Assembly (NCBI GenBank): GCA_011390465.1
Contig: JAABSH010000009.1
Coordinates: 1 to 64,000, forward strand
Source of the DNA: Desulfobacteraceae bacterium
GTDB taxonomy: Bacteria > Desulfobacterota > Desulfobacteria > Desulfobacterales > Desulfosalsimonadaceae
DNA: 64,000 bases
Direction: 5' to 3'
Shown: positions 1-64,000 of the stretch, piece by piece
How positions within the stretch are numbered: position 1 is the first letter of the stretch
Layout of the letters: each line of letters begins with the position of its first letter
Program-made: the position numbers and the translations under genes
Notes under the pieces: generated by a model
Told to the model about the DNA's origin: nothing
Database searches by the model: none
What the model saw: only the letters and a program-made list of their open reading frames with translations

Positions 1-64
1 GCCAATGCGCGCAAACTTGAATGGATTTTCTTGCCGGGCCTTTTGTATGTCGTTTTACCGCCAT
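1..64 (-). CDS. HipA-like toxin, N-terminal fragment (runs off window)
   Basis: Minus strand reads ATG GCG GTA AAA... = MAVKRHTKGPARKSIQVCAHW, overlapping the stop of the upstream XRE gene (TAATG). Arrangement and N-terminus fit HipA. Confidence 0.45.
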   Translation of the reverse strand, partial: MAVKRHTKGPARKSIQVCAHW

Positions 65-384
65 TACTTCTTCCTCTTAGCGAAACGCTCAGTTGTGTGA
101 GTCAATTCAGCATCTTGTAAGCGTCGCCCCAAAGGATCGTCTCCGGCAAGTCGTAATAAATCCTTTTCAAGGCCGAGACAAAAAAGAACATTGGCATAAA
201 TCGCCATTGTGACACTGCTTTCACCATTCTCAACCTTTCTTAAGGTTACACGGCTAATACCTGCACGCTCTGCCAGCATGGTCGCAGTAATTTTGCGGCG
301 TAAGCGCGCAAGTTTGATGTTTTCTCCGACCGTCTCTATAATATCTTCCAGTGCAGGTGAGATTATCACTCTTTTTTTTGCCAT
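64..384 (-). CDS. XRE/HipB-like helix-turn-helix antitoxin
   Basis: IKLARLRRKITATMLAERAGISRVTLRKVENGE is a Cro/C1 HTH. ATG at 384 preferred over the TTG at 393. Confidence 0.8.
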   Translation of the reverse strand: MAKKRVIISPALEDIIETVGENIKLARLRRKITATMLAERAGISRVTLRKVENGESSVTMAIYANVLFCLGLEKDLLRLAGDDPLGRRLQDAELTHTTERFAKRKK

Positions 385-396
385 CTTTTTCAAGCC

Positions 397-453
397 TCAA
401 TGGTTAATAAAATATTCAAAAATTGATTAATTGTACATTATAATTTCCATTGA
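397..453. promoter_or_regulatory. Putative HipB operator: inverted repeat TCAATGG...CCATTGA around a TATAAT box
   Basis: TCAATGG at 397-403 and CCATTGA at 447-453, perfect 7-bp arms; TATAAT on minus strand at 437-442. Confidence 0.4.
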
Positions 454-1023
454 GACAAGATGTATTCTTGCGCTCGGTACGGGTTGTTTGGCGTAAAAGG
501 GCCGTTGTCGTTCTCCCGGATCAGATGAGGTGATAAGTCATCGCTTTGCAAGTTAACCCTGTCTTTTTAGTGATCTCCTTTCCATCGACCATCAATATCC
601 TGGCAACCTATCCTCTTTAAAGCCTTCCAATCAATTTGCGCTTTTCGGGGTGTTGCTCAACGTAAAAATCAACGGTTCATCCGGTGGATTTTCTGGTTGG
701 AATTAAGTATCATCTCCCCGGAATCTTACGGAATCTTAAAGCCCGTTATTTATTCGAAAGCAGGTCTCCACAAGATGGCACAAGTTTTTAACTAGCATTA
801 TGCTTATACTCTTTCAGTTGGTGGGTTGATGGAGTTTTATGCTAGATTATTGATAACTTTTTAACAATTGGCAAGAAACGTCGACGCGCACAGGGAAACA
901 GTCTATTTGCTGCAGTTACTATTTTGACCGCCGGATGAGCCATACATCGTTTATCACAAAACACATGATGCAAGATTATTTTACCTGATTCCGGCAAACC
1001 CAATAAAGAACAGGAGAAAAGGC

Positions 1024-1512
1024 ATGCTAAACATTGATTCAATCTCACAGAACAGGAATCCTGGCTTTGGCTATTTGCCATCAAAGCCGGAGCAGATTTT
1101 TTACCGGGTGCCCTTCTTGTTTCATCAAAAAGCCTCTGACCGGGCCCATGACGCCTGGGAGTCCGTGGTCCCAGTCATAGACATTCTGAAAAACGAGACG
1201 CGATTAGAAATAATCGCCGATAAAGATACAGCCTCATGTATTTGTGATGACAGCTCGCACGTTGAAATTAGCAAGACCTTTTCCGATCTCTGGATCAAAA
1301 TCGAGGCAGCAACCCTGCCCCTTCCGTCCCCATTGAAGAAAATCGACACTTTTATTAAAAAGCTGAAAAAACCGGCGTTCAAATATGTCCGTGATAAAAG
1401 CCGTACCCTATCTTTTCCGTTGGTCTCCGGCTCCTGGGGCAATACTGTCAAGGAACCAGCATCAAGGAACCAGGGTCGGACCACACTGAATGTCGATACA
1501 GCAAGTCTTTAG
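1024..1512 (+). CDS. Hypothetical protein
   Basis: 162-aa ORF preceded by AGGAGAAAAGGC; no recognised domain; an antisense ORF overlaps. Confidence 0.4.
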   Translation: MLNIDSISQNRNPGFGYLPSKPEQIFYRVPFLFHQKASDRAHDAWESVVPVIDILKNETRLEIIADKDTASCICDDSSHVEISKTFSDLWIKIEAATLPLPSPLKKIDTFIKKLKKPAFKYVRDKSRTLSFPLVSGSWGNTVKEPASRNQGRTTLNVDTASL

Positions 1513-1641
1513 GTTAAAAACAAGGCACTTTTTTGCCCCTATATTGATATTTTTGGGTCCAAAAAGCTCAAAATAACGTCATTATTAGGGGTAAATTAAA
1601 GTCTATTTAATTTATTTTTAAATAGTTAGCTTGGCCCGACC

Positions 1642-1740
1642 CTATCCGCAGATCAGTTTCTCGAGTTCCCGGAGACAGGCATTGACGGTTGCCGGTGAAA
1701 GCCGGGTTTTCTCCTGAATCCGGTTCGGAGACGCTATTGG
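1642..1740 (-). pseudogene. Possible C-terminal winged-helix remnant (Fic-like)
   Basis: Reads PIASPNRIQEKTRLSPATVNACLRELEKLICG-stop, like the C-terminal wHTH of Fic-family proteins; stop codon just upstream in frame. Confidence 0.3.
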
Positions 1741-1887
1741 CCGTTCAAGTTAAGCATGATTTAAAGTACCCATTGATGCTTCCGCCCCGTCATTCCGGGC
1801 AAGGGAGCGCAGCGACCGCGACCCGGAATCCAGGAAAATCGAGTAACTTGATTGAAGTGGATAACCAATTGCAATTTTTAAAATAAT

Positions 1888-1932
1888 ATCTTCTTTATTT
1901 TAAATTAAACCTTAAATTAAAATAAAGAAGAT
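1888..1932. repeat. AT-rich perfect inverted repeat (16-bp arms)
   Basis: ATCTTCTTTATTTTAA (1888-1903) and TTAAAATAAAGAAGAT (1917-1932). Confidence 0.8.
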
Positions 1933-2137
1933 CAGGCATGTCGTCAAATGGAATGTGATCTCAGCCGGATTTACAGGCAAAAGATCCCCGATTTATAGAA
2001 AAAAACTGACCCGGGCAATGCGGCCAGGCGGTCTGTTGAATGAAATTTTTGACACGTTTCAGGTAGTGGCAAAAGCCGGGGAATAACTCATGGCAAATAG
2101 GTATGGCGTCCCCGATTTGTCCGTCTATAACGTTCAT

Positions 2138-3331
2138 CTAATCAAACTTTTTCTTATTGTTGACAACCCATTCAGCGAGCTGACCAGATCGTTTCTGAAT
2201 TTCCACTCGTTCAGCGGGCTGCTTCTCTTTGGCGTGCTCGGTAAATACGTTTATCAGATCAAACATTGAGGCGTTGTCCCGATATTTGGAATTGAAGACT
2301 GCTTTTGACAGCTCTCCTGCAAAACAAAGTGGCAAGTAACCTATCGCCAGCTCTTCTCTTTTTAGTTTGTCCTCCGGGCTTAGTTTCCTGAAAATGAAGT
2401 CATTGAAAAAATTTCTGTGCTTATCAATAACGATGGATTTTGATGTCGGGATGATGTCAAAAATCATTTTGCTGAGGTCCAACTCAGCCAGCCTTTGCGG
2501 AGAAAATTCGATATCGCTGAGTTCCTTCACATACGTTGCTTTTTCACCCATTCCCGCGAGCACATCACCAAAAGCTTTATTTAATCGGCTCAAGAAATTC
2601 TTGGCTTTTCCAGAATGAATAACTCTTGCTCCATTTCGACCGGCAGGCAACACCAGTCCATTGGCACACACCAAGCGATGAAGGAAATAATCTATAGAAA
2701 CAGCGGCATCACCAACCATGCTGTTGCAAAATTCAAGACCTATTTCTGTTTTATCTTCAGAGATACCTCCCCGGCCGGAAACAGTTCCAGAAATGTGCGT
2801 GCTCGTAAGTCGAAGATGCAGCCTCGTGTTAATTGAATATGCCTCTTTTAAGGTCAGCTTTCCTGCAGAGGACAAATCATTTTCACCTATTACATTTTCA
2901 ATATCTCGCATGAATGAATTGTTGCTGTAGCCGACATAGCTACTCGAAACAATTCCACAGACTTTCCCATGTGATGGGTCGCCGCCTTTTTCATTGATCA
3001 CAAATTCACTATTGGAAAGCTGTGCTTTCGCATTATCTTGGCTGAGGAGATCGTTTAGTATTCTTGAGGCCAACTCACTTTCTTTTGTCATTTCAATTGC
3101 AAGCAGAGGAAATTTGAGTTTGTAGCAGAGCGATTTTAGTCCTTCTTTGGTGAAAGCAAGTTTGTATTCCGAGCTGCCGAAATATTTATCTTCCTGGAAT
3201 TTAGCACCATTCTTCAACAACCCCTGTATTGAGACTCGTGATGTGGATTCTTCTTCATCAGCGACCCACGCATACAGTTCGTTCCAGCCTGTAAACTCTT
3301 TTTCCGATGCCATTTCTGTTTGAAACATCAC
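2138..3331 (-). CDS. DUF932-like (phage/plasmid-like) protein
   Basis: 397 aa; FCNSMVGDAAVSIDYFLHRLVCANGLV matches the DUF932 pattern. Confidence 0.65.
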   Translation of the reverse strand: MMFQTEMASEKEFTGWNELYAWVADEEESTSRVSIQGLLKNGAKFQEDKYFGSSEYKLAFTKEGLKSLCYKLKFPLLAIEMTKESELASRILNDLLSQDNAKAQLSNSEFVINEKGGDPSHGKVCGIVSSSYVGYSNNSFMRDIENVIGENDLSSAGKLTLKEAYSINTRLHLRLTSTHISGTVSGRGGISEDKTEIGLEFCNSMVGDAAVSIDYFLHRLVCANGLVLPAGRNGARVIHSGKAKNFLSRLNKAFGDVLAGMGEKATYVKELSDIEFSPQRLAELDLSKMIFDIIPTSKSIVIDKHRNFFNDFIFRKLSPEDKLKREELAIGYLPLCFAGELSKAVFNSKYRDNASMFDLINVFTEHAKEKQPAERVEIQKRSGQLAEWVVNNKKKFD

Positions 3332-3339
3332 GCGCTCCT

Positions 3340-4911
3340 TTATTTGTCATCACCTGTTATTTGTTTTGCCCGGGCGGAATAATCGCCAACCTTATCAGCG
3401 CTATAGAGCCGCTGGAAATATTCGTTTGATCTACGACGATCGCCGATGATGTAGTAGTACTGGCCAAGATGGAAAAGGCTGAACAGATCAAACGCATCTA
3501 TTGCCAACGATTGGTTATAGAAACTGAGGGCAAGATGATCGTCTCCGTTTAATGCATGAGCCCATGCCAGCTTGTTGTAAACAACCAAGGCATCTGGTTT
3601 TTCATTTCTTACTTCTTCAAGAAGCTGGATTGCCTGGCGGTAATCACCGTCCAGCCCATATGCGATTGCAAGTTTGAATTTGGCATACGAACTCGCAGTT
3701 ATCTTAACCAGTGAAGTGTAAATCTGGATGGCTTTTTCGTAACGTTGATCATCCACATACAGAGAGGCAAGACGTTCTATGGTCTCAACTTTTTGGCGGT
3801 CTTCAACTGGGTATCCGCGCTCGTAGATCCCCATTAAACGTTCATAAGCAGCAATGGCTTTCTTTTTGTAGCCTACACGAATGCAAATACCGCCGAGCAT
3901 CCTTAGGTACTGAGGATGTTCATCGCTCCGATCAACTGCAGCTTCAGCGGCTTCCAAAGCACCCTGATGATCACCATCGGAAAGTTTTTTCTTGGCAAGT
4001 TCAAGGTAATAGAGCGGGCTTGATGAAGGAGGCTGAAACTCTTGTTTTGTGGTAACGCGAGAAGGCAATTCTACGATAACATTGCTGGCAGACAAAGAAT
4101 CTACACACCGGTCAACATCGGCTCGCAACTCACCAACACTCTGATATCTCTTTTCCGGCCGCCGAGCCATTGCTTTCAAAATTACCTGTTCAAGATCGGC
4201 TGGAATGTCTGTGTTGATTTCCCGAGGCTTTGCAATATTCAAACCGGTCAATAGTTGGTGTGGACTGGTGTAAGGGAGGGAGCCTGTGGTCATCTCATAT
4301 AACAAAACCCCAAGCGAATAAATATCCGAAACCTTACTGCGCTTCCCCTCGAGGGCGACTTCGGGAGCCATATAAGCTTCCGTTCCATGCCGTTTGGTCC
4401 AAACCCATGCATCCTCAAACCTTCTGCTGACGCCAAAGTCGGTTATTTTTGCTTTGTTGCTACCCTTTGCGATGAGAATATTTTCCGGCTTAAGGTCGTT
4501 ATGTGAGATGTTTCTTTGATGTACGGCAGCAAGTCCATCCAGTATGTTTACAAGCCACTCCAGCATCTGTTTGAAAGAGAGGTTCGACGCGTTATTGGAC
4601 CCCTGTAAAATTGCTGAAAGGCTAAAGCCATCAATGAATTCCATTTCAATGAAAAACAAATCGCTTATGTTGTGAAATGCGTAAACCTGTACAATGTTCG
4701 GATGGATGATTCCTTTGACGATATCTGCTTCTTTCCTTAGAATCTCTTCACCTTTTTCTTGGTCCTTCGGAATTTTGATGGCAACGTGTTTCCCGTCAGA
4801 TAAGCGTTCAGCCCTCCATACTTCACCGAAACTCCCTTTACCGACTTCTTCAATAAGTCGAAACCGGTCGCCAAGAAGCTCGTTTTTTTTAGTTCTAAAG
4901 AAAATGCCCAT
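3340..4911 (-). CDS. Serine/threonine protein kinase with C-terminal TPR repeats
   Basis: VGKGSFGEVW, VAIKIP, HNDLKPENILI, KITDFGVSR, GTEAYMAPE; TPR-like C-terminus. Confidence 0.93.
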   Translation of the reverse strand: MGIFFRTKKNELLGDRFRLIEEVGKGSFGEVWRAERLSDGKHVAIKIPKDQEKGEEILRKEADIVKGIIHPNIVQVYAFHNISDLFFIEMEFIDGFSLSAILQGSNNASNLSFKQMLEWLVNILDGLAAVHQRNISHNDLKPENILIAKGSNKAKITDFGVSRRFEDAWVWTKRHGTEAYMAPEVALEGKRSKVSDIYSLGVLLYEMTTGSLPYTSPHQLLTGLNIAKPREINTDIPADLEQVILKAMARRPEKRYQSVGELRADVDRCVDSLSASNVIVELPSRVTTKQEFQPPSSSPLYYLELAKKKLSDGDHQGALEAAEAAVDRSDEHPQYLRMLGGICIRVGYKKKAIAAYERLMGIYERGYPVEDRQKVETIERLASLYVDDQRYEKAIQIYTSLVKITASSYAKFKLAIAYGLDGDYRQAIQLLEEVRNEKPDALVVYNKLAWAHALNGDDHLALSFYNQSLAIDAFDLFSLFHLGQYYYIIGDRRRSNEYFQRLYSADKVGDYSARAKQITGDDK

Positions 4912-5528
4912 TAGTAATTTCCTCCAGATAAGTGCCGTTCATTACGCATATCCCGAAGGAATTCTCCAAACAAAAGATCCTGCGTATCTCCAGAGCTTTT
5001 CATGACGCATTTGATTACCATTAACGGTGTCATGGCTTTGGGTACCACTATCCCATTTCTCCTGAAGCTGGCTCCGTATGGGGCAACCACACCATCCATA
5101 CTTCTGGGCATGGAACCTGACCTAACCCAGTAGACAAGAACAGCCAATTCAATAGTCTCACTGAGAGCCGCTGTTATGGCCAGGTTCTCAACCTTCTGCT
5201 TGAGCTTCTTTTCATCCCCTTTTTCAAATCGTTCAAATTCAAAAGCGATCCTCGGTGTCAAATCCGATTTATCAAACCATACCGAGTCTGCACGAATTTC
5301 TCCGATGCCTTGAAATGATTCGTTAATACTCACCGGGCATTCCGTAATTGCTGAATACCCGGCTTTTTGTCCGCAGCTCGTCAGATAAGTCAAGAAGTGC
5401 GAATGAATCGTCACACCTCGGTCTGGGATTCCCGACTGCAAAAGCATAGGAAAGTTCTCTGTCATCTGAAAATTATCAGTGACGGCAGAAAGAACTGTTT
5501 CGCTTATGTTTATGCTTCTTTTCATCAA
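4911..5528 (-). CDS. PD-(D/E)XK-nuclease-like protein (uncharacterised)
   Basis: 205 aa; GEIRADSVWFDKSDLTPRIAFEFERFEKGDEKKLKQKVENL resembles a D-x(n)-ExE core; coupled to neighbours. Confidence 0.45.
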   Translation of the reverse strand: MMKRSINISETVLSAVTDNFQMTENFPMLLQSGIPDRGVTIHSHFLTYLTSCGQKAGYSAITECPVSINESFQGIGEIRADSVWFDKSDLTPRIAFEFERFEKGDEKKLKQKVENLAITAALSETIELAVLVYWVRSGSMPRSMDGVVAPYGASFRRNGIVVPKAMTPLMVIKCVMKSSGDTQDLLFGEFLRDMRNERHLSGGNY

Positions 5529-7219
5529 ATCTCCGGTTTACCCCAGCGTTCACATACCTTCGGCGACTCCCCTCCATGCACAAGGGCCTTTGTCCCAACC
5601 TTTACTACCAGCGGAGCGATAATTGCCCGGCCGCAAATCAATGCCTCACCTGTTGAAAGCGTCGGCAACTCGGCAAGGTCGGCAGCAGAGAAATAATCAG
5701 ATGTTTTTTGTATGAATCGTTGGTCATCAGGGTTTTTAATACGCATGGCCACAATCGTGTTGCACTGACTGGTTACATCTGAATCCAGTTTGCTGGGCCG
5801 CTGACTTACGATGGCAAACCCGACTCCAAACTTTCGACCTTCAGCAGCAATGCGCTTGATAATGTTCTTTGATATGCAAGGCTCACCATTCGGCGCGAAA
5901 TTGTGGCCTTCTTCATAGATGATAAAAGAGGGTCTTGTCGGACGGTTTTTGTCTCCTGCGGCTTTCATTAATTCACTCGATATCAGTGCAACGATGACCT
6001 GTCTTGCGGTGTTTGAGAGTCCTTGAAGATCCACAATACAAATGCGTCCGTAGGGTTCGTTGTCATCTCCGACCATTTTGTAAACATCGAAGGGGTCGCC
6101 TGCAGCACGGGTATAAAAGCTTTGTGCCTCATTAATCATCCGGCGTAACCGGATGGCGGCAATATTGGCACTTCCGCCTTTGAGGGCGCTGGCTTCACCC
6201 GGGCTTCCTGATTCAGCAACCCAATTTTTCAGGCGGTCAAGGTCGTCCAAAACAGAGAACAGCTCCTGAATATCCCGAGGCTCTTCAAAATTTTCCTTCC
6301 AATACCTCAGCGCCACATCGAGTACACGCTGCTGTGGCTCCGTGAGACCCGGTAACACACCTGAAAATTCATCCACATCGAAATGATCCAGCTGCAGGGC
6401 CAGGTTCTGATTCTTACCGGCATATTTTTCGGTAAAGCTTCTGAGTTGAGGCGTAAAGACAGTTATGCCAGCGCCCTTATCTTGAAGGGCTTGCAACCTT
6501 GTTTGGATTTCAACGAGCTTCTCCCGGTCCCTTACATCCTCCACGGAATCAAGCCGGTCATTGAAATTCAACGTTCCGCCTCGCAAGGCTTTCCCATATT
6601 CTCCATGGGGATCAAAGACCACAACTGAGGCGTTTAGCTGGGCGACAAGACGTTCAATAATTCGGCCAACGGTGTAACTTTTCCCTGAACCAGTCATAGC
6701 CAGCACGGCCAAGTGTTCGGTCACCAGCGTGTTGGCATCAAGATATACAGGGACGACATTCGATCCTTTTTCATACCCCACGAGATTGCCAAGGTGAATG
6801 CTGGTATCCTCTGAAAAATCATAAAACTTGGTCAAAAAATCATAATCGACACTGTAAACCTTAGTGCCCGGATTAAGAGGTCTGCGAGGAATTCTGATTT
6901 CACCGGTATAAGGATCTTTGTAGCCAACCAGCTCAATGGTCCCATACACTGTTTCTCCGGAAATTTTAGAGTGCGGCAGAAGCTCGACCTCACTAATCCC
7001 TTCACCAAGAGCCGGATTGAAAAGGATGCTGTTTCTGGACAGGGAAACAATCCGTCCCAGCACGTCCATATTCGGATCGCTTTCTCTTTCTTGGTGTGCA
7101 ATTCTGACGAACTCGCCGCGCCTTGCCGAAAAGCTGTTTCTGAGAGCAATCGTCAACTTATCCGGTTGCCCCGTGTTCCCAACCAATTTACCGATGAAAT
7201 TATCTTGATTATTTTTCAC
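5525..7219 (-). CDS. herA: HerA-like / DUF87 DNA-translocating ATPase
   Basis: Walker A AMTGSGKSYTVGRI, Walker B PSFIIYEEGHNFAP, QRPSKLD...QCNTIVAMRI typical of HerA. Confidence 0.9.
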   Translation of the reverse strand: MKNNQDNFIGKLVGNTGQPDKLTIALRNSFSARRGEFVRIAHQERESDPNMDVLGRIVSLSRNSILFNPALGEGISEVELLPHSKISGETVYGTIELVGYKDPYTGEIRIPRRPLNPGTKVYSVDYDFLTKFYDFSEDTSIHLGNLVGYEKGSNVVPVYLDANTLVTEHLAVLAMTGSGKSYTVGRIIERLVAQLNASVVVFDPHGEYGKALRGGTLNFNDRLDSVEDVRDREKLVEIQTRLQALQDKGAGITVFTPQLRSFTEKYAGKNQNLALQLDHFDVDEFSGVLPGLTEPQQRVLDVALRYWKENFEEPRDIQELFSVLDDLDRLKNWVAESGSPGEASALKGGSANIAAIRLRRMINEAQSFYTRAAGDPFDVYKMVGDDNEPYGRICIVDLQGLSNTARQVIVALISSELMKAAGDKNRPTRPSFIIYEEGHNFAPNGEPCISKNIIKRIAAEGRKFGVGFAIVSQRPSKLDSDVTSQCNTIVAMRIKNPDDQRFIQKTSDYFSAADLAELPTLSTGEALICGRAIIAPLVVKVGTKALVHGGESPKVCERWGKPEI

Positions 7220-8364
7220 TATTCTACCTCTTCCTGAATTGTGTCGATACCTTCAAGCCATGTCTGATCAACCTCTCTGTCTTTGAGCATTGCAAGGGTT
7301 GATTTCAAATAGCTGATTAGAACTTCCTTCGGCATACGAACGAGCTGTTCTGCAAACCACAGAGGAAGCGGTTTCATTTTAGGGTTATCATGGATGGTTA
7401 AGTACGAGATCAGCCCCGCAAGCCTATCGAGGCTCTCCGTGGTCCAGCTGTCGCGCTTGCCAATTGTTTCAACCTTCCAGATAGGAGTGCGAAGCCCAAC
7501 CTGAAGGTGAAATCCAACGAGGCCGTGCTCTGAAACAAGCTTTGGCTCAAAACGCTTCATATATTTGCTCAAGGACTCGTAATAGAACGCAGCAGTTCTT
7601 CGCCCCGCTTTTAGAGTCCCTTTCAGAAATCGCAGGATGCCAACTCTTCGAAGCTGCCCCCAATCCTCACGAATAAGATTCACAATCTTGTCATCAATGG
7701 CTTCTGGGCTTCCTGATTGCCCCTCTTCGCGAATGGCATTCAGGACGGCACTGTTCAAGTCGCGTTTGGTTTGCAAAGAGACAAGGAATGGCCCATCGGG
7801 GTTGTTCGGGTAAAAGTCATTCAGGTGACGCTGCCAAAAATCCTCCATCACATTCAGTAGGGCCTGCCAGTCTTCTTGAACATCCTCTTCTTCAAGAAAA
7901 ACACTTTGATCCGCCCGGGAAACCAGTAGAGGGATATCCACAAAAATGATGTCAGGTTTTGTATCTGAGCTCATCAAGTCAGAAAGAAGTCGATAAACGA
8001 GAATGAACTCTTTCCACACAAGACGCTCTGACGCCCCGAGAAAGTTCATATCGTTGATATCGACTCGGCTGTCCTGCAGACCTTCACTGACCTCATTATT
8101 GGCAACAACCAGATCATGCCGGAGAGCAGCAGCCCCATAGAGCAATCCACCCAAGGCAGGCATACTTTTACTTTTCGAAGAAATGCCCACGGCATAGACT
8201 TTCTCGTGCTTGCCTTGGGATATATTCCTGATCAGGCCACCGTCATGAAACAACGGCCCTTTCGAATCCACATAGCGCATCTTATTGGCCAATTTGCCAG
8301 CGGTGCCTGGTAGGCGCAGGCTCATGGCAGCTGTCAATGCGCGTGACATTTCAACGCTTTTCAT
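7219..8364 (-). CDS. NurA-domain-like nuclease
   Basis: PLFHDGGLIRN...KVYAVGISSKSKSM, IIFVDIPLLVSRADQS and FHLQVGLRTPIWKVE fit NurA motifs; directly coupled to HerA. Confidence 0.55.
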   Translation of the reverse strand: MKSVEMSRALTAAMSLRLPGTAGKLANKMRYVDSKGPLFHDGGLIRNISQGKHEKVYAVGISSKSKSMPALGGLLYGAAALRHDLVVANNEVSEGLQDSRVDINDMNFLGASERLVWKEFILVYRLLSDLMSSDTKPDIIFVDIPLLVSRADQSVFLEEEDVQEDWQALLNVMEDFWQRHLNDFYPNNPDGPFLVSLQTKRDLNSAVLNAIREEGQSGSPEAIDDKIVNLIREDWGQLRRVGILRFLKGTLKAGRRTAAFYYESLSKYMKRFEPKLVSEHGLVGFHLQVGLRTPIWKVETIGKRDSWTTESLDRLAGLISYLTIHDNPKMKPLPLWFAEQLVRMPKEVLISYLKSTLAMLKDREVDQTWLEGIDTIQEEVE

Positions 8365-9233
8365 GAATCGGCCTCCTCATCTTCAAGTATTTCCTTTATT
8401 TCTCGCGCATACGAGTAATGTCCGGCCTGATCAATGTATTCTTCGAGCTTGGACGTCCAATTTTCCTTTGTTGCGTTCAGATTAATTGAAAGTTGGTCTA
8501 AGGCCTGCAAGACAGTATCTGCGTCGCAATTGAGAGTGAAGAACCGGGACATAGCGGCTGATAGTTTGTTTGGGTCGTTGCTGCCATATGAAAAAGAGAG
8601 GATTGCCACAGAATGCAATACACTTTCATCCGGAGATTCAGCATCTTCAGTCGTTTCCGCATTGGCAAACGACTGCTTGTTTTCCCATGTCAGAAGCAGC
8701 TTAAGCAGTGATTCTCTGTCGGACTCATTGGTCATCCCACTATAGGAGAGCAACTTCAAGGTGGTTATAAAGACCGCTCCTGAAGTGTTCTTGGGCTGGT
8801 ATTTGAGCAGGACGGTGCCCTTGTTGTCGTCAACACCCATAACTCCTGAGTTCAGCGACGACTCAATCGCGCCATCCGACCAGATTTCATATTTGCTTTC
8901 CGCGTCCAGACCGTCAAAGCCTATTGGTTTGCAAAATGAAGATGCTTTGCGTTTTTTCACAATGATTGAAACCGGCGCGTCAATGGCATTGCCAATGTCG
9001 GTGTCGGTCGGCGGATTTATGATAATCAGACCTGTGCCGTTTTGATAATTGGTCCGCGCCAGTTTGCGCACAGTGCCTGTAAAGTCATCAATCCCCTTGG
9101 AGCCCAGAAATACGCATGGAAAACCTTTCATGCCGATAGCTTCATCAACAGATACGAATAGTATTTCGGCTGATTGCTCCAGTATTGATGACTCAAACAG
9201 ATCTTTCTGGATATCGAGTATTAAGGTTTTCAT
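8361..9233 (-). CDS. Hypothetical protein of the cluster
   Basis: 290-aa ORF with 4-bp overlaps to both neighbours. Confidence 0.7.
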   Translation of the reverse strand: MKTLILDIQKDLFESSILEQSAEILFVSVDEAIGMKGFPCVFLGSKGIDDFTGTVRKLARTNYQNGTGLIIINPPTDTDIGNAIDAPVSIIVKKRKASSFCKPIGFDGLDAESKYEIWSDGAIESSLNSGVMGVDDNKGTVLLKYQPKNTSGAVFITTLKLLSYSGMTNESDRESLLKLLLTWENKQSFANAETTEDAESPDESVLHSVAILSFSYGSNDPNKLSAAMSRFFTLNCDADTVLQALDQLSINLNATKENWTSKLEEYIDQAGHYSYAREIKEILEDEEADS

Positions 9234-12200
9234 CGCAGCTCCAATCTTGTCCTGATAAGTTTCATCTTCTTCAGTGCCTTGATAGCCTCGTCATGATCCG
9301 GGTGCTCGTCTTCGCTATAATTCCCGGCATTCAGCCCTTTATAAATATCAACCCAGAGCTCAAAGGAAACAGGCTGGCCAGACTTCTCAAAGACATTGTC
9401 ACCATCGGCGATTACCTTTGTATTAAATGATTCATAGGCCATCTTGGTTTTCTGATAGGTATCCTTGGCATTCGGCTCTTCCATAATGCTTTTGCCTTCA
9501 GACTGAAGCAGCTTGTTCAATGCCTGAAGCTGAGTGCTGCGGATAATTTTCCTCAAATCGGATTTGATCGTATCCAGTCTGTCGGAGATCTTCTGCTGCA
9601 TTGGCTGGAGCTTGGACTCGCATGCGTCCACCTCGTCTTTCAGCATGGTAAGAAGCTCATCTTCAGCGGTATCATCGCACTGGGATTGAATCTGACTTTC
9701 CAAACCACCGGAGACCATCCCGTTGTATTTCTGAATCTCAGACTTGACCCCGCTGAGACCAGAAAGGATTTCCTGTGGTGCATCTTTGGTAAATTCGGAA
9801 AGCTGCGTCCATACGCTATTAGTGGCATCAAATGTCTGAATGACCGATTCCCAGCGAGTTCTTAAGGTAATAAATCTTACATGGAAGCTGTCGGACATGT
9901 CCGGTGAGACAAGATCACCCAATGCCGATAGCCGCCCCCAGGCTGACTCGTATTTTGAATCCACAAGATACTGATCGATTAGCAGGGTATAGTTACCAGC
10001 CTTAATCGTTGCCATGCGTGTCATGGATGGAGAGCCAACACCTTTCAGGGCATTTTCCAGCTCGTTCTGGATAGCCTTGAGCGGCAGTGTCAGCGGAACG
10101 ATCGGGAATGGCTTACCGGAAACGAGTTTGAGTTCGTTGCTGTCCTTGATGATTCGGTTGATTTCGGACAGAAGCTCCTCGCGTTTGGACAGAAAATTCT
10201 TTTTAAGCCAACTCAGGAAAGAGACCTTCTGCCAGAGCGAAAGTGTACTGTATTTTCGTTCAAACTGACCGATTTGGGCTGCTACACATTCGAATTCCAC
10301 ATTTTTGCTGCCGATTTCCAGCGGACACACTTTAATAATCAGGTTTTCGATCTGCAGAATATTTGCAACCAATTCCGTAAACGAATCCTCCTGTAACGAA
10401 TTTACAGACGATGCCGTAAGGATCTTAAAATCAATCGCTTTGATTTTCTTCTCGGCATCATCCAGCTTCAAACTGGCATCCGGATATGAAGCATTCCACA
10501 GGATTCCTGCCTGAGTCGGGAAAAGCCCTTCACAGTTTTTAATGGCTTCCTTACACTCGTTCTTCAGCCATTTGGAAGCGGCTTCCCGCCGAATTTCCAA
10601 CTGATTCTGATCTATTGCACGGAAAAGCTCCCCGCTGGTCTGACGAACAACACCCAGTCCAATCAGCAACTCAAGGATCTGCTCTATTTGCTGAACCGGC
10701 TTGAACTCCGTTTCAGGCACAATAAAAAAGAAATTCTTAGCCAGCTTATTCGCCGCAGTCTGTGTTTTCAGTTCACGCAAAATTGAAAAGAAACACCGGG
10801 GCACTCTCGGATTGTGATCCGTGGTTAAAATTTCCAGCAGATCACCATAGCTCCATGCGGTTGGAGGGTTGGTATTCTTTTTGGCAGCCTGCTTGCAGTT
10901 TTCAAACTCCACATCACTTAATGGGCCAGCATGATTCTCATGGGCAGCATCCAGCGAGTTGTTCGTTGCAAGCATATAGCGGTAGCCCTTGGCAAAATCC
11001 GCAACCGGAATGCCTTTTGCCTTGCTCCAGATTGGAGCGATCAGGTAACCGTCCTGCCTGATTTTGTTTGCCCAGTTTCTGGCCTTTGAAACCCATTCAT
11101 CCTGATAGGACTTCAGCAGACCATTGGCGACTTTGCTGAGCCTTGCTTCCTGTGGTTCGAATACAGATCCCCGGGCAGAATATTTAATCAGGAAATCTTC
11201 TTCCTGAACCACAAGGCGAGAGGTCAGCACGCATCTCTTCAGAATCGGATATTTATCAAGTTGCTCTTCAAAGGCTGCATAGTCTGCGGATGCAGGAAAT
11301 AACACGATAATCGGATGCACCCGCCCGGTGCCAAGGTATGTGCTCAGCTTTCTGATGGTCTCATCGGCGTCGAGGCAATAAACGATTGTCAGCTTGCCGT
11401 CCGGTGTCACCCGGAATCCATCCACAGATGGCGATGTGAATCGTGAAGAGAACACCTGATGAGGAATGCCGGACAATGCCTTTACGGTAGCTGCGTTCGC
11501 TAAGGACTCATCCAATAGCTTTGCCAAACCAAGGCATGTCGCAACAGTCCGTTTATTTTTAGAAGCGGATACCTCCTTTACATAATCCTCAAGCTTCTGC
11601 TCAAAGCGGCCGTCCTTGAAGAACCGGACACTTTCCGTATTCGGATTGAGCAATTTGTTGAATTCCTTCCACAGGCGGAACGTCATTCCGATAAAGCGGC
11701 TGTCTTCCACCCGGTAATCGGGGCTTAGGAATATCCTGTGCAGCGCCTCTGCGGCAAACTCAATTCCATCCCTTGGGTAAAGAGCCGTCAGTTGCTCGCC
11801 CCATTGCTCAAGGTCGGTGTAGATGACAATTTCCGAAGCCTCGTTGCTTCCTGCCGTGACCGAAAAGGCTTTCAACGCTTCCAGCAATCCCACCACGGAC
11901 AATTGGCATGTGGCGGTAAAGTAGGTGTCTGATCTCCCTTCAATCGGTTTGAAGCCGTATTCAGGCCGGATGAGTTCACTGGCAAGCGTTGACGCGTCGA
12001 TATGCACCATACTCAACTCAGCAAATGTCTTTCCGCGTCCTGCGATTTCATGCTCAAGGAGGATTTCAGCAACAGCCGGGGAGATGTTGGTAGGTGATGT
12101 TCCGCCCACGCCCAAGGGGAGCTGGCCGTAAACAATACGCTCCACGGTTTCCTGATGCACATCCTTGATCTTGCCGATCAAAGGCATGGCGGCGTTATCG

Positions 12201-13294
12201 TTGAAAATGTTGCCAGCCCGAGCATCGGTTTTGGCAAAATCCCTGATCAATGCCCACGAACTGATATCTTCGTTTCGCTCTTTGTGTCGGGCATAGGTCT
12301 CATGCACCGATGACATAATGACGTTCAGCCAGCCGAAGTTTCTGTTGGCCGAGAGGAAAGCCGCCTCCAGTGTACCCGCCGGATATTCCACCGACTTCGG
12401 CTCAGCCAGCGACTCTTTGATATGATTCACATACCGGCTTACATCGGTGACCTGATTCGGTTCGATGGTTACACTGCTGGCGCGACGCAAGTTCGGACCG
12501 ATCTGAATCTGGTCCCTCATACCCATGGAGCAGAGCAGCAGGAAATTCACATAGGGGTGCTGGCTGCGCCAGTTTTCGTGCTTGATAACCTCGGAGACCA
12601 TCAGCAGGTATTCATCATCAATACTGGACGGGGTGTCATCACGAAGGCCCCGCTTCAGATCACCGGGGGTTTCCACTTCGTCAACGATTATCCAGAGATG
12701 TTTGATCCCTTTAGGTTTGAGGATTTCCATTGCGGCATCGAGCCGTGCGGAATAATCCAGCTCTTTGTTTTTCACGCAGGCGGTCAACTGATCAAGCGGA
12801 ATCCCCTTGGCATGAAGGACGTTGGTGATGTCTGTATAGAGCGCTTTAACGCCACCGGATTTCACATCGCATTCGAGCGTCTGACGAAGGGATTCAACGG
12901 TGAGTCGTGCAACCCATGTGGGTGCATCAAGCTCATCATCACATACAGAGCTGTAGCGTATGTACACAGGCAGGACACCATCGGACAGCGCCGGTTCAAG
13001 CACCCGTGCCTTTTTATCTTTTCGGTTATAGGGAGCGACCACATATTCGTGTTCATTCAAGAGCCACTCATCGATCTGTCCGGTGGCCTCTCCAATCAGT
13101 TCATAGCCGAGACGGGTCTTACCAAGACCCCAGTCTCCGAATGCCACGAAAAATCCCGCAATATCGTGAGTCTGACCATCCCAGAACGAACGCCGGAATT
13201 GGTGCAGAGCGTTAAATACCTGATTTTGTCCAACCATGCAGAAGCTGGGTGGATAAAGCGCGACTCCTTTTGCTGCCCAAGGTTTCATTATCAT
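9230..13294 (-). CDS. Very large P-loop ATPase (~1354 aa), uncharacterised
   Basis: Walker A GDWGLGKTRLGYEL, Walker B HLWIIVDEVE; start taken at MIMKPWAAKG (13294), adjacent to the upstream stop. Confidence 0.85.
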   Translation of the reverse strand: MIMKPWAAKGVALYPPSFCMVGQNQVFNALHQFRRSFWDGQTHDIAGFFVAFGDWGLGKTRLGYELIGEATGQIDEWLLNEHEYVVAPYNRKDKKARVLEPALSDGVLPVYIRYSSVCDDELDAPTWVARLTVESLRQTLECDVKSGGVKALYTDITNVLHAKGIPLDQLTACVKNKELDYSARLDAAMEILKPKGIKHLWIIVDEVETPGDLKRGLRDDTPSSIDDEYLLMVSEVIKHENWRSQHPYVNFLLLCSMGMRDQIQIGPNLRRASSVTIEPNQVTDVSRYVNHIKESLAEPKSVEYPAGTLEAAFLSANRNFGWLNVIMSSVHETYARHKERNEDISSWALIRDFAKTDARAGNIFNDNAAMPLIGKIKDVHQETVERIVYGQLPLGVGGTSPTNISPAVAEILLEHEIAGRGKTFAELSMVHIDASTLASELIRPEYGFKPIEGRSDTYFTATCQLSVVGLLEALKAFSVTAGSNEASEIVIYTDLEQWGEQLTALYPRDGIEFAAEALHRIFLSPDYRVEDSRFIGMTFRLWKEFNKLLNPNTESVRFFKDGRFEQKLEDYVKEVSASKNKRTVATCLGLAKLLDESLANAATVKALSGIPHQVFSSRFTSPSVDGFRVTPDGKLTIVYCLDADETIRKLSTYLGTGRVHPIIVLFPASADYAAFEEQLDKYPILKRCVLTSRLVVQEEDFLIKYSARGSVFEPQEARLSKVANGLLKSYQDEWVSKARNWANKIRQDGYLIAPIWSKAKGIPVADFAKGYRYMLATNNSLDAAHENHAGPLSDVEFENCKQAAKKNTNPPTAWSYGDLLEILTTDHNPRVPRCFFSILRELKTQTAANKLAKNFFFIVPETEFKPVQQIEQILELLIGLGVVRQTSGELFRAIDQNQLEIRREAASKWLKNECKEAIKNCEGLFPTQAGILWNASYPDASLKLDDAEKKIKAIDFKILTASSVNSLQEDSFTELVANILQIENLIIKVCPLEIGSKNVEFECVAAQIGQFERKYSTLSLWQKVSFLSWLKKNFLSKREELLSEINRIIKDSNELKLVSGKPFPIVPLTLPLKAIQNELENALKGVGSPSMTRMATIKAGNYTLLIDQYLVDSKYESAWGRLSALGDLVSPDMSDSFHVRFITLRTRWESVIQTFDATNSVWTQLSEFTKDAPQEILSGLSGVKSEIQKYNGMVSGGLESQIQSQCDDTAEDELLTMLKDEVDACESKLQPMQQKISDRLDTIKSDLRKIIRSTQLQALNKLLQSEGKSIMEEPNAKDTYQKTKMAYESFNTKVIADGDNVFEKSGQPVSFELWVDIYKGLNAGNYSEDEHPDHDEAIKALKKMKLIRTRLELR

Positions 13295-13295
13295 T

Positions 13296-14462
13296 TTACT
13301 GTTCCTCCGCGAGGTTGTTATTCGTTTTAATTCCGATAACCGTCCCTCTTGCGGACGGTGTAAATTCAATTTTCAGGCGACGATAGTTACTGTCACCGAA
13401 CAAGCCGCGTCCCATCCGGGGCTGGCCAGTGTGATAGGTTTCAATGACTAGACGGTCGTCATACATGGCTTCATGTGCAAACTGGTCCAGAGCCTCTTCC
13501 CGCTCTTCAACCGGGGTCTGGCAAAGCTCGCCAAATTTGTCCGCAAGGGCGCTGGCGATGGCGTATCCTTCAACGTCCATGGTTTGCCGCAATGCATCAA
13601 GAAAGAACTCATCCTTTGACTTGCCTTGGCCCCCGGAAGCCGAAACGCCGAATGATTCAAGGACATCGTGACCGAGCATCCGGCCAACGTGATCCGTATC
13701 AACGGCCCAGCCATTGCCTTCGTCACTGAAAATTCCGATATAGAAAAGCAACCCGAAGCTCTTTTTAATGGCTGATGAAAGATCCTTAATGGAGGGCTGG
13801 TCGACACGTATGCCACACCATTCAATGGACAGACTCAAGCCGTGTTCCGACAGTTCGGCAATCCATAAGGGACCCAATGCCAATTCCGCATGGTCGGAGA
13901 GCAGGGCATTGAACTGCAGACAATCCTTGGAGGTGATATCCAGTCTGGCCTGTTCCGGCCCTATAAATGACATCTGACTCTTGGGGAATTTGTTGAACAC
14001 GTCCACCTGCAGCAGCCAGCCCTTGAGCATCAGCCCAATCAGAAGTCGTGTTCTTGGTTCCCGGAGCAGAAGATTTTTTGCCAGCAAATGAAGCCACTCA
14101 TCTGACTCAGCGCTATTCTTGTAGGTGTTTCCCAGCTCCAATCCTGCCTCAGAAACCACAAAACCGTGGTCTGTTTTCCGGATAAGGTCGAGCCCGTTTA
14201 CACACAGCCTCTGGCCGAAACGCTCGAAGCCCATGGCGTTGACAATCCCATCTGTTCCACGTCCTCGAGGTTTACCATCTTTCTTGAAGGTCAGGGTCGG
14301 CGTGATATCGAACAGCTCCTGCTCGATCTCCTGTCGTGTATAAACACGGCCTTCTTCCGCCCGGGCGAGAGCCTCCGGGTATTCCTGATACCTTGTCGGG
14401 TCACTCCACAGAAATAGTTTTGGTAATGCTACCTTCGAGGAGGTGTCTTTTATCTGACTCAT
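13296..14462 (-). CDS. Hypothetical protein of the cluster (388 aa)
   Basis: Long ORF, 4-bp overlap with the upstream gene; no domain recognised. Confidence 0.8.
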   Translation of the reverse strand: MSQIKDTSSKVALPKLFLWSDPTRYQEYPEALARAEEGRVYTRQEIEQELFDITPTLTFKKDGKPRGRGTDGIVNAMGFERFGQRLCVNGLDLIRKTDHGFVVSEAGLELGNTYKNSAESDEWLHLLAKNLLLREPRTRLLIGLMLKGWLLQVDVFNKFPKSQMSFIGPEQARLDITSKDCLQFNALLSDHAELALGPLWIAELSEHGLSLSIEWCGIRVDQPSIKDLSSAIKKSFGLLFYIGIFSDEGNGWAVDTDHVGRMLGHDVLESFGVSASGGQGKSKDEFFLDALRQTMDVEGYAIASALADKFGELCQTPVEEREEALDQFAHEAMYDDRLVIETYHTGQPRMGRGLFGDSNYRRLKIEFTPSARGTVIGIKTNNNLAEEQ

Positions 14463-15670
14463 GTATTCACCTCCTGCGGTTGATTTTTTTGTAAATGTTT
14501 TCTGACCGCTTCAATCATGCGGTCCTGCAAAGACTTGCCGGGCCGAAACACGGAACGAAGCCGTCCTGCCATCAAGGTGGACTGGAAATCTTCATGAAGA
14601 ACGAGGTTGTCATCGGCCTGTTCCAGAATGTCCAGAGCCAGCAGGTTCTCCATCATATTTGCAACCTGTTCCTCCTCCAGCGGTCTGGCGGCAAAACACT
14701 CCTGGCATTGAACCAGCGGCGGCAACCAGTCTTTCAGTAATCCCATTTTCCGTGTTTCATAAAACAGCGCCACACCGGACAACCCGGCTCCGGGTTGTAA
14801 AACCAATTCGAAGCTCGGTGAAAAAGCGGTCTTTGCCCGGTAATGATTAATCGCCAGCTGGGTCACGGCCTTGTAAAATGGCTGTTCAATCAGAGCATCC
14901 TGCAACGCATTCCGGGCAGCGTCAGCTGTCCCCATCTCACTCATCGGCTTTCCATGTTCATCAAAGAGCGCGATGCCGCTTTGAATATCCGATCGGCTGA
15001 CATTCCATGGTGCGGGAACCAGATTCATGAACTGCGCATTGCCGTCAGCGTCAACTAAGGGAAGGATCGGAAGAAGTGCCGGCGTGCGACCATGAACGTT
15101 GCACGGTTCGGGCTTGGCATAGGGCACAAAACGTTTGAGTACAAAATCAAAAAGGTCCTGGGGGCGGGCAGTCCGGCCCAGTAAGGATTGATTCCAGTTA
15201 TCCCAGTTGGTCTGCCTTTCGGGAAGAGACGCAAGCAGTGATGGTATCTGATCCGCTTTCTGGTCGATGATCCGTTTCCCATCGGCCTCGATTCGGTTCA
15301 GCATCCGGTTTATAGCTGAGAGGAACGGCAGCAGCTCATCGCCGGACCATTTTTCAACCTCATCATGCAGTCCCTGCTTGGCGGCGGAAGCGGCACCTTC
15401 GGCAAGAATGGAAATCAGATAGTCGCGATATTCTGGAACTTGAAATAAAGCGTTACGAAGCGCCTTTTCTGTATCTTCCCGGAGCAGGCTCCAGAGTTTG
15501 GGTGAAAGGCTCCAGATATCCGTGGCCGTCGTATGCAGAACTCCCGCATTTTCAAGGGCGGTAATCCAGTCCTGAGCACCGGTAACGCCGTCCAGTTCAA
15601 AACGGGTTACCTCGCCCCATGTAATGAGGTGCTCAATCAGTTTTTTTGCTGATGCCAATTGGCGTTTCAC
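14459..15670 (-). CDS. Hypothetical protein of the cluster (403 aa)
   Basis: Long ORF, 4-bp overlaps on both sides; no domain recognised. Confidence 0.8.
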   Translation of the reverse strand: MKRQLASAKKLIEHLITWGEVTRFELDGVTGAQDWITALENAGVLHTTATDIWSLSPKLWSLLREDTEKALRNALFQVPEYRDYLISILAEGAASAAKQGLHDEVEKWSGDELLPFLSAINRMLNRIEADGKRIIDQKADQIPSLLASLPERQTNWDNWNQSLLGRTARPQDLFDFVLKRFVPYAKPEPCNVHGRTPALLPILPLVDADGNAQFMNLVPAPWNVSRSDIQSGIALFDEHGKPMSEMGTADAARNALQDALIEQPFYKAVTQLAINHYRAKTAFSPSFELVLQPGAGLSGVALFYETRKMGLLKDWLPPLVQCQECFAARPLEEEQVANMMENLLALDILEQADDNLVLHEDFQSTLMAGRLRSVFRPGKSLQDRMIEAVRKHLQKNQPQEVNT

Positions 15671-16800
15671 TTGTTATCCCCCAAGTGTTCCTCAATCATT
15701 TTGCGCTCTTTTTCTAATTCCAGCTTTAGCTCTTTTTCGCTTGGCAGATAAAGCATATATTTTGACGCGAAAATCTGTTTCCGCTCACTCAGTACCGAAT
15801 ATTTGGCAACGGCTTCATTTTTCTTTGTGCAGAGAACCAGTCCAATGGTAGGGTTGTCATCATCTGCTGTATACAAATCATCAAACATCCGGACATACCC
15901 ATCCATCTGCCCCACATCCTTGTAAGAAAGCTCCCCCATTTTGAGGTCGATCAGCAGATAGCATTTGATAATGCAGTTGTAGAACACCAGATCGATGTAG
16001 AGATCTGTATCATCAAAGCGCAGCCGTTTCTGTCTCCCGACAAAAGCAAACCCCTTTCCCAGTTCCAGAAGAAATTTTTGTAAATGGGTAATGATAGCCT
16101 GCTCCAATGTGGTTTCACGCAGGCTCGGAGAATCCGGCAACCCGAGGAATTCTAACACATAGGGTGATTTTAAAATTGTCTCGGGAGACCTGGGGTTCCC
16201 GGGCAGGCGTTCTCTGTCAGAAGCTGTCAGGCCAGCTTCGCCGCGGTTCGATATGATCCGCTCATAATAAGAAGAATGAATCTGTCTTTCCAGTTGCGCC
16301 TTGCTCCATCCACATTCAATGGCCTCTAACTCGTAAAATAAACGGGCTTTTCCGTCCGCTACGCGCATCAGGGCGCGGTAGTGGGACCAGGAAAGCTGCG
16401 ATGAAAAGCGCGTTGTCGGCTTTATATCTACAGGCACCAATTCGCCACCTGATGGGTGACCTTTTGTAATCAGGCCTGATTGGTCACCTGATGGGTGACC
16501 AATTTCAGGGAACCGGTCCTGGTAGACCTGATAAAATGTCCGAAAATATTTAAGATTGGTTAAAGAATAGCCGGAAGCATACCGTTTTGTTAATCGTTCG
16601 GACATATCTTCTAAAACCCGTTTCCCATATTCTGCCCGTTCCTCGCCTCCCTGTAATTCCTGCACGATCTCCCGCCCGATTAACCAATAGGCCACAACCA
16701 TGTTACTATTGACAGAACGGACAACATTGGATCGGGCTTCTTCAAGGATGCTGACAATCCGGTCGAAAAGGGAGTTTAATTTTTCAGGTACGTTATTCAT
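15667..16800 (-). CDS. yhcG: PDDEXK nuclease domain protein, YhcG/DUF1016 family
   Basis: VVAYWLIGREIVQELQGGEERAEYGKRVLEDMSERL... and DLYIDLVFYNCIIKCYLLIDLKMGEL are characteristic. Confidence 0.93.
   Translation of the reverse strand: MNNVPEKLNSLFDRIVSILEEARSNVVRSVNSNMVVAYWLIGREIVQELQGGEERAEYGKRVLEDMSERLTKRYASGYSLTNLKYFRTFYQVYQDRFPEIGHPSGDQSGLITKGHPSGGELVPVDIKPTTRFSSQLSWSHYRALMRVADGKARLFYELEAIECGWSKAQLERQIHSSYYERIISNRGEAGLTASDRERLPGNPRSPETILKSPYVLEFLGLPDSPSLRETTLEQAIITHLQKFLLELGKGFAFVGRQKRLRFDDTDLYIDLVFYNCIIKCYLLIDLKMGELSYKDVGQMDGYVRMFDDLYTADDDNPTIGLVLCTKKNEAVAKYSVLSERKQIFASKYMLYLPSEKELKLELEKERKMIEEHLGDNK
16446..16500. repeat. Clustered palindromes inside yhcG (CACCTGATGGGTGACC x2 around ATCAGGCCTGAT)
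   Basis: CACCTGATGGGTGACC at 16446-16461 and 16485-16500; ATCAGGCCTGAT palindrome at 16469-16480. Confidence 0.85.
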
Positions 16801-16839
16801 GGCTTTAGCTCCTATCTTCTCTTATCAAAGCTGCTTCAT

Positions 16840-17907
16840 TCATCCCGTCACCACCCATTGCATAAATTTTCTTTTCAAATCGTCTGTTTGTTTCCGTGTA
16901 AGATTTTTACCGGAGTAGGCTGAAACCTTGGTCTCGCGGCCGGAGTCCTTGAACTTTTTGTAGGTTGAGAACTCAAATGATTTGGCCGTCAACGCCTGTT
17001 CTTCAAAGCGGTATTCATACCGCTCGTTATGACCTATGAAGGCTCCGCAAGGATCGGTTGTCCAGTAACCCGGGTAACTCAACCGTTCCAAGGCACGGCG
17101 CATTTCAACGGCGGACTGATACCTGCTGGCGGGATCTACATGGACCGCCTTATTGATAACAGTTTTAAGGTTCCGGGGAACGAAGGGCTGGTAATCACTG
17201 GTCTGAACGACTTTTCCATCCTTCACCAGCTGATAGTAGTCACCCTGACCCAAGGCATTGAATTTGTCGCGGATGTGACCAATACCATTAAGCAAGCGGA
17301 ATGCGGTCAAACCCACCTGATAAATATCCGTCTGCACATTGATCTGATTGGAATTGAGCACTTCCGGAGCAATGTGCAGTTTGTATGCACTCCTTGGCTG
17401 AACCGGCTGCCCACTCGGTGAGTGACAAGTGATGCCATAATCGGTCAACACCCCTTGGTTGGCATCTCCGATAAGGATGTTTTTTGGCTTAATATCGTTG
17501 TGATAGAGGTTCAGTTCGTGCAGATATTCCAGTCCCCGCAGAATGTCGGCCATGAAGCGAATCACCTCAGGAAGCGGCATAAAATTCCCTGAATTGACCC
17601 CGGAGAGGATGGACCCGTTTGCATGGTAATCCATGGCGATAATGACAAGGTCGGTTCCGTTGTGCTGAACCACATCCGCATAGTGCATTTTCACCAGATT
17701 GGCATGATCCAAATGGTTCCCGATCCGAGCCTCCTGAAGGCGCTCATCAATCGCTACCCCTTGGGCCAGCACTTTTACTGCAACATCCCGGGAAATGGTC
17801 CGATCGTGGGCCAACCATACATCACCAAAGCCACCGCCCCCGATGGACTGTTGGAGGACATACTTATAAATGGTCTGCCCGGGATTGATCTGCACTCGCT
17901 GCTGCAT
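16840..17907 (-). CDS. Serine/threonine protein kinase
   Basis: SIGGGGFGDVWLAHD, DVAVKVL, LYHNDIKPKNILI, LTDYGI, APEVL. Confidence 0.92.
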   Translation of the reverse strand: MQQRVQINPGQTIYKYVLQQSIGGGGFGDVWLAHDRTISRDVAVKVLAQGVAIDERLQEARIGNHLDHANLVKMHYADVVQHNGTDLVIIAMDYHANGSILSGVNSGNFMPLPEVIRFMADILRGLEYLHELNLYHNDIKPKNILIGDANQGVLTDYGITCHSPSGQPVQPRSAYKLHIAPEVLNSNQINVQTDIYQVGLTAFRLLNGIGHIRDKFNALGQGDYYQLVKDGKVVQTSDYQPFVPRNLKTVINKAVHVDPASRYQSAVEMRRALERLSYPGYWTTDPCGAFIGHNERYEYRFEEQALTAKSFEFSTYKKFKDSGRETKVSAYSGKNLTRKQTDDLKRKFMQWVVTG

Positions 17908-18368
17908 TATTTATCCCTCCCGGTCCATGCGGCAGCCACGGCATCAGCCATTTGCGCATTCCAGTATTTATCTGAACGTCCCACATTGGCTTCGGCAAAT
18001 GCCTGGACTTTTTTTGAGCTCATGCCTTGCTGCATGTTTGCATATAGAAAGGTGTGGGCCGTTTTTCCGTTCTGAAGGGCGGACAGCATAACAACACCAT
18101 CCATGTGGGTTGAAAAACGGTTCGCCATCTTTTCTGTTCCGAACTGGTTCATCTTGATAGCGACTTTGGAAATATCGGGATACATCCTGTATAGCCGCTC
18201 AAGTTCCGAATAAAGCCATTGCAGCTTTTGAGGTATCTCCTGACGGTCTGCCGGAAAATCCAGTTTGTTCTCAGCGGCGGAATTAGCCAACGAGGCTGTC
18301 TGACCATCCCATTCAACAATGGCGTAGCGGACACAGGTTGAAGCGGTGCGTATCCCGAGTATCTGCAT
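17907..18368 (-). CDS. Small RNase H/RuvC-fold-like protein, catalytic acids degenerate
   Basis: 153 aa; MQILGIRTASTCVRYAIVEWDG resembles RuvC beta1 with D->R; VAIKMNQFG with E->K; C-terminal QMADAVAAAW resembles the last acidic motif. Confidence 0.45.
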   Translation of the reverse strand: MQILGIRTASTCVRYAIVEWDGQTASLANSAAENKLDFPADRQEIPQKLQWLYSELERLYRMYPDISKVAIKMNQFGTEKMANRFSTHMDGVVMLSALQNGKTAHTFLYANMQQGMSSKKVQAFAEANVGRSDKYWNAQMADAVAAAWTGRDK

Positions 18369-18370
18369 GA

Positions 18371-19840
18371 TTAAATGTCCTCCAGTTCTTTTTCGATATC
18401 CTCCATAGTCGGGGCTTTGAGTTTGCCAGACAGGATGGCGTCGGTGTCCAGCTTGCCTTCGATCAGGGCTTCGACATTGGATTTAGCTTCTACAACTAAT
18501 TGATCTGCAAATTTCTTATACAGAGAAGCTTTTTTACTGGCTTCAGAGATTTCTGCTATTAACTCTGGCGAAACGACTGGGACAGGGATTGTTTCAATAT
18601 CATCCTCTGAAATAACAGGATATGTGGTAACCGTGCATCTTTGACCTATAAACAGTTTTGCAGTGTAAGTTCGCAAATATTCATGAATAAATCTGGAGTG
18701 TGATTTTTCATGAGTTTGAATTTTCGCAAGAAAAACACTACAAAAAGCATTATCAATATTATCTTCAACATACGCCACAGCACCTCTGTCTGGACGACGT
18801 GTTGACATTAGTATGTCACTTTTCGTTATAGTTCGTTGGGCATTGTTTGGTGTGTTTTCTGGAGAACAGTTACGCCCACCAGATATTATGCCGTTAAAAT
18901 TGTCTATGTCACTGATTTCAATATAAAATATATCTCCTTTTGGCCTTTCTTTTTGTCGGCTGCATACCCCGTATTCACCCAGTGGAACAAGGGGGACACC
19001 ATTGGTATCAAGATCTATCAGCAGATCTTTATATATCTGACGGTAAAAATTTGAGTTCAACCATTCAGTAGTAAGGTCATCTGGTGGAACAAAGCGTGTT
19101 TGCGCATTATTAGAATGAAATTTTCGTTCATGAAGAATTGATTCAAATAACTCGTTGACAATATTTCTGTTTTTTGTTGCCTCTTCACGGCATTTTTCTG
19201 CGAGTTCGACTTTTTTTCCTATGTATTTCTGTATTCTTTGATTAGGAAGAGGAATGATAAAAGCCTTAATCGTATCAAGATCATTATATAAAGCTCCAGT
19301 ATTGGAAGATCCTCGCCTCTTTTGAAGCAAAAATGCTCCTGACGTCATCACTGCGAGCAAATATTTACTGTTTACTTTGCTTTCCTTTGCTCTAATGATG
19401 AAAACGCTACCATTCGCTATTGCCTTATCATCAGTTTCTGGGAACATGGCAACTGAGTCAGGCCTGTCTATTGATGCCCCCTTAACAAGCATCAATATAT
19501 CGCCAGGGGTTATTTGCGCTTTTTTAAACTGATCGTAATAATGTTCAGGAACTCTTACCGCCTCTGACAAGTCAATAGCCATAGACTGAAGGTCAGTCCC
19601 TCTTATCAAAGCAACACCCTCAGTTGCATAATCTACAGAGTCAGGAAGCGAACCGTAATTTCCTTTGTTATAGAGCGATCCCAGCCGGGAATAAGGAACA
19701 CTCCCATTCAGCAAATTGCTTTCATTCTTCAAATAGGTTGGCTGGAAGCAACCTGCATCCATCCGGCGCTCAATCATGGAGGCCGATATAATTGTGGCAG
19801 CAGGTTTTTCTGACAATATTTTGAAATTGTTCATACTCAT
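18371..19840 (-). CDS. Type I restriction specificity subunit (HsdS-like)
   Basis: Two TRD-like halves; motifs such as YNDLDTIKAFIIPLPNQRIQKYI and PVISEDDIETIPVPVVSPELI. Confidence 0.88.
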   Translation of the reverse strand: MSMNNFKILSEKPAATIISASMIERRMDAGCFQPTYLKNESNLLNGSVPYSRLGSLYNKGNYGSLPDSVDYATEGVALIRGTDLQSMAIDLSEAVRVPEHYYDQFKKAQITPGDILMLVKGASIDRPDSVAMFPETDDKAIANGSVFIIRAKESKVNSKYLLAVMTSGAFLLQKRRGSSNTGALYNDLDTIKAFIIPLPNQRIQKYIGKKVELAEKCREEATKNRNIVNELFESILHERKFHSNNAQTRFVPPDDLTTEWLNSNFYRQIYKDLLIDLDTNGVPLVPLGEYGVCSRQKERPKGDIFYIEISDIDNFNGIISGGRNCSPENTPNNAQRTITKSDILMSTRRPDRGAVAYVEDNIDNAFCSVFLAKIQTHEKSHSRFIHEYLRTYTAKLFIGQRCTVTTYPVISEDDIETIPVPVVSPELIAEISEASKKASLYKKFADQLVVEAKSNVEALIEGKLDTDAILSGKLKAPTMEDIEKELEDI

Positions 19841-21831
19841 AACTGCTCCCCACGAGTGTAAATATCCGCAATCGTTACCAAGTCGTTTCCGGCCGGATCT
19901 GGAATTTCTGTTTTTCCTTTTTTTAGATACCCCACATGCTCAGCCACGCCCATGAACACAGGTCCTTGCTTTTCCGATGCATGTTTCTTTTTTTCCAGGT
20001 AAATGAAGCTGGTTTTTGCACCAGTACCCGAGATAGCAAAGGTCTCCGTTGGCAGGCTGACAACCGCTTTCAGGATAGCCTTACCTCCTAAAAATTCGCC
20101 TGTCTCATCATCTTTCGATCCCATGATGTATTCACGGATATAGGCATCACCCGAGTTGCAGAGAATGCCGTCCGGAACGACAATCAAGAGCCGTCCCCCG
20201 GGTTTCAGTAATTGCAGGTTGCGGTCCACAAAAAGCGCTGCTGGGTCAGCTTTATCAATCGCCTTTTTCTTGCTCCGATCACCGGCTTTCCATTTCCATC
20301 CAAGCTCAAGGCCAAGCTCTTCCTTGCGCATTTTTGCCATCCCAGATTTGTCGTCATACTTGCCCGAACCAAAAGGCGGATTGGTCAGGATCAGATCGAA
20401 TTTGCCCACCAGCTTGTCCACGTGGGTATCCGTAATGGAGTCGTCGACCTTTAATAACTGGCTGTGGTCCTCTCCATAGAGCAGCATGTTGATGCGGGCC
20501 TTCTGGATGCTGCCTTCAGCCTGATCCGCCCCAAAGAAGCTGTGGCGCTTCATCTGGCTGAGCCATGCCAGCTTGTCTTCGTCGCTGTGACCCACATGCT
20601 TGTCATCAAGAATGCGTTTTTTGATCTCGCGCAGTGCGCCCACCAGAAAACGGCCGGTACCACAACAGATATCCCCGCATAGAAAGGCGGGCAGATCTTT
20701 TTCATCTTTCGAGGGACTCCATCGTTCCTGCTGATCCTTGTCACCCCGGCGAGCCCAGAGCTCGGCATCGGTGATGTCATGGAAAACCATGTGGCTCATG
20801 CACTCAACCACCTGTGAAGGGGTCAGGTAGGTGGCCAAACCTTCGTTGCTGGCATACTTACCGCGAAGGAAGACATCAAAGGCCCAGCCAAGAAGGTCTT
20901 CGTGGATGAGATGCGCCCTCATCATCCGGGCCTGTTCTCCATTACCCACCAGCTCCTTGTCCGGCACCGACAAACGGATAGGCTGACCATCGCGGTCGCG
21001 CAGATCCATGGAATCGATTGCCATGGCGAGGATATCGGTGTTTTCAAGTTTCAGCGGCTCGTCATAAGCAAAAATGGTGTGAACTTCACCGGTTATGTCT
21101 TTGGCATTGTACTGCGGCAGATTGTTGATTTCCCTGAAGGCATCTTTCAGTTCGATGACAGCCTTCTTTCCATTCTTTTTTACATACTCGGAAGAATATA
21201 TCTCGGAGAACAATTTGCCTTTACCGGCACCGTCCTTGATCTTGTAGCGAGGCGATTTTTCAAGATGAATGCGCAGGAACAGGAGTTTCCCCAGTTCATC
21301 AATGGCTGCGTTGGTCGGCTTAACGCCGCCCCGGGAGTAGATGGCATCATGCAACTGGTCGAATTTACGCTGGATCGCCCGGAAGTCTCCACGGTGATAC
21401 TCTGCGGAAAGATCCTGAAGCAGACGGGAACGGGAATCGGAAATCGGCTTGGCAATCTCTCGCCATAAATCCTTGCGCGGCAGGTCGGAAATCTGGGCGT
21501 CTTTTTCCAGATCAAAAACAAAATGATTGTCGCCATCCCATACCCAGACAAAGCGGAACGGCTTGCCTTCATCCGCACCCAGCCCGGCTTTGAACTTGGC
21601 GTCATCCTGAATGGAAGGACGGGCGGCATCGCCGGGATCTGCTGCCGCAAAGAGAATCACCGGCTCGTCACCATCCATCGCCACCAGATCCGCAGTGGCG
21701 TCCATACTGCCGTCACCAAAGGGATCGAAAAGCTGAAAATCCTCGATAAGTTTTTCGTAACCCAGTTCGGCAAGTTGCTCCCGGGCCTGTCCCCGAAGTT
21801 TGCCCGGTGCATTTTCTTTTTTCTTAGCCAT
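19837..21831 (-). CDS. N6-adenine DNA methyltransferase (HsdM-like)
   Basis: Motif I GDICCGTGRFLVGAL, motif IV FDLILTNPPFGSGKYD, PGGRLLIVVPDGIL. Confidence 0.95.
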   Translation of the reverse strand: MAKKKENAPGKLRGQAREQLAELGYEKLIEDFQLFDPFGDGSMDATADLVAMDGDEPVILFAAADPGDAARPSIQDDAKFKAGLGADEGKPFRFVWVWDGDNHFVFDLEKDAQISDLPRKDLWREIAKPISDSRSRLLQDLSAEYHRGDFRAIQRKFDQLHDAIYSRGGVKPTNAAIDELGKLLFLRIHLEKSPRYKIKDGAGKGKLFSEIYSSEYVKKNGKKAVIELKDAFREINNLPQYNAKDITGEVHTIFAYDEPLKLENTDILAMAIDSMDLRDRDGQPIRLSVPDKELVGNGEQARMMRAHLIHEDLLGWAFDVFLRGKYASNEGLATYLTPSQVVECMSHMVFHDITDAELWARRGDKDQQERWSPSKDEKDLPAFLCGDICCGTGRFLVGALREIKKRILDDKHVGHSDEDKLAWLSQMKRHSFFGADQAEGSIQKARINMLLYGEDHSQLLKVDDSITDTHVDKLVGKFDLILTNPPFGSGKYDDKSGMAKMRKEELGLELGWKWKAGDRSKKKAIDKADPAALFVDRNLQLLKPGGRLLIVVPDGILCNSGDAYIREYIMGSKDDETGEFLGGKAILKAVVSLPTETFAISGTGAKTSFIYLEKKKHASEKQGPVFMGVAEHVGYLKKGKTEIPDPAGNDLVTIADIYTRGEQL

Positions 21832-21833
21832 AA

Positions 21834-22298
21834 TTATTTATCCTCCTGCCGGTTGGGCCGGTTAAAAATATTCGTATTCATTGTTGTAAACTGCTCCACA
21901 AGAATCTGTTTAACTTTTGGTGCGTCCAGTCCAGTGGTTCTGGTTACCTCCATCACCACATTGGCAATCGGAGCTCCGGGTTTTCCCAGTGTTTTGAAAA
22001 ATTGCAGCGCCGCATCGTGAACTATTTCCGCATCAGACATTCCGCTGCCGCGTGTGGTCCATTTGGAGCTGGCCGGCCAGGGAGCTTCGTCTTCTTTCAC
22101 CTTAAAACTTCCGTAAGGTTCAGCAGAAGAAGAGGTTTCCTTGTCGATGCGTTCAAACTTCGGGTTCAACCGCAGCAACAACAGGGCACGATCGGCACCA
22201 CCGTACTGATTCAGGTCGGGTATAGACGCCGCAATGATCTCTGGTGTGGCGGCACCCTCGCGAAGTAAGTATTCATACATCTGGTTCCCAATGCTCAT
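21834..22298 (-). CDS. Hypothetical protein, possible winged-helix N-terminus
   Basis: 154-aa ORF coupled between the two M/S pairs. Confidence 0.65.
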   Translation of the reverse strand: MSIGNQMYEYLLREGAATPEIIAASIPDLNQYGGADRALLLLRLNPKFERIDKETSSSAEPYGSFKVKEDEAPWPASSKWTTRGSGMSDAEIVHDAALQFFKTLGKPGAPIANVVMEVTRTTGLDAPKVKQILVEQFTTMNTNIFNRPNRQEDK

Positions 22299-23662
22299 TC
22301 TAACTCCTCCCTCCTAACTTCTATCTCCTTCCTTAAAAACTGCTCGGCAAACTCCAATACATGGGCTTTTGCGGTCAAGGCTTCACGCCTTCTCTCGAAG
22401 GCCCGGGCGACACGACTGTCAAAATCTTCCCGCCAGATCACCGACAATTTGGGAACCAGCAGCGAATCCAGATCCTTTTTGCTGACAAAACGCTGCACGG
22501 CCCCGGTAGCAAGGCTGTTCAATTGCGCCCGCACAATGGGGTGAGTCATGGCAATAGTGAAATACCTTGGCGTTTCAATGAAGCGTAAAGCGGTAAACGT
22601 GGCGCTTCCAAGAATCCTGCAACCTTCGGCCGCCGTCTTTTCATCCAGATAGGCCACTTGCTCTCCGCTGCCTGTTGTGCAGATCAACACGTCTCCGGGA
22701 TTTAGCGGCTGTCTCATTCGGGGTGACAGATCGGATAATCGGCAGGTCTCCACGCTTTCCACCATCATGGTGTTTTCGTTGATATGCTCGGCTTTCACTG
22801 CACAAACCTGTTCATCCTCGCCGATCCCTTTCAAGGTTGATGGAACCGGTTTAGCCACCTGAAGAAGCGGGGTAACACTGCCACTCTCCAGCAACTGTTT
22901 CCGGAGCACCTCATTTGCGCAAAACGCAACATCCCATCGGCCAATCAATTCCGTTTTCCGGATCTTGAACTGGCGCATGGTTACCTGCATCTGTGTCTTG
23001 CGATTGATCTCCGCGTGGACAGCCCGTACAATCTGAGACAGTTCTGTTTCCGACTCCTGGCTCAGGCGTGCTGCATCGTCATAAGCCTTTTTGATTTTGT
23101 TTTGCAGTTCTCGGCCCGGAAGCGGGATGGGAATTCCGGCAATATCTTTAAGGCGCAATCGTCTTAACGCTGTGGCAGACCGCCTGTAGGCGAGATCTTT
23201 CAGAATCCTGCCCATGGTGGGTGCAGACAGTATGGCCGCCAGATATTCGGGTACAACGGCCGACTTCGGGCGCATGACCGTGATCTCGGAAGACACGGTA
23301 ATATCGTCAAACCCCTCGGGCATAACCGCTGCCCTGAAAGGTTCGGCAGCCTGAGTGAACAGCACATCCTGAGGCTTTACCGCCGTCCACTTGGCGGCCT
23401 TATCTATTGACGCATATTTCAACCCGGAAAAATGGATATCGCATGCATCGAGATTGCTGAGACGCAGCATCGGGATACCTGCTTCACATGAGGTCAATCG
23501 TGATCCGTCGGCAAAATAATCAAGCAGGTCCCCCAACTTGATGAAGCTGTCGTAGTTACCGTTTGTAATGGTCTTTACTGTCTTCTCACCAAGGTAAAAC
23601 CGAGGGTCGAGGCGGTTGCCTTTTTTGCGAAACTTTTTCAGCTGGATCACGGTACTTCTCAT
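22295..23662 (-). CDS. Second type I specificity subunit-like protein (HsdS-like)
   Basis: RRLRLKDIAGIPIPLPGRELQNKIKKAYDDAARL and FVSKKDLDSLLVPKLS match HsdS TRD-helix junctions. Confidence 0.82.
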   Translation of the reverse strand: MRSTVIQLKKFRKKGNRLDPRFYLGEKTVKTITNGNYDSFIKLGDLLDYFADGSRLTSCEAGIPMLRLSNLDACDIHFSGLKYASIDKAAKWTAVKPQDVLFTQAAEPFRAAVMPEGFDDITVSSEITVMRPKSAVVPEYLAAILSAPTMGRILKDLAYRRSATALRRLRLKDIAGIPIPLPGRELQNKIKKAYDDAARLSQESETELSQIVRAVHAEINRKTQMQVTMRQFKIRKTELIGRWDVAFCANEVLRKQLLESGSVTPLLQVAKPVPSTLKGIGEDEQVCAVKAEHINENTMMVESVETCRLSDLSPRMRQPLNPGDVLICTTGSGEQVAYLDEKTAAEGCRILGSATFTALRFIETPRYFTIAMTHPIVRAQLNSLATGAVQRFVSKKDLDSLLVPKLSVIWREDFDSRVARAFERRREALTAKAHVLEFAEQFLRKEIEVRREELE

Positions 23663-24987
23663 GCGCGATCCTCCGGATTAAATGCCGCTTTAATGGTTTC
23701 AATCGTGGCAGCAATTACATCGCTGTCGAAGTCTTCCTGCTGTAATTCGGTCATTGAGATCGAGTAATCAGCGGGAATCTGTTTGGCCTTTTTCATGAAC
23801 AAAATAGAGCATCGAATGCCTGTGCCGGAAAAACAGAATCCGGGCGGCAAGCTGACGATGCCAAGAACCTGCGCGGAATCCAACAGCCAATCCCGGAAAG
23901 CCTTGTGGCTTGCTCCGGATAAAATCCCTTCCGGCAATACGACTGCAATTAGACCATCCGGCTTACACTGATCAATGACCTTGATTAAATAAAGGTATTC
24001 AGCGGGATATTTCTTTGACGCTGGATTACCTTTAAAAAAGGGACTGGTTAATGCGGCATCCTTTTTCAATTGTATTGATCTGCCGAATGGGGGGATCAAT
24101 ACAACGGCATCCTTTTTCTTGGCTGGTTTACTTTCAAGATAGCCATCATCGATGAAGGAGGCTTTGGGATACAAAGCCTGCAACAGGGATAGAAGCTCCT
24201 GATTCCCATTCTCCAGAACGACTTCACCATTGCCCGAACCGGACAGAATTGAAAACTGAGCGCCTACAGCAGATGTAACAAGCGCTATTGAGTTTGCGCG
24301 TTCACCCATAGACTGAAAAACCGGAGACAGGGCCAACGGCAATCCTTGTATGCATTTTTTATCATCGCTTGCTCGTGCCACCCAATCGGTCAACCGGGCT
24401 GACTCTTCGGGTGTCGCTGGCTTCAGTCTAAAGCCAGCAAGGACGGCACATAACTTCAAAACGCCTTCAGAGTTAATATCTGCATCTTTCAGTTTGCCTT
24501 TGATGCTCGAAATCAAATCAGAACACTCATCAACCGTTCCAGAGATAGAGCACGCCCACGCATCCTCTTTTCCTGCCTCTTCATCAGCAATTCGGGCAAC
24601 CAGAAGATTCGACGCAACAGCATCGATAGCCTCCCGTTTTTTCACGCTTTGCCGCAGAAGGGTCGAGAGATATTCAAAAACATCCTGCGATGGAAATAGC
24701 CGTGCCTTAACAGGTCTCAAAGCGCGAACGGGATGCAGCCCGCCTGCCTTTGGGGGTGCTTCATAGAACGACAGCGTCGAGCCGCCTTCAGCCACAACAA
24801 AGGATACGCCCTCGTTAGAAAGCAAAGACAGGTATCGATCAGAGACAGAGCCACGCTTCGGAGACACGACAACACCCCGCTTTCCGGCATACTTAAACTC
24901 CGCATCAATAGACAGGCGACCCACGCTCGCATTATCCAGCGGGGTAACTTCAATGCCTCTTGCCTTTATGTATTCTTGAGCTTTCAT
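23659..24987 (-). CDS. HsdM-like N6-methylase homologue with degenerate motif IV
   Basis: KKDAVVLIPPFGRSIQ in place of NPPF; CKPDGLIAVVLPEGIL...FSGTGIRCSILFMKK typical HsdM C-terminal half. Confidence 0.8.
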   Translation of the reverse strand: MKAQEYIKARGIEVTPLDNASVGRLSIDAEFKYAGKRGVVVSPKRGSVSDRYLSLLSNEGVSFVVAEGGSTLSFYEAPPKAGGLHPVRALRPVKARLFPSQDVFEYLSTLLRQSVKKREAIDAVASNLLVARIADEEAGKEDAWACSISGTVDECSDLISSIKGKLKDADINSEGVLKLCAVLAGFRLKPATPEESARLTDWVARASDDKKCIQGLPLALSPVFQSMGERANSIALVTSAVGAQFSILSGSGNGEVVLENGNQELLSLLQALYPKASFIDDGYLESKPAKKKDAVVLIPPFGRSIQLKKDAALTSPFFKGNPASKKYPAEYLYLIKVIDQCKPDGLIAVVLPEGILSGASHKAFRDWLLDSAQVLGIVSLPPGFCFSGTGIRCSILFMKKAKQIPADYSISMTELQQEDFDSDVIAATIETIKAAFNPEDRA

Positions 24988-25027
24988 ATAATCTCCGTGT
25001 CACATACTCACTTGATCATTTTTCAAC

Positions 25028-25056
25028 ACAATAAACCACGAAAATCATATTGTCAA
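25028..25056 (-). promoter_or_regulatory. Putative sigma70 promoter of the 17-gene cluster
   Basis: Minus strand TTGACA (25056-25051), 17-bp spacer, TATTGT (25033-25028), about 40 bp upstream of the first ATG. Confidence 0.6.
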
Positions 25057-25909
25057 TAAAAAATTATCACACAATCACATTTCCATTATATTTTCTCTTT
25101 TTCAACCTGAGAAAATTTTTTTAAAGCCATATTTTATAATATGTTAAATCGTATTTATTCAAACGAAAGGGATCTGTTTTTCTGTGCTAATTACCATCAT
25201 ATGCTGTTTTTTTCATGGCACGGTTCTTTGAATAAAATCCTTTAAGTTAATTAATGGGACAGATCAAAGCCGGGTTGGCAAAGGTCATCAACTCTCTAAA
25301 AAATTGAATTGATGCGCAATTTCAATTCCTATTCAAAAAAAGCTACGAAACTGCGCCAATTAGAGCATAAAAAAGTGCCATGGAAAAAAATCAAAAAATA
25401 TTTACCTTGGAGGAGCTCTGTACTGGTCTCTGGTGGGAATAAATAAACCAAAAATCTGCTTCTGCATTGAAACATTAAAGAACACTAATTGAAAAATCAT
25501 ATGGAACCAGAAAAGGATTTTTATAAAATACCGGTACATAGATCAGCCGATGGCGATAAAGGAATAGAAAAAAAGAAAGAAAGATTGCTTGGTCCTTATA
25601 TGGATAGAAGAATTGTCCGTCAGAGAATACCAAGACGATGAATTCGGATAGCTTGCCATCCCCACTAACGCCATAGAGAACCCGAACCATTGGACGCATT
25701 GAGCCGCCTGAAAATTAAAGATGGCATTAAACTTAATTTTGAGACAAATCGTCCCAATCTGAGCCCGAAACAGGTTCGTTGACTGTGCCTAAAAGTGTTC
25801 AACAAATACTTAAATAAGATAAAGGTTGCGGGAAAATAAATTTGGATAAACACGCTGCTTTCGCCCTTAAGTCATCCATTAAGAAGCTGTGTTTTAATAC
25901 GCTGACCCC

Positions 25910-26710
25910 TTAATTCCCCTTCTCACCAGTCCCCAGGTCTCTGCTGAGCTTCTGGTAAAGTTTTTTCGATTCCTGATACACAGGGCTGCCGTCAATTCCA
26001 GGTTTGCCCTCAGCGCGGATGAAAAACGTCTCCAGGACATCCCGGGCCGCCTCATTTTCTCCGGCCATATTGTAGAGAAGCGCCAGACCATAATAGGCAT
26101 TGGGAATTACCTGCTGCTGGATGGCTTCTTTGAAAAGCACCTCAGCTTTCTGGAATTCACCGGTTTCCATCATCATGGCCCCATAATTGGTGGCAAGCAT
26201 GGCATCGTCCGGATGATGCTCCAGGCACAGGTCATAATAAAACGCAGCCAGATCCGGCCTGTTTTCATTTCTTGCATAGATATTGCCGAGCATGATGCTG
26301 GCCCATTTGTCTTTTGGATCCATCTGAATGCATTCCTGAAGACAGTGCTTTGCTTTTTCCAAATCATTTTTATCCAGATAAATTTTGGCCATGTTGCGCC
26401 GGGCATCCACGTTTTCCGGAATCACATCCAGCACTTCCTGAAAATGCTTCAACGCCTTGGAAAACTGTTCCTTTTCAGCGGCTTTGACACCCTTTTTCAG
26501 CGATTGCATGGCTGAATTGAATTTTTGGGGGGTGGCGTCTTTAAATTCAATTTCCACCATATCCGCTTTGATGGTGATGTTCATTGTTTTGGCGATCACA
26601 CCGTAAATCTGCCGGATGCGTTTAATCACATCTTCTTCAGAGCCGGATGCCGGATCAAATCTTTTTCCGGGCGCGATCATTATGTCTTTCAAGGGAATAC
26701 GCAGTTTCAT
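25910..26710 (-). CDS. TPR-repeat protein
   Basis: Multiple TPR-like units (ALKHFQEVLDVIPENVDARRNMAKIYLDKNDLEKAKHCLQECIQMDP). Confidence 0.85.
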   Translation of the reverse strand: MKLRIPLKDIMIAPGKRFDPASGSEEDVIKRIRQIYGVIAKTMNITIKADMVEIEFKDATPQKFNSAMQSLKKGVKAAEKEQFSKALKHFQEVLDVIPENVDARRNMAKIYLDKNDLEKAKHCLQECIQMDPKDKWASIMLGNIYARNENRPDLAAFYYDLCLEHHPDDAMLATNYGAMMMETGEFQKAEVLFKEAIQQQVIPNAYYGLALLYNMAGENEAARDVLETFFIRAEGKPGIDGSPVYQESKKLYQKLSRDLGTGEKGN

Positions 26711-26743
26711 GATAGGATGGGGATACTCTTTCTATGAAATTTT

Positions 26744-27808
26744 CTAATTGAACATGTCCAGGGCCGCGTTATACTCTTTTTCCAGGTCAATGCCGGCATC
26801 AACCTGCGGATCGATCTGCTTCAAGCCAACATACATATAGGAAAGGAGCTGAAGGCCGGAAAACTCTCCGTCCAGCCCTTTAAGTCTGTATTTTTGATCC
26901 GGGTTGTTAATATCCAGGCCGGAACGGCCGAGCATGGCAATTTCATAGACAAGCATCTGGGTCTTGTCCGGCCCCAGTTCCCTGAATTTTTCAAGTGCGG
27001 CAAGGCAGTACCGGACAGCATCCGGTCGCATCTGGCCGCCGGAGCTTTTTCGCAGGTTTGTTCCTGAAATTTTCGTCAATGCTTGTCTGGATTTTTCTGC
27101 CAACTCTGTGTATGGGGCCAGTTCGATGACTTTCCTGAAATGCGCATCCGCGTCAGTGTATCGCTTCAATTGAAACAGACACAACCCGCAGCTGTAGCGG
27201 GCCAGCGGATCATCCGGCAGCAGGACGGCAGCTTTTTCAAGATACGGCAGGCCTTTTTCAGGATCATCCTTTGCCAGGGCACCGCCTAAATTTTTCAGGG
27301 TATAGGGATCTTCAGGATCATGGGAATAACTTTCCTGAAGCGCTGCCAGGGCCTTCTGCGTTTCACCGGACCGACTGTAGGCAACGGCAAGGGCGTTCCA
27401 TGCCCGGCTGTTTTCGGGTTCCTGTTTAACGAGCAGTGACAGCAGGGTAATGGCTTTCCCGGCATCGCCTTTGTCGCTGAGAACGATGCCGTAATTGTAG
27501 AGAATGGCAGGATGATCGGCATATTTTTCATACAGGGCGGCAAGCATGGCCTCTCCCTGGGAAGTCTCTCCTTTTTTGAGGAACTCCACTGCCGCCAGCA
27601 CGGCCCGGTCCGTGTCCTTCATGGAAACCGGAAACCAGTGGACCGTCACTGAATCCTGGTGAATTTTGATTTCAGTTTCTCCGCCGATGGCCCTGAAGTA
27701 ATCATTAAAAAACGCGGTTACGGTTTTATGAATCTCATTTTGCGGAATATTTTCACATCCCGGCAAATCTGATACATTAAAATTAAATTGAACAGGCTCC
27801 AGTGCCAT
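26744..27808 (-). CDS. TPR-repeat protein
   Basis: Repeated TPR units (AVAYSRSGETQKALAALQESYSHDPEDPYTLKNLG). Confidence 0.85.
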   Translation of the reverse strand: MALEPVQFNFNVSDLPGCENIPQNEIHKTVTAFFNDYFRAIGGETEIKIHQDSVTVHWFPVSMKDTDRAVLAAVEFLKKGETSQGEAMLAALYEKYADHPAILYNYGIVLSDKGDAGKAITLLSLLVKQEPENSRAWNALAVAYSRSGETQKALAALQESYSHDPEDPYTLKNLGGALAKDDPEKGLPYLEKAAVLLPDDPLARYSCGLCLFQLKRYTDADAHFRKVIELAPYTELAEKSRQALTKISGTNLRKSSGGQMRPDAVRYCLAALEKFRELGPDKTQMLVYEIAMLGRSGLDINNPDQKYRLKGLDGEFSGLQLLSYMYVGLKQIDPQVDAGIDLEKEYNAALDMFN

Positions 27809-27809
27809 T

Positions 27810-28571
27810 TTATATCTCCGTATATTCCCATTGGTAAACCGAATTTAAGTTCAATTTCAGCGCCCAGGCATCCACCGTGCGAACATATTTCTGCGCGCCG
27901 GTGGCGGATATATCATCAAAAATCGTCAGCAGTTCTTTGCCTTTGTGAAGCGCATCCGCTGCAACAAACGGTAACAGGATATGGCCGGTGCCGGATATCC
28001 GGGACCAGTACACGGCAAAGGCCGCGTTCATGGCGGCATTGGGCTGAAAAACAGTATCCGGCGTGATTCGGCGGATTGCAGGCTCCAGGCTCTGATGGCA
28101 TTCCTTTATTTCGATGTTTGCGGCGGTTTCCATCATATCAACAAGCCCGGGGCATTCCTGCCGGCAAATATCCATTGACAGCATCTGTGACGGTACTGAA
28201 ACAAGCTGCTGAAAAAGGCCCCTTACCATAAATGCTGAAAAATCCAGTGACTTGCCAGCATCAAATTCGGCAAGCTTTGCGTCTTTGGCAGTTTTTTCTA
28301 TCAGCTCATCAACTTTTGCATTATCTGTTGTGAAAACAGGGATACGCGTCGGATCAGACCATTTATTAAGCAGCATGGCGCATTGAAGCGCGACAATGTA
28401 GTCACCCATGTGAGCATATTTCTGGTTGATCGTGATAATATGAACAGGGTTGCGGGGACTGGCGGCCATCATCTGCGCAAATCCCGTAAAACCGGCGTCT
28501 GACCCGATGGAAACCCTGCATCCGGTGACATCTTCGACTTTTTCAATCATCTTTCTGGTTTCGCGGTGCAA
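27810..28571 (-). CDS. Hypothetical protein
   Basis: 253-aa ORF adjacent to the TPR genes, 1-bp gap. Confidence 0.7.
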   Translation of the reverse strand: MHRETRKMIEKVEDVTGCRVSIGSDAGFTGFAQMMAASPRNPVHIITINQKYAHMGDYIVALQCAMLLNKWSDPTRIPVFTTDNAKVDELIEKTAKDAKLAEFDAGKSLDFSAFMVRGLFQQLVSVPSQMLSMDICRQECPGLVDMMETAANIEIKECHQSLEPAIRRITPDTVFQPNAAMNAAFAVYWSRISGTGHILLPFVAADALHKGKELLTIFDDISATGAQKYVRTVDAWALKLNLNSVYQWEYTEI

Positions 28572-28781
28572 ACGGGCCTCCGTTTTTTGCTGGGGGGTTG
28601 GCGAGCAAAAGAAACACGCAAACAGGTAAATTCTGATCTTTGTACTCTATTTGCACTATAATTTAAACGCTTTTCTGGAAAAAATGCGGTTTGGCGTATA
28701 TTGTCTCAGGGAAAAATATCATTTGATTTTCAGAACCTGCATTGTCATAAAATAATCAGGTTCGCTGATAACTTGATAGTT

Positions 28782-28825
28782 CCCAGTTTTGTCATTCCTG
28801 CGAACGCTGGAATGACAAAACTGGG
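28782..28825. repeat. Perfect 17-bp-arm hairpin CCCAGTTTTGTCATTCC / GGAATGACAAAACTGGG
   Basis: Direct reading of 28782-28798 and 28809-28825. Confidence 0.9.
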
Positions 28826-28829
28826 TGAT

Positions 28830-28911
28830 TATTCTGGATTCCCGCTTTCGCGGGAATGACACCGAAAAATTATTCTGGATTCCGGCTTTTGCGGGAATGA
28901 CACCGAGAGAT
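28830..28911. repeat. Tandem REP-like units (TTATTCTGGATTCC[C/G]GCTTT[C/T]GCGGGAATGACACCGA)
   Basis: Two near-identical ~42-bp units directly upstream of the glycyl radical enzyme gene; related copy near 33050-33083. Confidence 0.8.
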
Positions 28912-28964
28912 TATACTGGTTGCCTTTCTTTTACCCCTTTTTACCCAAAGGAGTTTTTCCCGGG

Positions 28965-31331
28965 ATGACACGGATGCCCCCGACAAATAATCGTATTTTG
29001 TTTCTGAAAAATGCGGTTCAGAATTTTAAACCCGGCATCTGCACTGAACGGGCCGTTATCTGGACACAATATTTTAAAAATCCCAAAAACAAACGCAAAC
29101 CTGTCTGCATTCAGATTGCCGAGGCGTTTGGCGATGTCCTGCTGAAAAAAACCGTAAGGATCTACCCCCGCGAGCTGATCGTCGGTAATTTCTCCTCCAA
29201 GCGGGTGGGCGGCCAGGTTACGCCCGAGCTGCTCGGTGTGCCGGTGATGCAGGATATTTTCAAATTTCCCCGGCGAAAAACCAATCCGTTAGAGATTTCC
29301 CCGGCTGAAACCTGGCAGCTGCTTCGCATCCTGCCCTTCTGGATGCCTCGTTTTCTTGCCATTCGCGCCTATAAATCCCCTCTTACCAAAATCCGAAAAC
29401 TCATCAGCCAGTTGAGATCCCATTTTTATGTGATGAACGAAGCCGGCGGCGTGGCCCACACCATTCCGGATCATGAAAAACTGATCCGGATCGGCACAGA
29501 CGGGTTTCTTGAAGAAATATCCGGCCATCAGCAACGGGTGGAAAACGGATCAGACGCGTGGCAGTTTCATGACGCCATGAAAATCAGTGTCAATGCCTTT
29601 GCAGAATTTTGCAGCAGATATCATGACCTGGCCCTGGATCTTGCGGAAAAGTCAACAGACTCCAAAGAACAGATGAATCTCCGGGAAATTGCAGCAACGC
29701 TTGCGACCGCCCCGCGCAAAGGTGCGTCTACCTTCCGGCAAGCCCTTCAGATCGCCTATCTGGCCCATATCGCCATTATGATGGAAAGCCTTGATAATTC
29801 CATCGGCCTGGGGCGCATGGACCAGTATCTGTATCCCTATTACAAACAGGATGTGGAAAACGGCATCCTGACAAAAGCCGAAGCCACTGAACTGATTGCC
29901 GCGTTTTCCATTAAAATGTGCGAACTGGTGCCGGTGTTTCCGGAAAACGTGATCAATTTTCACGGCGGATTTTACAATGCCCAGGTCGTTACGGTGGGCG
30001 GCATGGACGAACACGGAAGTGACGCCACCAATGACCTGAGCTATATTTTTCTGGAGGTCATGAACACCCTGCGGATGCGTGAGCCCAATTACCATGCCCG
30101 CATCCATGATAACGCACCGGCGCCCTATGTTGACCGGATCATCGCCAATCTCTGTGACGGAAGCAATACCCCGGCACTGTATAATGACGAAGTGATCATC
30201 CAAACCATGCTGAAAAGCGGTTATAATCTTGAAGACGCCAGAAACTATTCCGGCGTGGGATGTGTGGAGCCCATCTGCCCCGGCAAAAGCTTTGCCTCCA
30301 CCAATGCCGCCATGGTGAATGTTCCCCTGATTCTTGAACTGGCCCTGAATGCCGGCCGGCGGTTTCATTCTCCTGTGCGCAGCGGCGCGGCAACACCGCC
30401 TGCCGGGCAGATGAAAACCATGGCAGATGTCAAACAGGCGTTTGAGGCCCAGCTCGCGTGTATCGTCAGCAGATTGGTGGAAAACCTTCACGCCCTTGAA
30501 CAGGCAAACCGGGACTTTCATCCAACCCCTTTTACCAGCGCGCTTCATGACGGCTGTATTGCTTCGGGAACATGCACCACTGCGGGCGGCGCTGTGTATA
30601 ATTTTTCCGGCATCCAGGCGGTCGCGCCCGTGGCAGTGGGAGATTCGTTGTATGCCATCGAGCAGGTGGTGTTTAAACAAAAAAAAATCACCCTGCCCGA
30701 ACTGGTGGGTCTTCTGAAAAAAAATATCCCGGACCCCAAATGGCTGGCCATTCTGAAAAACCTGAAAAAATTCGGCAATGACGAAAAAGAAGTGGATGAA
30801 TGGACCCTTTATGTGGCACACGCTTTTGGAAAATCCCTGGAAGGGTATCGCAGTGTCCGGGGCGGGAAATACCTGATGGGCATTTATTCAGATACGATTC
30901 ACGAATTTTTCGGCCGCATCACCGGCGCCTCTGCATACGGCCGGCGCAAGGGCGAGTGTTTTTCTTCCGGTATTGCACCGGGCAACGGATTGGACCGGAA
31001 AGGCCCCACTGCCCTGATCAATTCCGTGAACCGGTTTGACTTTACCACCATCCCCAACGGCATTAATTTCAACATGAAATTTTATCCGCAGACGTTAAAA
31101 GGCCGGAAAGGCAGGATGCTGCTCTCGTCGCTTTTAAAAACCTATTTCGCCCGGGGCGGGATACAGACCCAGATCAATGTGCTGGATCCGGAAGTGCTCA
31201 AACAGGCCCGGGAAAACCCGGATCTGTATCCGAACCTGATTGTCCGGGTATCGGGTTACACGGTTTATTTTAATGATCTCAGCCCGAAGGTCAAAGATGA
31301 AATTATCCAGAGAAGCTTTCTTGCGGCATAA
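28965..31331 (+). CDS. Glycyl radical enzyme (pyruvate formate-lyase/dehydratase superfamily), substrate unknown
   Basis: Active-site GVGCVEP and glycyl motif LIVRVSGYTVYFNDL; AAAGGAG upstream of ATG 28965. Confidence 0.93.
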   Translation: MTRMPPTNNRILFLKNAVQNFKPGICTERAVIWTQYFKNPKNKRKPVCIQIAEAFGDVLLKKTVRIYPRELIVGNFSSKRVGGQVTPELLGVPVMQDIFKFPRRKTNPLEISPAETWQLLRILPFWMPRFLAIRAYKSPLTKIRKLISQLRSHFYVMNEAGGVAHTIPDHEKLIRIGTDGFLEEISGHQQRVENGSDAWQFHDAMKISVNAFAEFCSRYHDLALDLAEKSTDSKEQMNLREIAATLATAPRKGASTFRQALQIAYLAHIAIMMESLDNSIGLGRMDQYLYPYYKQDVENGILTKAEATELIAAFSIKMCELVPVFPENVINFHGGFYNAQVVTVGGMDEHGSDATNDLSYIFLEVMNTLRMREPNYHARIHDNAPAPYVDRIIANLCDGSNTPALYNDEVIIQTMLKSGYNLEDARNYSGVGCVEPICPGKSFASTNAAMVNVPLILELALNAGRRFHSPVRSGAATPPAGQMKTMADVKQAFEAQLACIVSRLVENLHALEQANRDFHPTPFTSALHDGCIASGTCTTAGGAVYNFSGIQAVAPVAVGDSLYAIEQVVFKQKKITLPELVGLLKKNIPDPKWLAILKNLKKFGNDEKEVDEWTLYVAHAFGKSLEGYRSVRGGKYLMGIYSDTIHEFFGRITGASAYGRRKGECFSSGIAPGNGLDRKGPTALINSVNRFDFTTIPNGINFNMKFYPQTLKGRKGRMLLSSLLKTYFARGGIQTQINVLDPEVLKQARENPDLYPNLIVRVSGYTVYFNDLSPKVKDEIIQRSFLAA

Positions 31332-31511
31332 ACATGGAAGTCAGGTAATATTTTCGTTTGTTTCATGGTAAAAAAAGGTATGGTCAATACTTCAGCAGTT
31401 TAAATAAAAAAAGAGGCTGATGATGGATGCTTCACGCCGGATTGATAAAGTCTGCCGGAAATGTAGCATCAACCGCCAGCCCGCTGATTTTGTTTTCTGG
31501 CAGTCTCAACC

Positions 31512-31692
31512 CGATGTCATTAACTTAGGCCATATGCGTAGGGGAGGGGTTTATCCCCTCCCGGCATGGGTCGCCTTTTTCGCGGGAGGGGATAAACCCC
31601 TCCCCTACATTGAGACCGCTTAAATTAACGACATTGAGCGGGAGGGGGTAAACCCCTCCCCTACATTAAAACCGCTTAAATTAACGACATTG
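31512..31692. mobile_element. MITE-like palindromic element copy 1 (3' half duplicated)
   Basis: CGATGTCATTAACTTAGG...CTTAAATTAACGACATTG; flanks AGTCTCAACC / AGCCTCAGCC match 8/10. Confidence 0.75.
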
Positions 31693-31895
31693 AGCCTCAG
31701 CCCGATGAAAAACGGTTGGCGGATATGCCGTTGCGTTTCACGGACATCCCCGTTATACAAAAGCTATTGACATCCGGGTTGAATTAACACCGAAAAAAAC
31801 CGGCCAAACCGCAGGACACACTGAGGGATGACGGACACCGGCTTTAATGAGCGTTTTTCCGGCATAACAAAAAATATCACAACTGAGAGAAATAT

Positions 31896-32486
31896 ATGAA
31901 TAACCGGTTCTATGCCCTCCAGATCACACTGATGGATATCGACCCTCCCATCTGGCGCTATTTTGTGGTGCCTGCCGACATCACCCTGGACCGGCTTCAC
32001 GATGTCATCCAGATCGTGATGGGATGGACGGACAGCCATCTTTACCAGTTTTCCATTGGAAAGCACTGGTATGCCGAAAATGTCGAATCAGAACTGGATG
32101 GGCTTAAAAGCAGTAAATACCGTCTCAAAGACCTGGTTAAAAAGAAAGGCCGGGCGGTTGAGTATCTTTATGATTTTGGCGATACCTGGCTGCATCATCT
32201 GAGCCTTGAAGACAACCGCTATAACATTGAAAATCTGCACGGGAATATTGTCTGTCTGGATGGGGAACGGGCCTGCCCGCCGGAGGATGTCGGTGGAGTG
32301 ATGGGGTATGATGATCTCTGTAAAATTTTGAATGATCCAAAACACGCGGATTATGAAAGCACCAGAGACTGGATTGGCACGGATTTCTACTTTGAAAAAT
32401 TCGATATCCAGTCCGTGAACGTTGAACTTTTAAAATACATGCGCTGGTCCCGAAACCGGTATCTGCCATGGGAATCCGGTGATTGA
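31896..32486 (+). CDS. Plasmid pRiA4b ORF-3-like family protein
   Basis: YALQITLMDIDPPIWRYFVVPADITLDRLHDVIQIVMGWTDSHLYQF and YDFGDTWLHHL. Confidence 0.9.
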   Translation: MNNRFYALQITLMDIDPPIWRYFVVPADITLDRLHDVIQIVMGWTDSHLYQFSIGKHWYAENVESELDGLKSSKYRLKDLVKKKGRAVEYLYDFGDTWLHHLSLEDNRYNIENLHGNIVCLDGERACPPEDVGGVMGYDDLCKILNDPKHADYESTRDWIGTDFYFEKFDIQSVNVELLKYMRWSRNRYLPWESGD

Positions 32487-32492
32487 ATTATC

Positions 32493-32723
32493 ATGGAACC
32501 GCAAACCGGTAATACAAAACCAGACGGCCGCTGTCGGGCGGATATCACTCCCGGCAGGGAGGTGGCGATTGTTTTGAAAAAAGATCAAAGAACCAATAAA
32601 TTAACCAACGGCATTGTCAAACACATATTGACAAAATCCCCCACCCACCCCCATGGGATCAAAGTCCGCCTGGAAAGCGGCGAGGTCGGCCGGGTTAAAG
32701 TGATACTTTCGTTGTTGAGGTGA
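32493..32723 (+). CDS. ywbE: YwbE family protein
   Basis: DGRCRADITPGREVAIVLKKDQRTNKLTNGIVKHILTKSPTHPHGIKVRLESGEVGRV. Confidence 0.9.
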   Translation: MEPQTGNTKPDGRCRADITPGREVAIVLKKDQRTNKLTNGIVKHILTKSPTHPHGIKVRLESGEVGRVKVILSLLR

Positions 32724-32880
32724 AATTATTGAAAATACACTTAAATGGCACTGACGAAGAAAGAGATGTATCAACCCCCCTGAATTCGGGAAAAAATAAC
32801 TTCAGAAAAAATCCTTTTTGTTTTGATACGGGTTCTTAAGCCCTTTTCTCCCCCTTTACCCATTTACTCGACAGTTCAAA

Positions 32881-33035
32881 GTAGGGGAGGGGTTTATCCC
32901 CTCCCGGCATGGGTCGCCTTTTTCGCGGGAGGGGATAAACCCCTCCCCTACATTGAAACCGCTTAAATTAACGACATTAAGCGGGAGGGGATAAACCCCT
33001 CCCCTACATTAAAACCGCTTAAATTAACGACATTG
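32881..33035. mobile_element. MITE-like palindromic element copy 2 (left end missing, 3' half duplicated)
   Basis: GTAGGGGAGGGGTTTATCCCCTCCC...TTAAATTAACGACATTG; same internal layout as copy 1. Confidence 0.75.
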
Positions 33036-33117
33036 ACTTGCCGATTATGCGGGATTCCCGCTTTCGCGGGAATGACACCGAGAGGGAACAGGCCGCTGCC
33101 GCTGGCGATGACATTTC

Positions 33118-35868
33118 GTGAAAAAAAAATTGCTTCCTTTTAAAATTTCAGATGATGCGATGGGAGAACAACCAATGCAGCAACCCCATATGATGAGTGC
33201 CGAGAGCGTGTTAAAAAACCTTTCCACTGCCCCGAAACAGGGCCTTCCCACGGATGACGCCGCTCAGCGGCTGAACCTGCACGGATCAAATGAACTCGTT
33301 GAAAAAGGCAGCAAAAAGGCCTGGCGCATCCTGCTGGACCAGGTCAAGGAAGTCATGATCCTGATTCTGCTGGCAGCAGTGGTTGTTTCCGCGGCATTGC
33401 ACGAATATATGGATGCCATTGTAATTTTCGTCATTGTTGTGCTGAATACGATTCTGGGATTCTGGCAGGAATTCAAAGCTGAAAATGCCATGGCCGCCCT
33501 CAAGAAAATGACGGTGCCCAATGTTCGGGTGCGTCGTGACGGAACCGAAAAGCAAATATCAGCCAAAAATCTGGTGCCGGGGGACATTCTTTTGATTGAA
33601 GCCGGAAATGTTGTTCCCGCGGATGCCCGGCTCCTGGAAGCCGTAAACCTCAAAGTTCAGGAAGCAGCACTCACCGGCGAATCCGAATCCGTGGACAAGC
33701 ATACAAACGCACTGCAAGGCGTCAATATTGCGCTGGCCGACCGCAAAAACATGATTTATCGGGGCACGGTGGTCACCTATGGCCGCGGCGAGGCCGTTGT
33801 CACAACCACCGGCATGGGCACTGAACTGGGCACCATCGCCACCCTGCTGCAAAGTGTTGAGGACGAACGAACTCCCCTGCAGCGGCGCCTGGCGAACCTG
33901 GGCAAATCACTGGCCCTGGCCGCCGTGGGGCTGATTATCGCTGTGGCCGGGTTCATGTACTTCCAGGGCGCCGGATTAAAAGAAACATTCATGACCGCCA
34001 TCAGCATGGCGGTTGCCGCTATTCCCGAAGGCCTGCCCGCTGTTGTCACCATTGCCCTGGCCCTTGGCGCACAGCAGATGCTGAAAAAAAAGGCCCTGAT
34101 CCGCCAACTGCCGGCCGTGGAAACCCTTGGCAGCGTGACCGTGATTTGTTCCGATAAAACCGGCACCTTAACCCAGAATAAAATGACAGTGACCCATGTA
34201 ACATTGCCGGATCACGCTTATACCATGGAAGATGCGGCCGCGAAAATCAAACAAGACGCGGATTTCGGATTGCTCCTTTTGACCGGAACCCTATGCAATG
34301 ACGCGGTCATTGACGAAAGCACGCCGGACAGCATTATCGGAGATCCCACGGAAGGCGCCCTGGTGATTGCCGCCCAAAAGGCAGGCCTGATGCAGCAGGA
34401 TCTCAAAAACCGCATGCCCCGGGTTCGGGAACTGCCCTTTGACTCTGAGCGCAAACGCATGTCCACGGTTCACGCCCTGCCGGCTGCTGCTGAAGGGCCG
34501 GTCCTGGATGCCATTTTATCTCCTGTTAAAAACCAGGCCCGGGATTTCCTTGTACTGACCAAAGGGGCCACCGACGGCTTGATTGACGTATGCCGCCGCA
34601 TCCAGATAAACGGCGCTGTGGAAATACTTACTGAACAGAAAAAAAACGAGATTCTGGCGAAAAACACGGAGATGGCGAAAAACGGCATCCGGGTGCTGGG
34701 CCTGGCCTATCGCGCCATTGAACCCGACGCCCTGGATCATCCGGAAACCTATGAGCAAGACCTGATTTTTTTAGGCATGGCCAGCATGCTTGATCCGGTT
34801 CGCCCCGAAGCAGTGGAATCCGTTCGGATTGCCCGGCAGGCCGGCATCCGGCCGGTGATGATCACGGGCGATCATCCCTTGACGGCTGTGGCCATTGCCA
34901 AAGAGCTGGGTCTTGCCACCGATGGAACATTTTTGACCGGCCAGGATCTTGAACACATGAATGATGTGCAGCGCGATGCCCGGATTCCGGAAATTTCGGT
35001 TTTTGCCCGGGTTTCGCCGGAGCACAAAATGATCATCATCGACGTGCTCCAGGCCCACCACCAGATCGTCGCCATGACCGGCGACGGGGTCAATGATGCA
35101 CCGGCGCTGAAATCAGCCGATATCGGCGTGGCAATGGGCATTACCGGTACTGATGTCAGCAAGGAAGCGTCCGATATGGTCCTGCTGGATGATAATTTCG
35201 CCACCATTGTCGGAGCGGTTGAGGAAGGGCGGCGGATTTATGATAATATCCGCAAATTTGTCCGGTATATTCTCACCGGCAACACCGGCGAAATTGTGGT
35301 CATGATCACCGGACCGCTGCTGGGCATGCCCCTGCCGCTCTTGCCCATCCAGATTTTATGGATCAACCTGGTAACCGACGGCGTCCCCGCGATTGCGCTG
35401 GGATTTGAAGAAGCCGAAGAAGATGCGATGAAACGGCCGCCGCACAATCCAAAGGAAGGCATTTTCGCCCGGGGACTCGGATGGCAGATTCTCCTCATGG
35501 GCCTGATCGTGGGGTTGGTTTCCATTGCAACCGGATACGGGTTCTGGAATGGCGGCACCGGTTCGGCGGCATGGCAGACCATGGTCTTTACCATGCTCAC
35601 CTTCTGCCAGATGGCTTATGCCCTGTGCGTGCGAAAGCAGCAGCAATCTATGTTCACCTATTCCTGGCTGAGCAATCCCCTGCTGCTGCTGGCCGTCTGC
35701 GTCACAATGGCCCTTCAGCTGATCGTCATCTATGTTCCGTTTTTCAACACCGTATTTCGCACAACGCCCCTGGGATGGGGAGAGCTCGGGGTCTGCGCGG
35801 CCGGCGCCGGAATCATCATCGCCACATCAGAATTAAAAAAACTTTTTCTCAGAACCAAACACCTTTGA
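33118..35868 (+). CDS. Cation-transporting P-type ATPase (Ca2+-type)
   Basis: PEGLP, CSDKTGTLTQNKMTV, MTGDGVNDAPALKSADIGVAMG; start may be ATG 33160. Confidence 0.95.
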   Translation: MKKKLLPFKISDDAMGEQPMQQPHMMSAESVLKNLSTAPKQGLPTDDAAQRLNLHGSNELVEKGSKKAWRILLDQVKEVMILILLAAVVVSAALHEYMDAIVIFVIVVLNTILGFWQEFKAENAMAALKKMTVPNVRVRRDGTEKQISAKNLVPGDILLIEAGNVVPADARLLEAVNLKVQEAALTGESESVDKHTNALQGVNIALADRKNMIYRGTVVTYGRGEAVVTTTGMGTELGTIATLLQSVEDERTPLQRRLANLGKSLALAAVGLIIAVAGFMYFQGAGLKETFMTAISMAVAAIPEGLPAVVTIALALGAQQMLKKKALIRQLPAVETLGSVTVICSDKTGTLTQNKMTVTHVTLPDHAYTMEDAAAKIKQDADFGLLLLTGTLCNDAVIDESTPDSIIGDPTEGALVIAAQKAGLMQQDLKNRMPRVRELPFDSERKRMSTVHALPAAAEGPVLDAILSPVKNQARDFLVLTKGATDGLIDVCRRIQINGAVEILTEQKKNEILAKNTEMAKNGIRVLGLAYRAIEPDALDHPETYEQDLIFLGMASMLDPVRPEAVESVRIARQAGIRPVMITGDHPLTAVAIAKELGLATDGTFLTGQDLEHMNDVQRDARIPEISVFARVSPEHKMIIIDVLQAHHQIVAMTGDGVNDAPALKSADIGVAMGITGTDVSKEASDMVLLDDNFATIVGAVEEGRRIYDNIRKFVRYILTGNTGEIVVMITGPLLGMPLPLLPIQILWINLVTDGVPAIALGFEEAEEDAMKRPPHNPKEGIFARGLGWQILLMGLIVGLVSIATGYGFWNGGTGSAAWQTMVFTMLTFCQMAYALCVRKQQQSMFTYSWLSNPLLLLAVCVTMALQLIVIYVPFFNTVFRTTPLGWGELGVCAAGAGIIIATSELKKLFLRTKHL

Positions 35869-35911
35869 TGCAACATTAAAGTTAAGGAGTTGGTTTCTAT
35901 CTGCCTGAATT

Positions 35912-37462
35912 TTACCGCAACCGGCGAATCCGCCCTTCTGTTTCAGCGGATATGACCTTTTGCTGCCGGATGGTGTCCACAATGAGCTCCCGCAGCGGAG
36001 ACCGGGTTTTCAGTTGGGGTTTTTCCATAAAAATAAAATATTCATCACCGCCTGAGGCAAGAAAATCCGGGATTACCACGGAATAGACAGCGTCCATCTC
36101 CAGGGGCCGGCCGGCAGCACCGGTCCGAATGTTTTGAACCGTGCGGCCGTCTATGTCAAAACAAATGCCGGACACATGCAAAAACCCGCCGTCTTCTTCG
36201 CTGGTGCCGCGCACGCTCCGCTCAAGGGCCTGCTGGATTTCAGCGCCGGTCAGTTCCAGGATAACCAGCTCGTTATCATAGGGCATGGCCTTAAACACAT
36301 CTTCTACGGTTACAGGGCCTTTTTTGATGCTTGCCCGAAGCGCGCCCGCATTGATCAGGGCGATTTGAGCGCCGGTATGAGCGCGCATGATATCGGTTAC
36401 AAAATTGCCTAAATTGGTTTCCCGGGATCGGATTTGTCCGCGCTCGCCATTTAAAAAGGTCTCGCAGACACCGATCACTTCTTTGAATTCCTGGCCCAGT
36501 TTTTCATTGTAATCATCCACAATCGCGGCAATTTCAGGATCGGGCGCGATGCCGGAATCAACTTTAATATAGCTGGCATCAATGAGCGTTGCCTTGCCGG
36601 AAACAGGATCAATCTGCAAATCAAGGCGGCCCAGATAGCGCCCTTTTTCAAAGGCCTGCAAAATAGGGACCCGCCCTTCAATACCATAGGGAGACAGCAA
36701 AATCTGATCATGGCCGCCGATGATGGCCGTCAATTCCGGCAGGGCTCTGGCAATCCGGCGGTCTGTTGCCTGGCGGCTGTGAGACAGAAGCATTATTGGG
36801 CCTTTTTTATTGGCCCTTTCGTAAACGTCAGTGACAGCGGCAACAGAATCCAAAACCCTGAGGTCTGCCACATTTTCCGCCTTTGTGGTGGTCAGCAAAT
36901 CCTGGGTGGTAACGCCGACAATGGTAAGGGCCATCTCACCTGTCAGGGGTATTTCCAGCGCGGGCCGGCACAGCAGCTGCCCGTGTTTTTTTGAAACAAT
37001 ATTGGCGCTCAAAAACGGAAACTCCGCCAGGTTTTTCAGTTCCAGAAAATTGTCCAGGCCGAAATCAAATTCATGATTGCCCACGGTCATGGCATCCACT
37101 CCCATGGCATTGAGGCAAAGGATATCCGGCTCTCCCCTGAAAACCGTGGACATGGGCGTACCCTGGAGAATATCCCCGGCCACCAGCACCAGGGTGCGCG
37201 AGTGTTTGCGCGCATTTTCTTCCCGTACCTGGCGGATCAGCGCGGCCACACGGGCAATGCCCCCCACTTCCTCGGTTCCGGTTTCCGTTTTAATTTCAAA
37301 AGGCAGCAGATGACCATGAAGATCATTGAAAAACAGCACTGTCAGGGAAATGGGGGATTTATGGGGATTGGATAAAACCGTTCCGGAACACGCGAAACAA
37401 CAAGCCAGCAGACTGATGGCGGCAATTAAGTTGAAATATCTGAACCTTGCGTTTACGAACAT
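35912..37462 (-). CDS. 5'-nucleotidase / bifunctional UDP-sugar hydrolase-like metallophosphatase
   Basis: FFNDLHGHLLPF, VLVAGDILQGTPMS, VGNHEFDFG, ASGGDEYFIF. Confidence 0.93.
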   Translation of the reverse strand: MFVNARFRYFNLIAAISLLACCFACSGTVLSNPHKSPISLTVLFFNDLHGHLLPFEIKTETGTEEVGGIARVAALIRQVREENARKHSRTLVLVAGDILQGTPMSTVFRGEPDILCLNAMGVDAMTVGNHEFDFGLDNFLELKNLAEFPFLSANIVSKKHGQLLCRPALEIPLTGEMALTIVGVTTQDLLTTTKAENVADLRVLDSVAAVTDVYERANKKGPIMLLSHSRQATDRRIARALPELTAIIGGHDQILLSPYGIEGRVPILQAFEKGRYLGRLDLQIDPVSGKATLIDASYIKVDSGIAPDPEIAAIVDDYNEKLGQEFKEVIGVCETFLNGERGQIRSRETNLGNFVTDIMRAHTGAQIALINAGALRASIKKGPVTVEDVFKAMPYDNELVILELTGAEIQQALERSVRGTSEEDGGFLHVSGICFDIDGRTVQNIRTGAAGRPLEMDAVYSVVIPDFLASGGDEYFIFMEKPQLKTRSPLRELIVDTIRQQKVISAETEGRIRRLR

Positions 37463-37514
37463 GTTTTTTTACCCTTCAAATCAGGTATTGCTGACGGATT
37501 TCAGACCAAAAAGG

Positions 37515-38618
37515 CTACATTACCACCCGTCCCATGTTGATGCCAATGGATTCTGCTGTGCGGATCAGCTGGGAGGTTTCCGGAACGGTTCGGACCTTGC
37601 CGGCCAGTTTTTCCAGGGGCACCAGCACGATATCCGGTGTTTCAAGTGCCACCATGTTTCCAAATTTGCCGGCTGCCGCCGCTTCCACCGCAAAACTGCC
37701 GAGCCGGGTACCCAGCACCCGATCAAACGCCGTGGGCGATCCGCCCCGTTGAATGTGCCCGAGCACGGTGGTCCGCACTTCAAGGTCAATCTGTTTTTTA
37801 ATCTGTTCGGCCAGATACATGCCCACCCCGCCAAGCTGGGGCACGCCCTGCAGCCGATCCACGGCGGCATTCTGCACAATAACCCCGCCGCCCTCTTCTT
37901 TTGCCCCTTCCGCTGCCATGATGATGCTGTAGGGACTGCCCCCGTCTTTTCGCAATTTGATTTTTCGGATTATATTTTCGATCCGGTACGGAATTTCCGG
38001 GATCAGGATAATATGGGCGCCCCCGGCAATTCCCGCTTCCAGGGCAATCCATCCCGCGTTGCGGCCCATGACCTCCAGTATCATTACCCGGTCATGGCTT
38101 CTGCCGGTGGTCTGCAGGCGGTCCAGCGCGTCGCAGGCCACCTGCACGGCAGTCTGATAGCCAAAGGTGTAATCGGTTTTTTCAAGATCATTATCAATGG
38201 TTTTGGGAACCCCGATCACGGGAACGCCTTTTTGAAAAAATTTATATCCGATTTCAAGAGACCCCTCGCCGCCAATGACAAACAGGCAGTCCAGGTCCCA
38301 CTTTCTGAAATTTTCCACCGCTTTGTCGGAATAATCATGCACCAGTACATTTTTTTCATGGTCAAATTCACGAAATTCAAAGGGATTCCCCTTATTGGTG
38401 GTGCCCAGGATGGTGCCCCCCAACGTCAATATATCCCTTGTGCTTTTGGTGGTAAGTTCCTGCCGCTCTCCGGTAATCAGGCCTTCAAAACCGTTTTCAA
38501 TGCCGATAACCTGTGCATTGTGTCCGATAATGGCCGATCGGGTGATGGCCCGGATAACGGCATTTAAGCCGGAACAGTCCCCGCCGCCGGTTAAAACCCC
38601 AATTCTTTTGATGGTCAT
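37515..38618 (-). CDS. 6-phosphofructokinase
   Basis: LTGGGDCSGLNAVIR, VIGGEGSLEIG, VPKTIDNDLEKTDYTFG. Confidence 0.95.
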   Translation of the reverse strand: MTIKRIGVLTGGGDCSGLNAVIRAITRSAIIGHNAQVIGIENGFEGLITGERQELTTKSTRDILTLGGTILGTTNKGNPFEFREFDHEKNVLVHDYSDKAVENFRKWDLDCLFVIGGEGSLEIGYKFFQKGVPVIGVPKTIDNDLEKTDYTFGYQTAVQVACDALDRLQTTGRSHDRVMILEVMGRNAGWIALEAGIAGGAHIILIPEIPYRIENIIRKIKLRKDGGSPYSIIMAAEGAKEEGGGVIVQNAAVDRLQGVPQLGGVGMYLAEQIKKQIDLEVRTTVLGHIQRGGSPTAFDRVLGTRLGSFAVEAAAAGKFGNMVALETPDIVLVPLEKLAGKVRTVPETSQLIRTAESIGINMGRVVM

Positions 38619-38861
38619 GCCGCCCTCCCCTGCCGTTTGATATCATCAGTTAAAGAAAACAATTATTTATACGATCCAATCCCTGTTCATTGCAATAAAT
38701 GCTTAACATTATCCTCTTTCTGTGAAAAAATAAAGGCTACAGAAATACGCAAGAACCGGTTAAAATCAAGACTGACGGCTCCATAACCATTCCAGGTGAT
38801 AACTCAGCGTTTTTCTGGTATAAAATCCGATATAAAAAACCACCTCAAAATGGAGAAAATC

Positions 38862-40001
38862 ATGCAATCCCTACGTTTAACAAGTTGTCTGTTCCTGTTT
38901 TTATTTCTGGTTTCCTGCAGCACCAGCGCAACGTCCGCTGATAAAACAATTATCGGGAATGCCGGTTCAAAGCTCTTCTCCAGGAGCTTTGGCGCATTCA
39001 ATGAACCCTGGGCCATGACCTTTTTACCCGGCGGGGACCTTCTGGTAACTGAAAAAGGCGGCACTTTATTTCTTGTTCAACCGGATGGGCCGGGAAGAGT
39101 GGCGGTCAAAGGCGTACCTGAGGTCGCTTACGGCGGCCAGGGCGGGTTGGGGGATATTATTCTCCATCCGCAATACAAAGACAACCACTGGCTATACCTG
39201 TCTTACGCTGAGCAGGATACGTCGGGCGACAAGGGAGCGGTTGTTGTCCGGGCGCAATTTTATCCTGCCGCTGCCGAGCCGAAACTGGAAAACATTGAGG
39301 TTCTCTGGCGGCAACAACCAAAGGTCTCTGGCAGCGGGCATTACGCACACCGGCTGGCATTCAGCCCGGAAGGGAAATTATTCATTACTTCCGGTGATCG
39401 GCAAAAACAAACGCCCGCCCAGAGCTGGACGCAAAATCTGGGAAAAATCATCCGGATAAATGCGGACGGATCAGTGCCCCCTGACAATCCGTTTCAGGAT
39501 AAGGGAGAGCTCGCAAAAACCTTCTGGACCATGGGGCATCGCAATGTGCTGGGCATTGCTTTTGACCCACAGGGACGACTGTGGGTAAACGAAATGGGCC
39601 CCCGGCACGGTGATGAATTCAACCGGATCGCCGGCGGAGACAATTACGGATGGCCGATTGTCTCCTGGGGGGATCAATACTCCGGTATTCCCATTCCGGA
39701 TCATGATACACGCCCGGAATTCCATGCGCCTGAGTTATACTGGGTGCCCACCATCGCGCCCTCAGGCATGATCATTTACACCGGCGCCATGTTTCCGGAT
39801 TGGCAGGGCAATGCCATTATCGGCGGGCTGAAGTCGGAATCGCTGATACGGATCAGGATTAAAGGTGACCAGGCCGATGAAATCGAACGGTTTGCCATGG
39901 GCAAACGCATACGGGAGGTTGAGCAGGGGCCGGAAGGCGCCATATGGGTTCTGGAGGACAAAAAAGGGGGTCGCCTGCTCCGGCTGACGCCGCAGGAATG
40001 A
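38862..40001 (+). CDS. PQQ-dependent aldose sugar dehydrogenase-like lipoprotein
   Basis: Lipobox [58 protein letters not shown]. Confidence 0.92.
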
Positions 40002-40211
40002 CCAGTTGAATCAAAACTGTGTCCTTTCGGCAAGGGGGCGCAGGTGAAAAAAAATTATGTCAATCAAGCCGCCCTCATCGCGCACCGATAAAAACCGCGC
40101 ACATTTAAGACGCATCAAGTAAGATTTTCTGGATCATGAAACGGGATAAAACAACAAATAACTGAAAATCAGGAAAATGCAAAAGCGCCGCACCTTATTC
40201 AAACAGCCAGC

Positions 40212-41663
40212 TTACAATGCAAAGTCGAATGAGTCTGGACGCTCTATTTTAGCAGGAATATCAAAATTGTAATGATCCATATAATCTTTATATTCTTGAT
40301 ACATGCTTTTTCCATCAAACCCATACTCTTTGAGTGAATATTTATGTCGTCCGTATTTTCCCTGCCGGTTATTGAGGAGATAGGCCTTCATTCTATCTTC
40401 AAATGCTTCAGTATATTCAAGGTCAAATTTCTGATAAATCTTTTTGACCATCGCTATTGGATCTGAAAACAGCTCTTCGTACACACAATCAAATATCTGA
40501 TCTTCATTTTCCTGGTGTTTTTTACGATAATTAAATGGCACCATTAAAAAATTTTCCATAAATATCTTTTGGAAGTAACCGAACCGATGCTTATCAAAAG
40601 AACCATCCTTATCAAAGGCGATGCTCCAGGATTCCATAAGGCGAAAAATTGAAGGAAAGGTAACCAAAGGGTTTCGATGTGTCAGTACGACCCTTGCGTC
40701 AGAATACTCTTGAAAAAAGGTTGGAAAACATGATGCATAAAGCGGGGCTTTGAGCGTCCAGTGTGACTTGGCCGGGCGATAAGCATCCAGCATATTGAAA
40801 AACATTCGTTCATAGCGGAGCAATGGGCGCATGGCGTCGATCCTGCAAAAGTCATCTATATAAGCTTTTCCGGCGGTGGCATTGAACATCAGATTTACAC
40901 CATTATGAGTAAGCATATAGAGAAAGGATTCTTCCATTTCTGTTGCAGACCATAAGTGGGATTCTGCCAATTTCTCCATGAAGCCAGGGGCTAACCAGGA
41001 TATAGTAGATATTGCGATCCCAGCTTTTTTAATTCTGGGGTCTTGCAATGGATTGGCTTCTAAACCCATTGGGGGTATCGGCACTTCCATTTCAAAGGTA
41101 TAAGGCGCGCGCGTGTTTGGGTCTTCACTCATTAATCGATGCAGCAGCGTTGTGCCGGAACGCGGTACACCTGTAATTATCACTGGCGCGTTAAAGTTAC
41201 CGTTGGCCTCAATAAATTCTTTGTTTGAATGATAGTGTTGAAGCACTTTTTTACGGGTTTTTATTGCATTCAATCCCATTTTTTTGATTAAGAATCTTCC
41301 TATAGAAGAAATAAACGGGTTATTATCAATTCCTTCGATAGTCGATATGAGGAGGGTCCGAATCTGACGCAACTCTTCCTCAGTGCCCATATATTTATCA
41401 AGTGGAGCAGCGCGATCAAATTCTTTTAACAGGTCATTTTTTAATTTAAACGCCTGATAACCGAATAAGCCGTAAAGGCTGTCCATCCATTCAACAGGTT
41501 TCAATAATGCAGAGAATTTCACATGATTATTCGGAAAGCGTTCTGATGGCGTGGAATCAGATTTTTGAGGACTGCGTTGGTAGTAATTTGACAAGTCAAT
41601 CATATTGAATTTATTTGTCTGCTTATCCGGTTCGCCCAGGTTGATGTTGTAATCCAATGTCAT
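40212..41663 (-). CDS. Sulfotransferase family protein
   Basis: PAPS-binding VIITGVPRSGTTLLHRLMSEDP; start codon lies inside an inserted repeat, alternative start 41603. Confidence 0.9.
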   Translation of the reverse strand: MTLDYNINLGEPDKQTNKFNMIDLSNYYQRSPQKSDSTPSERFPNNHVKFSALLKPVEWMDSLYGLFGYQAFKLKNDLLKEFDRAAPLDKYMGTEEELRQIRTLLISTIEGIDNNPFISSIGRFLIKKMGLNAIKTRKKVLQHYHSNKEFIEANGNFNAPVIITGVPRSGTTLLHRLMSEDPNTRAPYTFEMEVPIPPMGLEANPLQDPRIKKAGIAISTISWLAPGFMEKLAESHLWSATEMEESFLYMLTHNGVNLMFNATAGKAYIDDFCRIDAMRPLLRYERMFFNMLDAYRPAKSHWTLKAPLYASCFPTFFQEYSDARVVLTHRNPLVTFPSIFRLMESWSIAFDKDGSFDKHRFGYFQKIFMENFLMVPFNYRKKHQENEDQIFDCVYEELFSDPIAMVKKIYQKFDLEYTEAFEDRMKAYLLNNRQGKYGRHKYSLKEYGFDGKSMYQEYKDYMDHYNFDIPAKIERPDSFDFAL

Positions 41664-41736
41664 TCATGAGTCGCCTTTTTCGCGGGAGGGGGTAAACCCC
41701 TCCCCTACATTGAAACCTCTTAAGTTAAGGACATTG
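41655..41736. mobile_element. MITE-like element copy 3 (internal deletion) with 10-bp TSD TGTTGTAATC
   Basis: CAATGTCATT...GGACATTG; TGTTGTAATC at 41645-41654 and 41737-41746. Confidence 0.85.
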
Positions 41737-41761
41737 TGTTGTAATCTGCATAAAAATAGCC

Positions 41762-41846
41762 GTCATTACGCGGCGTGAGAAACGAACGACGAAGTAATCT
41801 CCCTGTTTTCAAGGGATTGCTTCGGTCGTACCTCCCTCGCAATGAC
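41762..41846. repeat. Palindromic intergenic repeat (GTCATTACG...CGCAATGAC)
   Basis: GTCATT...GACGAAGTAATCTCCCT...AGGGATTGCTTCGGTC...AATGAC, imperfect inverted repeat. Confidence 0.8.
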
Positions 41847-41889
41847 AGAACTTGACCGAAACTGAAAAATCCAAAGTTTTCCGGACGAT

Positions 41890-42705
41890 TTAATTGATCA
41901 TATGAACATCCCGCTGGGGGAACGGAATGGTAATACCGGCTTCCTTGAATTTTTTGTACACACCAAGATTTACTGAATACATGGTATTAAAATAATCTTT
42001 GGTCGGCACCCAGTATCGCATTCCGATGCTGATGGCGGAATCCGCGTATTGTTCGATCCCGATCTGGGGAGCCGGTGTATCTGGAATTTTTTCCATGGAC
42101 AGCAAAATATTTCTGATAATATCAATGGCCTTTTCCGGATCATCATCATAGGAGATGCCCACGGACGCCTCTACCACCTTATTTTCAAATGAATTGATCT
42201 GGATTTCCCCCACAATGTGCTTGTTGGGAATGGTGATTTTTTCGCCGTCTTCCGTGCTCAGAATGGTGGTGGACAGGGTGACTTCTTCCACCACGCCGCT
42301 TACCCCTTCAATGGAAACCGTATCTCCCACCACAAAGGGCCGGGTGAGAATGATCACCAGGCCGGCGCCATAGTTGGAAAGGGGCCCCTGCAGCGCAAAA
42401 CTGGCACCAAATGCAAGAGCACCAAGGGCCGCGATCAGCGGGGCCACGGAAATCCCGAATTTCCCCATGGCCATAATAACCACAAAAACCAGCACCACCA
42501 GCCGAACCACCTGCCCCATAAAATGGGTCAGGGTGATATCCATTTCTTTTTTTTCACACATCCGCATCACAACGCGGGACAGCCAGCCAGCCACATAAAT
42601 TCCAATGCCCAGAATAATCAAGGCGCCAAGAATTTGAAAACTGTAGAGAACGCCAAAATCAATTATGATATTAATAACTTCCTGAACCTTTGTGAGCTCC
42701 TCCAT
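41890..42705 (-). CDS. Small-conductance mechanosensitive channel (MscS family)
   Basis: IAALGALAFGASFALQGPLSNYGAGLVIILTRPFVVGDTV. Confidence 0.95.
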   Translation of the reverse strand: MEELTKVQEVINIIIDFGVLYSFQILGALIILGIGIYVAGWLSRVVMRMCEKKEMDITLTHFMGQVVRLVVLVFVVIMAMGKFGISVAPLIAALGALAFGASFALQGPLSNYGAGLVIILTRPFVVGDTVSIEGVSGVVEEVTLSTTILSTEDGEKITIPNKHIVGEIQINSFENKVVEASVGISYDDDPEKAIDIIRNILLSMEKIPDTPAPQIGIEQYADSAISIGMRYWVPTKDYFNTMYSVNLGVYKKFKEAGITIPFPQRDVHMIN

Positions 42706-42860
42706 GAAATTTCCTCCTGGTTAGATAATGATCAAAATCTGATGCAATTAAAGGCAGCAGCGTTGCCTGGCGTTTTTTTCCACACGGCCGAATTTTTCCG
42801 GTCAATTAAAAAACATAGCACATTAAGAACTATCTGCCACCCATTTTCCGTGACAGTTTT

Positions 42861-43026
42861 TGACGGCTTCGTAAAAAGTCCAAATTCTTTGTTGGCTGCA
42901 TCCCCAGCTGCTTCAACGTACGCCAAGGACTCCTCATTGCTGGGGATTTGCGCGCCTCGCCAATTTTATGAGATTGGTGGCACTTTTTTCTTTGCCGTCT
43001 AAATCTGACTTTTTACGGAACAGTCA
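42861..43026. repeat. Inverted-repeat-bounded element (TGACGGCTTCGTAAAAAGTC / GACTTTTTACGGAACAGTCA)
   Basis: 20-nt arms with about 3 mismatches. Confidence 0.7.
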
Positions 43027-43037
43027 ACATAAAACAC

Positions 43038-43190
43038 GGTAAATTTGTTCTGCCTTTTTTAAGGCAGGCACGGTGGCCTGCCCTACGAACCGGTCAAGGT
43101 CTCCACGCGTCGCAGGGGCGGCCACCGTGCCGTCCTGCAATATGACAAAAGACCTATAGTTATAGGCTTTGGGGGTAGAACAAATTTACC
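43038..43190. repeat. Nested inverted repeat: GGTAAATTTGTTCT / AGAACAAATTTACC around a GGCACGGTGGCC-type palindrome
   Basis: Perfect 14-nt arms at 43038-43051 and 43177-43190. Confidence 0.85.
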
Positions 43191-43330
43191 CTGCAACATA
43201 AAATCATTCCATTGATCTTCCATCTAAAATTATATATGATATAAAATCTCTGGCCCATGAGCAGAGACAGAAAAAACCATGACCAAAAATTATTATCTCT
43301 TCGATTGCCGCTTAAAGGAGTTTTCTGTCC

Positions 43331-44359
43331 ATGAAAGCAATGGTGCTTGAAAAAATCCAGAAGCTGCCGGATTGCGCTACGCCGTTAACCCTTGTTGATC
43401 TTCCGGCACCCGTGCCCGGTCCGGATGAAATCCTGATCAAAGTACACACCTGCGGCGTTTGCCACACGGAACTGGATGAAATTGAAGGACGCACGCCCCC
43501 GCCTTTTTTTCCCATGGTTCCCGGCCATCAGGTAGTGGGCCGGGTGGCCGGAACCGGTGAAACCGCAACCAGATTTTCCATGGGCGACCGGGTGGGCGTG
43601 GCATGGATCTTTTCCGCCTGCGGAAAATGTTCGTTCTGCCGAAACGGCCTTGAAAACCTCTGTGCGGAATATAAAGCCACGGGCCGGGATGCCAACGGCG
43701 GGTATGCGGAATACATGACCGTGCCGGAAAATTTTGCCTACCGGATACCGGAAACCTTTTCCGACGCCCAGGCCGCCCCGCTTTTGTGCGCCGGCGCCAT
43801 CGGTTACCGGTCCCTGAATCTCACCGGCATCGGAGACGGTGACACTTTAGGCCTGACCGGTTTCGGCGCCTCTGCCCACCTGGTCCTGAAAATGGCCCGG
43901 TTCCGTTATCCCGCATCCCGGGTATTTGTGTTTGCCAGAAATGAAAAGGAACAGGAATTTGCCAGATCGTTAGGCGCTGTGTGGGCCGGAGATACGGACG
44001 ACAGGTCCCCGGAACCCCTCAACGCCATTATCGACACAACCCCTGCCTGGAAGCCGGTGGTCGAAGCCATGAAAAATCTGGACCGGGGAGGCCGGCTGGT
44101 CATCAATGCCATCCGGAAAGAGCCAACCGACCAGAATTATCTTCTGAACCTTGACTACCCCAACCATCTCTGGATGGAAAAAGAAATCAAAAGCGTGGCC
44201 AATGTCACCAGCCGGGATGTTTTCGAGTTTATCGGTCTTGCCGAAAAAATGGACATCCGGCCGGAAGTCAGCGAATATCCCCTTGAAGGCGCCAATCAGG
44301 CCTTACTTGAACTGAAAACCGGAAACATAAGAGGGGCAAAAGTGCTGCGGCTTACCTGA
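43331..44359 (+). CDS. Zinc-dependent alcohol dehydrogenase
   Basis: GVCHTELDEIEG, PMVPGHQVVGRV, CGKCSFCRNGLENLC. Confidence 0.95.
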   Translation: MKAMVLEKIQKLPDCATPLTLVDLPAPVPGPDEILIKVHTCGVCHTELDEIEGRTPPPFFPMVPGHQVVGRVAGTGETATRFSMGDRVGVAWIFSACGKCSFCRNGLENLCAEYKATGRDANGGYAEYMTVPENFAYRIPETFSDAQAAPLLCAGAIGYRSLNLTGIGDGDTLGLTGFGASAHLVLKMARFRYPASRVFVFARNEKEQEFARSLGAVWAGDTDDRSPEPLNAIIDTTPAWKPVVEAMKNLDRGGRLVINAIRKEPTDQNYLLNLDYPNHLWMEKEIKSVANVTSRDVFEFIGLAEKMDIRPEVSEYPLEGANQALLELKTGNIRGAKVLRLT

Positions 44360-44381
44360 ACAACAAAAAAGGAGGATGCGC

Positions 44382-46052
44382 ATGACACAAAAACTCTGGC
44401 ACCAATCCTATGCTTCTGGTGTTCCGAAAACCCTCACCTATGACCAAACCACGGTATCTGAAGCCTTGTCCCGCTCGGCCCGGGAGTTTCCGGATCATCC
44501 AGCCCTGAATTACATGGGACGGATCATCTCCTACCGGGAGCTTGAATCCATGGTCAATGCCTTCAGCCGGGTGCTGGTGGATATGGGCATCGGCCCGGGT
44601 GACAAGGTGGCGGTCAGCCTGCCCAATATTCCCCAGGCCATTATCAGCAATTACGCTGTTTTCCGAATCGGAGCCGTGGCGGTGCTCTGCAATCCCTTGT
44701 ATACGGAAAGGGAGCTGGCCTATCAGCTGGATGATTCAGACGCCAGACTTATCATCACCCTCACCCTGCTGGTGCCGCGGGTTGAAAAAATTAAAGACCA
44801 GACAAAAATTGAAAAAATCATTGCCTGCCACATTCATTCTTTTCTGCCGTTTCCCAAAAAACAATTGTTCCCGTTTGTTAAAAAGCGCATGGTCCGCAAA
44901 ATTGTGCCATCTGACACCGTCCGGATATTTCAGGATCTGCTTTCTTCCCAAAAACACGCCCCTGTAAGCGATCAGAGCAGATGGGAAGATGTGGGGGCCC
45001 TGCTCTACACCGGCGGCACCACCGGGGTCAGCAAAGGCGTGATGCTCACCCATGCCAATCTCAGCTGCAATGTGCAGCAGTTTGTGGCCTGGTTTCCGGA
45101 TTTAAAAAAAGGCGAAGAAAGCCTGGTGGGCAATTTTCCCGTGTTTCATTCCGCCGGATTTACGGCCATCCAGAACTTCTGCCTGTGGCAGGCCTATGAG
45201 ATCATTCTCGTTCCCCGTCCGGAGCCGGCCATTAACATCGAAATATTGAAAAAATACCATCCCACATTTCTGCCCGGGGTGCCCACAATTTTTGTGGGGC
45301 TTCTGGCGGAACCGGCTTTCCGGAAGCTGAATTTTTCAAACATCAAGGGATTTTTCTCCGGGGCCGCCCCCCTGGCCGCAGACACCATCCGGGAGTTAAA
45401 AGCCCTTACCGGCGCGGATATGTGCGAAGTTTACGGGTCCACGGAAAACTCCCCCATTGTGTCGGTGACGCCCTGGGGCGGAAAAATCAAACCCGGCACG
45501 GTCGGGTGTCCGGTGCCGGATACAGATGTCAAAATTGTGGATGTTGAAACCGGGGAGACGGAGATGCCCACCGGCGAAACCGGGGAGGTTGTCATCAAAG
45601 GCCCGCAGGTGATGCAGGGCTATTATAAAAAACCGGATGAAACCGCAGCCGTGCTGAAAGACGGCTGGTTTTTTTCCGGGGACATTGGACAGCTGGATGC
45701 GGACGGCTATCTCACGATTGTGGACCGGAAAAAAGACATGATCATTGCCGGCGGTTACAATATTTATCCCCTGGAACTGGATAATGTGCTGTTTGATCAT
45801 CCCAAAATACTGGAAGCCTGCACCATCGGGGTGCCGGACACATACCGGGGGGAAACGGTAAAAGCGTTTATTGTGCCGAAAAAAGGGGAAACCCTTACCG
45901 AAAAAGAGGTCATTGCCTATTGCAAAAAAAATCTGGCCGCCTATAAAGTCCCCAAACAGATCGAATTCATGGAAGAACTTCCCAAAAGCGCGGTGGGAAA
46001 AATCCTGCGCAGAAAATTAAAGGAAATGGAGATAAGCAAGGCGGAAAAATAA
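44382..46052 (+). CDS. Long-chain fatty acid--CoA ligase (AMP-binding)
   Basis: LLYTGGTTGVSKGVMLTHANL, YGSTENSPI, GWFFSGDIGQLDADGYLTIVDRKKDMIIAGGYNIYP. Confidence 0.95.
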   Translation: MTQKLWHQSYASGVPKTLTYDQTTVSEALSRSAREFPDHPALNYMGRIISYRELESMVNAFSRVLVDMGIGPGDKVAVSLPNIPQAIISNYAVFRIGAVAVLCNPLYTERELAYQLDDSDARLIITLTLLVPRVEKIKDQTKIEKIIACHIHSFLPFPKKQLFPFVKKRMVRKIVPSDTVRIFQDLLSSQKHAPVSDQSRWEDVGALLYTGGTTGVSKGVMLTHANLSCNVQQFVAWFPDLKKGEESLVGNFPVFHSAGFTAIQNFCLWQAYEIILVPRPEPAINIEILKKYHPTFLPGVPTIFVGLLAEPAFRKLNFSNIKGFFSGAAPLAADTIRELKALTGADMCEVYGSTENSPIVSVTPWGGKIKPGTVGCPVPDTDVKIVDVETGETEMPTGETGEVVIKGPQVMQGYYKKPDETAAVLKDGWFFSGDIGQLDADGYLTIVDRKKDMIIAGGYNIYPLELDNVLFDHPKILEACTIGVPDTYRGETVKAFIVPKKGETLTEKEVIAYCKKNLAAYKVPKQIEFMEELPKSAVGKILRRKLKEMEISKAEK

Positions 46053-46080
46053 TCCGTAAAAAAATACAGGGTCTAAAAAA

Positions 46081-46128
46081 AACAGCGTGGCGGACTGAGA
46101 TTTACCAGTCCGTCACGCTGTTTTTTTA
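46081..46128. terminator. Rho-independent terminator, likely bidirectional
   Basis: ACAGCGTGGCGGACTG-agatttac-CAGTCCGTCACGCTGT followed by T tract, A tract upstream; between convergent genes. Confidence 0.9.
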
Positions 46129-46147
46129 TGTACTTCCAAAAATAAAA

Positions 46148-47839
46148 TCAGAACATCCAGATGAATTCCATGCCCACCCGGTAAGCCACATCATCGCTCT
46201 TTGCGCCGGGTATAATATCCAATGGATTATCGGGGTTCCGGTAGGCTGTTAACGCACTGGTCACATCTTCCACGGTATCACCGGGAAAGAAAACGGAAAA
46301 CTGGGTTTTAATAAAGGAATGCTTGCTGGTGGCCAGGGTCAGCTCGTTATCCCATTCTGTGCCCGTATAACCTGAATCTACCTTTGTTATGGCGGGAAGA
46401 CTTGTTGCGGTTGGGAACACGAAACCATATACGGAGATATCTTCGTTCCACCAGAAAGAATTCACATTGGACCGGAAAATCAGAAAGCGTTTCGGCGTAA
46501 GCGTAATTCCCACGCTGGTCATGCTAAGCCCCGGGTTGTCGCCGCGACCGTTGCCGAATTTGCCCAGTCCGTTCTGGAGGCCGCCGGTGGCAACAGGGGT
46601 TCCATTGCCGTAGAGTTCCGGCAGATACCCATAAAGTACACTGCCCAGCACCAGGTTGGTGTCGCCGATAATGGTATTTTCTCCGCCAAAATACTGGGAA
46701 AACCGCTGAGCATTTGTCACGCCGGTATACCCATTAAGTTCATCATCACCAGGATCATCATCACCGGAGGTGTAAATAAATCCGATATGGGGTTTTACAC
46801 CAAAACCGGCAGACTCATCCAGTTTAAAGGCCAGATCCCCGGAAAACGCGTACGCGGAAATATCAAAATCATCCTCAGCCAGGCCGGTATCATCTGCGCA
46901 CCCAAACTGATACACCCCTTCCAGGAACAGCTCCATAATGCCGAACTTGCCGGTATAGTAAGCACCGATATGGTGGGAGTCGGTTTTGGGAGTGGCACCG
47001 GTAGTTTTTGTAACAAAATTAAACAGATTTCCCACCGGGACATCCCTGATCCGGTCATAAATATAAAAGGGCTGAATTTTTTGTCCTTCTTCCGGGGTGA
47101 AGGTCATATACCCGCCGAACAGATCCCGGTCACTGTCTTCGGTGTCGGCAAGCGCATTCACATCGACCTGAAAATTGTTTTCCAGCAGCTTGAAATACCC
47201 TACATTAAAGCTCCATGTGTCATAATCACCGGTAACCCAGAATCCCGGGTTGTCGTCACCATAAACCAGACCCGCGGCATCTATCACATCAATTCCCCAT
47301 ATATCATACCCTGCGTGCAGGCGCATGTTGAAAGGGAGTTTAAAAGTGCCGTGGAGCCGCTCCAGGCCAAAATTGCTGCTGTTGCCGTCCTTGCCGCCCC
47401 GGTCATCGACAGAGGAGTTCTCCAGAGGCCGGTCATATTCCAGGGCCGCATAAAAACTCCACATCTTATCCCTGGGCATGGCAGTGTAATACATCTGTAC
47501 TTCGCTGCGGATATAATTATTATTAATCCACCCGGTTTCAGTGATGTGATTTTTGAAAAAATTATTTTGAAGCTTGCCGCCCAGCAGGGGTATGGTCAAG
47601 TCATCGGTCAAACCGAAATCCCAGTCAGTTTCACTGGTGGGAATAATTCTGGCCCGGGCGCCGTAACTCATTAAAATATCACTTTTGGTCTCAATCATCA
47701 CCTGGCCGGGTCCCATCAAAACGTCTTTCTGCAGTTGGACGTCCAGATCCGAATCCGTGTCTGACGCGGCAACGGCCGGCAGGGAAAATACTGCAATGGT
47801 TAACATCATGATCGTTGTCAGTAGAATAATTTTTTTCAT
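46148..47839 (-). CDS. Outer-membrane beta-barrel/porin-like protein
   Basis: Signal peptide MKKIILLTTIMMLTIAVFSLPAVAA; alternating strands; C-terminal aromatic FIWMF. Confidence 0.75.
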   Translation of the reverse strand: MKKIILLTTIMMLTIAVFSLPAVAASDTDSDLDVQLQKDVLMGPGQVMIETKSDILMSYGARARIIPTSETDWDFGLTDDLTIPLLGGKLQNNFFKNHITETGWINNNYIRSEVQMYYTAMPRDKMWSFYAALEYDRPLENSSVDDRGGKDGNSSNFGLERLHGTFKLPFNMRLHAGYDIWGIDVIDAAGLVYGDDNPGFWVTGDYDTWSFNVGYFKLLENNFQVDVNALADTEDSDRDLFGGYMTFTPEEGQKIQPFYIYDRIRDVPVGNLFNFVTKTTGATPKTDSHHIGAYYTGKFGIMELFLEGVYQFGCADDTGLAEDDFDISAYAFSGDLAFKLDESAGFGVKPHIGFIYTSGDDDPGDDELNGYTGVTNAQRFSQYFGGENTIIGDTNLVLGSVLYGYLPELYGNGTPVATGGLQNGLGKFGNGRGDNPGLSMTSVGITLTPKRFLIFRSNVNSFWWNEDISVYGFVFPTATSLPAITKVDSGYTGTEWDNELTLATSKHSFIKTQFSVFFPGDTVEDVTSALTAYRNPDNPLDIIPGAKSDDVAYRVGMEFIWMF

Positions 47840-47952
47840 GAACCCTCCTCGGAAATTCCATCTCATATGTTAATTATAGCGGCTCGTGTGTGAAAATCCA
47901 TTAAATGACGGACGATAGCGGGCATCACCTCCTCTGTAAAAAATAAAATCTG

Positions 47953-49467
47953 TTATGAATCTTTAAACTGTTCCCGCAACACCCTTTTCAGAATCTTGCC
48001 GGTGGGCGTGCGGGGAATCTCGGTTGTAATTTCTACGCGTTTGGGAATTTTAAAGCTGGCGATTTTTCCCCGGCTCCATTCGATTAACTGCTCGGGGGTC
48101 AGCGCTTCGCCTTCTTTTAAGACAATCACTGCTTTTACCGCTTCCCCCCATTTTTCATCCGGACATCCGATAACCCCGGCATCGGCAATTTTGGGATGGC
48201 TGAGCAGTAAGTCTTCGATTTCCGCGGGATAAATATTTTCTCCGCCGGAAATAATCATGTCCTTTTTGCGGTCCATTATATATAAGAATCCATCCGCATC
48301 CATTTTGGCCATGTCTCCGGAATACAGCCAACCGTCCTTCAGGGTTTCGGCGGTGGCGTCCGGGCGGTTCCAGTACCCTTTCATCAGATTGGTGCCGGAT
48401 ATCAATACTTCTCCCATCTCTTCGGGGCCCACGTCATTGCCTTCCATGTCCACCACCCGGATTTCATTGTGAAAAAACGGCGGGCCGCAGGAACCGGCTT
48501 TTTGGATGGCATTTTCACCGTCAATCACCGTGGCCGGCCCGGTGCATTCGGTCATACCGTAAAGCTGACGAACCTCGATGCCGGAAGCCGCGAAATCTTT
48601 GATCAGAGAAACCGGCACGGGCGCGGCATACACCAGTGCCATCTTGACATTGCTCCAGTCAAATTTGGCAAAATCCGGAATCTGGCGCAGAAACATGAGG
48701 ATCTGAGGAACGGAACCAAACCAGGTGATTTTTTCCGTTTGCAGCAGTTCCAAAAAATTTTTCGGTTCAAAAGCGCGCTGAAACACCATTTTCATGCCGA
48801 AATGCACACACATGGGCACTGGTGCCAACGCACCGATATGAAACAGGGGAAGCGGCATAAGCAGGATCTCCCCGATTTCCCCGAATGTGGCTCTCAGGGT
48901 CACGGACGTGCCGAAATATCCGTCATGGGTCAATTCCGCACCTTTTGGCTTGCCCGTGGTACCCGAAGTGTAGAGAATGGTCAGGGTGTCACCGCCCCCG
49001 CACTTGATCACGGGTTCGGTGGCCGGCGCGTCCGCGGTCAACTGAGTATAAGACATGGCAAATGCCGGCGGAGGGTCCATAATCCCAACAAAATGCGCAC
49101 AGGGCAAATCAGCATGAATGCTCTCCACCACCTGCGCGAATTCCTTTCCAAACACCAGCACTTTGGCCTGGCAATCATTAATAATATACTGGATTTCCGG
49201 ACCGGCCAGCCGGTGATTGATGGGCACCATAATGGCGCCGGCTTTTCCCAGTCCGAAATACAGATCAAAATACTCGGGTTCATTCAGGGCCAGAATGGCG
49301 ACCCGGTCCCCGGCACGAACATTCAACCGCTCTAATGAATTGACAAACCGGTTGCAGCGCCGGTTCATCTGATCAAAGGTAAGCCGCACATCCTGCACCA
49401 CCAGGGCTTCCTTGCGCGGCGTCAGTTTTGCGCGTTTTGTAAGAAAACTGCCAATATTGAGTTGCAT
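47953..49467 (-). CDS. Acyl-CoA synthetase (AMP-binding)
   Basis: ILYTSGTTGKPKGAELTHDGYF, YGMTECTGP, GWLYSGDMAKMDADGFLYIMDRKKDMIISGGENIYP. Confidence 0.95.
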   Translation of the reverse strand: MQLNIGSFLTKRAKLTPRKEALVVQDVRLTFDQMNRRCNRFVNSLERLNVRAGDRVAILALNEPEYFDLYFGLGKAGAIMVPINHRLAGPEIQYIINDCQAKVLVFGKEFAQVVESIHADLPCAHFVGIMDPPPAFAMSYTQLTADAPATEPVIKCGGGDTLTILYTSGTTGKPKGAELTHDGYFGTSVTLRATFGEIGEILLMPLPLFHIGALAPVPMCVHFGMKMVFQRAFEPKNFLELLQTEKITWFGSVPQILMFLRQIPDFAKFDWSNVKMALVYAAPVPVSLIKDFAASGIEVRQLYGMTECTGPATVIDGENAIQKAGSCGPPFFHNEIRVVDMEGNDVGPEEMGEVLISGTNLMKGYWNRPDATAETLKDGWLYSGDMAKMDADGFLYIMDRKKDMIISGGENIYPAEIEDLLLSHPKIADAGVIGCPDEKWGEAVKAVIVLKEGEALTPEQLIEWSRGKIASFKIPKRVEITTEIPRTPTGKILKRVLREQFKDS

Positions 49468-49767
49468 GAATTTTTCCTCCCGTCTGAACATGACTTTATG
49501 TTTATAATTCCTGTTTACTATAAATATCAGTGTTTATGAATGCAAGAGAAATCAGTACATTCAAACATCAATCGGAATCAAAACCACTGATAATCGGGTG
49601 TTCAGGTCATGGAAATGGTGGGCAAAATAAAATTAAACAACTATGTTTTCAAATACTTAATGAGCTTAAAGGGATCTAAAGTGCCTAAAATTATGGACTG
49701 CGCAAAACGCGCGATCATGTTTAACATAAAAATTAAAATCTGCTTATCCGATTAACTCAAGTTAGAC

Positions 49768-49840
49768 GGGTCGGCACGGTGGCCGACCCTGCAAGTCCGG
49801 AGATTTCGACCGGTTCGTAGGGCAGGCCACCGTGCCTGCC
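49768..49840. repeat. Second copy (opposite orientation) of the GGCAGGCACGGTGGCC repeat family
   Basis: Reverse complement aligns with 43063-43136 along its length. Confidence 0.85.
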
Positions 49841-49862
49841 GAATCAGTCTTCAGCCTTCAGC

Positions 49863-51098
49863 CTATAGCAGCATGCCGGCCACGGCGCCGGTCATGCAGG
49901 TGGCAAGGGTGCCCGCAACAATGGACCGGATCCCGAGGGCCACGATATCGCTGCGGCGGTCTGGTGCGATTCCGGAAAGACCGCCGATCATGATTCCCAG
50001 ACTGCCAGGATTGGCGAACCCGCACAATGCATAGGACATAATCACCAGACTTTTGGGAGAAAGAGCGCCTGGAGGCAGGTTTCGCATGTCCAGATAGGCG
50101 ATCAGTTCGTTTAAAATGGTTTTGGTGCCCATCAAAGCCCCGGCAACCGGGGCCTCAGCCCATGGCACACCCATGAACCACACCACCGGCGCCATGATCC
50201 AACCGAACATGCGCTGAAGGGTCAGGGGCGCTGAATGAAACAACGGAAACAGGGCGAAGAACTGATTTACCAGATGCACCAGGGCCACCAGCACCACAAT
50301 CATGGCAATAATATTGAGCAGCAATTCCAGGCCCTGGACAGTGCCCCGGGTAATGGCATCCATGGTGCTGGTGGCGCCGGTTTCCGCTGTCAGGCGGCCG
50401 GAGGTGGGGCGGCCGGTTTCCGGGACCATGATTTTGGAAATAACAATGGCTGCCGGCACGCTGACAACGGATGCGGTCAGAATATGACCAATAACATTGG
50501 GGACAACCGAATCCAGGATTGAGGCGTAAAGCACCATCACCGTACCGGCAATGGTGGCCATGCCGCTGGTCATCAGGGTAAACAATTCACTGCGGGTCAT
50601 CCGGCTCACATAGGGCCGTACCAGCAGCGGGGCTTCCACCATGCCCACAAAAATATTGGCAGACACGCCCACGCCTTCGGCACCGCCCAGGTTCATGGTT
50701 TTTTCCAGAACCCGGGAAAATCCGGCCACAACTTTTGGCAGAATCTTCCAGTAAAACAATACCGAAGACAGCGCACTGATCACCAGCACCAGGGGCAGGG
50801 CCTGAAACGCCAGAATAAATCCGGCCTGGGGATGGGTGATCTCATAGGGGGCCGGACCGCCGCCGATGAATCCGAACACAAAGGCCGTGCCGGCGGTCGT
50901 GGATTCCTGAATGGCTGCCACCACATGGTTCAGGCAGGTAAATCCCCGGGTTATGAAGGGAAATTTCAAAAAACAAAACCCGATTCCCAGTTGCAGCAGC
51001 ACGCCGACAATGGCAATACGCACGGGAAACCGGCGGCGGTTTTCACTCATGAGCCAGGCAAGGGCCATAAAGATAAAAAATCCAAATACACTCTGCAC
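49863..51098 (-). CDS. Concentrative nucleoside transporter family protein (NupC-like)
   Basis: GVSANIFVGMVEAPLLVRPYVSRMTRSELFTLMTSGMATIAGTVM, YALCGFANPGSLGIMIGGLSGIAPDRR. Confidence 0.95.
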   Translation of the reverse strand: MQSVFGFFIFMALAWLMSENRRRFPVRIAIVGVLLQLGIGFCFLKFPFITRGFTCLNHVVAAIQESTTAGTAFVFGFIGGGPAPYEITHPQAGFILAFQALPLVLVISALSSVLFYWKILPKVVAGFSRVLEKTMNLGGAEGVGVSANIFVGMVEAPLLVRPYVSRMTRSELFTLMTSGMATIAGTVMVLYASILDSVVPNVIGHILTASVVSVPAAIVISKIMVPETGRPTSGRLTAETGATSTMDAITRGTVQGLELLLNIIAMIVVLVALVHLVNQFFALFPLFHSAPLTLQRMFGWIMAPVVWFMGVPWAEAPVAGALMGTKTILNELIAYLDMRNLPPGALSPKSLVIMSYALCGFANPGSLGIMIGGLSGIAPDRRSDIVALGIRSIVAGTLATCMTGAVAGMLL

Positions 51099-51427
51099 GA
51101 TGTCTGTTTTCCTGTTTTACGGGGTTACGGGGTTAGGGCCGCAGAAGCATCCAGCTCCAATTGTTTATAGCAAAAACCATGGGTCAATACGACATCCGAA
51201 ATGTTTTAAACAAAAAAACAAAATTTTAATTAACGTAAACGTCATGTTGTGGTATATAAAATTTTTAAGCCAAATGATTGTTTTGGGCACCGCCATCACA
51301 GGAACGCATGAAACATGCCCTTTTGCGGTTGAACCGAAACGGGCGAATGCGATTTGCCCTGCGACATCAATCATCACTTCCCAATACAGGGATCAGAACA
51401 AACCGATCAATTACAGGAATTTTATTC

Positions 51428-52345
51428 ATGCCCTGGCAAACTTTTTTCCGCAGCCTGTGCGTTTTAGGCGCAATGCTTTTTTTCGCCCGGCCGGCGCTGG
51501 CCTTTGAACAAATCACTGTTTTTGTAAGCATTCCGCCCCAGAAATATTTTGTCCAGGCCATTGGCAAGGATCGGGTCACCATTACCGCTGTGGTAAGTCC
51601 GGCGCACAGCCCTGCGGATTATGAACCCTCTCCGGCCCAAATGCGGGAAATGGCAAAAGCAGACATCTATTTTGCCGCGGGCGTGCCGTTTGAAATCACA
51701 TGGCTTGAAAAATTTGCCGCGGTAAATCCGCGCATGCGCCTGGTGAAGACGGATGCCGGGATTGAGAAAAAACCGGTGAACCGGCATGACACGGCTGCGG
51801 GGCTTTCTATCCACGCACTACCCCAAAACCATCATGACGTCCACCATAAAACGGACATGCCAGATCCCCATATCTGGCTGTCGCCGCAACTGGTTAAAAT
51901 CCAGGCCAACCACATTGCCGCGGGCCTTTCCGCCATTGATCCGGAAAACGACGATTTTTATCAAAAAAATTACCTTGACCTCCTTAACCGGATTGACCGT
52001 CTCGATCAGGAGTTAAAATCCCTGTTTACGGAAAAGACCGCACAAAAGGCGTTTCTGGTGTTTCATCCGTCCTGGGGGTATTTTGCCGATGCTTACGGGC
52101 TTACGCAGGTATCCATTGAAGTCGAAGGAAAAGCGCCCAAGGCAAGGGAGGTCAAACACCTGATCGATTTTGCACGGCGCCGGAACATCCGGCTGATTTT
52201 TGTTCAGCCCCAGTTCTCCACAAAACAGGCAGCCATTATTGCCCGGGAAATCGGCGGCCGTCTGATCCCCGCCGACCCGCTGGCGGAAAACTGGCCGGAA
52301 AACCTCCGCAGAGTGGCATTATCCATCAAGGGAGCTGTTGAGTGA
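51428..52345 (+). CDS. znuA: Zinc ABC transporter substrate-binding protein
   Basis: Signal peptide; His-rich loop NHHDVHHKTDMPDPHIWLSP; start MPWQTFFRSL. Confidence 0.9.
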   Translation: MPWQTFFRSLCVLGAMLFFARPALAFEQITVFVSIPPQKYFVQAIGKDRVTITAVVSPAHSPADYEPSPAQMREMAKADIYFAAGVPFEITWLEKFAAVNPRMRLVKTDAGIEKKPVNRHDTAAGLSIHALPQNHHDVHHKTDMPDPHIWLSPQLVKIQANHIAAGLSAIDPENDDFYQKNYLDLLNRIDRLDQELKSLFTEKTAQKAFLVFHPSWGYFADAYGLTQVSIEVEGKAPKAREVKHLIDFARRRNIRLIFVQPQFSTKQAAIIAREIGGRLIPADPLAENWPENLRRVALSIKGAVE

Positions 52346-52349
52346 CAAT

Positions 52350-53111
52350 ATGAAACATCCCATTATAGACGTCCGTAATGTGTATTTTTCCTACAATGGA
52401 TCGCCGATTCTCACGAATATCTGTCTGCAGGTGCCGGAAAAGGAATTTGTGGCCTTTATCGGTCCCAACGGCGGCGGCAAAACCACCCTGGTGAAACTGC
52501 TGCTCGGTCTGCTCGCCCCGGACCAGGGCACCATCCGGATCATGGACAAGCCCCCGTCAAAAGTGGCCCACCGCATCGGTTATGCGCCCCAGGACATGAG
52601 CATCAACAAGGCATTTCCCATTTCCGTTCTGGATGTGGTCCTCATGGGACGGCTGTCCGCTCACAGCTGGGTCCGGGTATCCCGAAAAGACATCATGGCC
52701 GCGGAAAAAGCCCTGGAAAGCTTAGAAATGAAGGAATACAAAGATCGGAAAATTGATGATCTTTCCGGGGGCCAGCGGGAGCGGGTGTTTATTGCCCGGG
52801 CCCTGGCCGCGGACCCCGAGATTCTGCTGCTGGACGAACCCACGGCCAATATCGACTCCCATGGCCGCACCTATCTGTATAACCTGCTCAAAGAATTAAA
52901 CCGGACCAAAACCATTGTGGTGGTGAGCCACGATACCATGGTGCTGTCCAGCTATGTGACGGCGGTGGCCTGCATCAACCGGGATCTCCATTACCATGAT
53001 GAAGCGGAAATCACCCAGGAAATGATGGATATGGGATATCACTGCCCGGTGGAGCTGATTGCCCATGGTATTCCCCACCGGATTTTAAAAACCCACGGGA
53101 GCGGAGAATGA
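52350..53111 (+). CDS. znuC: Zinc ABC transporter ATP-binding protein
   Basis: GPNGGGKTTLVKLLLG, LSGGQRERVFIARALA, LLLDEPTANID. Confidence 0.93.
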   Translation: MKHPIIDVRNVYFSYNGSPILTNICLQVPEKEFVAFIGPNGGGKTTLVKLLLGLLAPDQGTIRIMDKPPSKVAHRIGYAPQDMSINKAFPISVLDVVLMGRLSAHSWVRVSRKDIMAAEKALESLEMKEYKDRKIDDLSGGQRERVFIARALAADPEILLLDEPTANIDSHGRTYLYNLLKELNRTKTIVVVSHDTMVLSSYVTAVACINRDLHYHDEAEITQEMMDMGYHCPVELIAHGIPHRILKTHGSGE

Positions 53112-53959
53112 TCGAGGCCCTTGAATTTGAATTTATGAGAAACGCTCTGATGGCCGGGCTTTTCGCCAGTCTGATCTGCGGCATGATCGGTTCCTTTGTG
53201 GTGGTCAACCGCCTGGTATTTCTGGCCGGCGGCATTGCCCATTCCGCTTTCGGCGGCATCGGCATCGCGTTTTTTTTCGGCATTCCCTATCTTGTGGGCA
53301 CCCTGGGCGTGGCCCTGGCCGCCGCCATCATCATGACCGGCGTGGTGCTCACCCGGAAATCCCGGGCCGACACCTTTATCGGCATCCTCTGGGCCGTGGG
53401 CATGGCTATCGGCATTATTCTGATGGATCTGAGTCCCGGCTACAACGTGAATCTCATGAGTTATCTGTTCGGCAGCATCCTGGCGGTGCCGAAATCCGAT
53501 ATTTACTGGATGGCAGGCCTTAGCGCGGTGATTGTGTTGTCTACGTATTTTTTTTACCGGGACATCCTGGCCATCTCCTATGATGATGAATTCGCAAGAC
53601 TGCGCGGAGTGCCGGTGAATCTGATCTATTTTCTGTTCATCGCCCTGGTGGCGGTGGGCATTGTACTGATTATCCGCGTGGTGGGCCTGATTCTGATTAT
53701 TGCGCTGCTTACCATTCCGCCGTATATCGCGGAAAAATACTGCCGGTCCCTGGCCCGGATGATGATTGTTGCCACCCTGCTGTCCATGGCATTCAATCTG
53801 AGCGGACTGTGGATCGCCTATTGTTATGATTTAACCTCCGGCGCCACCATCATCCTTGTGGCAGCCGGGGCCTTTTTTATCTCTATGGTGGCAGATATGG
53901 TTTTAAAAAAATTAAAAAAACAGGGCAAAGAACCGCCGGTTTCCGTAAACCCGACATGA
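53108..53959 (+). CDS. znuB: Zinc ABC transporter permease
   Basis: FMRNALMAGLFASLICGMIGSFVVVNRLVFLAGGIAHSAFGGIG. Confidence 0.93.
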   Translation: MIEALEFEFMRNALMAGLFASLICGMIGSFVVVNRLVFLAGGIAHSAFGGIGIAFFFGIPYLVGTLGVALAAAIIMTGVVLTRKSRADTFIGILWAVGMAIGIILMDLSPGYNVNLMSYLFGSILAVPKSDIYWMAGLSAVIVLSTYFFYRDILAISYDDEFARLRGVPVNLIYFLFIALVAVGIVLIIRVVGLILIIALLTIPPYIAEKYCRSLARMMIVATLLSMAFNLSGLWIAYCYDLTSGATIILVAAGAFFISMVADMVLKKLKKQGKEPPVSVNPT

Positions 53960-54396
53960 AAAAGCACTTTTTGCCCGCCCGCGCCGTCGCGCCGGGCCGA
54001 ATGATCTTATGGATTGCAATCTGCCTGCTGATTTTCGGATGCGCCGGCAGAAACCGGCCGGATGAAGCCGGATACCGGTCCTTGACGGAGCAGGTGATTT
54101 GGTTTTACCAGGGACCGCTGGACCACCTGACCGCTGTGCGATACGGGGGATGCCCCATGCATCCGGGCTGTTCAGCATACGGACTCAGCGCCGTCAAAAC
54201 CCATGGGGCGCTCATGGGCTGGATTATGACCTGCGACCGCCTGATCCGGTGCGGCGGGGATGAAACCCGGCTGTCGCCGGAAGTGCTGGTAAGCTGCCAG
54301 TGGAAATATGTGGACACCCTTTCCCAAAATAATTTCTGGTGGTTTTTGCCGGACCCGGAAATGGAACATTTTCACTCAGTAAAGGAGCACAAATGA
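53956..54396 (+). CDS. YidD-like membrane protein insertion efficiency factor
   Basis: [51 protein letters not shown]; lipobox LIFGC. Confidence 0.8.
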
Positions 54397-57300
54397 GACA
54401 GGAAAGCCAAATTTACCAAGCCACCCATCCCATTCGCCTGGTGACGGCCACAGCGCTTTTCGATGGTCATGACGCGGCCATCAATATCATCCGCAGAATG
54501 CTGCAGGACTCCGGCGCGGAAGTGATTCATCTGGGCCACAACCGGTCCGTGGCGGAAATCGCCAAAGCCGCCATTGAAGAAGACGTTCAGGGCATCGCCA
54601 TTTCCAGCTACCAGGGCGGGCACATTGAATTTTTCAAATACCTCCATGATATTTTAAAAAAACAAAATGCCGGCAGTATCCGGATTTTCGGTGGCGGCGG
54701 CGGCGTCATTGTAGCGGCGGAAATCAGGGAACTGGAAGATTACGGCATCACCAAAATTTATTCCCCGGCAGACGGATCACAAATGGGACTTCAGGGCATG
54801 ATCAACCACATGCTCCGGAAAATGGACGTTGCACCGGACTTTTCCCCGATTACGGACGCGGCGCAACTTACCCCGGACGACACCGCCCGGGTGGCCCGGC
54901 TGATTTCAGCGGCGGAATATGCTGCCGCCGGCAGATATGATAACTTCCCGTCCCGTTCTGCTGCTGTTTTTAAAAATATCGACGCAAAAAAAATTCCGGT
55001 AGTCGGTATCACCGGCACGGGCGGGGCCGGAAAATCTTCCCTTACCGATGAACTTGTTATCCGCCTGCTTAACGATCTGCCGGAAATTCGCATCGGTATT
55101 ATCTCCTGCGATCCTTCCCGACGAAAAACCGGCGGCGCCCTGCTGGGAGACCGAATCCGCATGAACAGCATTGACACGGACCGGGTGTACATGCGGAGCC
55201 TGGCGGTCCGGAATTCCGCCTCTGAGCTGCCGGATGTGCTGCCGGAGGCCATCAGCATTCTGAAAGCAGCCGGGTTTGATCTGATCATAGCGGAAACCGC
55301 GGGCATTGGCCAGGGGTCGTCCCGGATCACGGAGTTAAGTGACATCTCCATGTACGTGATGACCAGCGATTATGGCGCCGCCACCCAGCTGGAAAAAATC
55401 GGCATGCTGGATTACGCCGACATTGTGGTGGTCAATAAATTTGAAAAAGAAGGCAGCCATGACGCGGTTCGGGATGTGCGCAAGCAGGTACAGCGCAATC
55501 AGAAAAAATTCCAGACCCGGCCCGAAGACCTGCCGGTGTTCGGCACCATTGCCTCCAAGTTCAACGATGACGGCGTCACTGCCATGTACAATTACCTGAT
55601 GCACTGTATTACGGAAAAAACCGGTGTGCGGTTAAACGCAAAACTGCCGGAAATAAAAGGACGGACATCCACCTCCCAAACCATCTTCGTGCCGCCGGAA
55701 CGCCGCCGGTATCTCTCCGAAATCGCGGACACAGTGCGGAATTACCATCAGAAAACCACCCGGCAGGCATTTGCCGTCCGCAAGCTGTGGCATTTTGAAG
55801 AAACCGCTGCAGCCCTGGCGGACCGGCAGGAAACCGACGCATCAAATCCGGAAACATCATCGCCGGCATCGGATTCCCCGGTTTCCGAAACCCTGGACCG
55901 GCTCAATGCCTTAATTGAGGCGGCATCCGCGGAAGTGGAGGAAGACAGCAACAAACTCCTGGCCCAGTGGAACCAGGTATCTGAAGATTACGTCAAAGAC
56001 GAGCTGATCTATCAGGTGCGGGACCAGGAAATCCGGCATCCCCTGTATGTCGAATCCCTGTCCCACACCCGGATACCCAAAATCGCCCTGCCCCGGTTCA
56101 AAGATCCCGGGGAAATCTATTCCTGGCTGCGCCGGGAAAATGTGCCGGGCCGGTTTCCTTATACGGCCGGTGTCTTTCCCTTAAAACGATCTGACGAAGA
56201 CCCCACCCGCATGTTTGCCGGTGAAGGCGATCCGGCCCGCACCAACCGCAGGTTCAAGCTGCTTTCTGAAAACTATCCGGCCAACCGCCTGTCCACGGCC
56301 TTTGATTCGGTCACCTTATACGGGTTTGACCCGGACACCCGGCCGGACATCTATGGAAAGGTGGGCACTTCCGGCGTCAGCGTGTGCAGCATCGAAGATG
56401 TGAAAGTGCTCTACGACGGATTTGACCTGGCCGCTCCCAACACGTCAGTATCCATGACCATCAACGGCCCGGCCCCCATGGTTCTGGCCATGTTTTTAAA
56501 TACCGCCATTGACCAGCAGGCAGACAAATTTACCGCTGAAAACAACCGTCCGCCCTCAGACGCGGAATACGCCAAGCTCAAGGCCATGGTGCTTTCCTCT
56601 GTCCGGGGAACGGTTCAGGCGGACATTCTGAAAGAAGATCAGGGCCAGAACACCTGCATTTTTTCCGTGGATTTTGCGCTTAAAATGATGGGGGATATTC
56701 AGGAGTATTTCAACCGGAACAAGGTACGCAATTTTTATTCGGTTTCGGTTTCCGGATACCATATTGCCGAAGCCGGGGCCAATCCCATTTCCCAGGTGGC
56801 CTTTACCCTGGCCAACGGGTTCACCTATGTGGAGTATTATCTGTCCCGGGGCATGGACATCGACAGTTTCGCCCCCAATCTGTCATTTTTCTTTTCTTCG
56901 GGCATGGACCCGGAATACAGCGTTATCGGCCGGGTGGCCCGGCGCATCTGGGCCATTGCCATGCGGGAAAAATACGGGGCTTCCCCCCGGTCCCAGATGC
57001 TCAAATACCATATCCAGACCTCGGGCCGGTCCCTTCACAGCCAGGAAATCCAGTTCAACGACATCCGCACCACCATGCAGGCGCTTTACGCCATTTATGA
57101 CAACTGCAACAGCCTGCACACCAATGCCTATGACGAAGCCGTGACCACGCCGTCTGAGGAATCCGTGCGCCGGTCTCTCGCCATTCAGCTCATTATCAAC
57201 CGGGAGCTGGGGCTTGCCAAAAACGAGAACATGAACCAGGGCAGCTTTATCATTGAAACCCTTACCGACCTGGTGGAAACGGCCATTCTGGCGGAATTTG

Positions 57301-57707
57301 ACCGGATTACGGCCCGGGGCGGGGTCAGGGGCGCCATGGAGCGGGGATACCAGCGGAGCAAAATCCAGGATGAATCCCTTTACTATGAAAGCCTGAAGCA
57401 CTCCGGGGCCCTTCCCATCATCGGGGTCAACACCTTTCTCAATCCGGATGCCGATGACACCGCCCTTTCCAGCCTGACGCTGGCCCGGGCCACGGAAACG
57501 GAAAAGCAGTCCCAGCTTGACCGGCGCAATGCGTTTGTTGAGCAGCACAAAGACCTGGCCCCGGCAACCCTTGAACGGCTCAAAGCCGTGGCCCTTGCCG
57601 GGGAAAATATTTTTGAAGAAATGATGGAAACCGTGCGGTGCTGCACCCTGGGCCAGATTACCGGAGCCCTCTATGAGGTGGGCGGGAAGTATCGCCGCAA
57701 CATGTAA
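54393..57707 (+). CDS. icmF: Fused acyl-CoA mutase/G-protein (IcmF-like)
   Basis: B12-binding domain, [19 protein letters not shown]-domain, [19 protein letters not shown] mutase domain in one ORF. Confidence 0.93.
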
Positions 57708-57709
57708 TT

Positions 57710-57834
57710 CAATGTCATTAACTTAGGCCATATGCGTAGGGGAGGGGTTTATCCCCTCCCGGCATGGGTCTCCTTTTACGCGGGAGGGGGTAAACCCCTC
57801 CTCTACATTGAAACCTCTTAAATTAATGACATTG
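57710..57834. mobile_element. MITE-like palindromic element copy 4 (complete) with 10-bp TSD ACATGTAATT
   Basis: Perfect 12-bp TIRs CAATGTCATTAA/TTAATGACATTG; TSD at 57700-57709 and 57835-57844. Confidence 0.9.
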
Positions 57835-57863
57835 ACATGTAATTTAAAAACAAAGGAAGCCAT

Positions 57864-59039
57864 ATGAAAGAAGCAGTTATCGTAAGTGCGGTCAGAACGC
57901 CCCTGGGAGCGTTTAACGGCAGTTTGAGCGGCATCGGCGCCACGGATACCGGTGCAATGGTAATCTCGGAAGCCGTCCGGCGGGCCGGTATTGAAAAAGA
58001 TGCAGTCGATGAAGTCATCATGGGGCAGGTGCTGCCCTGCGGCTACGGTCAGAACCCGGCCAAACAGGCGGCGGTAAAGGCAGGCATGCCCTGGGAGGCG
58101 GAATGCCTTACCATTAACAAAGTATGCGGCTCCGCGTTAAAATCCGTAATGCTGGCAGCCCAGGCAATTTGCGCGGGAGACGCGGACATAGTGGTGGCCG
58201 GCGGCATGGAAACCATGTCCATGGCCCCCTATTACCTTGAAAAAGCCAGGTTCGGATATCGCATGGGCCCGGGCCAGCTCCAGGATCATATGATTCATGA
58301 CGGTCTCTGGGACATTGTCAATGATATGCACATGGGCATTTCAAATGAATTGTGTTCGGAAAAATACAATGTTTCCCGGGAAGACCAGGACCGGTATGCC
58401 GCGGAATCCTATCGCCGGGCCCTTGACGCCATCCGGGCCGGCCGGTTCAACGATGAAATCCTGCCGATAGAGGTGCCCGGCCGCAAAGGCGCGGTAAAAA
58501 TTTTTGACACGGATGAAACCCCGGTGGAAACCCCCTATGACGTGCTGGCCAAAATGAAGCCGGCGTTTAAAAAAGACGGCCTGGGGACTGCGGGGAACGC
58601 CTCTATTATCAGTGACGGTGCGGCCGCGGTGGTGGTGATGTCCAGAGAACGGGCCAATGCCCTGGGATGCCCGGTGATGGCGCAAATCGGAGCCCAGGCA
58701 TCCCATGGCATTGATATGAAATACGTGCTGGTGGCCCCCATTCTGGCCATTCCCAAATGTCTGAAAAAAGAAGGCATTAAAAAAGATGCCGTGGATCTTT
58801 ATGAAATCAACGAGGCTTTCAGCGGTTCCACCGTATCCGTGCTCAAAGAGCTGGCGCTGGATCCAGCCATCGTGAACGTCAACGGCGGAGCCGTGGCCCT
58901 GGGCCATCCCATCGGGGCCTCCGGCTGCCGGGTGCTGGTGACCCTGCTCTATGAAATGATCCGTCAGGACAAAAAAACCGGACTGGCCTCCCTGTGCCTG
59001 GGCGGGGGGGAAGCCGTGGCAATGGTGATAAACCGGTAA
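57864..59039 (+). CDS. Acetyl-CoA C-acetyltransferase (thiolase)
   Basis: [46 protein letters not shown]. Confidence 0.96.
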
Positions 59040-59069
59040 TCTGCTGATCCGGTTCGCTCAAATTCGGCC

Positions 59070-59135
59070 ATCGAAATCGGTATCGGTATCGAAATCGCTA
59101 TCGAATCCGATCCCGATCCCGATTTCGATCCCGAT
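59070..59135. repeat. Hexamer-periodic inverted repeat (ATCGGT/GATCCC-type)
   Basis: ATCGAAATCGGTATCGGTATCGAAATCGCTATCGAATCCGATCCCGATCCCGATTTCGATCCCGAT. Confidence 0.8.
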
Positions 59136-59180
59136 AAAAACACGACAGATTGAGGGAAGCAGATATCCATAACCGGTAAA

Positions 59181-59816
59181 TTATTTTAGGCCGCTGATCC
59201 CGACAAAAGCGCCCTTTCCCCAGCCCTCGGTCACATCGGTCCGGGCGTCGGTCCGGGCAGTGCCGGGAACAAGGGTTTGAAAAACCTGGTTTACCGCAAA
59301 CCCGGATGCCTTAAAAAACCCGAGCACCGCGTTGCTGGAAAAAAAGGCGGCATCCCTGTAATACCGGCTCTGGTATTTTTTTGCCTGATACTGACGTCCC
59401 AGTTCGCTTTTGCTGTCAATAAAAGCCGCAACCAGCCGCCCGCCGGGCTTCAAAATCCGGCGGGCTTCGGTAAACGCCAGAGCCACATCATCCATAAAAC
59501 AAATGGCGGTTACCATCAGGACAACATCAAAGCGGCCATCCGCAAAGGGCAGGTTTTCCGCAACCCCGCGGACCACCTGAATTCCCCGCTTTGAGGCTTT
59601 TTGCGCCATTTTTTCGGCAGGTTCCAGGCCCATCCGGACACCCAACGGACCGGCGAACTGTCCCGATCCCACCCCAACCTCCAGACCTGCGGCATGGGAC
59701 GGGGGCAACAGCCGGCGGACGAGGTCCAGCTCCGCCGCATAGAGGTCCGGGTTTTTATCAAACCATGCGTCATAGGCATCCACAAAGGTTTCAAACGGCC
59801 CTGTTTTCGGCACCAT
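59181..59816 (-). CDS. Class I SAM-dependent methyltransferase
   Basis: GLEVGVGSGQFAGPL, LPFADGRFDVVLMVTAICFMDD. Confidence 0.88.
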   Translation of the reverse strand: MVPKTGPFETFVDAYDAWFDKNPDLYAAELDLVRRLLPPSHAAGLEVGVGSGQFAGPLGVRMGLEPAEKMAQKASKRGIQVVRGVAENLPFADGRFDVVLMVTAICFMDDVALAFTEARRILKPGGRLVAAFIDSKSELGRQYQAKKYQSRYYRDAAFFSSNAVLGFFKASGFAVNQVFQTLVPGTARTDARTDVTEGWGKGAFVGISGLK

Positions 59817-59831
59817 CCCTCCTTTTAATTT

Positions 59832-61082
59832 TCAGGCCGGCGGCAGCAGTTTCCGGATCAGGTCCTCGCACTCATCCAACGTCATAATGCGGGGCACGGG
59901 ATAATCCGGATGGGCTTCTTTCAGTGCCCGCTTTGCAATCAGGGGAATATCCGTTTCCTTGAGTTCCTGAATATGCATCGGAATCTTCATGTTTTTGTTC
60001 ATGGTTTTGATTTTTTCAATAAACTGCAAGGACAATTTTTCCGGCCCGTCCCGACGGGTGCCCAGATGTCCGGCAACGGCCAGATCGGCCAGCTTGTTTT
60101 CCGCGTCCTTGCGGCAGAATTCCAGTACATGGGGCAGAATAATGGCATTGGCCAGGCCGTGGGGCACTCCGTAAAGGCCGCCCACGGTATGGGCGATGGC
60201 ATGCACATACCCCACGTAAGCCCGGGTAAAGGCTGATCCGGCGTAAAAGGACGCCAGGGCCATATTGTTTCGCGCTTCCAGATCCGTACCGGTTTTATAG
60301 GCTTTTTCAAGATTGTCAAAAATCAGCCGCACGGCATTTTTTGCGTTGTCATCGGTAAAACTGGTGCCGTTGCGCCCGATATAGGCTTCCACGGCATGGG
60401 TGAGCGCGTCCATCCCTGTTGTAGACGTAATATGCGGCGGCAAACCCGTCATAAGTTCCGGATCCAGTACCGCGATTTTGGGGATCAGCTTTAAATCATT
60501 AATGGCAAATTTCTCATGGGTGGACGGATCGGAAATCACCGCCGCCACCGTGGTTTCAGAGCCTGTGCCCGCGGTTGTGGGAACACAGAAAAATGGCGGA
60601 ATGGGCATAATCACCCGGAAATAGCCTTTCATCCGGCGGACGGAAAAAAAGGGATTGGCCACCCGGGCCCCGATAATTTTGGCGCAATCCATGGCCGAAC
60701 CGCCGCCAAACCCGATAATTCCTTCGCAATTGTTTTTCTTGTAAATCTCCCGGCCTTTTTCAACATTCCGGATGGTGGGATTCGGCTGAACATCATCATA
60801 AACCGTAAATTTGATGCCATGGTCTTTCAGTGACGCAAGTAAAACGTCCGGAAGCTTGAGTGTCATCAATACCTTGTCCGTTACCACCAGCACATTTTTC
60901 ACCCCCCTTGCCCGAATATTTTCCGCCAGGCTTTTTATGCTGCCGGCACCGGTGAGCAGCACGGGCACGGGAAACGGCAGCACAGTGGATACCACTTTCA
61001 TGGTTTTATGCTGGGTCCGGTACAGTCCTTTTTTCAAATTCCAAATCATGTTTTTTGTCTGCTTTTCGCTCATTTCAGTCAC
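59832..61082 (-). CDS. Iron-containing alcohol dehydrogenase
   Basis: GFGGGSAMDCAKIIG, VPTTAGTGSETT, GMDALTHAVEAYI, GYVHAIAHTVGGLYGVPHGLANAIILP. Confidence 0.95.
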   Translation of the reverse strand: MTEMSEKQTKNMIWNLKKGLYRTQHKTMKVVSTVLPFPVPVLLTGAGSIKSLAENIRARGVKNVLVVTDKVLMTLKLPDVLLASLKDHGIKFTVYDDVQPNPTIRNVEKGREIYKKNNCEGIIGFGGGSAMDCAKIIGARVANPFFSVRRMKGYFRVIMPIPPFFCVPTTAGTGSETTVAAVISDPSTHEKFAINDLKLIPKIAVLDPELMTGLPPHITSTTGMDALTHAVEAYIGRNGTSFTDDNAKNAVRLIFDNLEKAYKTGTDLEARNNMALASFYAGSAFTRAYVGYVHAIAHTVGGLYGVPHGLANAIILPHVLEFCRKDAENKLADLAVAGHLGTRRDGPEKLSLQFIEKIKTMNKNMKIPMHIQELKETDIPLIAKRALKEAHPDYPVPRIMTLDECEDLIRKLLPPA

Positions 61083-61224
61083 CCCTTTTCATTGTCCTTG
61101 CGGCGCACCCTTGCCCGGCGCTTCTCCGGCTCATCTCCGGGTGCTGTTAATATAAAAATCTGCTTTCAAGGGCAGGGTCACTGAAAGTCAATTCATACGG
61201 AAACGCCGTCAGGTTCCCCACCCC

Positions 61225-61716
61225 TTACAAATCATAGAGGGCATCGTCTTTTATGGGCGGCTGCTTCCTGTTCTGGTGCCGGCCCACTTTTTTCCCGGGG
61301 AGTATAAAAGGATCTTCATCTCCCATCAGATCCCCCATTTCAGCTTCTATTTTTTCCGGATCTTCCCCTTTTTCCATACGGGCCAGGGCCGCTTCCATGG
61401 TCGGCCCCAGTTCCATGCCCGTCATATCCGTCAATTTGCGCATCAGTTTCGCCGCCTGGCGCGGATCCTCCTCATTGATATGCTCTGCTTCTCTTGCCAT
61501 CATGGCCATGGCCTGCTCCATTTTGGATTCATCAATGGGCAGATCATCCATGCTGTTTTCTTCGGCCCGTCCGGTCACGGCAAAAAGCGAAATCTGCCTG
61601 CTCAATTTCGGGTTTTTACACCGGGGACATCCGGGAATTTTTGCAGTGTTTACAGTAGGGGAAAAAAAATTAAATACGGTATGGCAGTCTTTGCAGTAAA
61701 ATTCATAAATCGGCAT
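61225..61716 (-). CDS. FmdB-type zinc-ribbon protein
   Basis: MPIYEFYCKDCHTVFNFF...GCPRCKNPKLSRQ; start at internal ATG 61716. Confidence 0.85.
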   Translation of the reverse strand: MPIYEFYCKDCHTVFNFFSPTVNTAKIPGCPRCKNPKLSRQISLFAVTGRAEENSMDDLPIDESKMEQAMAMMAREAEHINEEDPRQAAKLMRKLTDMTGMELGPTMEAALARMEKGEDPEKIEAEMGDLMGDEDPFILPGKKVGRHQNRKQPPIKDDALYDL

Positions 61717-61864
61717 GCGAATGGTCCTCTTTACGCAACTTCGGAAAGTAACCCAAAAACAAAAGCAGTCACTGAATAAACCGTTATATGACAAAAAAAA
61801 CCAATGAAGTCAATTGCCATAAATAATTGGTGGAATGTCTAAAATGGATAACCAGATTTTTTTA

Positions 61865-61905
61865 TTGACATCTGTTTCCGAAACCTTTATTTGTTCGTGT
61901 ACAAA
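61865..61905 (+). promoter_or_regulatory. Promoter with overlapping palindromic operator for marR-type gene
   Basis: TTGACA (61865-61870), 17 bp, TATTTG (61888-61893); TTTGTTCGTGTACAAA at 61890-61905. Confidence 0.6.
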
Positions 61906-61914
61906 GGATAAAAA

Positions 61915-62337
61915 ATGACAAAACTCCCTGAAGATCTTCCGGACTGCATGGTTTTTCTGCTGGGCAAAGCCTATCAGAAAGCCCACGGCAGTTTTAAAAA
62001 AAGACTGAAAAAATACGGCCTCACCAATATGCAGCACCTTGTGCTGGAAGGCCTGTGGTATCAAGAAGGCATGACCGCGGCGGAACTTTGCAAGCTGCTG
62101 ATTATTGACAAGGCCACCGTATCCGGCATTCTGGAAAGAATGGCGGATACCGGCTGGATTATAAAAAAACAAAATCCGGATGACGGCCGGGTGCAGCAGC
62201 TCTATCCGTCGGAAAAAGCCACAGAATTTAAAAACAGGCTGATTATTGAAAGAAAAGAAGCCAACAAAGAAATTTTAAAAAAATTTTCCCTTGAAGAACA
62301 GCTGCTTTTGAAACGACTGCTCCGAGATCTCATCTGA
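61915..62337 (+). CDS. MarR family transcriptional regulator
   Basis: MTAAELCKLLIIDKATVSGILERMADTGWIIKKQNPDDGRVQQLYPSEKA. Confidence 0.93.
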   Translation: MTKLPEDLPDCMVFLLGKAYQKAHGSFKKRLKKYGLTNMQHLVLEGLWYQEGMTAAELCKLLIIDKATVSGILERMADTGWIIKKQNPDDGRVQQLYPSEKATEFKNRLIIERKEANKEILKKFSLEEQLLLKRLLRDLI

Positions 62338-62525
62338 TTTCATTTTCTATGCGCTGAAACGTTCACTGCCGGATCTCGTTCTTACGTTGGTATTGTCATG
62401 CACCGCGACCGGTGCCTGATTTTTCAATTTTCCAATTTTTTAATGGGAAAATCCGATTCTTTGTTCGTATGCCAACAATTCAACCCAAAAACGTCACATC
62501 AAAACCCTCAACAAGGAGGAACCCC

Positions 62526-64000
62526 ATGATTCTGCTGAATCCCAAAAAAGAAAAATTTGAACACCTGGATCCCCGATCCCGGGAAATTATGCTGAAAACC
62601 ATTGAGTATTTTGAGTCCAGAGGCAAAGAAAAACTCAAACATGACAGCCATGAGCGGGTATGGTACAGCGATTTTATTCAATTTATGAAAGACAACCAGG
62701 TCATGGCCAATCTGCTGACACCGGAACAATACGCGGACGGTGATCCGAATACCCGGTGGGACACCTTCCGCATCTGTGATTTCAATGAAATCCTTGGATT
62801 TTACAATCTGTCCCACTGGTATACCTGGCAGGTTTCCATTCTGGGCCTGGGCCCGATTTTCATGGGTAAAAATGAGGAAGTAAAGAAAAAAACCGCCCAA
62901 ATGCTCAAAGACGGTGGTATCTTTGCCTTCGGCCTTTCTGAAAAAGCCCACGGCGCGGACCTCTATTCCTCCGAAATGATGCTGACGCCCCTGGGAGACG
63001 GCAAATATGTGGCGGACGGCGGCAAATATTATATCGGCAACGGCAACAAGGCGGCCCTGGTTTCCACATTTGCCAAAAATTCCGAAACCGACGAATATGT
63101 CTTTTTCGTGGTCGATCCGGAACATCCGAATTATGATCTCGTCAAAAATGTGGTGGACTGGGAAGGCTATGTGGCGGAATACGCTCTGAACGGTTATCCC
63201 ATCACGGACGACGATATCCTCACCACTGGCAGGGATGCCTGGGACTCATCCCTCAACACCATTAACGTGGGAAAATTTAATCTGGGCTGGGCGTCCATCG
63301 GCATTGCCACGCATGCCTTCTATGAAGCCATCAACCACGCCAGCCACCGGAATCTCTTCGGTAAATATGTCACCGAATTCCCCCACATCAAACAGCTTTT
63401 CACAGACGCTTACTGCCGTCTGGTGGCCATGAAACTGTTCGCCCAGCGGGCCACCGATTACCTGCGGTCCGCCTCTGAAACCGACCGCCGGTATCTGCTG
63501 TTCAACCCCATGGTGAAAATGAAAGTCACCACCCAGGGCGAAGAAGTGATCAACCTGCTGTGGGACGTCATCGCGGCCCGGGGTTTTGAAAAGGACGTGT
63601 ACTTTGAAATGGCGGTCAAGGATATTCGGGCCCTTCCCAAACTCGAAGGCACGGTTCATGTCAATATGGCACTGATCATCAAATTCATGGCCAATTATTT
63701 TTTCAATCCCGGCGAATTTCCGGAAATTCCCCTTCGCACGGACCCGAAAAATGATGATTTCCTTTTTAACCAGGGTCCCACCAAAGGACTGGGGAAAATC
63801 CAGTTTCATGATTTCAACAAGGCCTATGGTGATGTGAATCTGAAAAACGTGGCAATATTTAAAGAACAAATCGAGCTGCTCAAAGAATTCCTGATGACCG
63901 CCACTCCGAGCGCGGAACAGGCAAAAAACATTGATTTCCTGCTTTCCCTGGGAGAACTTTTCACCCTGGTGGTTTACGGTCAGCTGCTCCTGGAAAAATA
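62526..64000 (+). CDS. Acyl-CoA dehydrogenase, partial (runs off window)
   Basis: FAFGLSEKAHGADLYSSEMMLTP, GGKYYIGNGNKAALVSTFAK, ITDDDIL...; open to the window end. Confidence 0.85.
   Translation, partial: MILLNPKKEKFEHLDPRSREIMLKTIEYFESRGKEKLKHDSHERVWYSDFIQFMKDNQVMANLLTPEQYADGDPNTRWDTFRICDFNEILGFYNLSHWYTWQVSILGLGPIFMGKNEEVKKKTAQMLKDGGIFAFGLSEKAHGADLYSSEMMLTPLGDGKYVADGGKYYIGNGNKAALVSTFAKNSETDEYVFFVVDPEHPNYDLVKNVVDWEGYVAEYALNGYPITDDDILTTGRDAWDSSLNTINVGKFNLGWASIGIATHAFYEAINHASHRNLFGKYVTEFPHIKQLFTDAYCRLVAMKLFAQRATDYLRSASETDRRYLLFNPMVKMKVTTQGEEVINLLWDVIAARGFEKDVYFEMAVKDIRALPKLEGTVHVNMALIIKFMANYFFNPGEFPEIPLRTDPKNDDFLFNQGPTKGLGKIQFHDFNKAYGDVNLKNVAIFKEQIELLKEFLMTATPSAEQAKNIDFLLSLGELFTLVVYGQLLLEK

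What the first reader, a model, noticed from the sequence alone, without database searches (positions are those of the whole stretch)
2138..24987. Candidate extended MADS-like anti-phage supersystem: 17 translationally coupled genes
Sequence shows 17 same-strand genes with almost no gaps, many with 1- or 4-bp start/stop overlaps. They include two Ser/Thr kinases, HerA plus NurA-like, a ~1354-aa P-loop ATPase, YhcG nuclease, a PD-(D/E)XK-like protein, two HsdM/HsdS-type pairs and several orphan families. No HsdR and no PglZ are present, so it is neither a standard type I R-M nor BREX. From memory, the methylation-associated defence system (MADS) combines methylase, kinase, ATPase and nuclease genes in eight genes; this locus has that composition but appears about twice as large. 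Calling it one system is inference.
Basis: partly seen in the sequence, partly recalled or inferred. Interest (0 to 1): 0.9.

Follow-up and report, generated by a model that had tools for sequence, protein, structure and literature searches.

The report
Conserved thirteen-gene methylation-guided HerA defence operon
A tightly packed block of 17 bacterial genes contains 13 genes that keep the same order in bacteria from three phyla; it looks like a previously unnamed, horizontally moving anti-virus machine that marks the host's own DNA and attacks unmarked DNA, with one swappable slot for extra weapons.

Summary
Seventeen minus-strand ORFs fill 2138-24987, with no gap above 39 nt and 11 of 16 junctions overlapping by 1 or 4 bp. 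A genome scan found the block elsewhere. Thirteen genes (g1-g5, g9-g16) keep identical order and strand in 12 of 12 complete loci from two Desulfobacterota, nine Actinomycetota and one gammaproteobacterium. DNA similarity to the Desulfatitalea copy begins and ends at 2129 and 25124, so it moves as a unit.

The other genes are accessory. A slot between g5 and g9 holds RuvC-like+kinase, YhcG, or a PARIS AriA/AriB-like pair; DUF932 is optional. The g4/g5 pair is an intact N6-adenine methyltransferase with hypervariable specificity: g5 is 25-28% identical where neighbouring genes are mostly above 90%. The g1/g2 pair lacks the catalytic Asn in 13/13 copies, but its specificity subunit is conserved. 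A six-gene module (g10-g15: large ATPase, HerA, PD-(D/E)XK-like nuclease, three orphans) occurs without g1-g5, g9 and g16 in Chloroflexota.

It is not an enlarged MADS: mad1, mad3, mad4 and mad7 have no counterpart among the 17. No PADLOC system, BREX, DISARM, Dnd or type I R-M matches. Novelty rests on PADLOC 2023 and an open-access library; no defence phenotype was tested.

The parts
23659..24987 (-). g1: HsdM-like protein (442 aa), catalytically dead: motif IV NPPF replaced by [IV]PPxG in 13/13 homologues
   Evidence: Pfam N6_Mtase 1.9e-16; motif table and alignment; core gene in 12/12 loci
22295..23662 (-). g2: HsdS-like specificity subunit with conserved sequence (92-96% within groups, 47-48% between phyla)
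   Evidence: PADLOC Specificity_I 1.3e-21; identities
21834..22298 (-). g3: 154-aa orphan, core
   Evidence: no family match; syntenic in 12/12
19837..21831 (-). g4: HsdM, intact N6-adenine methyltransferase (DICCGTG, NPPF in 13/13)
   Evidence: PADLOC MTase_I 9.3e-118, Pfam N6_Mtase 9.2e-23; motifs
18371..19840 (-). g5: HsdS with hypervariable target-recognition regions (25-28% identity between loci whose other core genes are mostly >90%); C-terminal end conserved
17907..18368 (-). g6: 153-aa protein with weak RuvC match; slot gene
   Evidence: NCBIfam RuvC 1.7e-4; 98% in Desulfatitalea; 152-aa protein at the same place in Actinomycetota, homology not demonstrated
16840..17907 (-). g7: Ser/Thr protein kinase; slot gene
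   Evidence: Pfam Pkinase 7.3e-36; HxDxKPxN and D[YF]G; absent in G453 and G458
15667..16800 (-). g8: YhcG/DUF1016 PD-(D/E)XK nuclease (PADLOC PDC-S02); slot gene
   Evidence: only here and in G453
14459..15670 (-). g9: 403-aa orphan, core; resembles the C-terminal part of the EVE-domain protein found beside it in Actinomycetota and Gammaproteobacteria
13296..14462 (-). g10: 388-aa orphan, first gene of the g10-g15 effector module
9230..13294 (-). g11: 1354-aa P-loop NTPase (Walker A GDWGLGKT and Walker B I[IV]VDE in 13/13)
8361..9233 (-). g12: 290-aa orphan, core
   Evidence: weak homologue in the Chloroflexota module
7219..8364 (-). g13: 381-aa orphan next to HerA; NurA resemblance not confirmed
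5525..7219 (-). g14: HerA hexameric DNA translocase ATPase (564 aa), 85-87% identical between phyla
   Evidence: Pfam DUF87 2.9e-39; PDB HerA matches
4911..5525 (-). g15: PD-(D/E)XK-like nuclease (D80 / E96-x-[E/D]98), probable nuclease partner of HerA
   Evidence: motif invariance incl. Chloroflexota homologue; AlphaFold2 and Foldseek
3340..4911 (-). g16: Ser/Thr protein kinase with TPR repeats, core
   Evidence: Pfam Pkinase 1.1e-48 and TPR; present in 12/12
2138..3331 (-). g17: DUF932 protein, accessory (only here and in Desulfatitalea)
   Evidence: Pfam 1.9e-8
24988..25124 (-). conserved leader upstream of g1 with a sigma-70-like promoter match (TTGACA-17-TATTGT at 25056-25028); similarity to the Desulfatitalea copy ends at 25124

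Best explanation
The locus encodes one mobile anti-invader system with a 13-gene core and one exchangeable slot. Shown by sequence: the conserved core, the slot, an intact MTase with hypervariable specificity subunit, a dead MTase with conserved specificity subunit, and a separable g10-g15 module. Inferred mechanism: (1) g4/g5 methylates adenines at a locus-specific sequence and so marks self DNA; swapping the g5 recognition regions changes the mark. (2) g1/g2 is a non-methylating docking complex that binds a constant target. (3) On DNA lacking the g4/g5 mark, the large NTPase g11 with adaptors g9, g10, g12 and g13 loads the HerA ring (g14), which translocates the DNA and feeds it to the PD-(D/E)XK nuclease g15. 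(4) The TPR kinase g16 controls the switch. (5) Slot genes (RuvC-like+kinase, YhcG, AriA/B-like) act as backup or cell-killing effectors.
For: Thirteen genes in identical order and strand in 12/12 complete loci from three phyla. Nucleotide similarity to the Desulfatitalea copy bounded at 2129-25124, and system proteins mostly at 80-99% where a flanking host gene (fused methylmalonyl-CoA mutase) is 67-69%: transfer as a unit. g4 motifs intact 13/13; g1 motif IV Asn absent 13/13. g5 25-28% identical in the Desulfobacterota trio and 28/37% (min/mean) within Actinomycetota, while g2 is 92-96%; DNA similarity breaks exactly over g5. g10-g15 without g1-g5, g9 and g16 in Chloroflexota G1496. HerA, kinase and Walker motifs intact. 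REase-like fold for g15. Slot swaps including AriA/AriB-like genes. EVE domain (PF01878, 1.4e-9) in an Actinomycetota copy, a domain class linked in the literature to modified-base reading (PMC7641849). HerA/FtsK 'capture' systems are proposed to bring invader DNA to nucleases (PMC10853773).
Against: No experimental evidence of phage protection or methylation. g9, g10, g12 and g13 have no assigned fold, so steps 2-4 are inference. The g15 fold assignment is weak in statistics (best E 0.012). The relatives were retrieved by an exact Walker A pattern of g11, which biases the sample to close relatives; the nine Actinomycetota copies are closely related to each other (80-98% over core genes other than g5) and are not nine independent observations.
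Confidence: 0.6

Rival explanations
1. It is a divergent or enlarged MADS (methylation-associated defence system).
For: Same classes of parts: N6-adenine MTase, HsdS-like subunit, Ser/Thr kinase, HerA-type ATPase; the alternative slot ATPase resembles mad3 (1.1e-16); g16's best PADLOC model is mad6 (3.1e-65).
Against: mad1, mad3, mad4 and mad7 are not found among the 17 (mad7 also not in the genome). Against two fetched MADS-like loci only generic domains align; g9-g13 and g15 have no counterpart. Kinase and HerA are separate short proteins here but sit in ~1400- and ~1800-aa proteins there.
Confidence: 0.12
2. It is a defence island: a type I-like R-M remnant plus an unrelated HerA module, kinases and YhcG that happen to sit together.
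For: The g10-g15 module occurs without g1-g5, g9 and g16 in Chloroflexota; g6, g7, g8 and g17 come and go.
Against: g1-g5 and g9-g16 are in identical order in 12/12 complete loci across three phyla with translational-coupling junctions.
Confidence: 0.15
3. It belongs to the HerA/FtsK 'capture' or BREX-related capture systems already outlined by Rakesh, Aravind and Krishnan, and is a member with an added methylation module.
For: Those systems combine HerA/FtsK, a large P-loop or STAND NTPase, wHTH proteins, REase and sometimes inactive methylase domains (PMC10853773, PMC12839542); g11 homologues give weak AAA_22/nSTAND3 matches.
Against: No PglZ, BrxA/BrxB/BrxC or DndH model hits the core proteins apart from HerA (DndH 1.1e-4 to g14 only); the passages read describe no locus with two HsdM/HsdS pairs plus TPR kinase. 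Their supplementary neighbourhood tables could not be read here.
Confidence: 0.13

Closest known systems
MADS (methylation-associated defence system; Maestri et al. 2024)
   Same: N6-adenine MTase, HsdS-like subunit, Ser/Thr kinase and HerA-type ATPase; an AAA ATPase (mad3) resembles one of the exchangeable slot genes
   Different: 13-gene core against eight genes; mad1/3/4/7 not found among the 17; kinase and HerA in separate short proteins; extra dead MTase/HsdS pair; orphans g3, g9, g10, g11, g12, g13 and nuclease g15 with no MADS counterpart
HerA/FtsK capture systems and DndFGH (PMC10853773)
   Same: HerA-type translocase with a large NTPase and a restriction-endonuclease-fold protein; DndH contains an inactive methylase domain, as g1 is here
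   Different: no DndF/DndG; separate HerA; modification by a type I-like N6 MTase, not phosphorothioation; two kinases
BREX / BREX-related and BRC systems (PMC12839542)
   Same: many-gene modification-based defence with a large P-loop ATPase; kinases occur in type 2 (PglW)
   Different: no PglZ, BrxC/PglY, BrxX/PglX, BrxL or BrxA/B model match among the 17 proteins
Type I restriction-modification
   Same: HsdM + HsdS with variable target-recognition regions
   Different: no HsdR; second, catalytically dead HsdM with a conserved HsdS; restriction presumably by HerA + PD-(D/E)XK protein
PARIS (AriA/AriB)
   Same: in two relatives (G453, G458) the slot between g5 and g9 carries an AriA-like AAA ATPase and a protein matching the AriB half of AriAB
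   Different: absent from the window's own copy; there the slot holds RuvC-like + kinase + YhcG

Membership tests
MADS | presence of the mad1-mad8 protein families | tested here: not met
   only mad2, mad5, mad6 and mad8 models hit; mad2, mad5, mad8 weaker than generic families; mad1, mad3, mad4, mad7 not found in the 17 proteins and mad7 not in the genome
MADS | homology of system-specific genes to actual MADS loci | tested here: not met
   two mad7-positive loci fetched; blastp and profile-profile comparison align only MTase, HsdS, kinase, HerA and slot AAA; mad1 not delimited in those loci
Type I restriction-modification | HsdM and HsdS | tested here: met
   g4 and g5
Type I restriction-modification | HsdR motor-nuclease | tested here: not met
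   no HsdR model hit among the 17 proteins
BREX | PglZ and BrxC/PglY | tested here: not met
   no PADLOC match among the 17 proteins
DISARM | DrmA helicase with DrmB | tested here: not met
   no PADLOC match
Dnd/Ssp phosphorothioation systems | DndACDE or SspABCD, DndFGH | tested here: not met
   only DndH 1.1e-4 to HerA g14
HerA/FtsK capture systems | HerA/FtsK ATPase with an NTPase and an REase-fold nuclease in one operon | tested here: inconclusive
   HerA and a P-loop NTPase present; g15 REase fold at E 0.012; Orc/Cdc6 identity of g11 not established (weak AAA_22 0.044)
Anti-phage defence system (general) | protects cells from phage or plasmids | not testable with these tools
   requires plaque and transformation assays
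Modification-based self recognition | active DNA methyltransferase that marks host DNA | tested here: inconclusive
   catalytic motifs intact in 13/13; methylome not available

The most novel reading that the evidence does not exclude
A distinct, unnamed type of modification-based immunity: a 13-gene core in which an active methyltransferase with swappable specificity marks self, a conserved catalytically dead methyltransferase/specificity pair acts as a docking or reading complex, and a separable six-gene NTPase-HerA-nuclease module destroys DNA, with one slot that accepts effectors from other defence systems (PARIS-like, YhcG, RuvC-like+kinase).
Probability: 0.55. Interest if true: 0.85.

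Novelty: new variant of a known kind. Interest (0 to 1): 0.77.

Why it matters
It is a very large, strictly ordered defence-type operon shared by three phyla yet rare (1 of 395 genomes sampled from its own phylum; 4 of 347 in one Actinomycetota order), and no PADLOC system (2023) matches it. It separates self-marking (hypervariable g5) from a second specificity complex that has lost catalysis but kept its sequence, which makes a direct question testable: what does a dead methyltransferase do in immunity? The exchangeable slot shows other defence genes being plugged into a fixed scaffold, and the six-gene HerA module gives a minimal unit for biochemistry.

Tried and rejected
Extended MADS: rejected after PADLOC, a genome-wide mad7 search and comparison with fetched MADS-like loci. 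NurA identity of g13: not supported; no Pfam or PDB profile match, and the AlphaFold2 model failed, pLDDT 34. tblastn in plasmids with g11, g13 and g10, megablast in E. coli genomes, and viral-contig scans gave nothing. PDB profile searches with g13, g15 and g10 gave nothing usable. Own genus and family: no second copy. Four of the 17 pattern hits (G461-G464) are unrelated ATPases. ARMADA/YprA systems: that paper mentions neither HerA nor HsdM. Homology of g6 to the 152-aa Actinomycetota protein at the same position: not demonstrated.
Full report
Observation. Seventeen minus-strand ORFs run from 24987 to 2138. Numbered in direction of transcription they are g1-g17. Coding sequence is essentially continuous; the largest gap is 39 nt, in front of g8, and 11 of 16 junctions overlap by 1 or 4 bp. 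Domain searches confirm HsdM-like g1 and g4, HsdS-like g2 and g5, kinases g7 and g16 (g16 with TPR), YhcG g8, HerA g14 and DUF932 g17. g3, g9, g10, g11, g12, g13 and g15 match no family at normal thresholds. g6 has a weak RuvC match (1.7e-4).

Relatives. The g11 protein is absent from 59 close relatives and 394 other genomes of the phylum, from plasmids and from viral contigs. A degenerate pattern of its Walker A region, scanned over 84,980 species genomes, gave 17 loci, 13 of them true relatives. Full loci were fetched for 12; the Anaerolineae one is a 4.5-kb contig with g10-g11 only.

One system. In all 12 complete loci (Desulfatitalea alkaliphila, a Desulfobacteraceae MAG, nine Actinomycetota, one gammaproteobacterial MAG) g1-g2-g3-g4-g5-[slot]-g9-g10-g11-g12-g13-g14-g15-g16 occur in the same order and strand. 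Identities to the window in the non-Desulfobacterota loci run from 85-87% (HerA) through 72-76% (g4), 66-69% (g13), 58-60% (g11), 55-56% (g15), 47-48% (g2), 43-45% (g10), 36-39% (g9), 32-36% (g1) and 30-33% (g12) to 24-30% (g5). The nine Actinomycetota copies are close to each other, so independent lineages number about three to four. DNA similarity between window and Desulfatitalea copies is confined to 2129-25124, while the flanking fused methylmalonyl-CoA mutase is only 67-69% identical between the hosts: horizontal transfer as a unit, including about 137 bp of leader with a TTGACA-17-TATTGT promoter-like site.

Exchangeable parts. Between g5 and g9 the window has g6-g7-g8 and Desulfatitalea g6-g7. 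Actinomycetota have a 152-aa protein plus a kinase. G453 has YhcG plus an AAA ATPase and a 277-aa protein; G458 has the AAA ATPase and a 281-aa protein without kinase. The AAA proteins match PtuA and AriA models and the companions match the AriB half of AriAB (about 1e-6), so PARIS-like genes are plugged into the slot. Nine Actinomycetota or gammaproteobacterial loci show an EVE-domain protein ORF between g9 and g10 (EVE 1.4e-9, DUF7669 1.7e-12 in the one scanned); its C-terminal part resembles g9 (hhalign probability 70%, E 3.9e-5). g17 is only in the window and Desulfatitalea.

Two unlike methyltransferase pairs. g4 keeps motif I DICCGTG and motif IV NPPF in 13/13. g1 has [IV]PPxG in 13/13, without the Asn. 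g5 is 25-28% identical in the Desulfobacterota trio, where most other core genes are above 90% (exceptions g3 72-82%, g9 80-91%, g12 84-92%), and averages 37% within Actinomycetota; its last ~25 residues are conserved, and DNA similarity breaks precisely over the gene. g2 is 92-96% identical in the same comparisons. This is the pattern of a swappable self-mark (g4/g5) beside a constant, non-catalytic complex (g1/g2). The role of g1/g2 is inference.

Effector module. In Chloroflexota G1496, g10-g11-g12-g13-g14-g15 homologues are adjacent and ordered with none of g1-g5, g9 or g16 recognised (g14 729 bits, g13 220, g11 139, g10 64, g15 54, g12 12.5), downstream of a 1612-aa protein with Sigma70_r4-like and RNA-pol-alpha-CTD-like matches and a 547-aa protein. 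g11 keeps Walker A and B in all 13 and HerA its Walker motifs. g15 keeps D80 and E96-x-[E/D]98, also in the Chloroflexota homologue, and its model (pLDDT 70) matches mostly restriction endonucleases (BstEII, PspGI, OkrAI, EcoRV, SfiI; best E 0.012). The g13 model failed.

Comparison with known systems. PADLOC finds no known system. For MADS, a mad7 search of 398 Pseudomonadota genomes gave two strong loci; their order is MTase, AAA, ~218-aa protein, HsdS, ~1380-1407-aa kinase protein, mad7, ~1800-aa HerA-ending protein. All-against-all profile comparison aligns g4/mad2, g5/mad5, g16 and g7/mad6, g14/C-terminal mad8 and slot AAA/mad3 (plus the paralogous g1/mad2 and g2/mad5) only. The locus works like MADS in outline but fails membership. 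No PglZ, BrxC, HsdR or DrmA model hits the 17 proteins. The nearest published concepts are HerA/FtsK capture systems and DndFGH with an inactive methylase domain (PMC10853773) and BREX-related capture systems (PMC12839542); the passages read describe no locus like this. Their supplementary files could not be read, so priority is not settled.

Mechanism and limits. Proposed: g4/g5 marks self; g1/g2 docks on a constant target; unmarked DNA is loaded by g11 and its adaptors into HerA and cut by g15; g16 gates; slot proteins are backups. Shown: synteny, transfer, motif states, g5 variability, slot swaps, module separability. Inferred: every functional step. The sample of relatives is biased to close relatives by the exact-pattern search. 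Prevalence is low: 1/201 in one Actinomycetota family, 4/347 in one order, 1/301 Chloroflexota with the divergent module. No name match was found in nine full-text searches of an open-access library.

Noticed in passing
L037:13857-15784 (+) and L030:652-2570 (-): AriA-like AAA ATPase and AriB-like companion (PARIS-like) inserted in the slot between g5 and g9 of two relatives; in one of them without any kinase.
   Followed up: partly
L039:13885-16152 (+) and equivalents: EVE + DUF7669 protein (~755 aa) between g9 and g10 in most Actinomycetota copies and the gammaproteobacterial copy, whose C-terminal part resembles g9.
   Followed up: partly
L060:10019-14857 (-) and L060:8237-9880 (-): 1612-aa protein with Sigma70_r4-like and RNA-pol-alpha-CTD-like matches, and a 547-aa orphan, directly upstream of the minimal six-gene HerA module in Chloroflexota.
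   Followed up: partly
L033:8930-9679 (+): Extra orphan gene (~249 aa) between g2 and g3 in Actinomycetota copies, no Pfam match.
   Followed up: no
L021:2767-5355 (+): Upstream of the Desulfatitalea copy, ORFs that by eye resemble an amidoligase, a class II glutamine amidotransferase and a gamma-glutamylcyclotransferase-like gene; possibly a mobile cluster (read from the sequence only).
   Followed up: no
window 25910-28571 (-): Two TPR-repeat proteins and a 253-aa protein beside the system, outside the region shared with relatives.
   Followed up: no
window 40212-41663 (-): Sulfotransferase-family gene in a local low-G+C patch (0.41).
   Followed up: no
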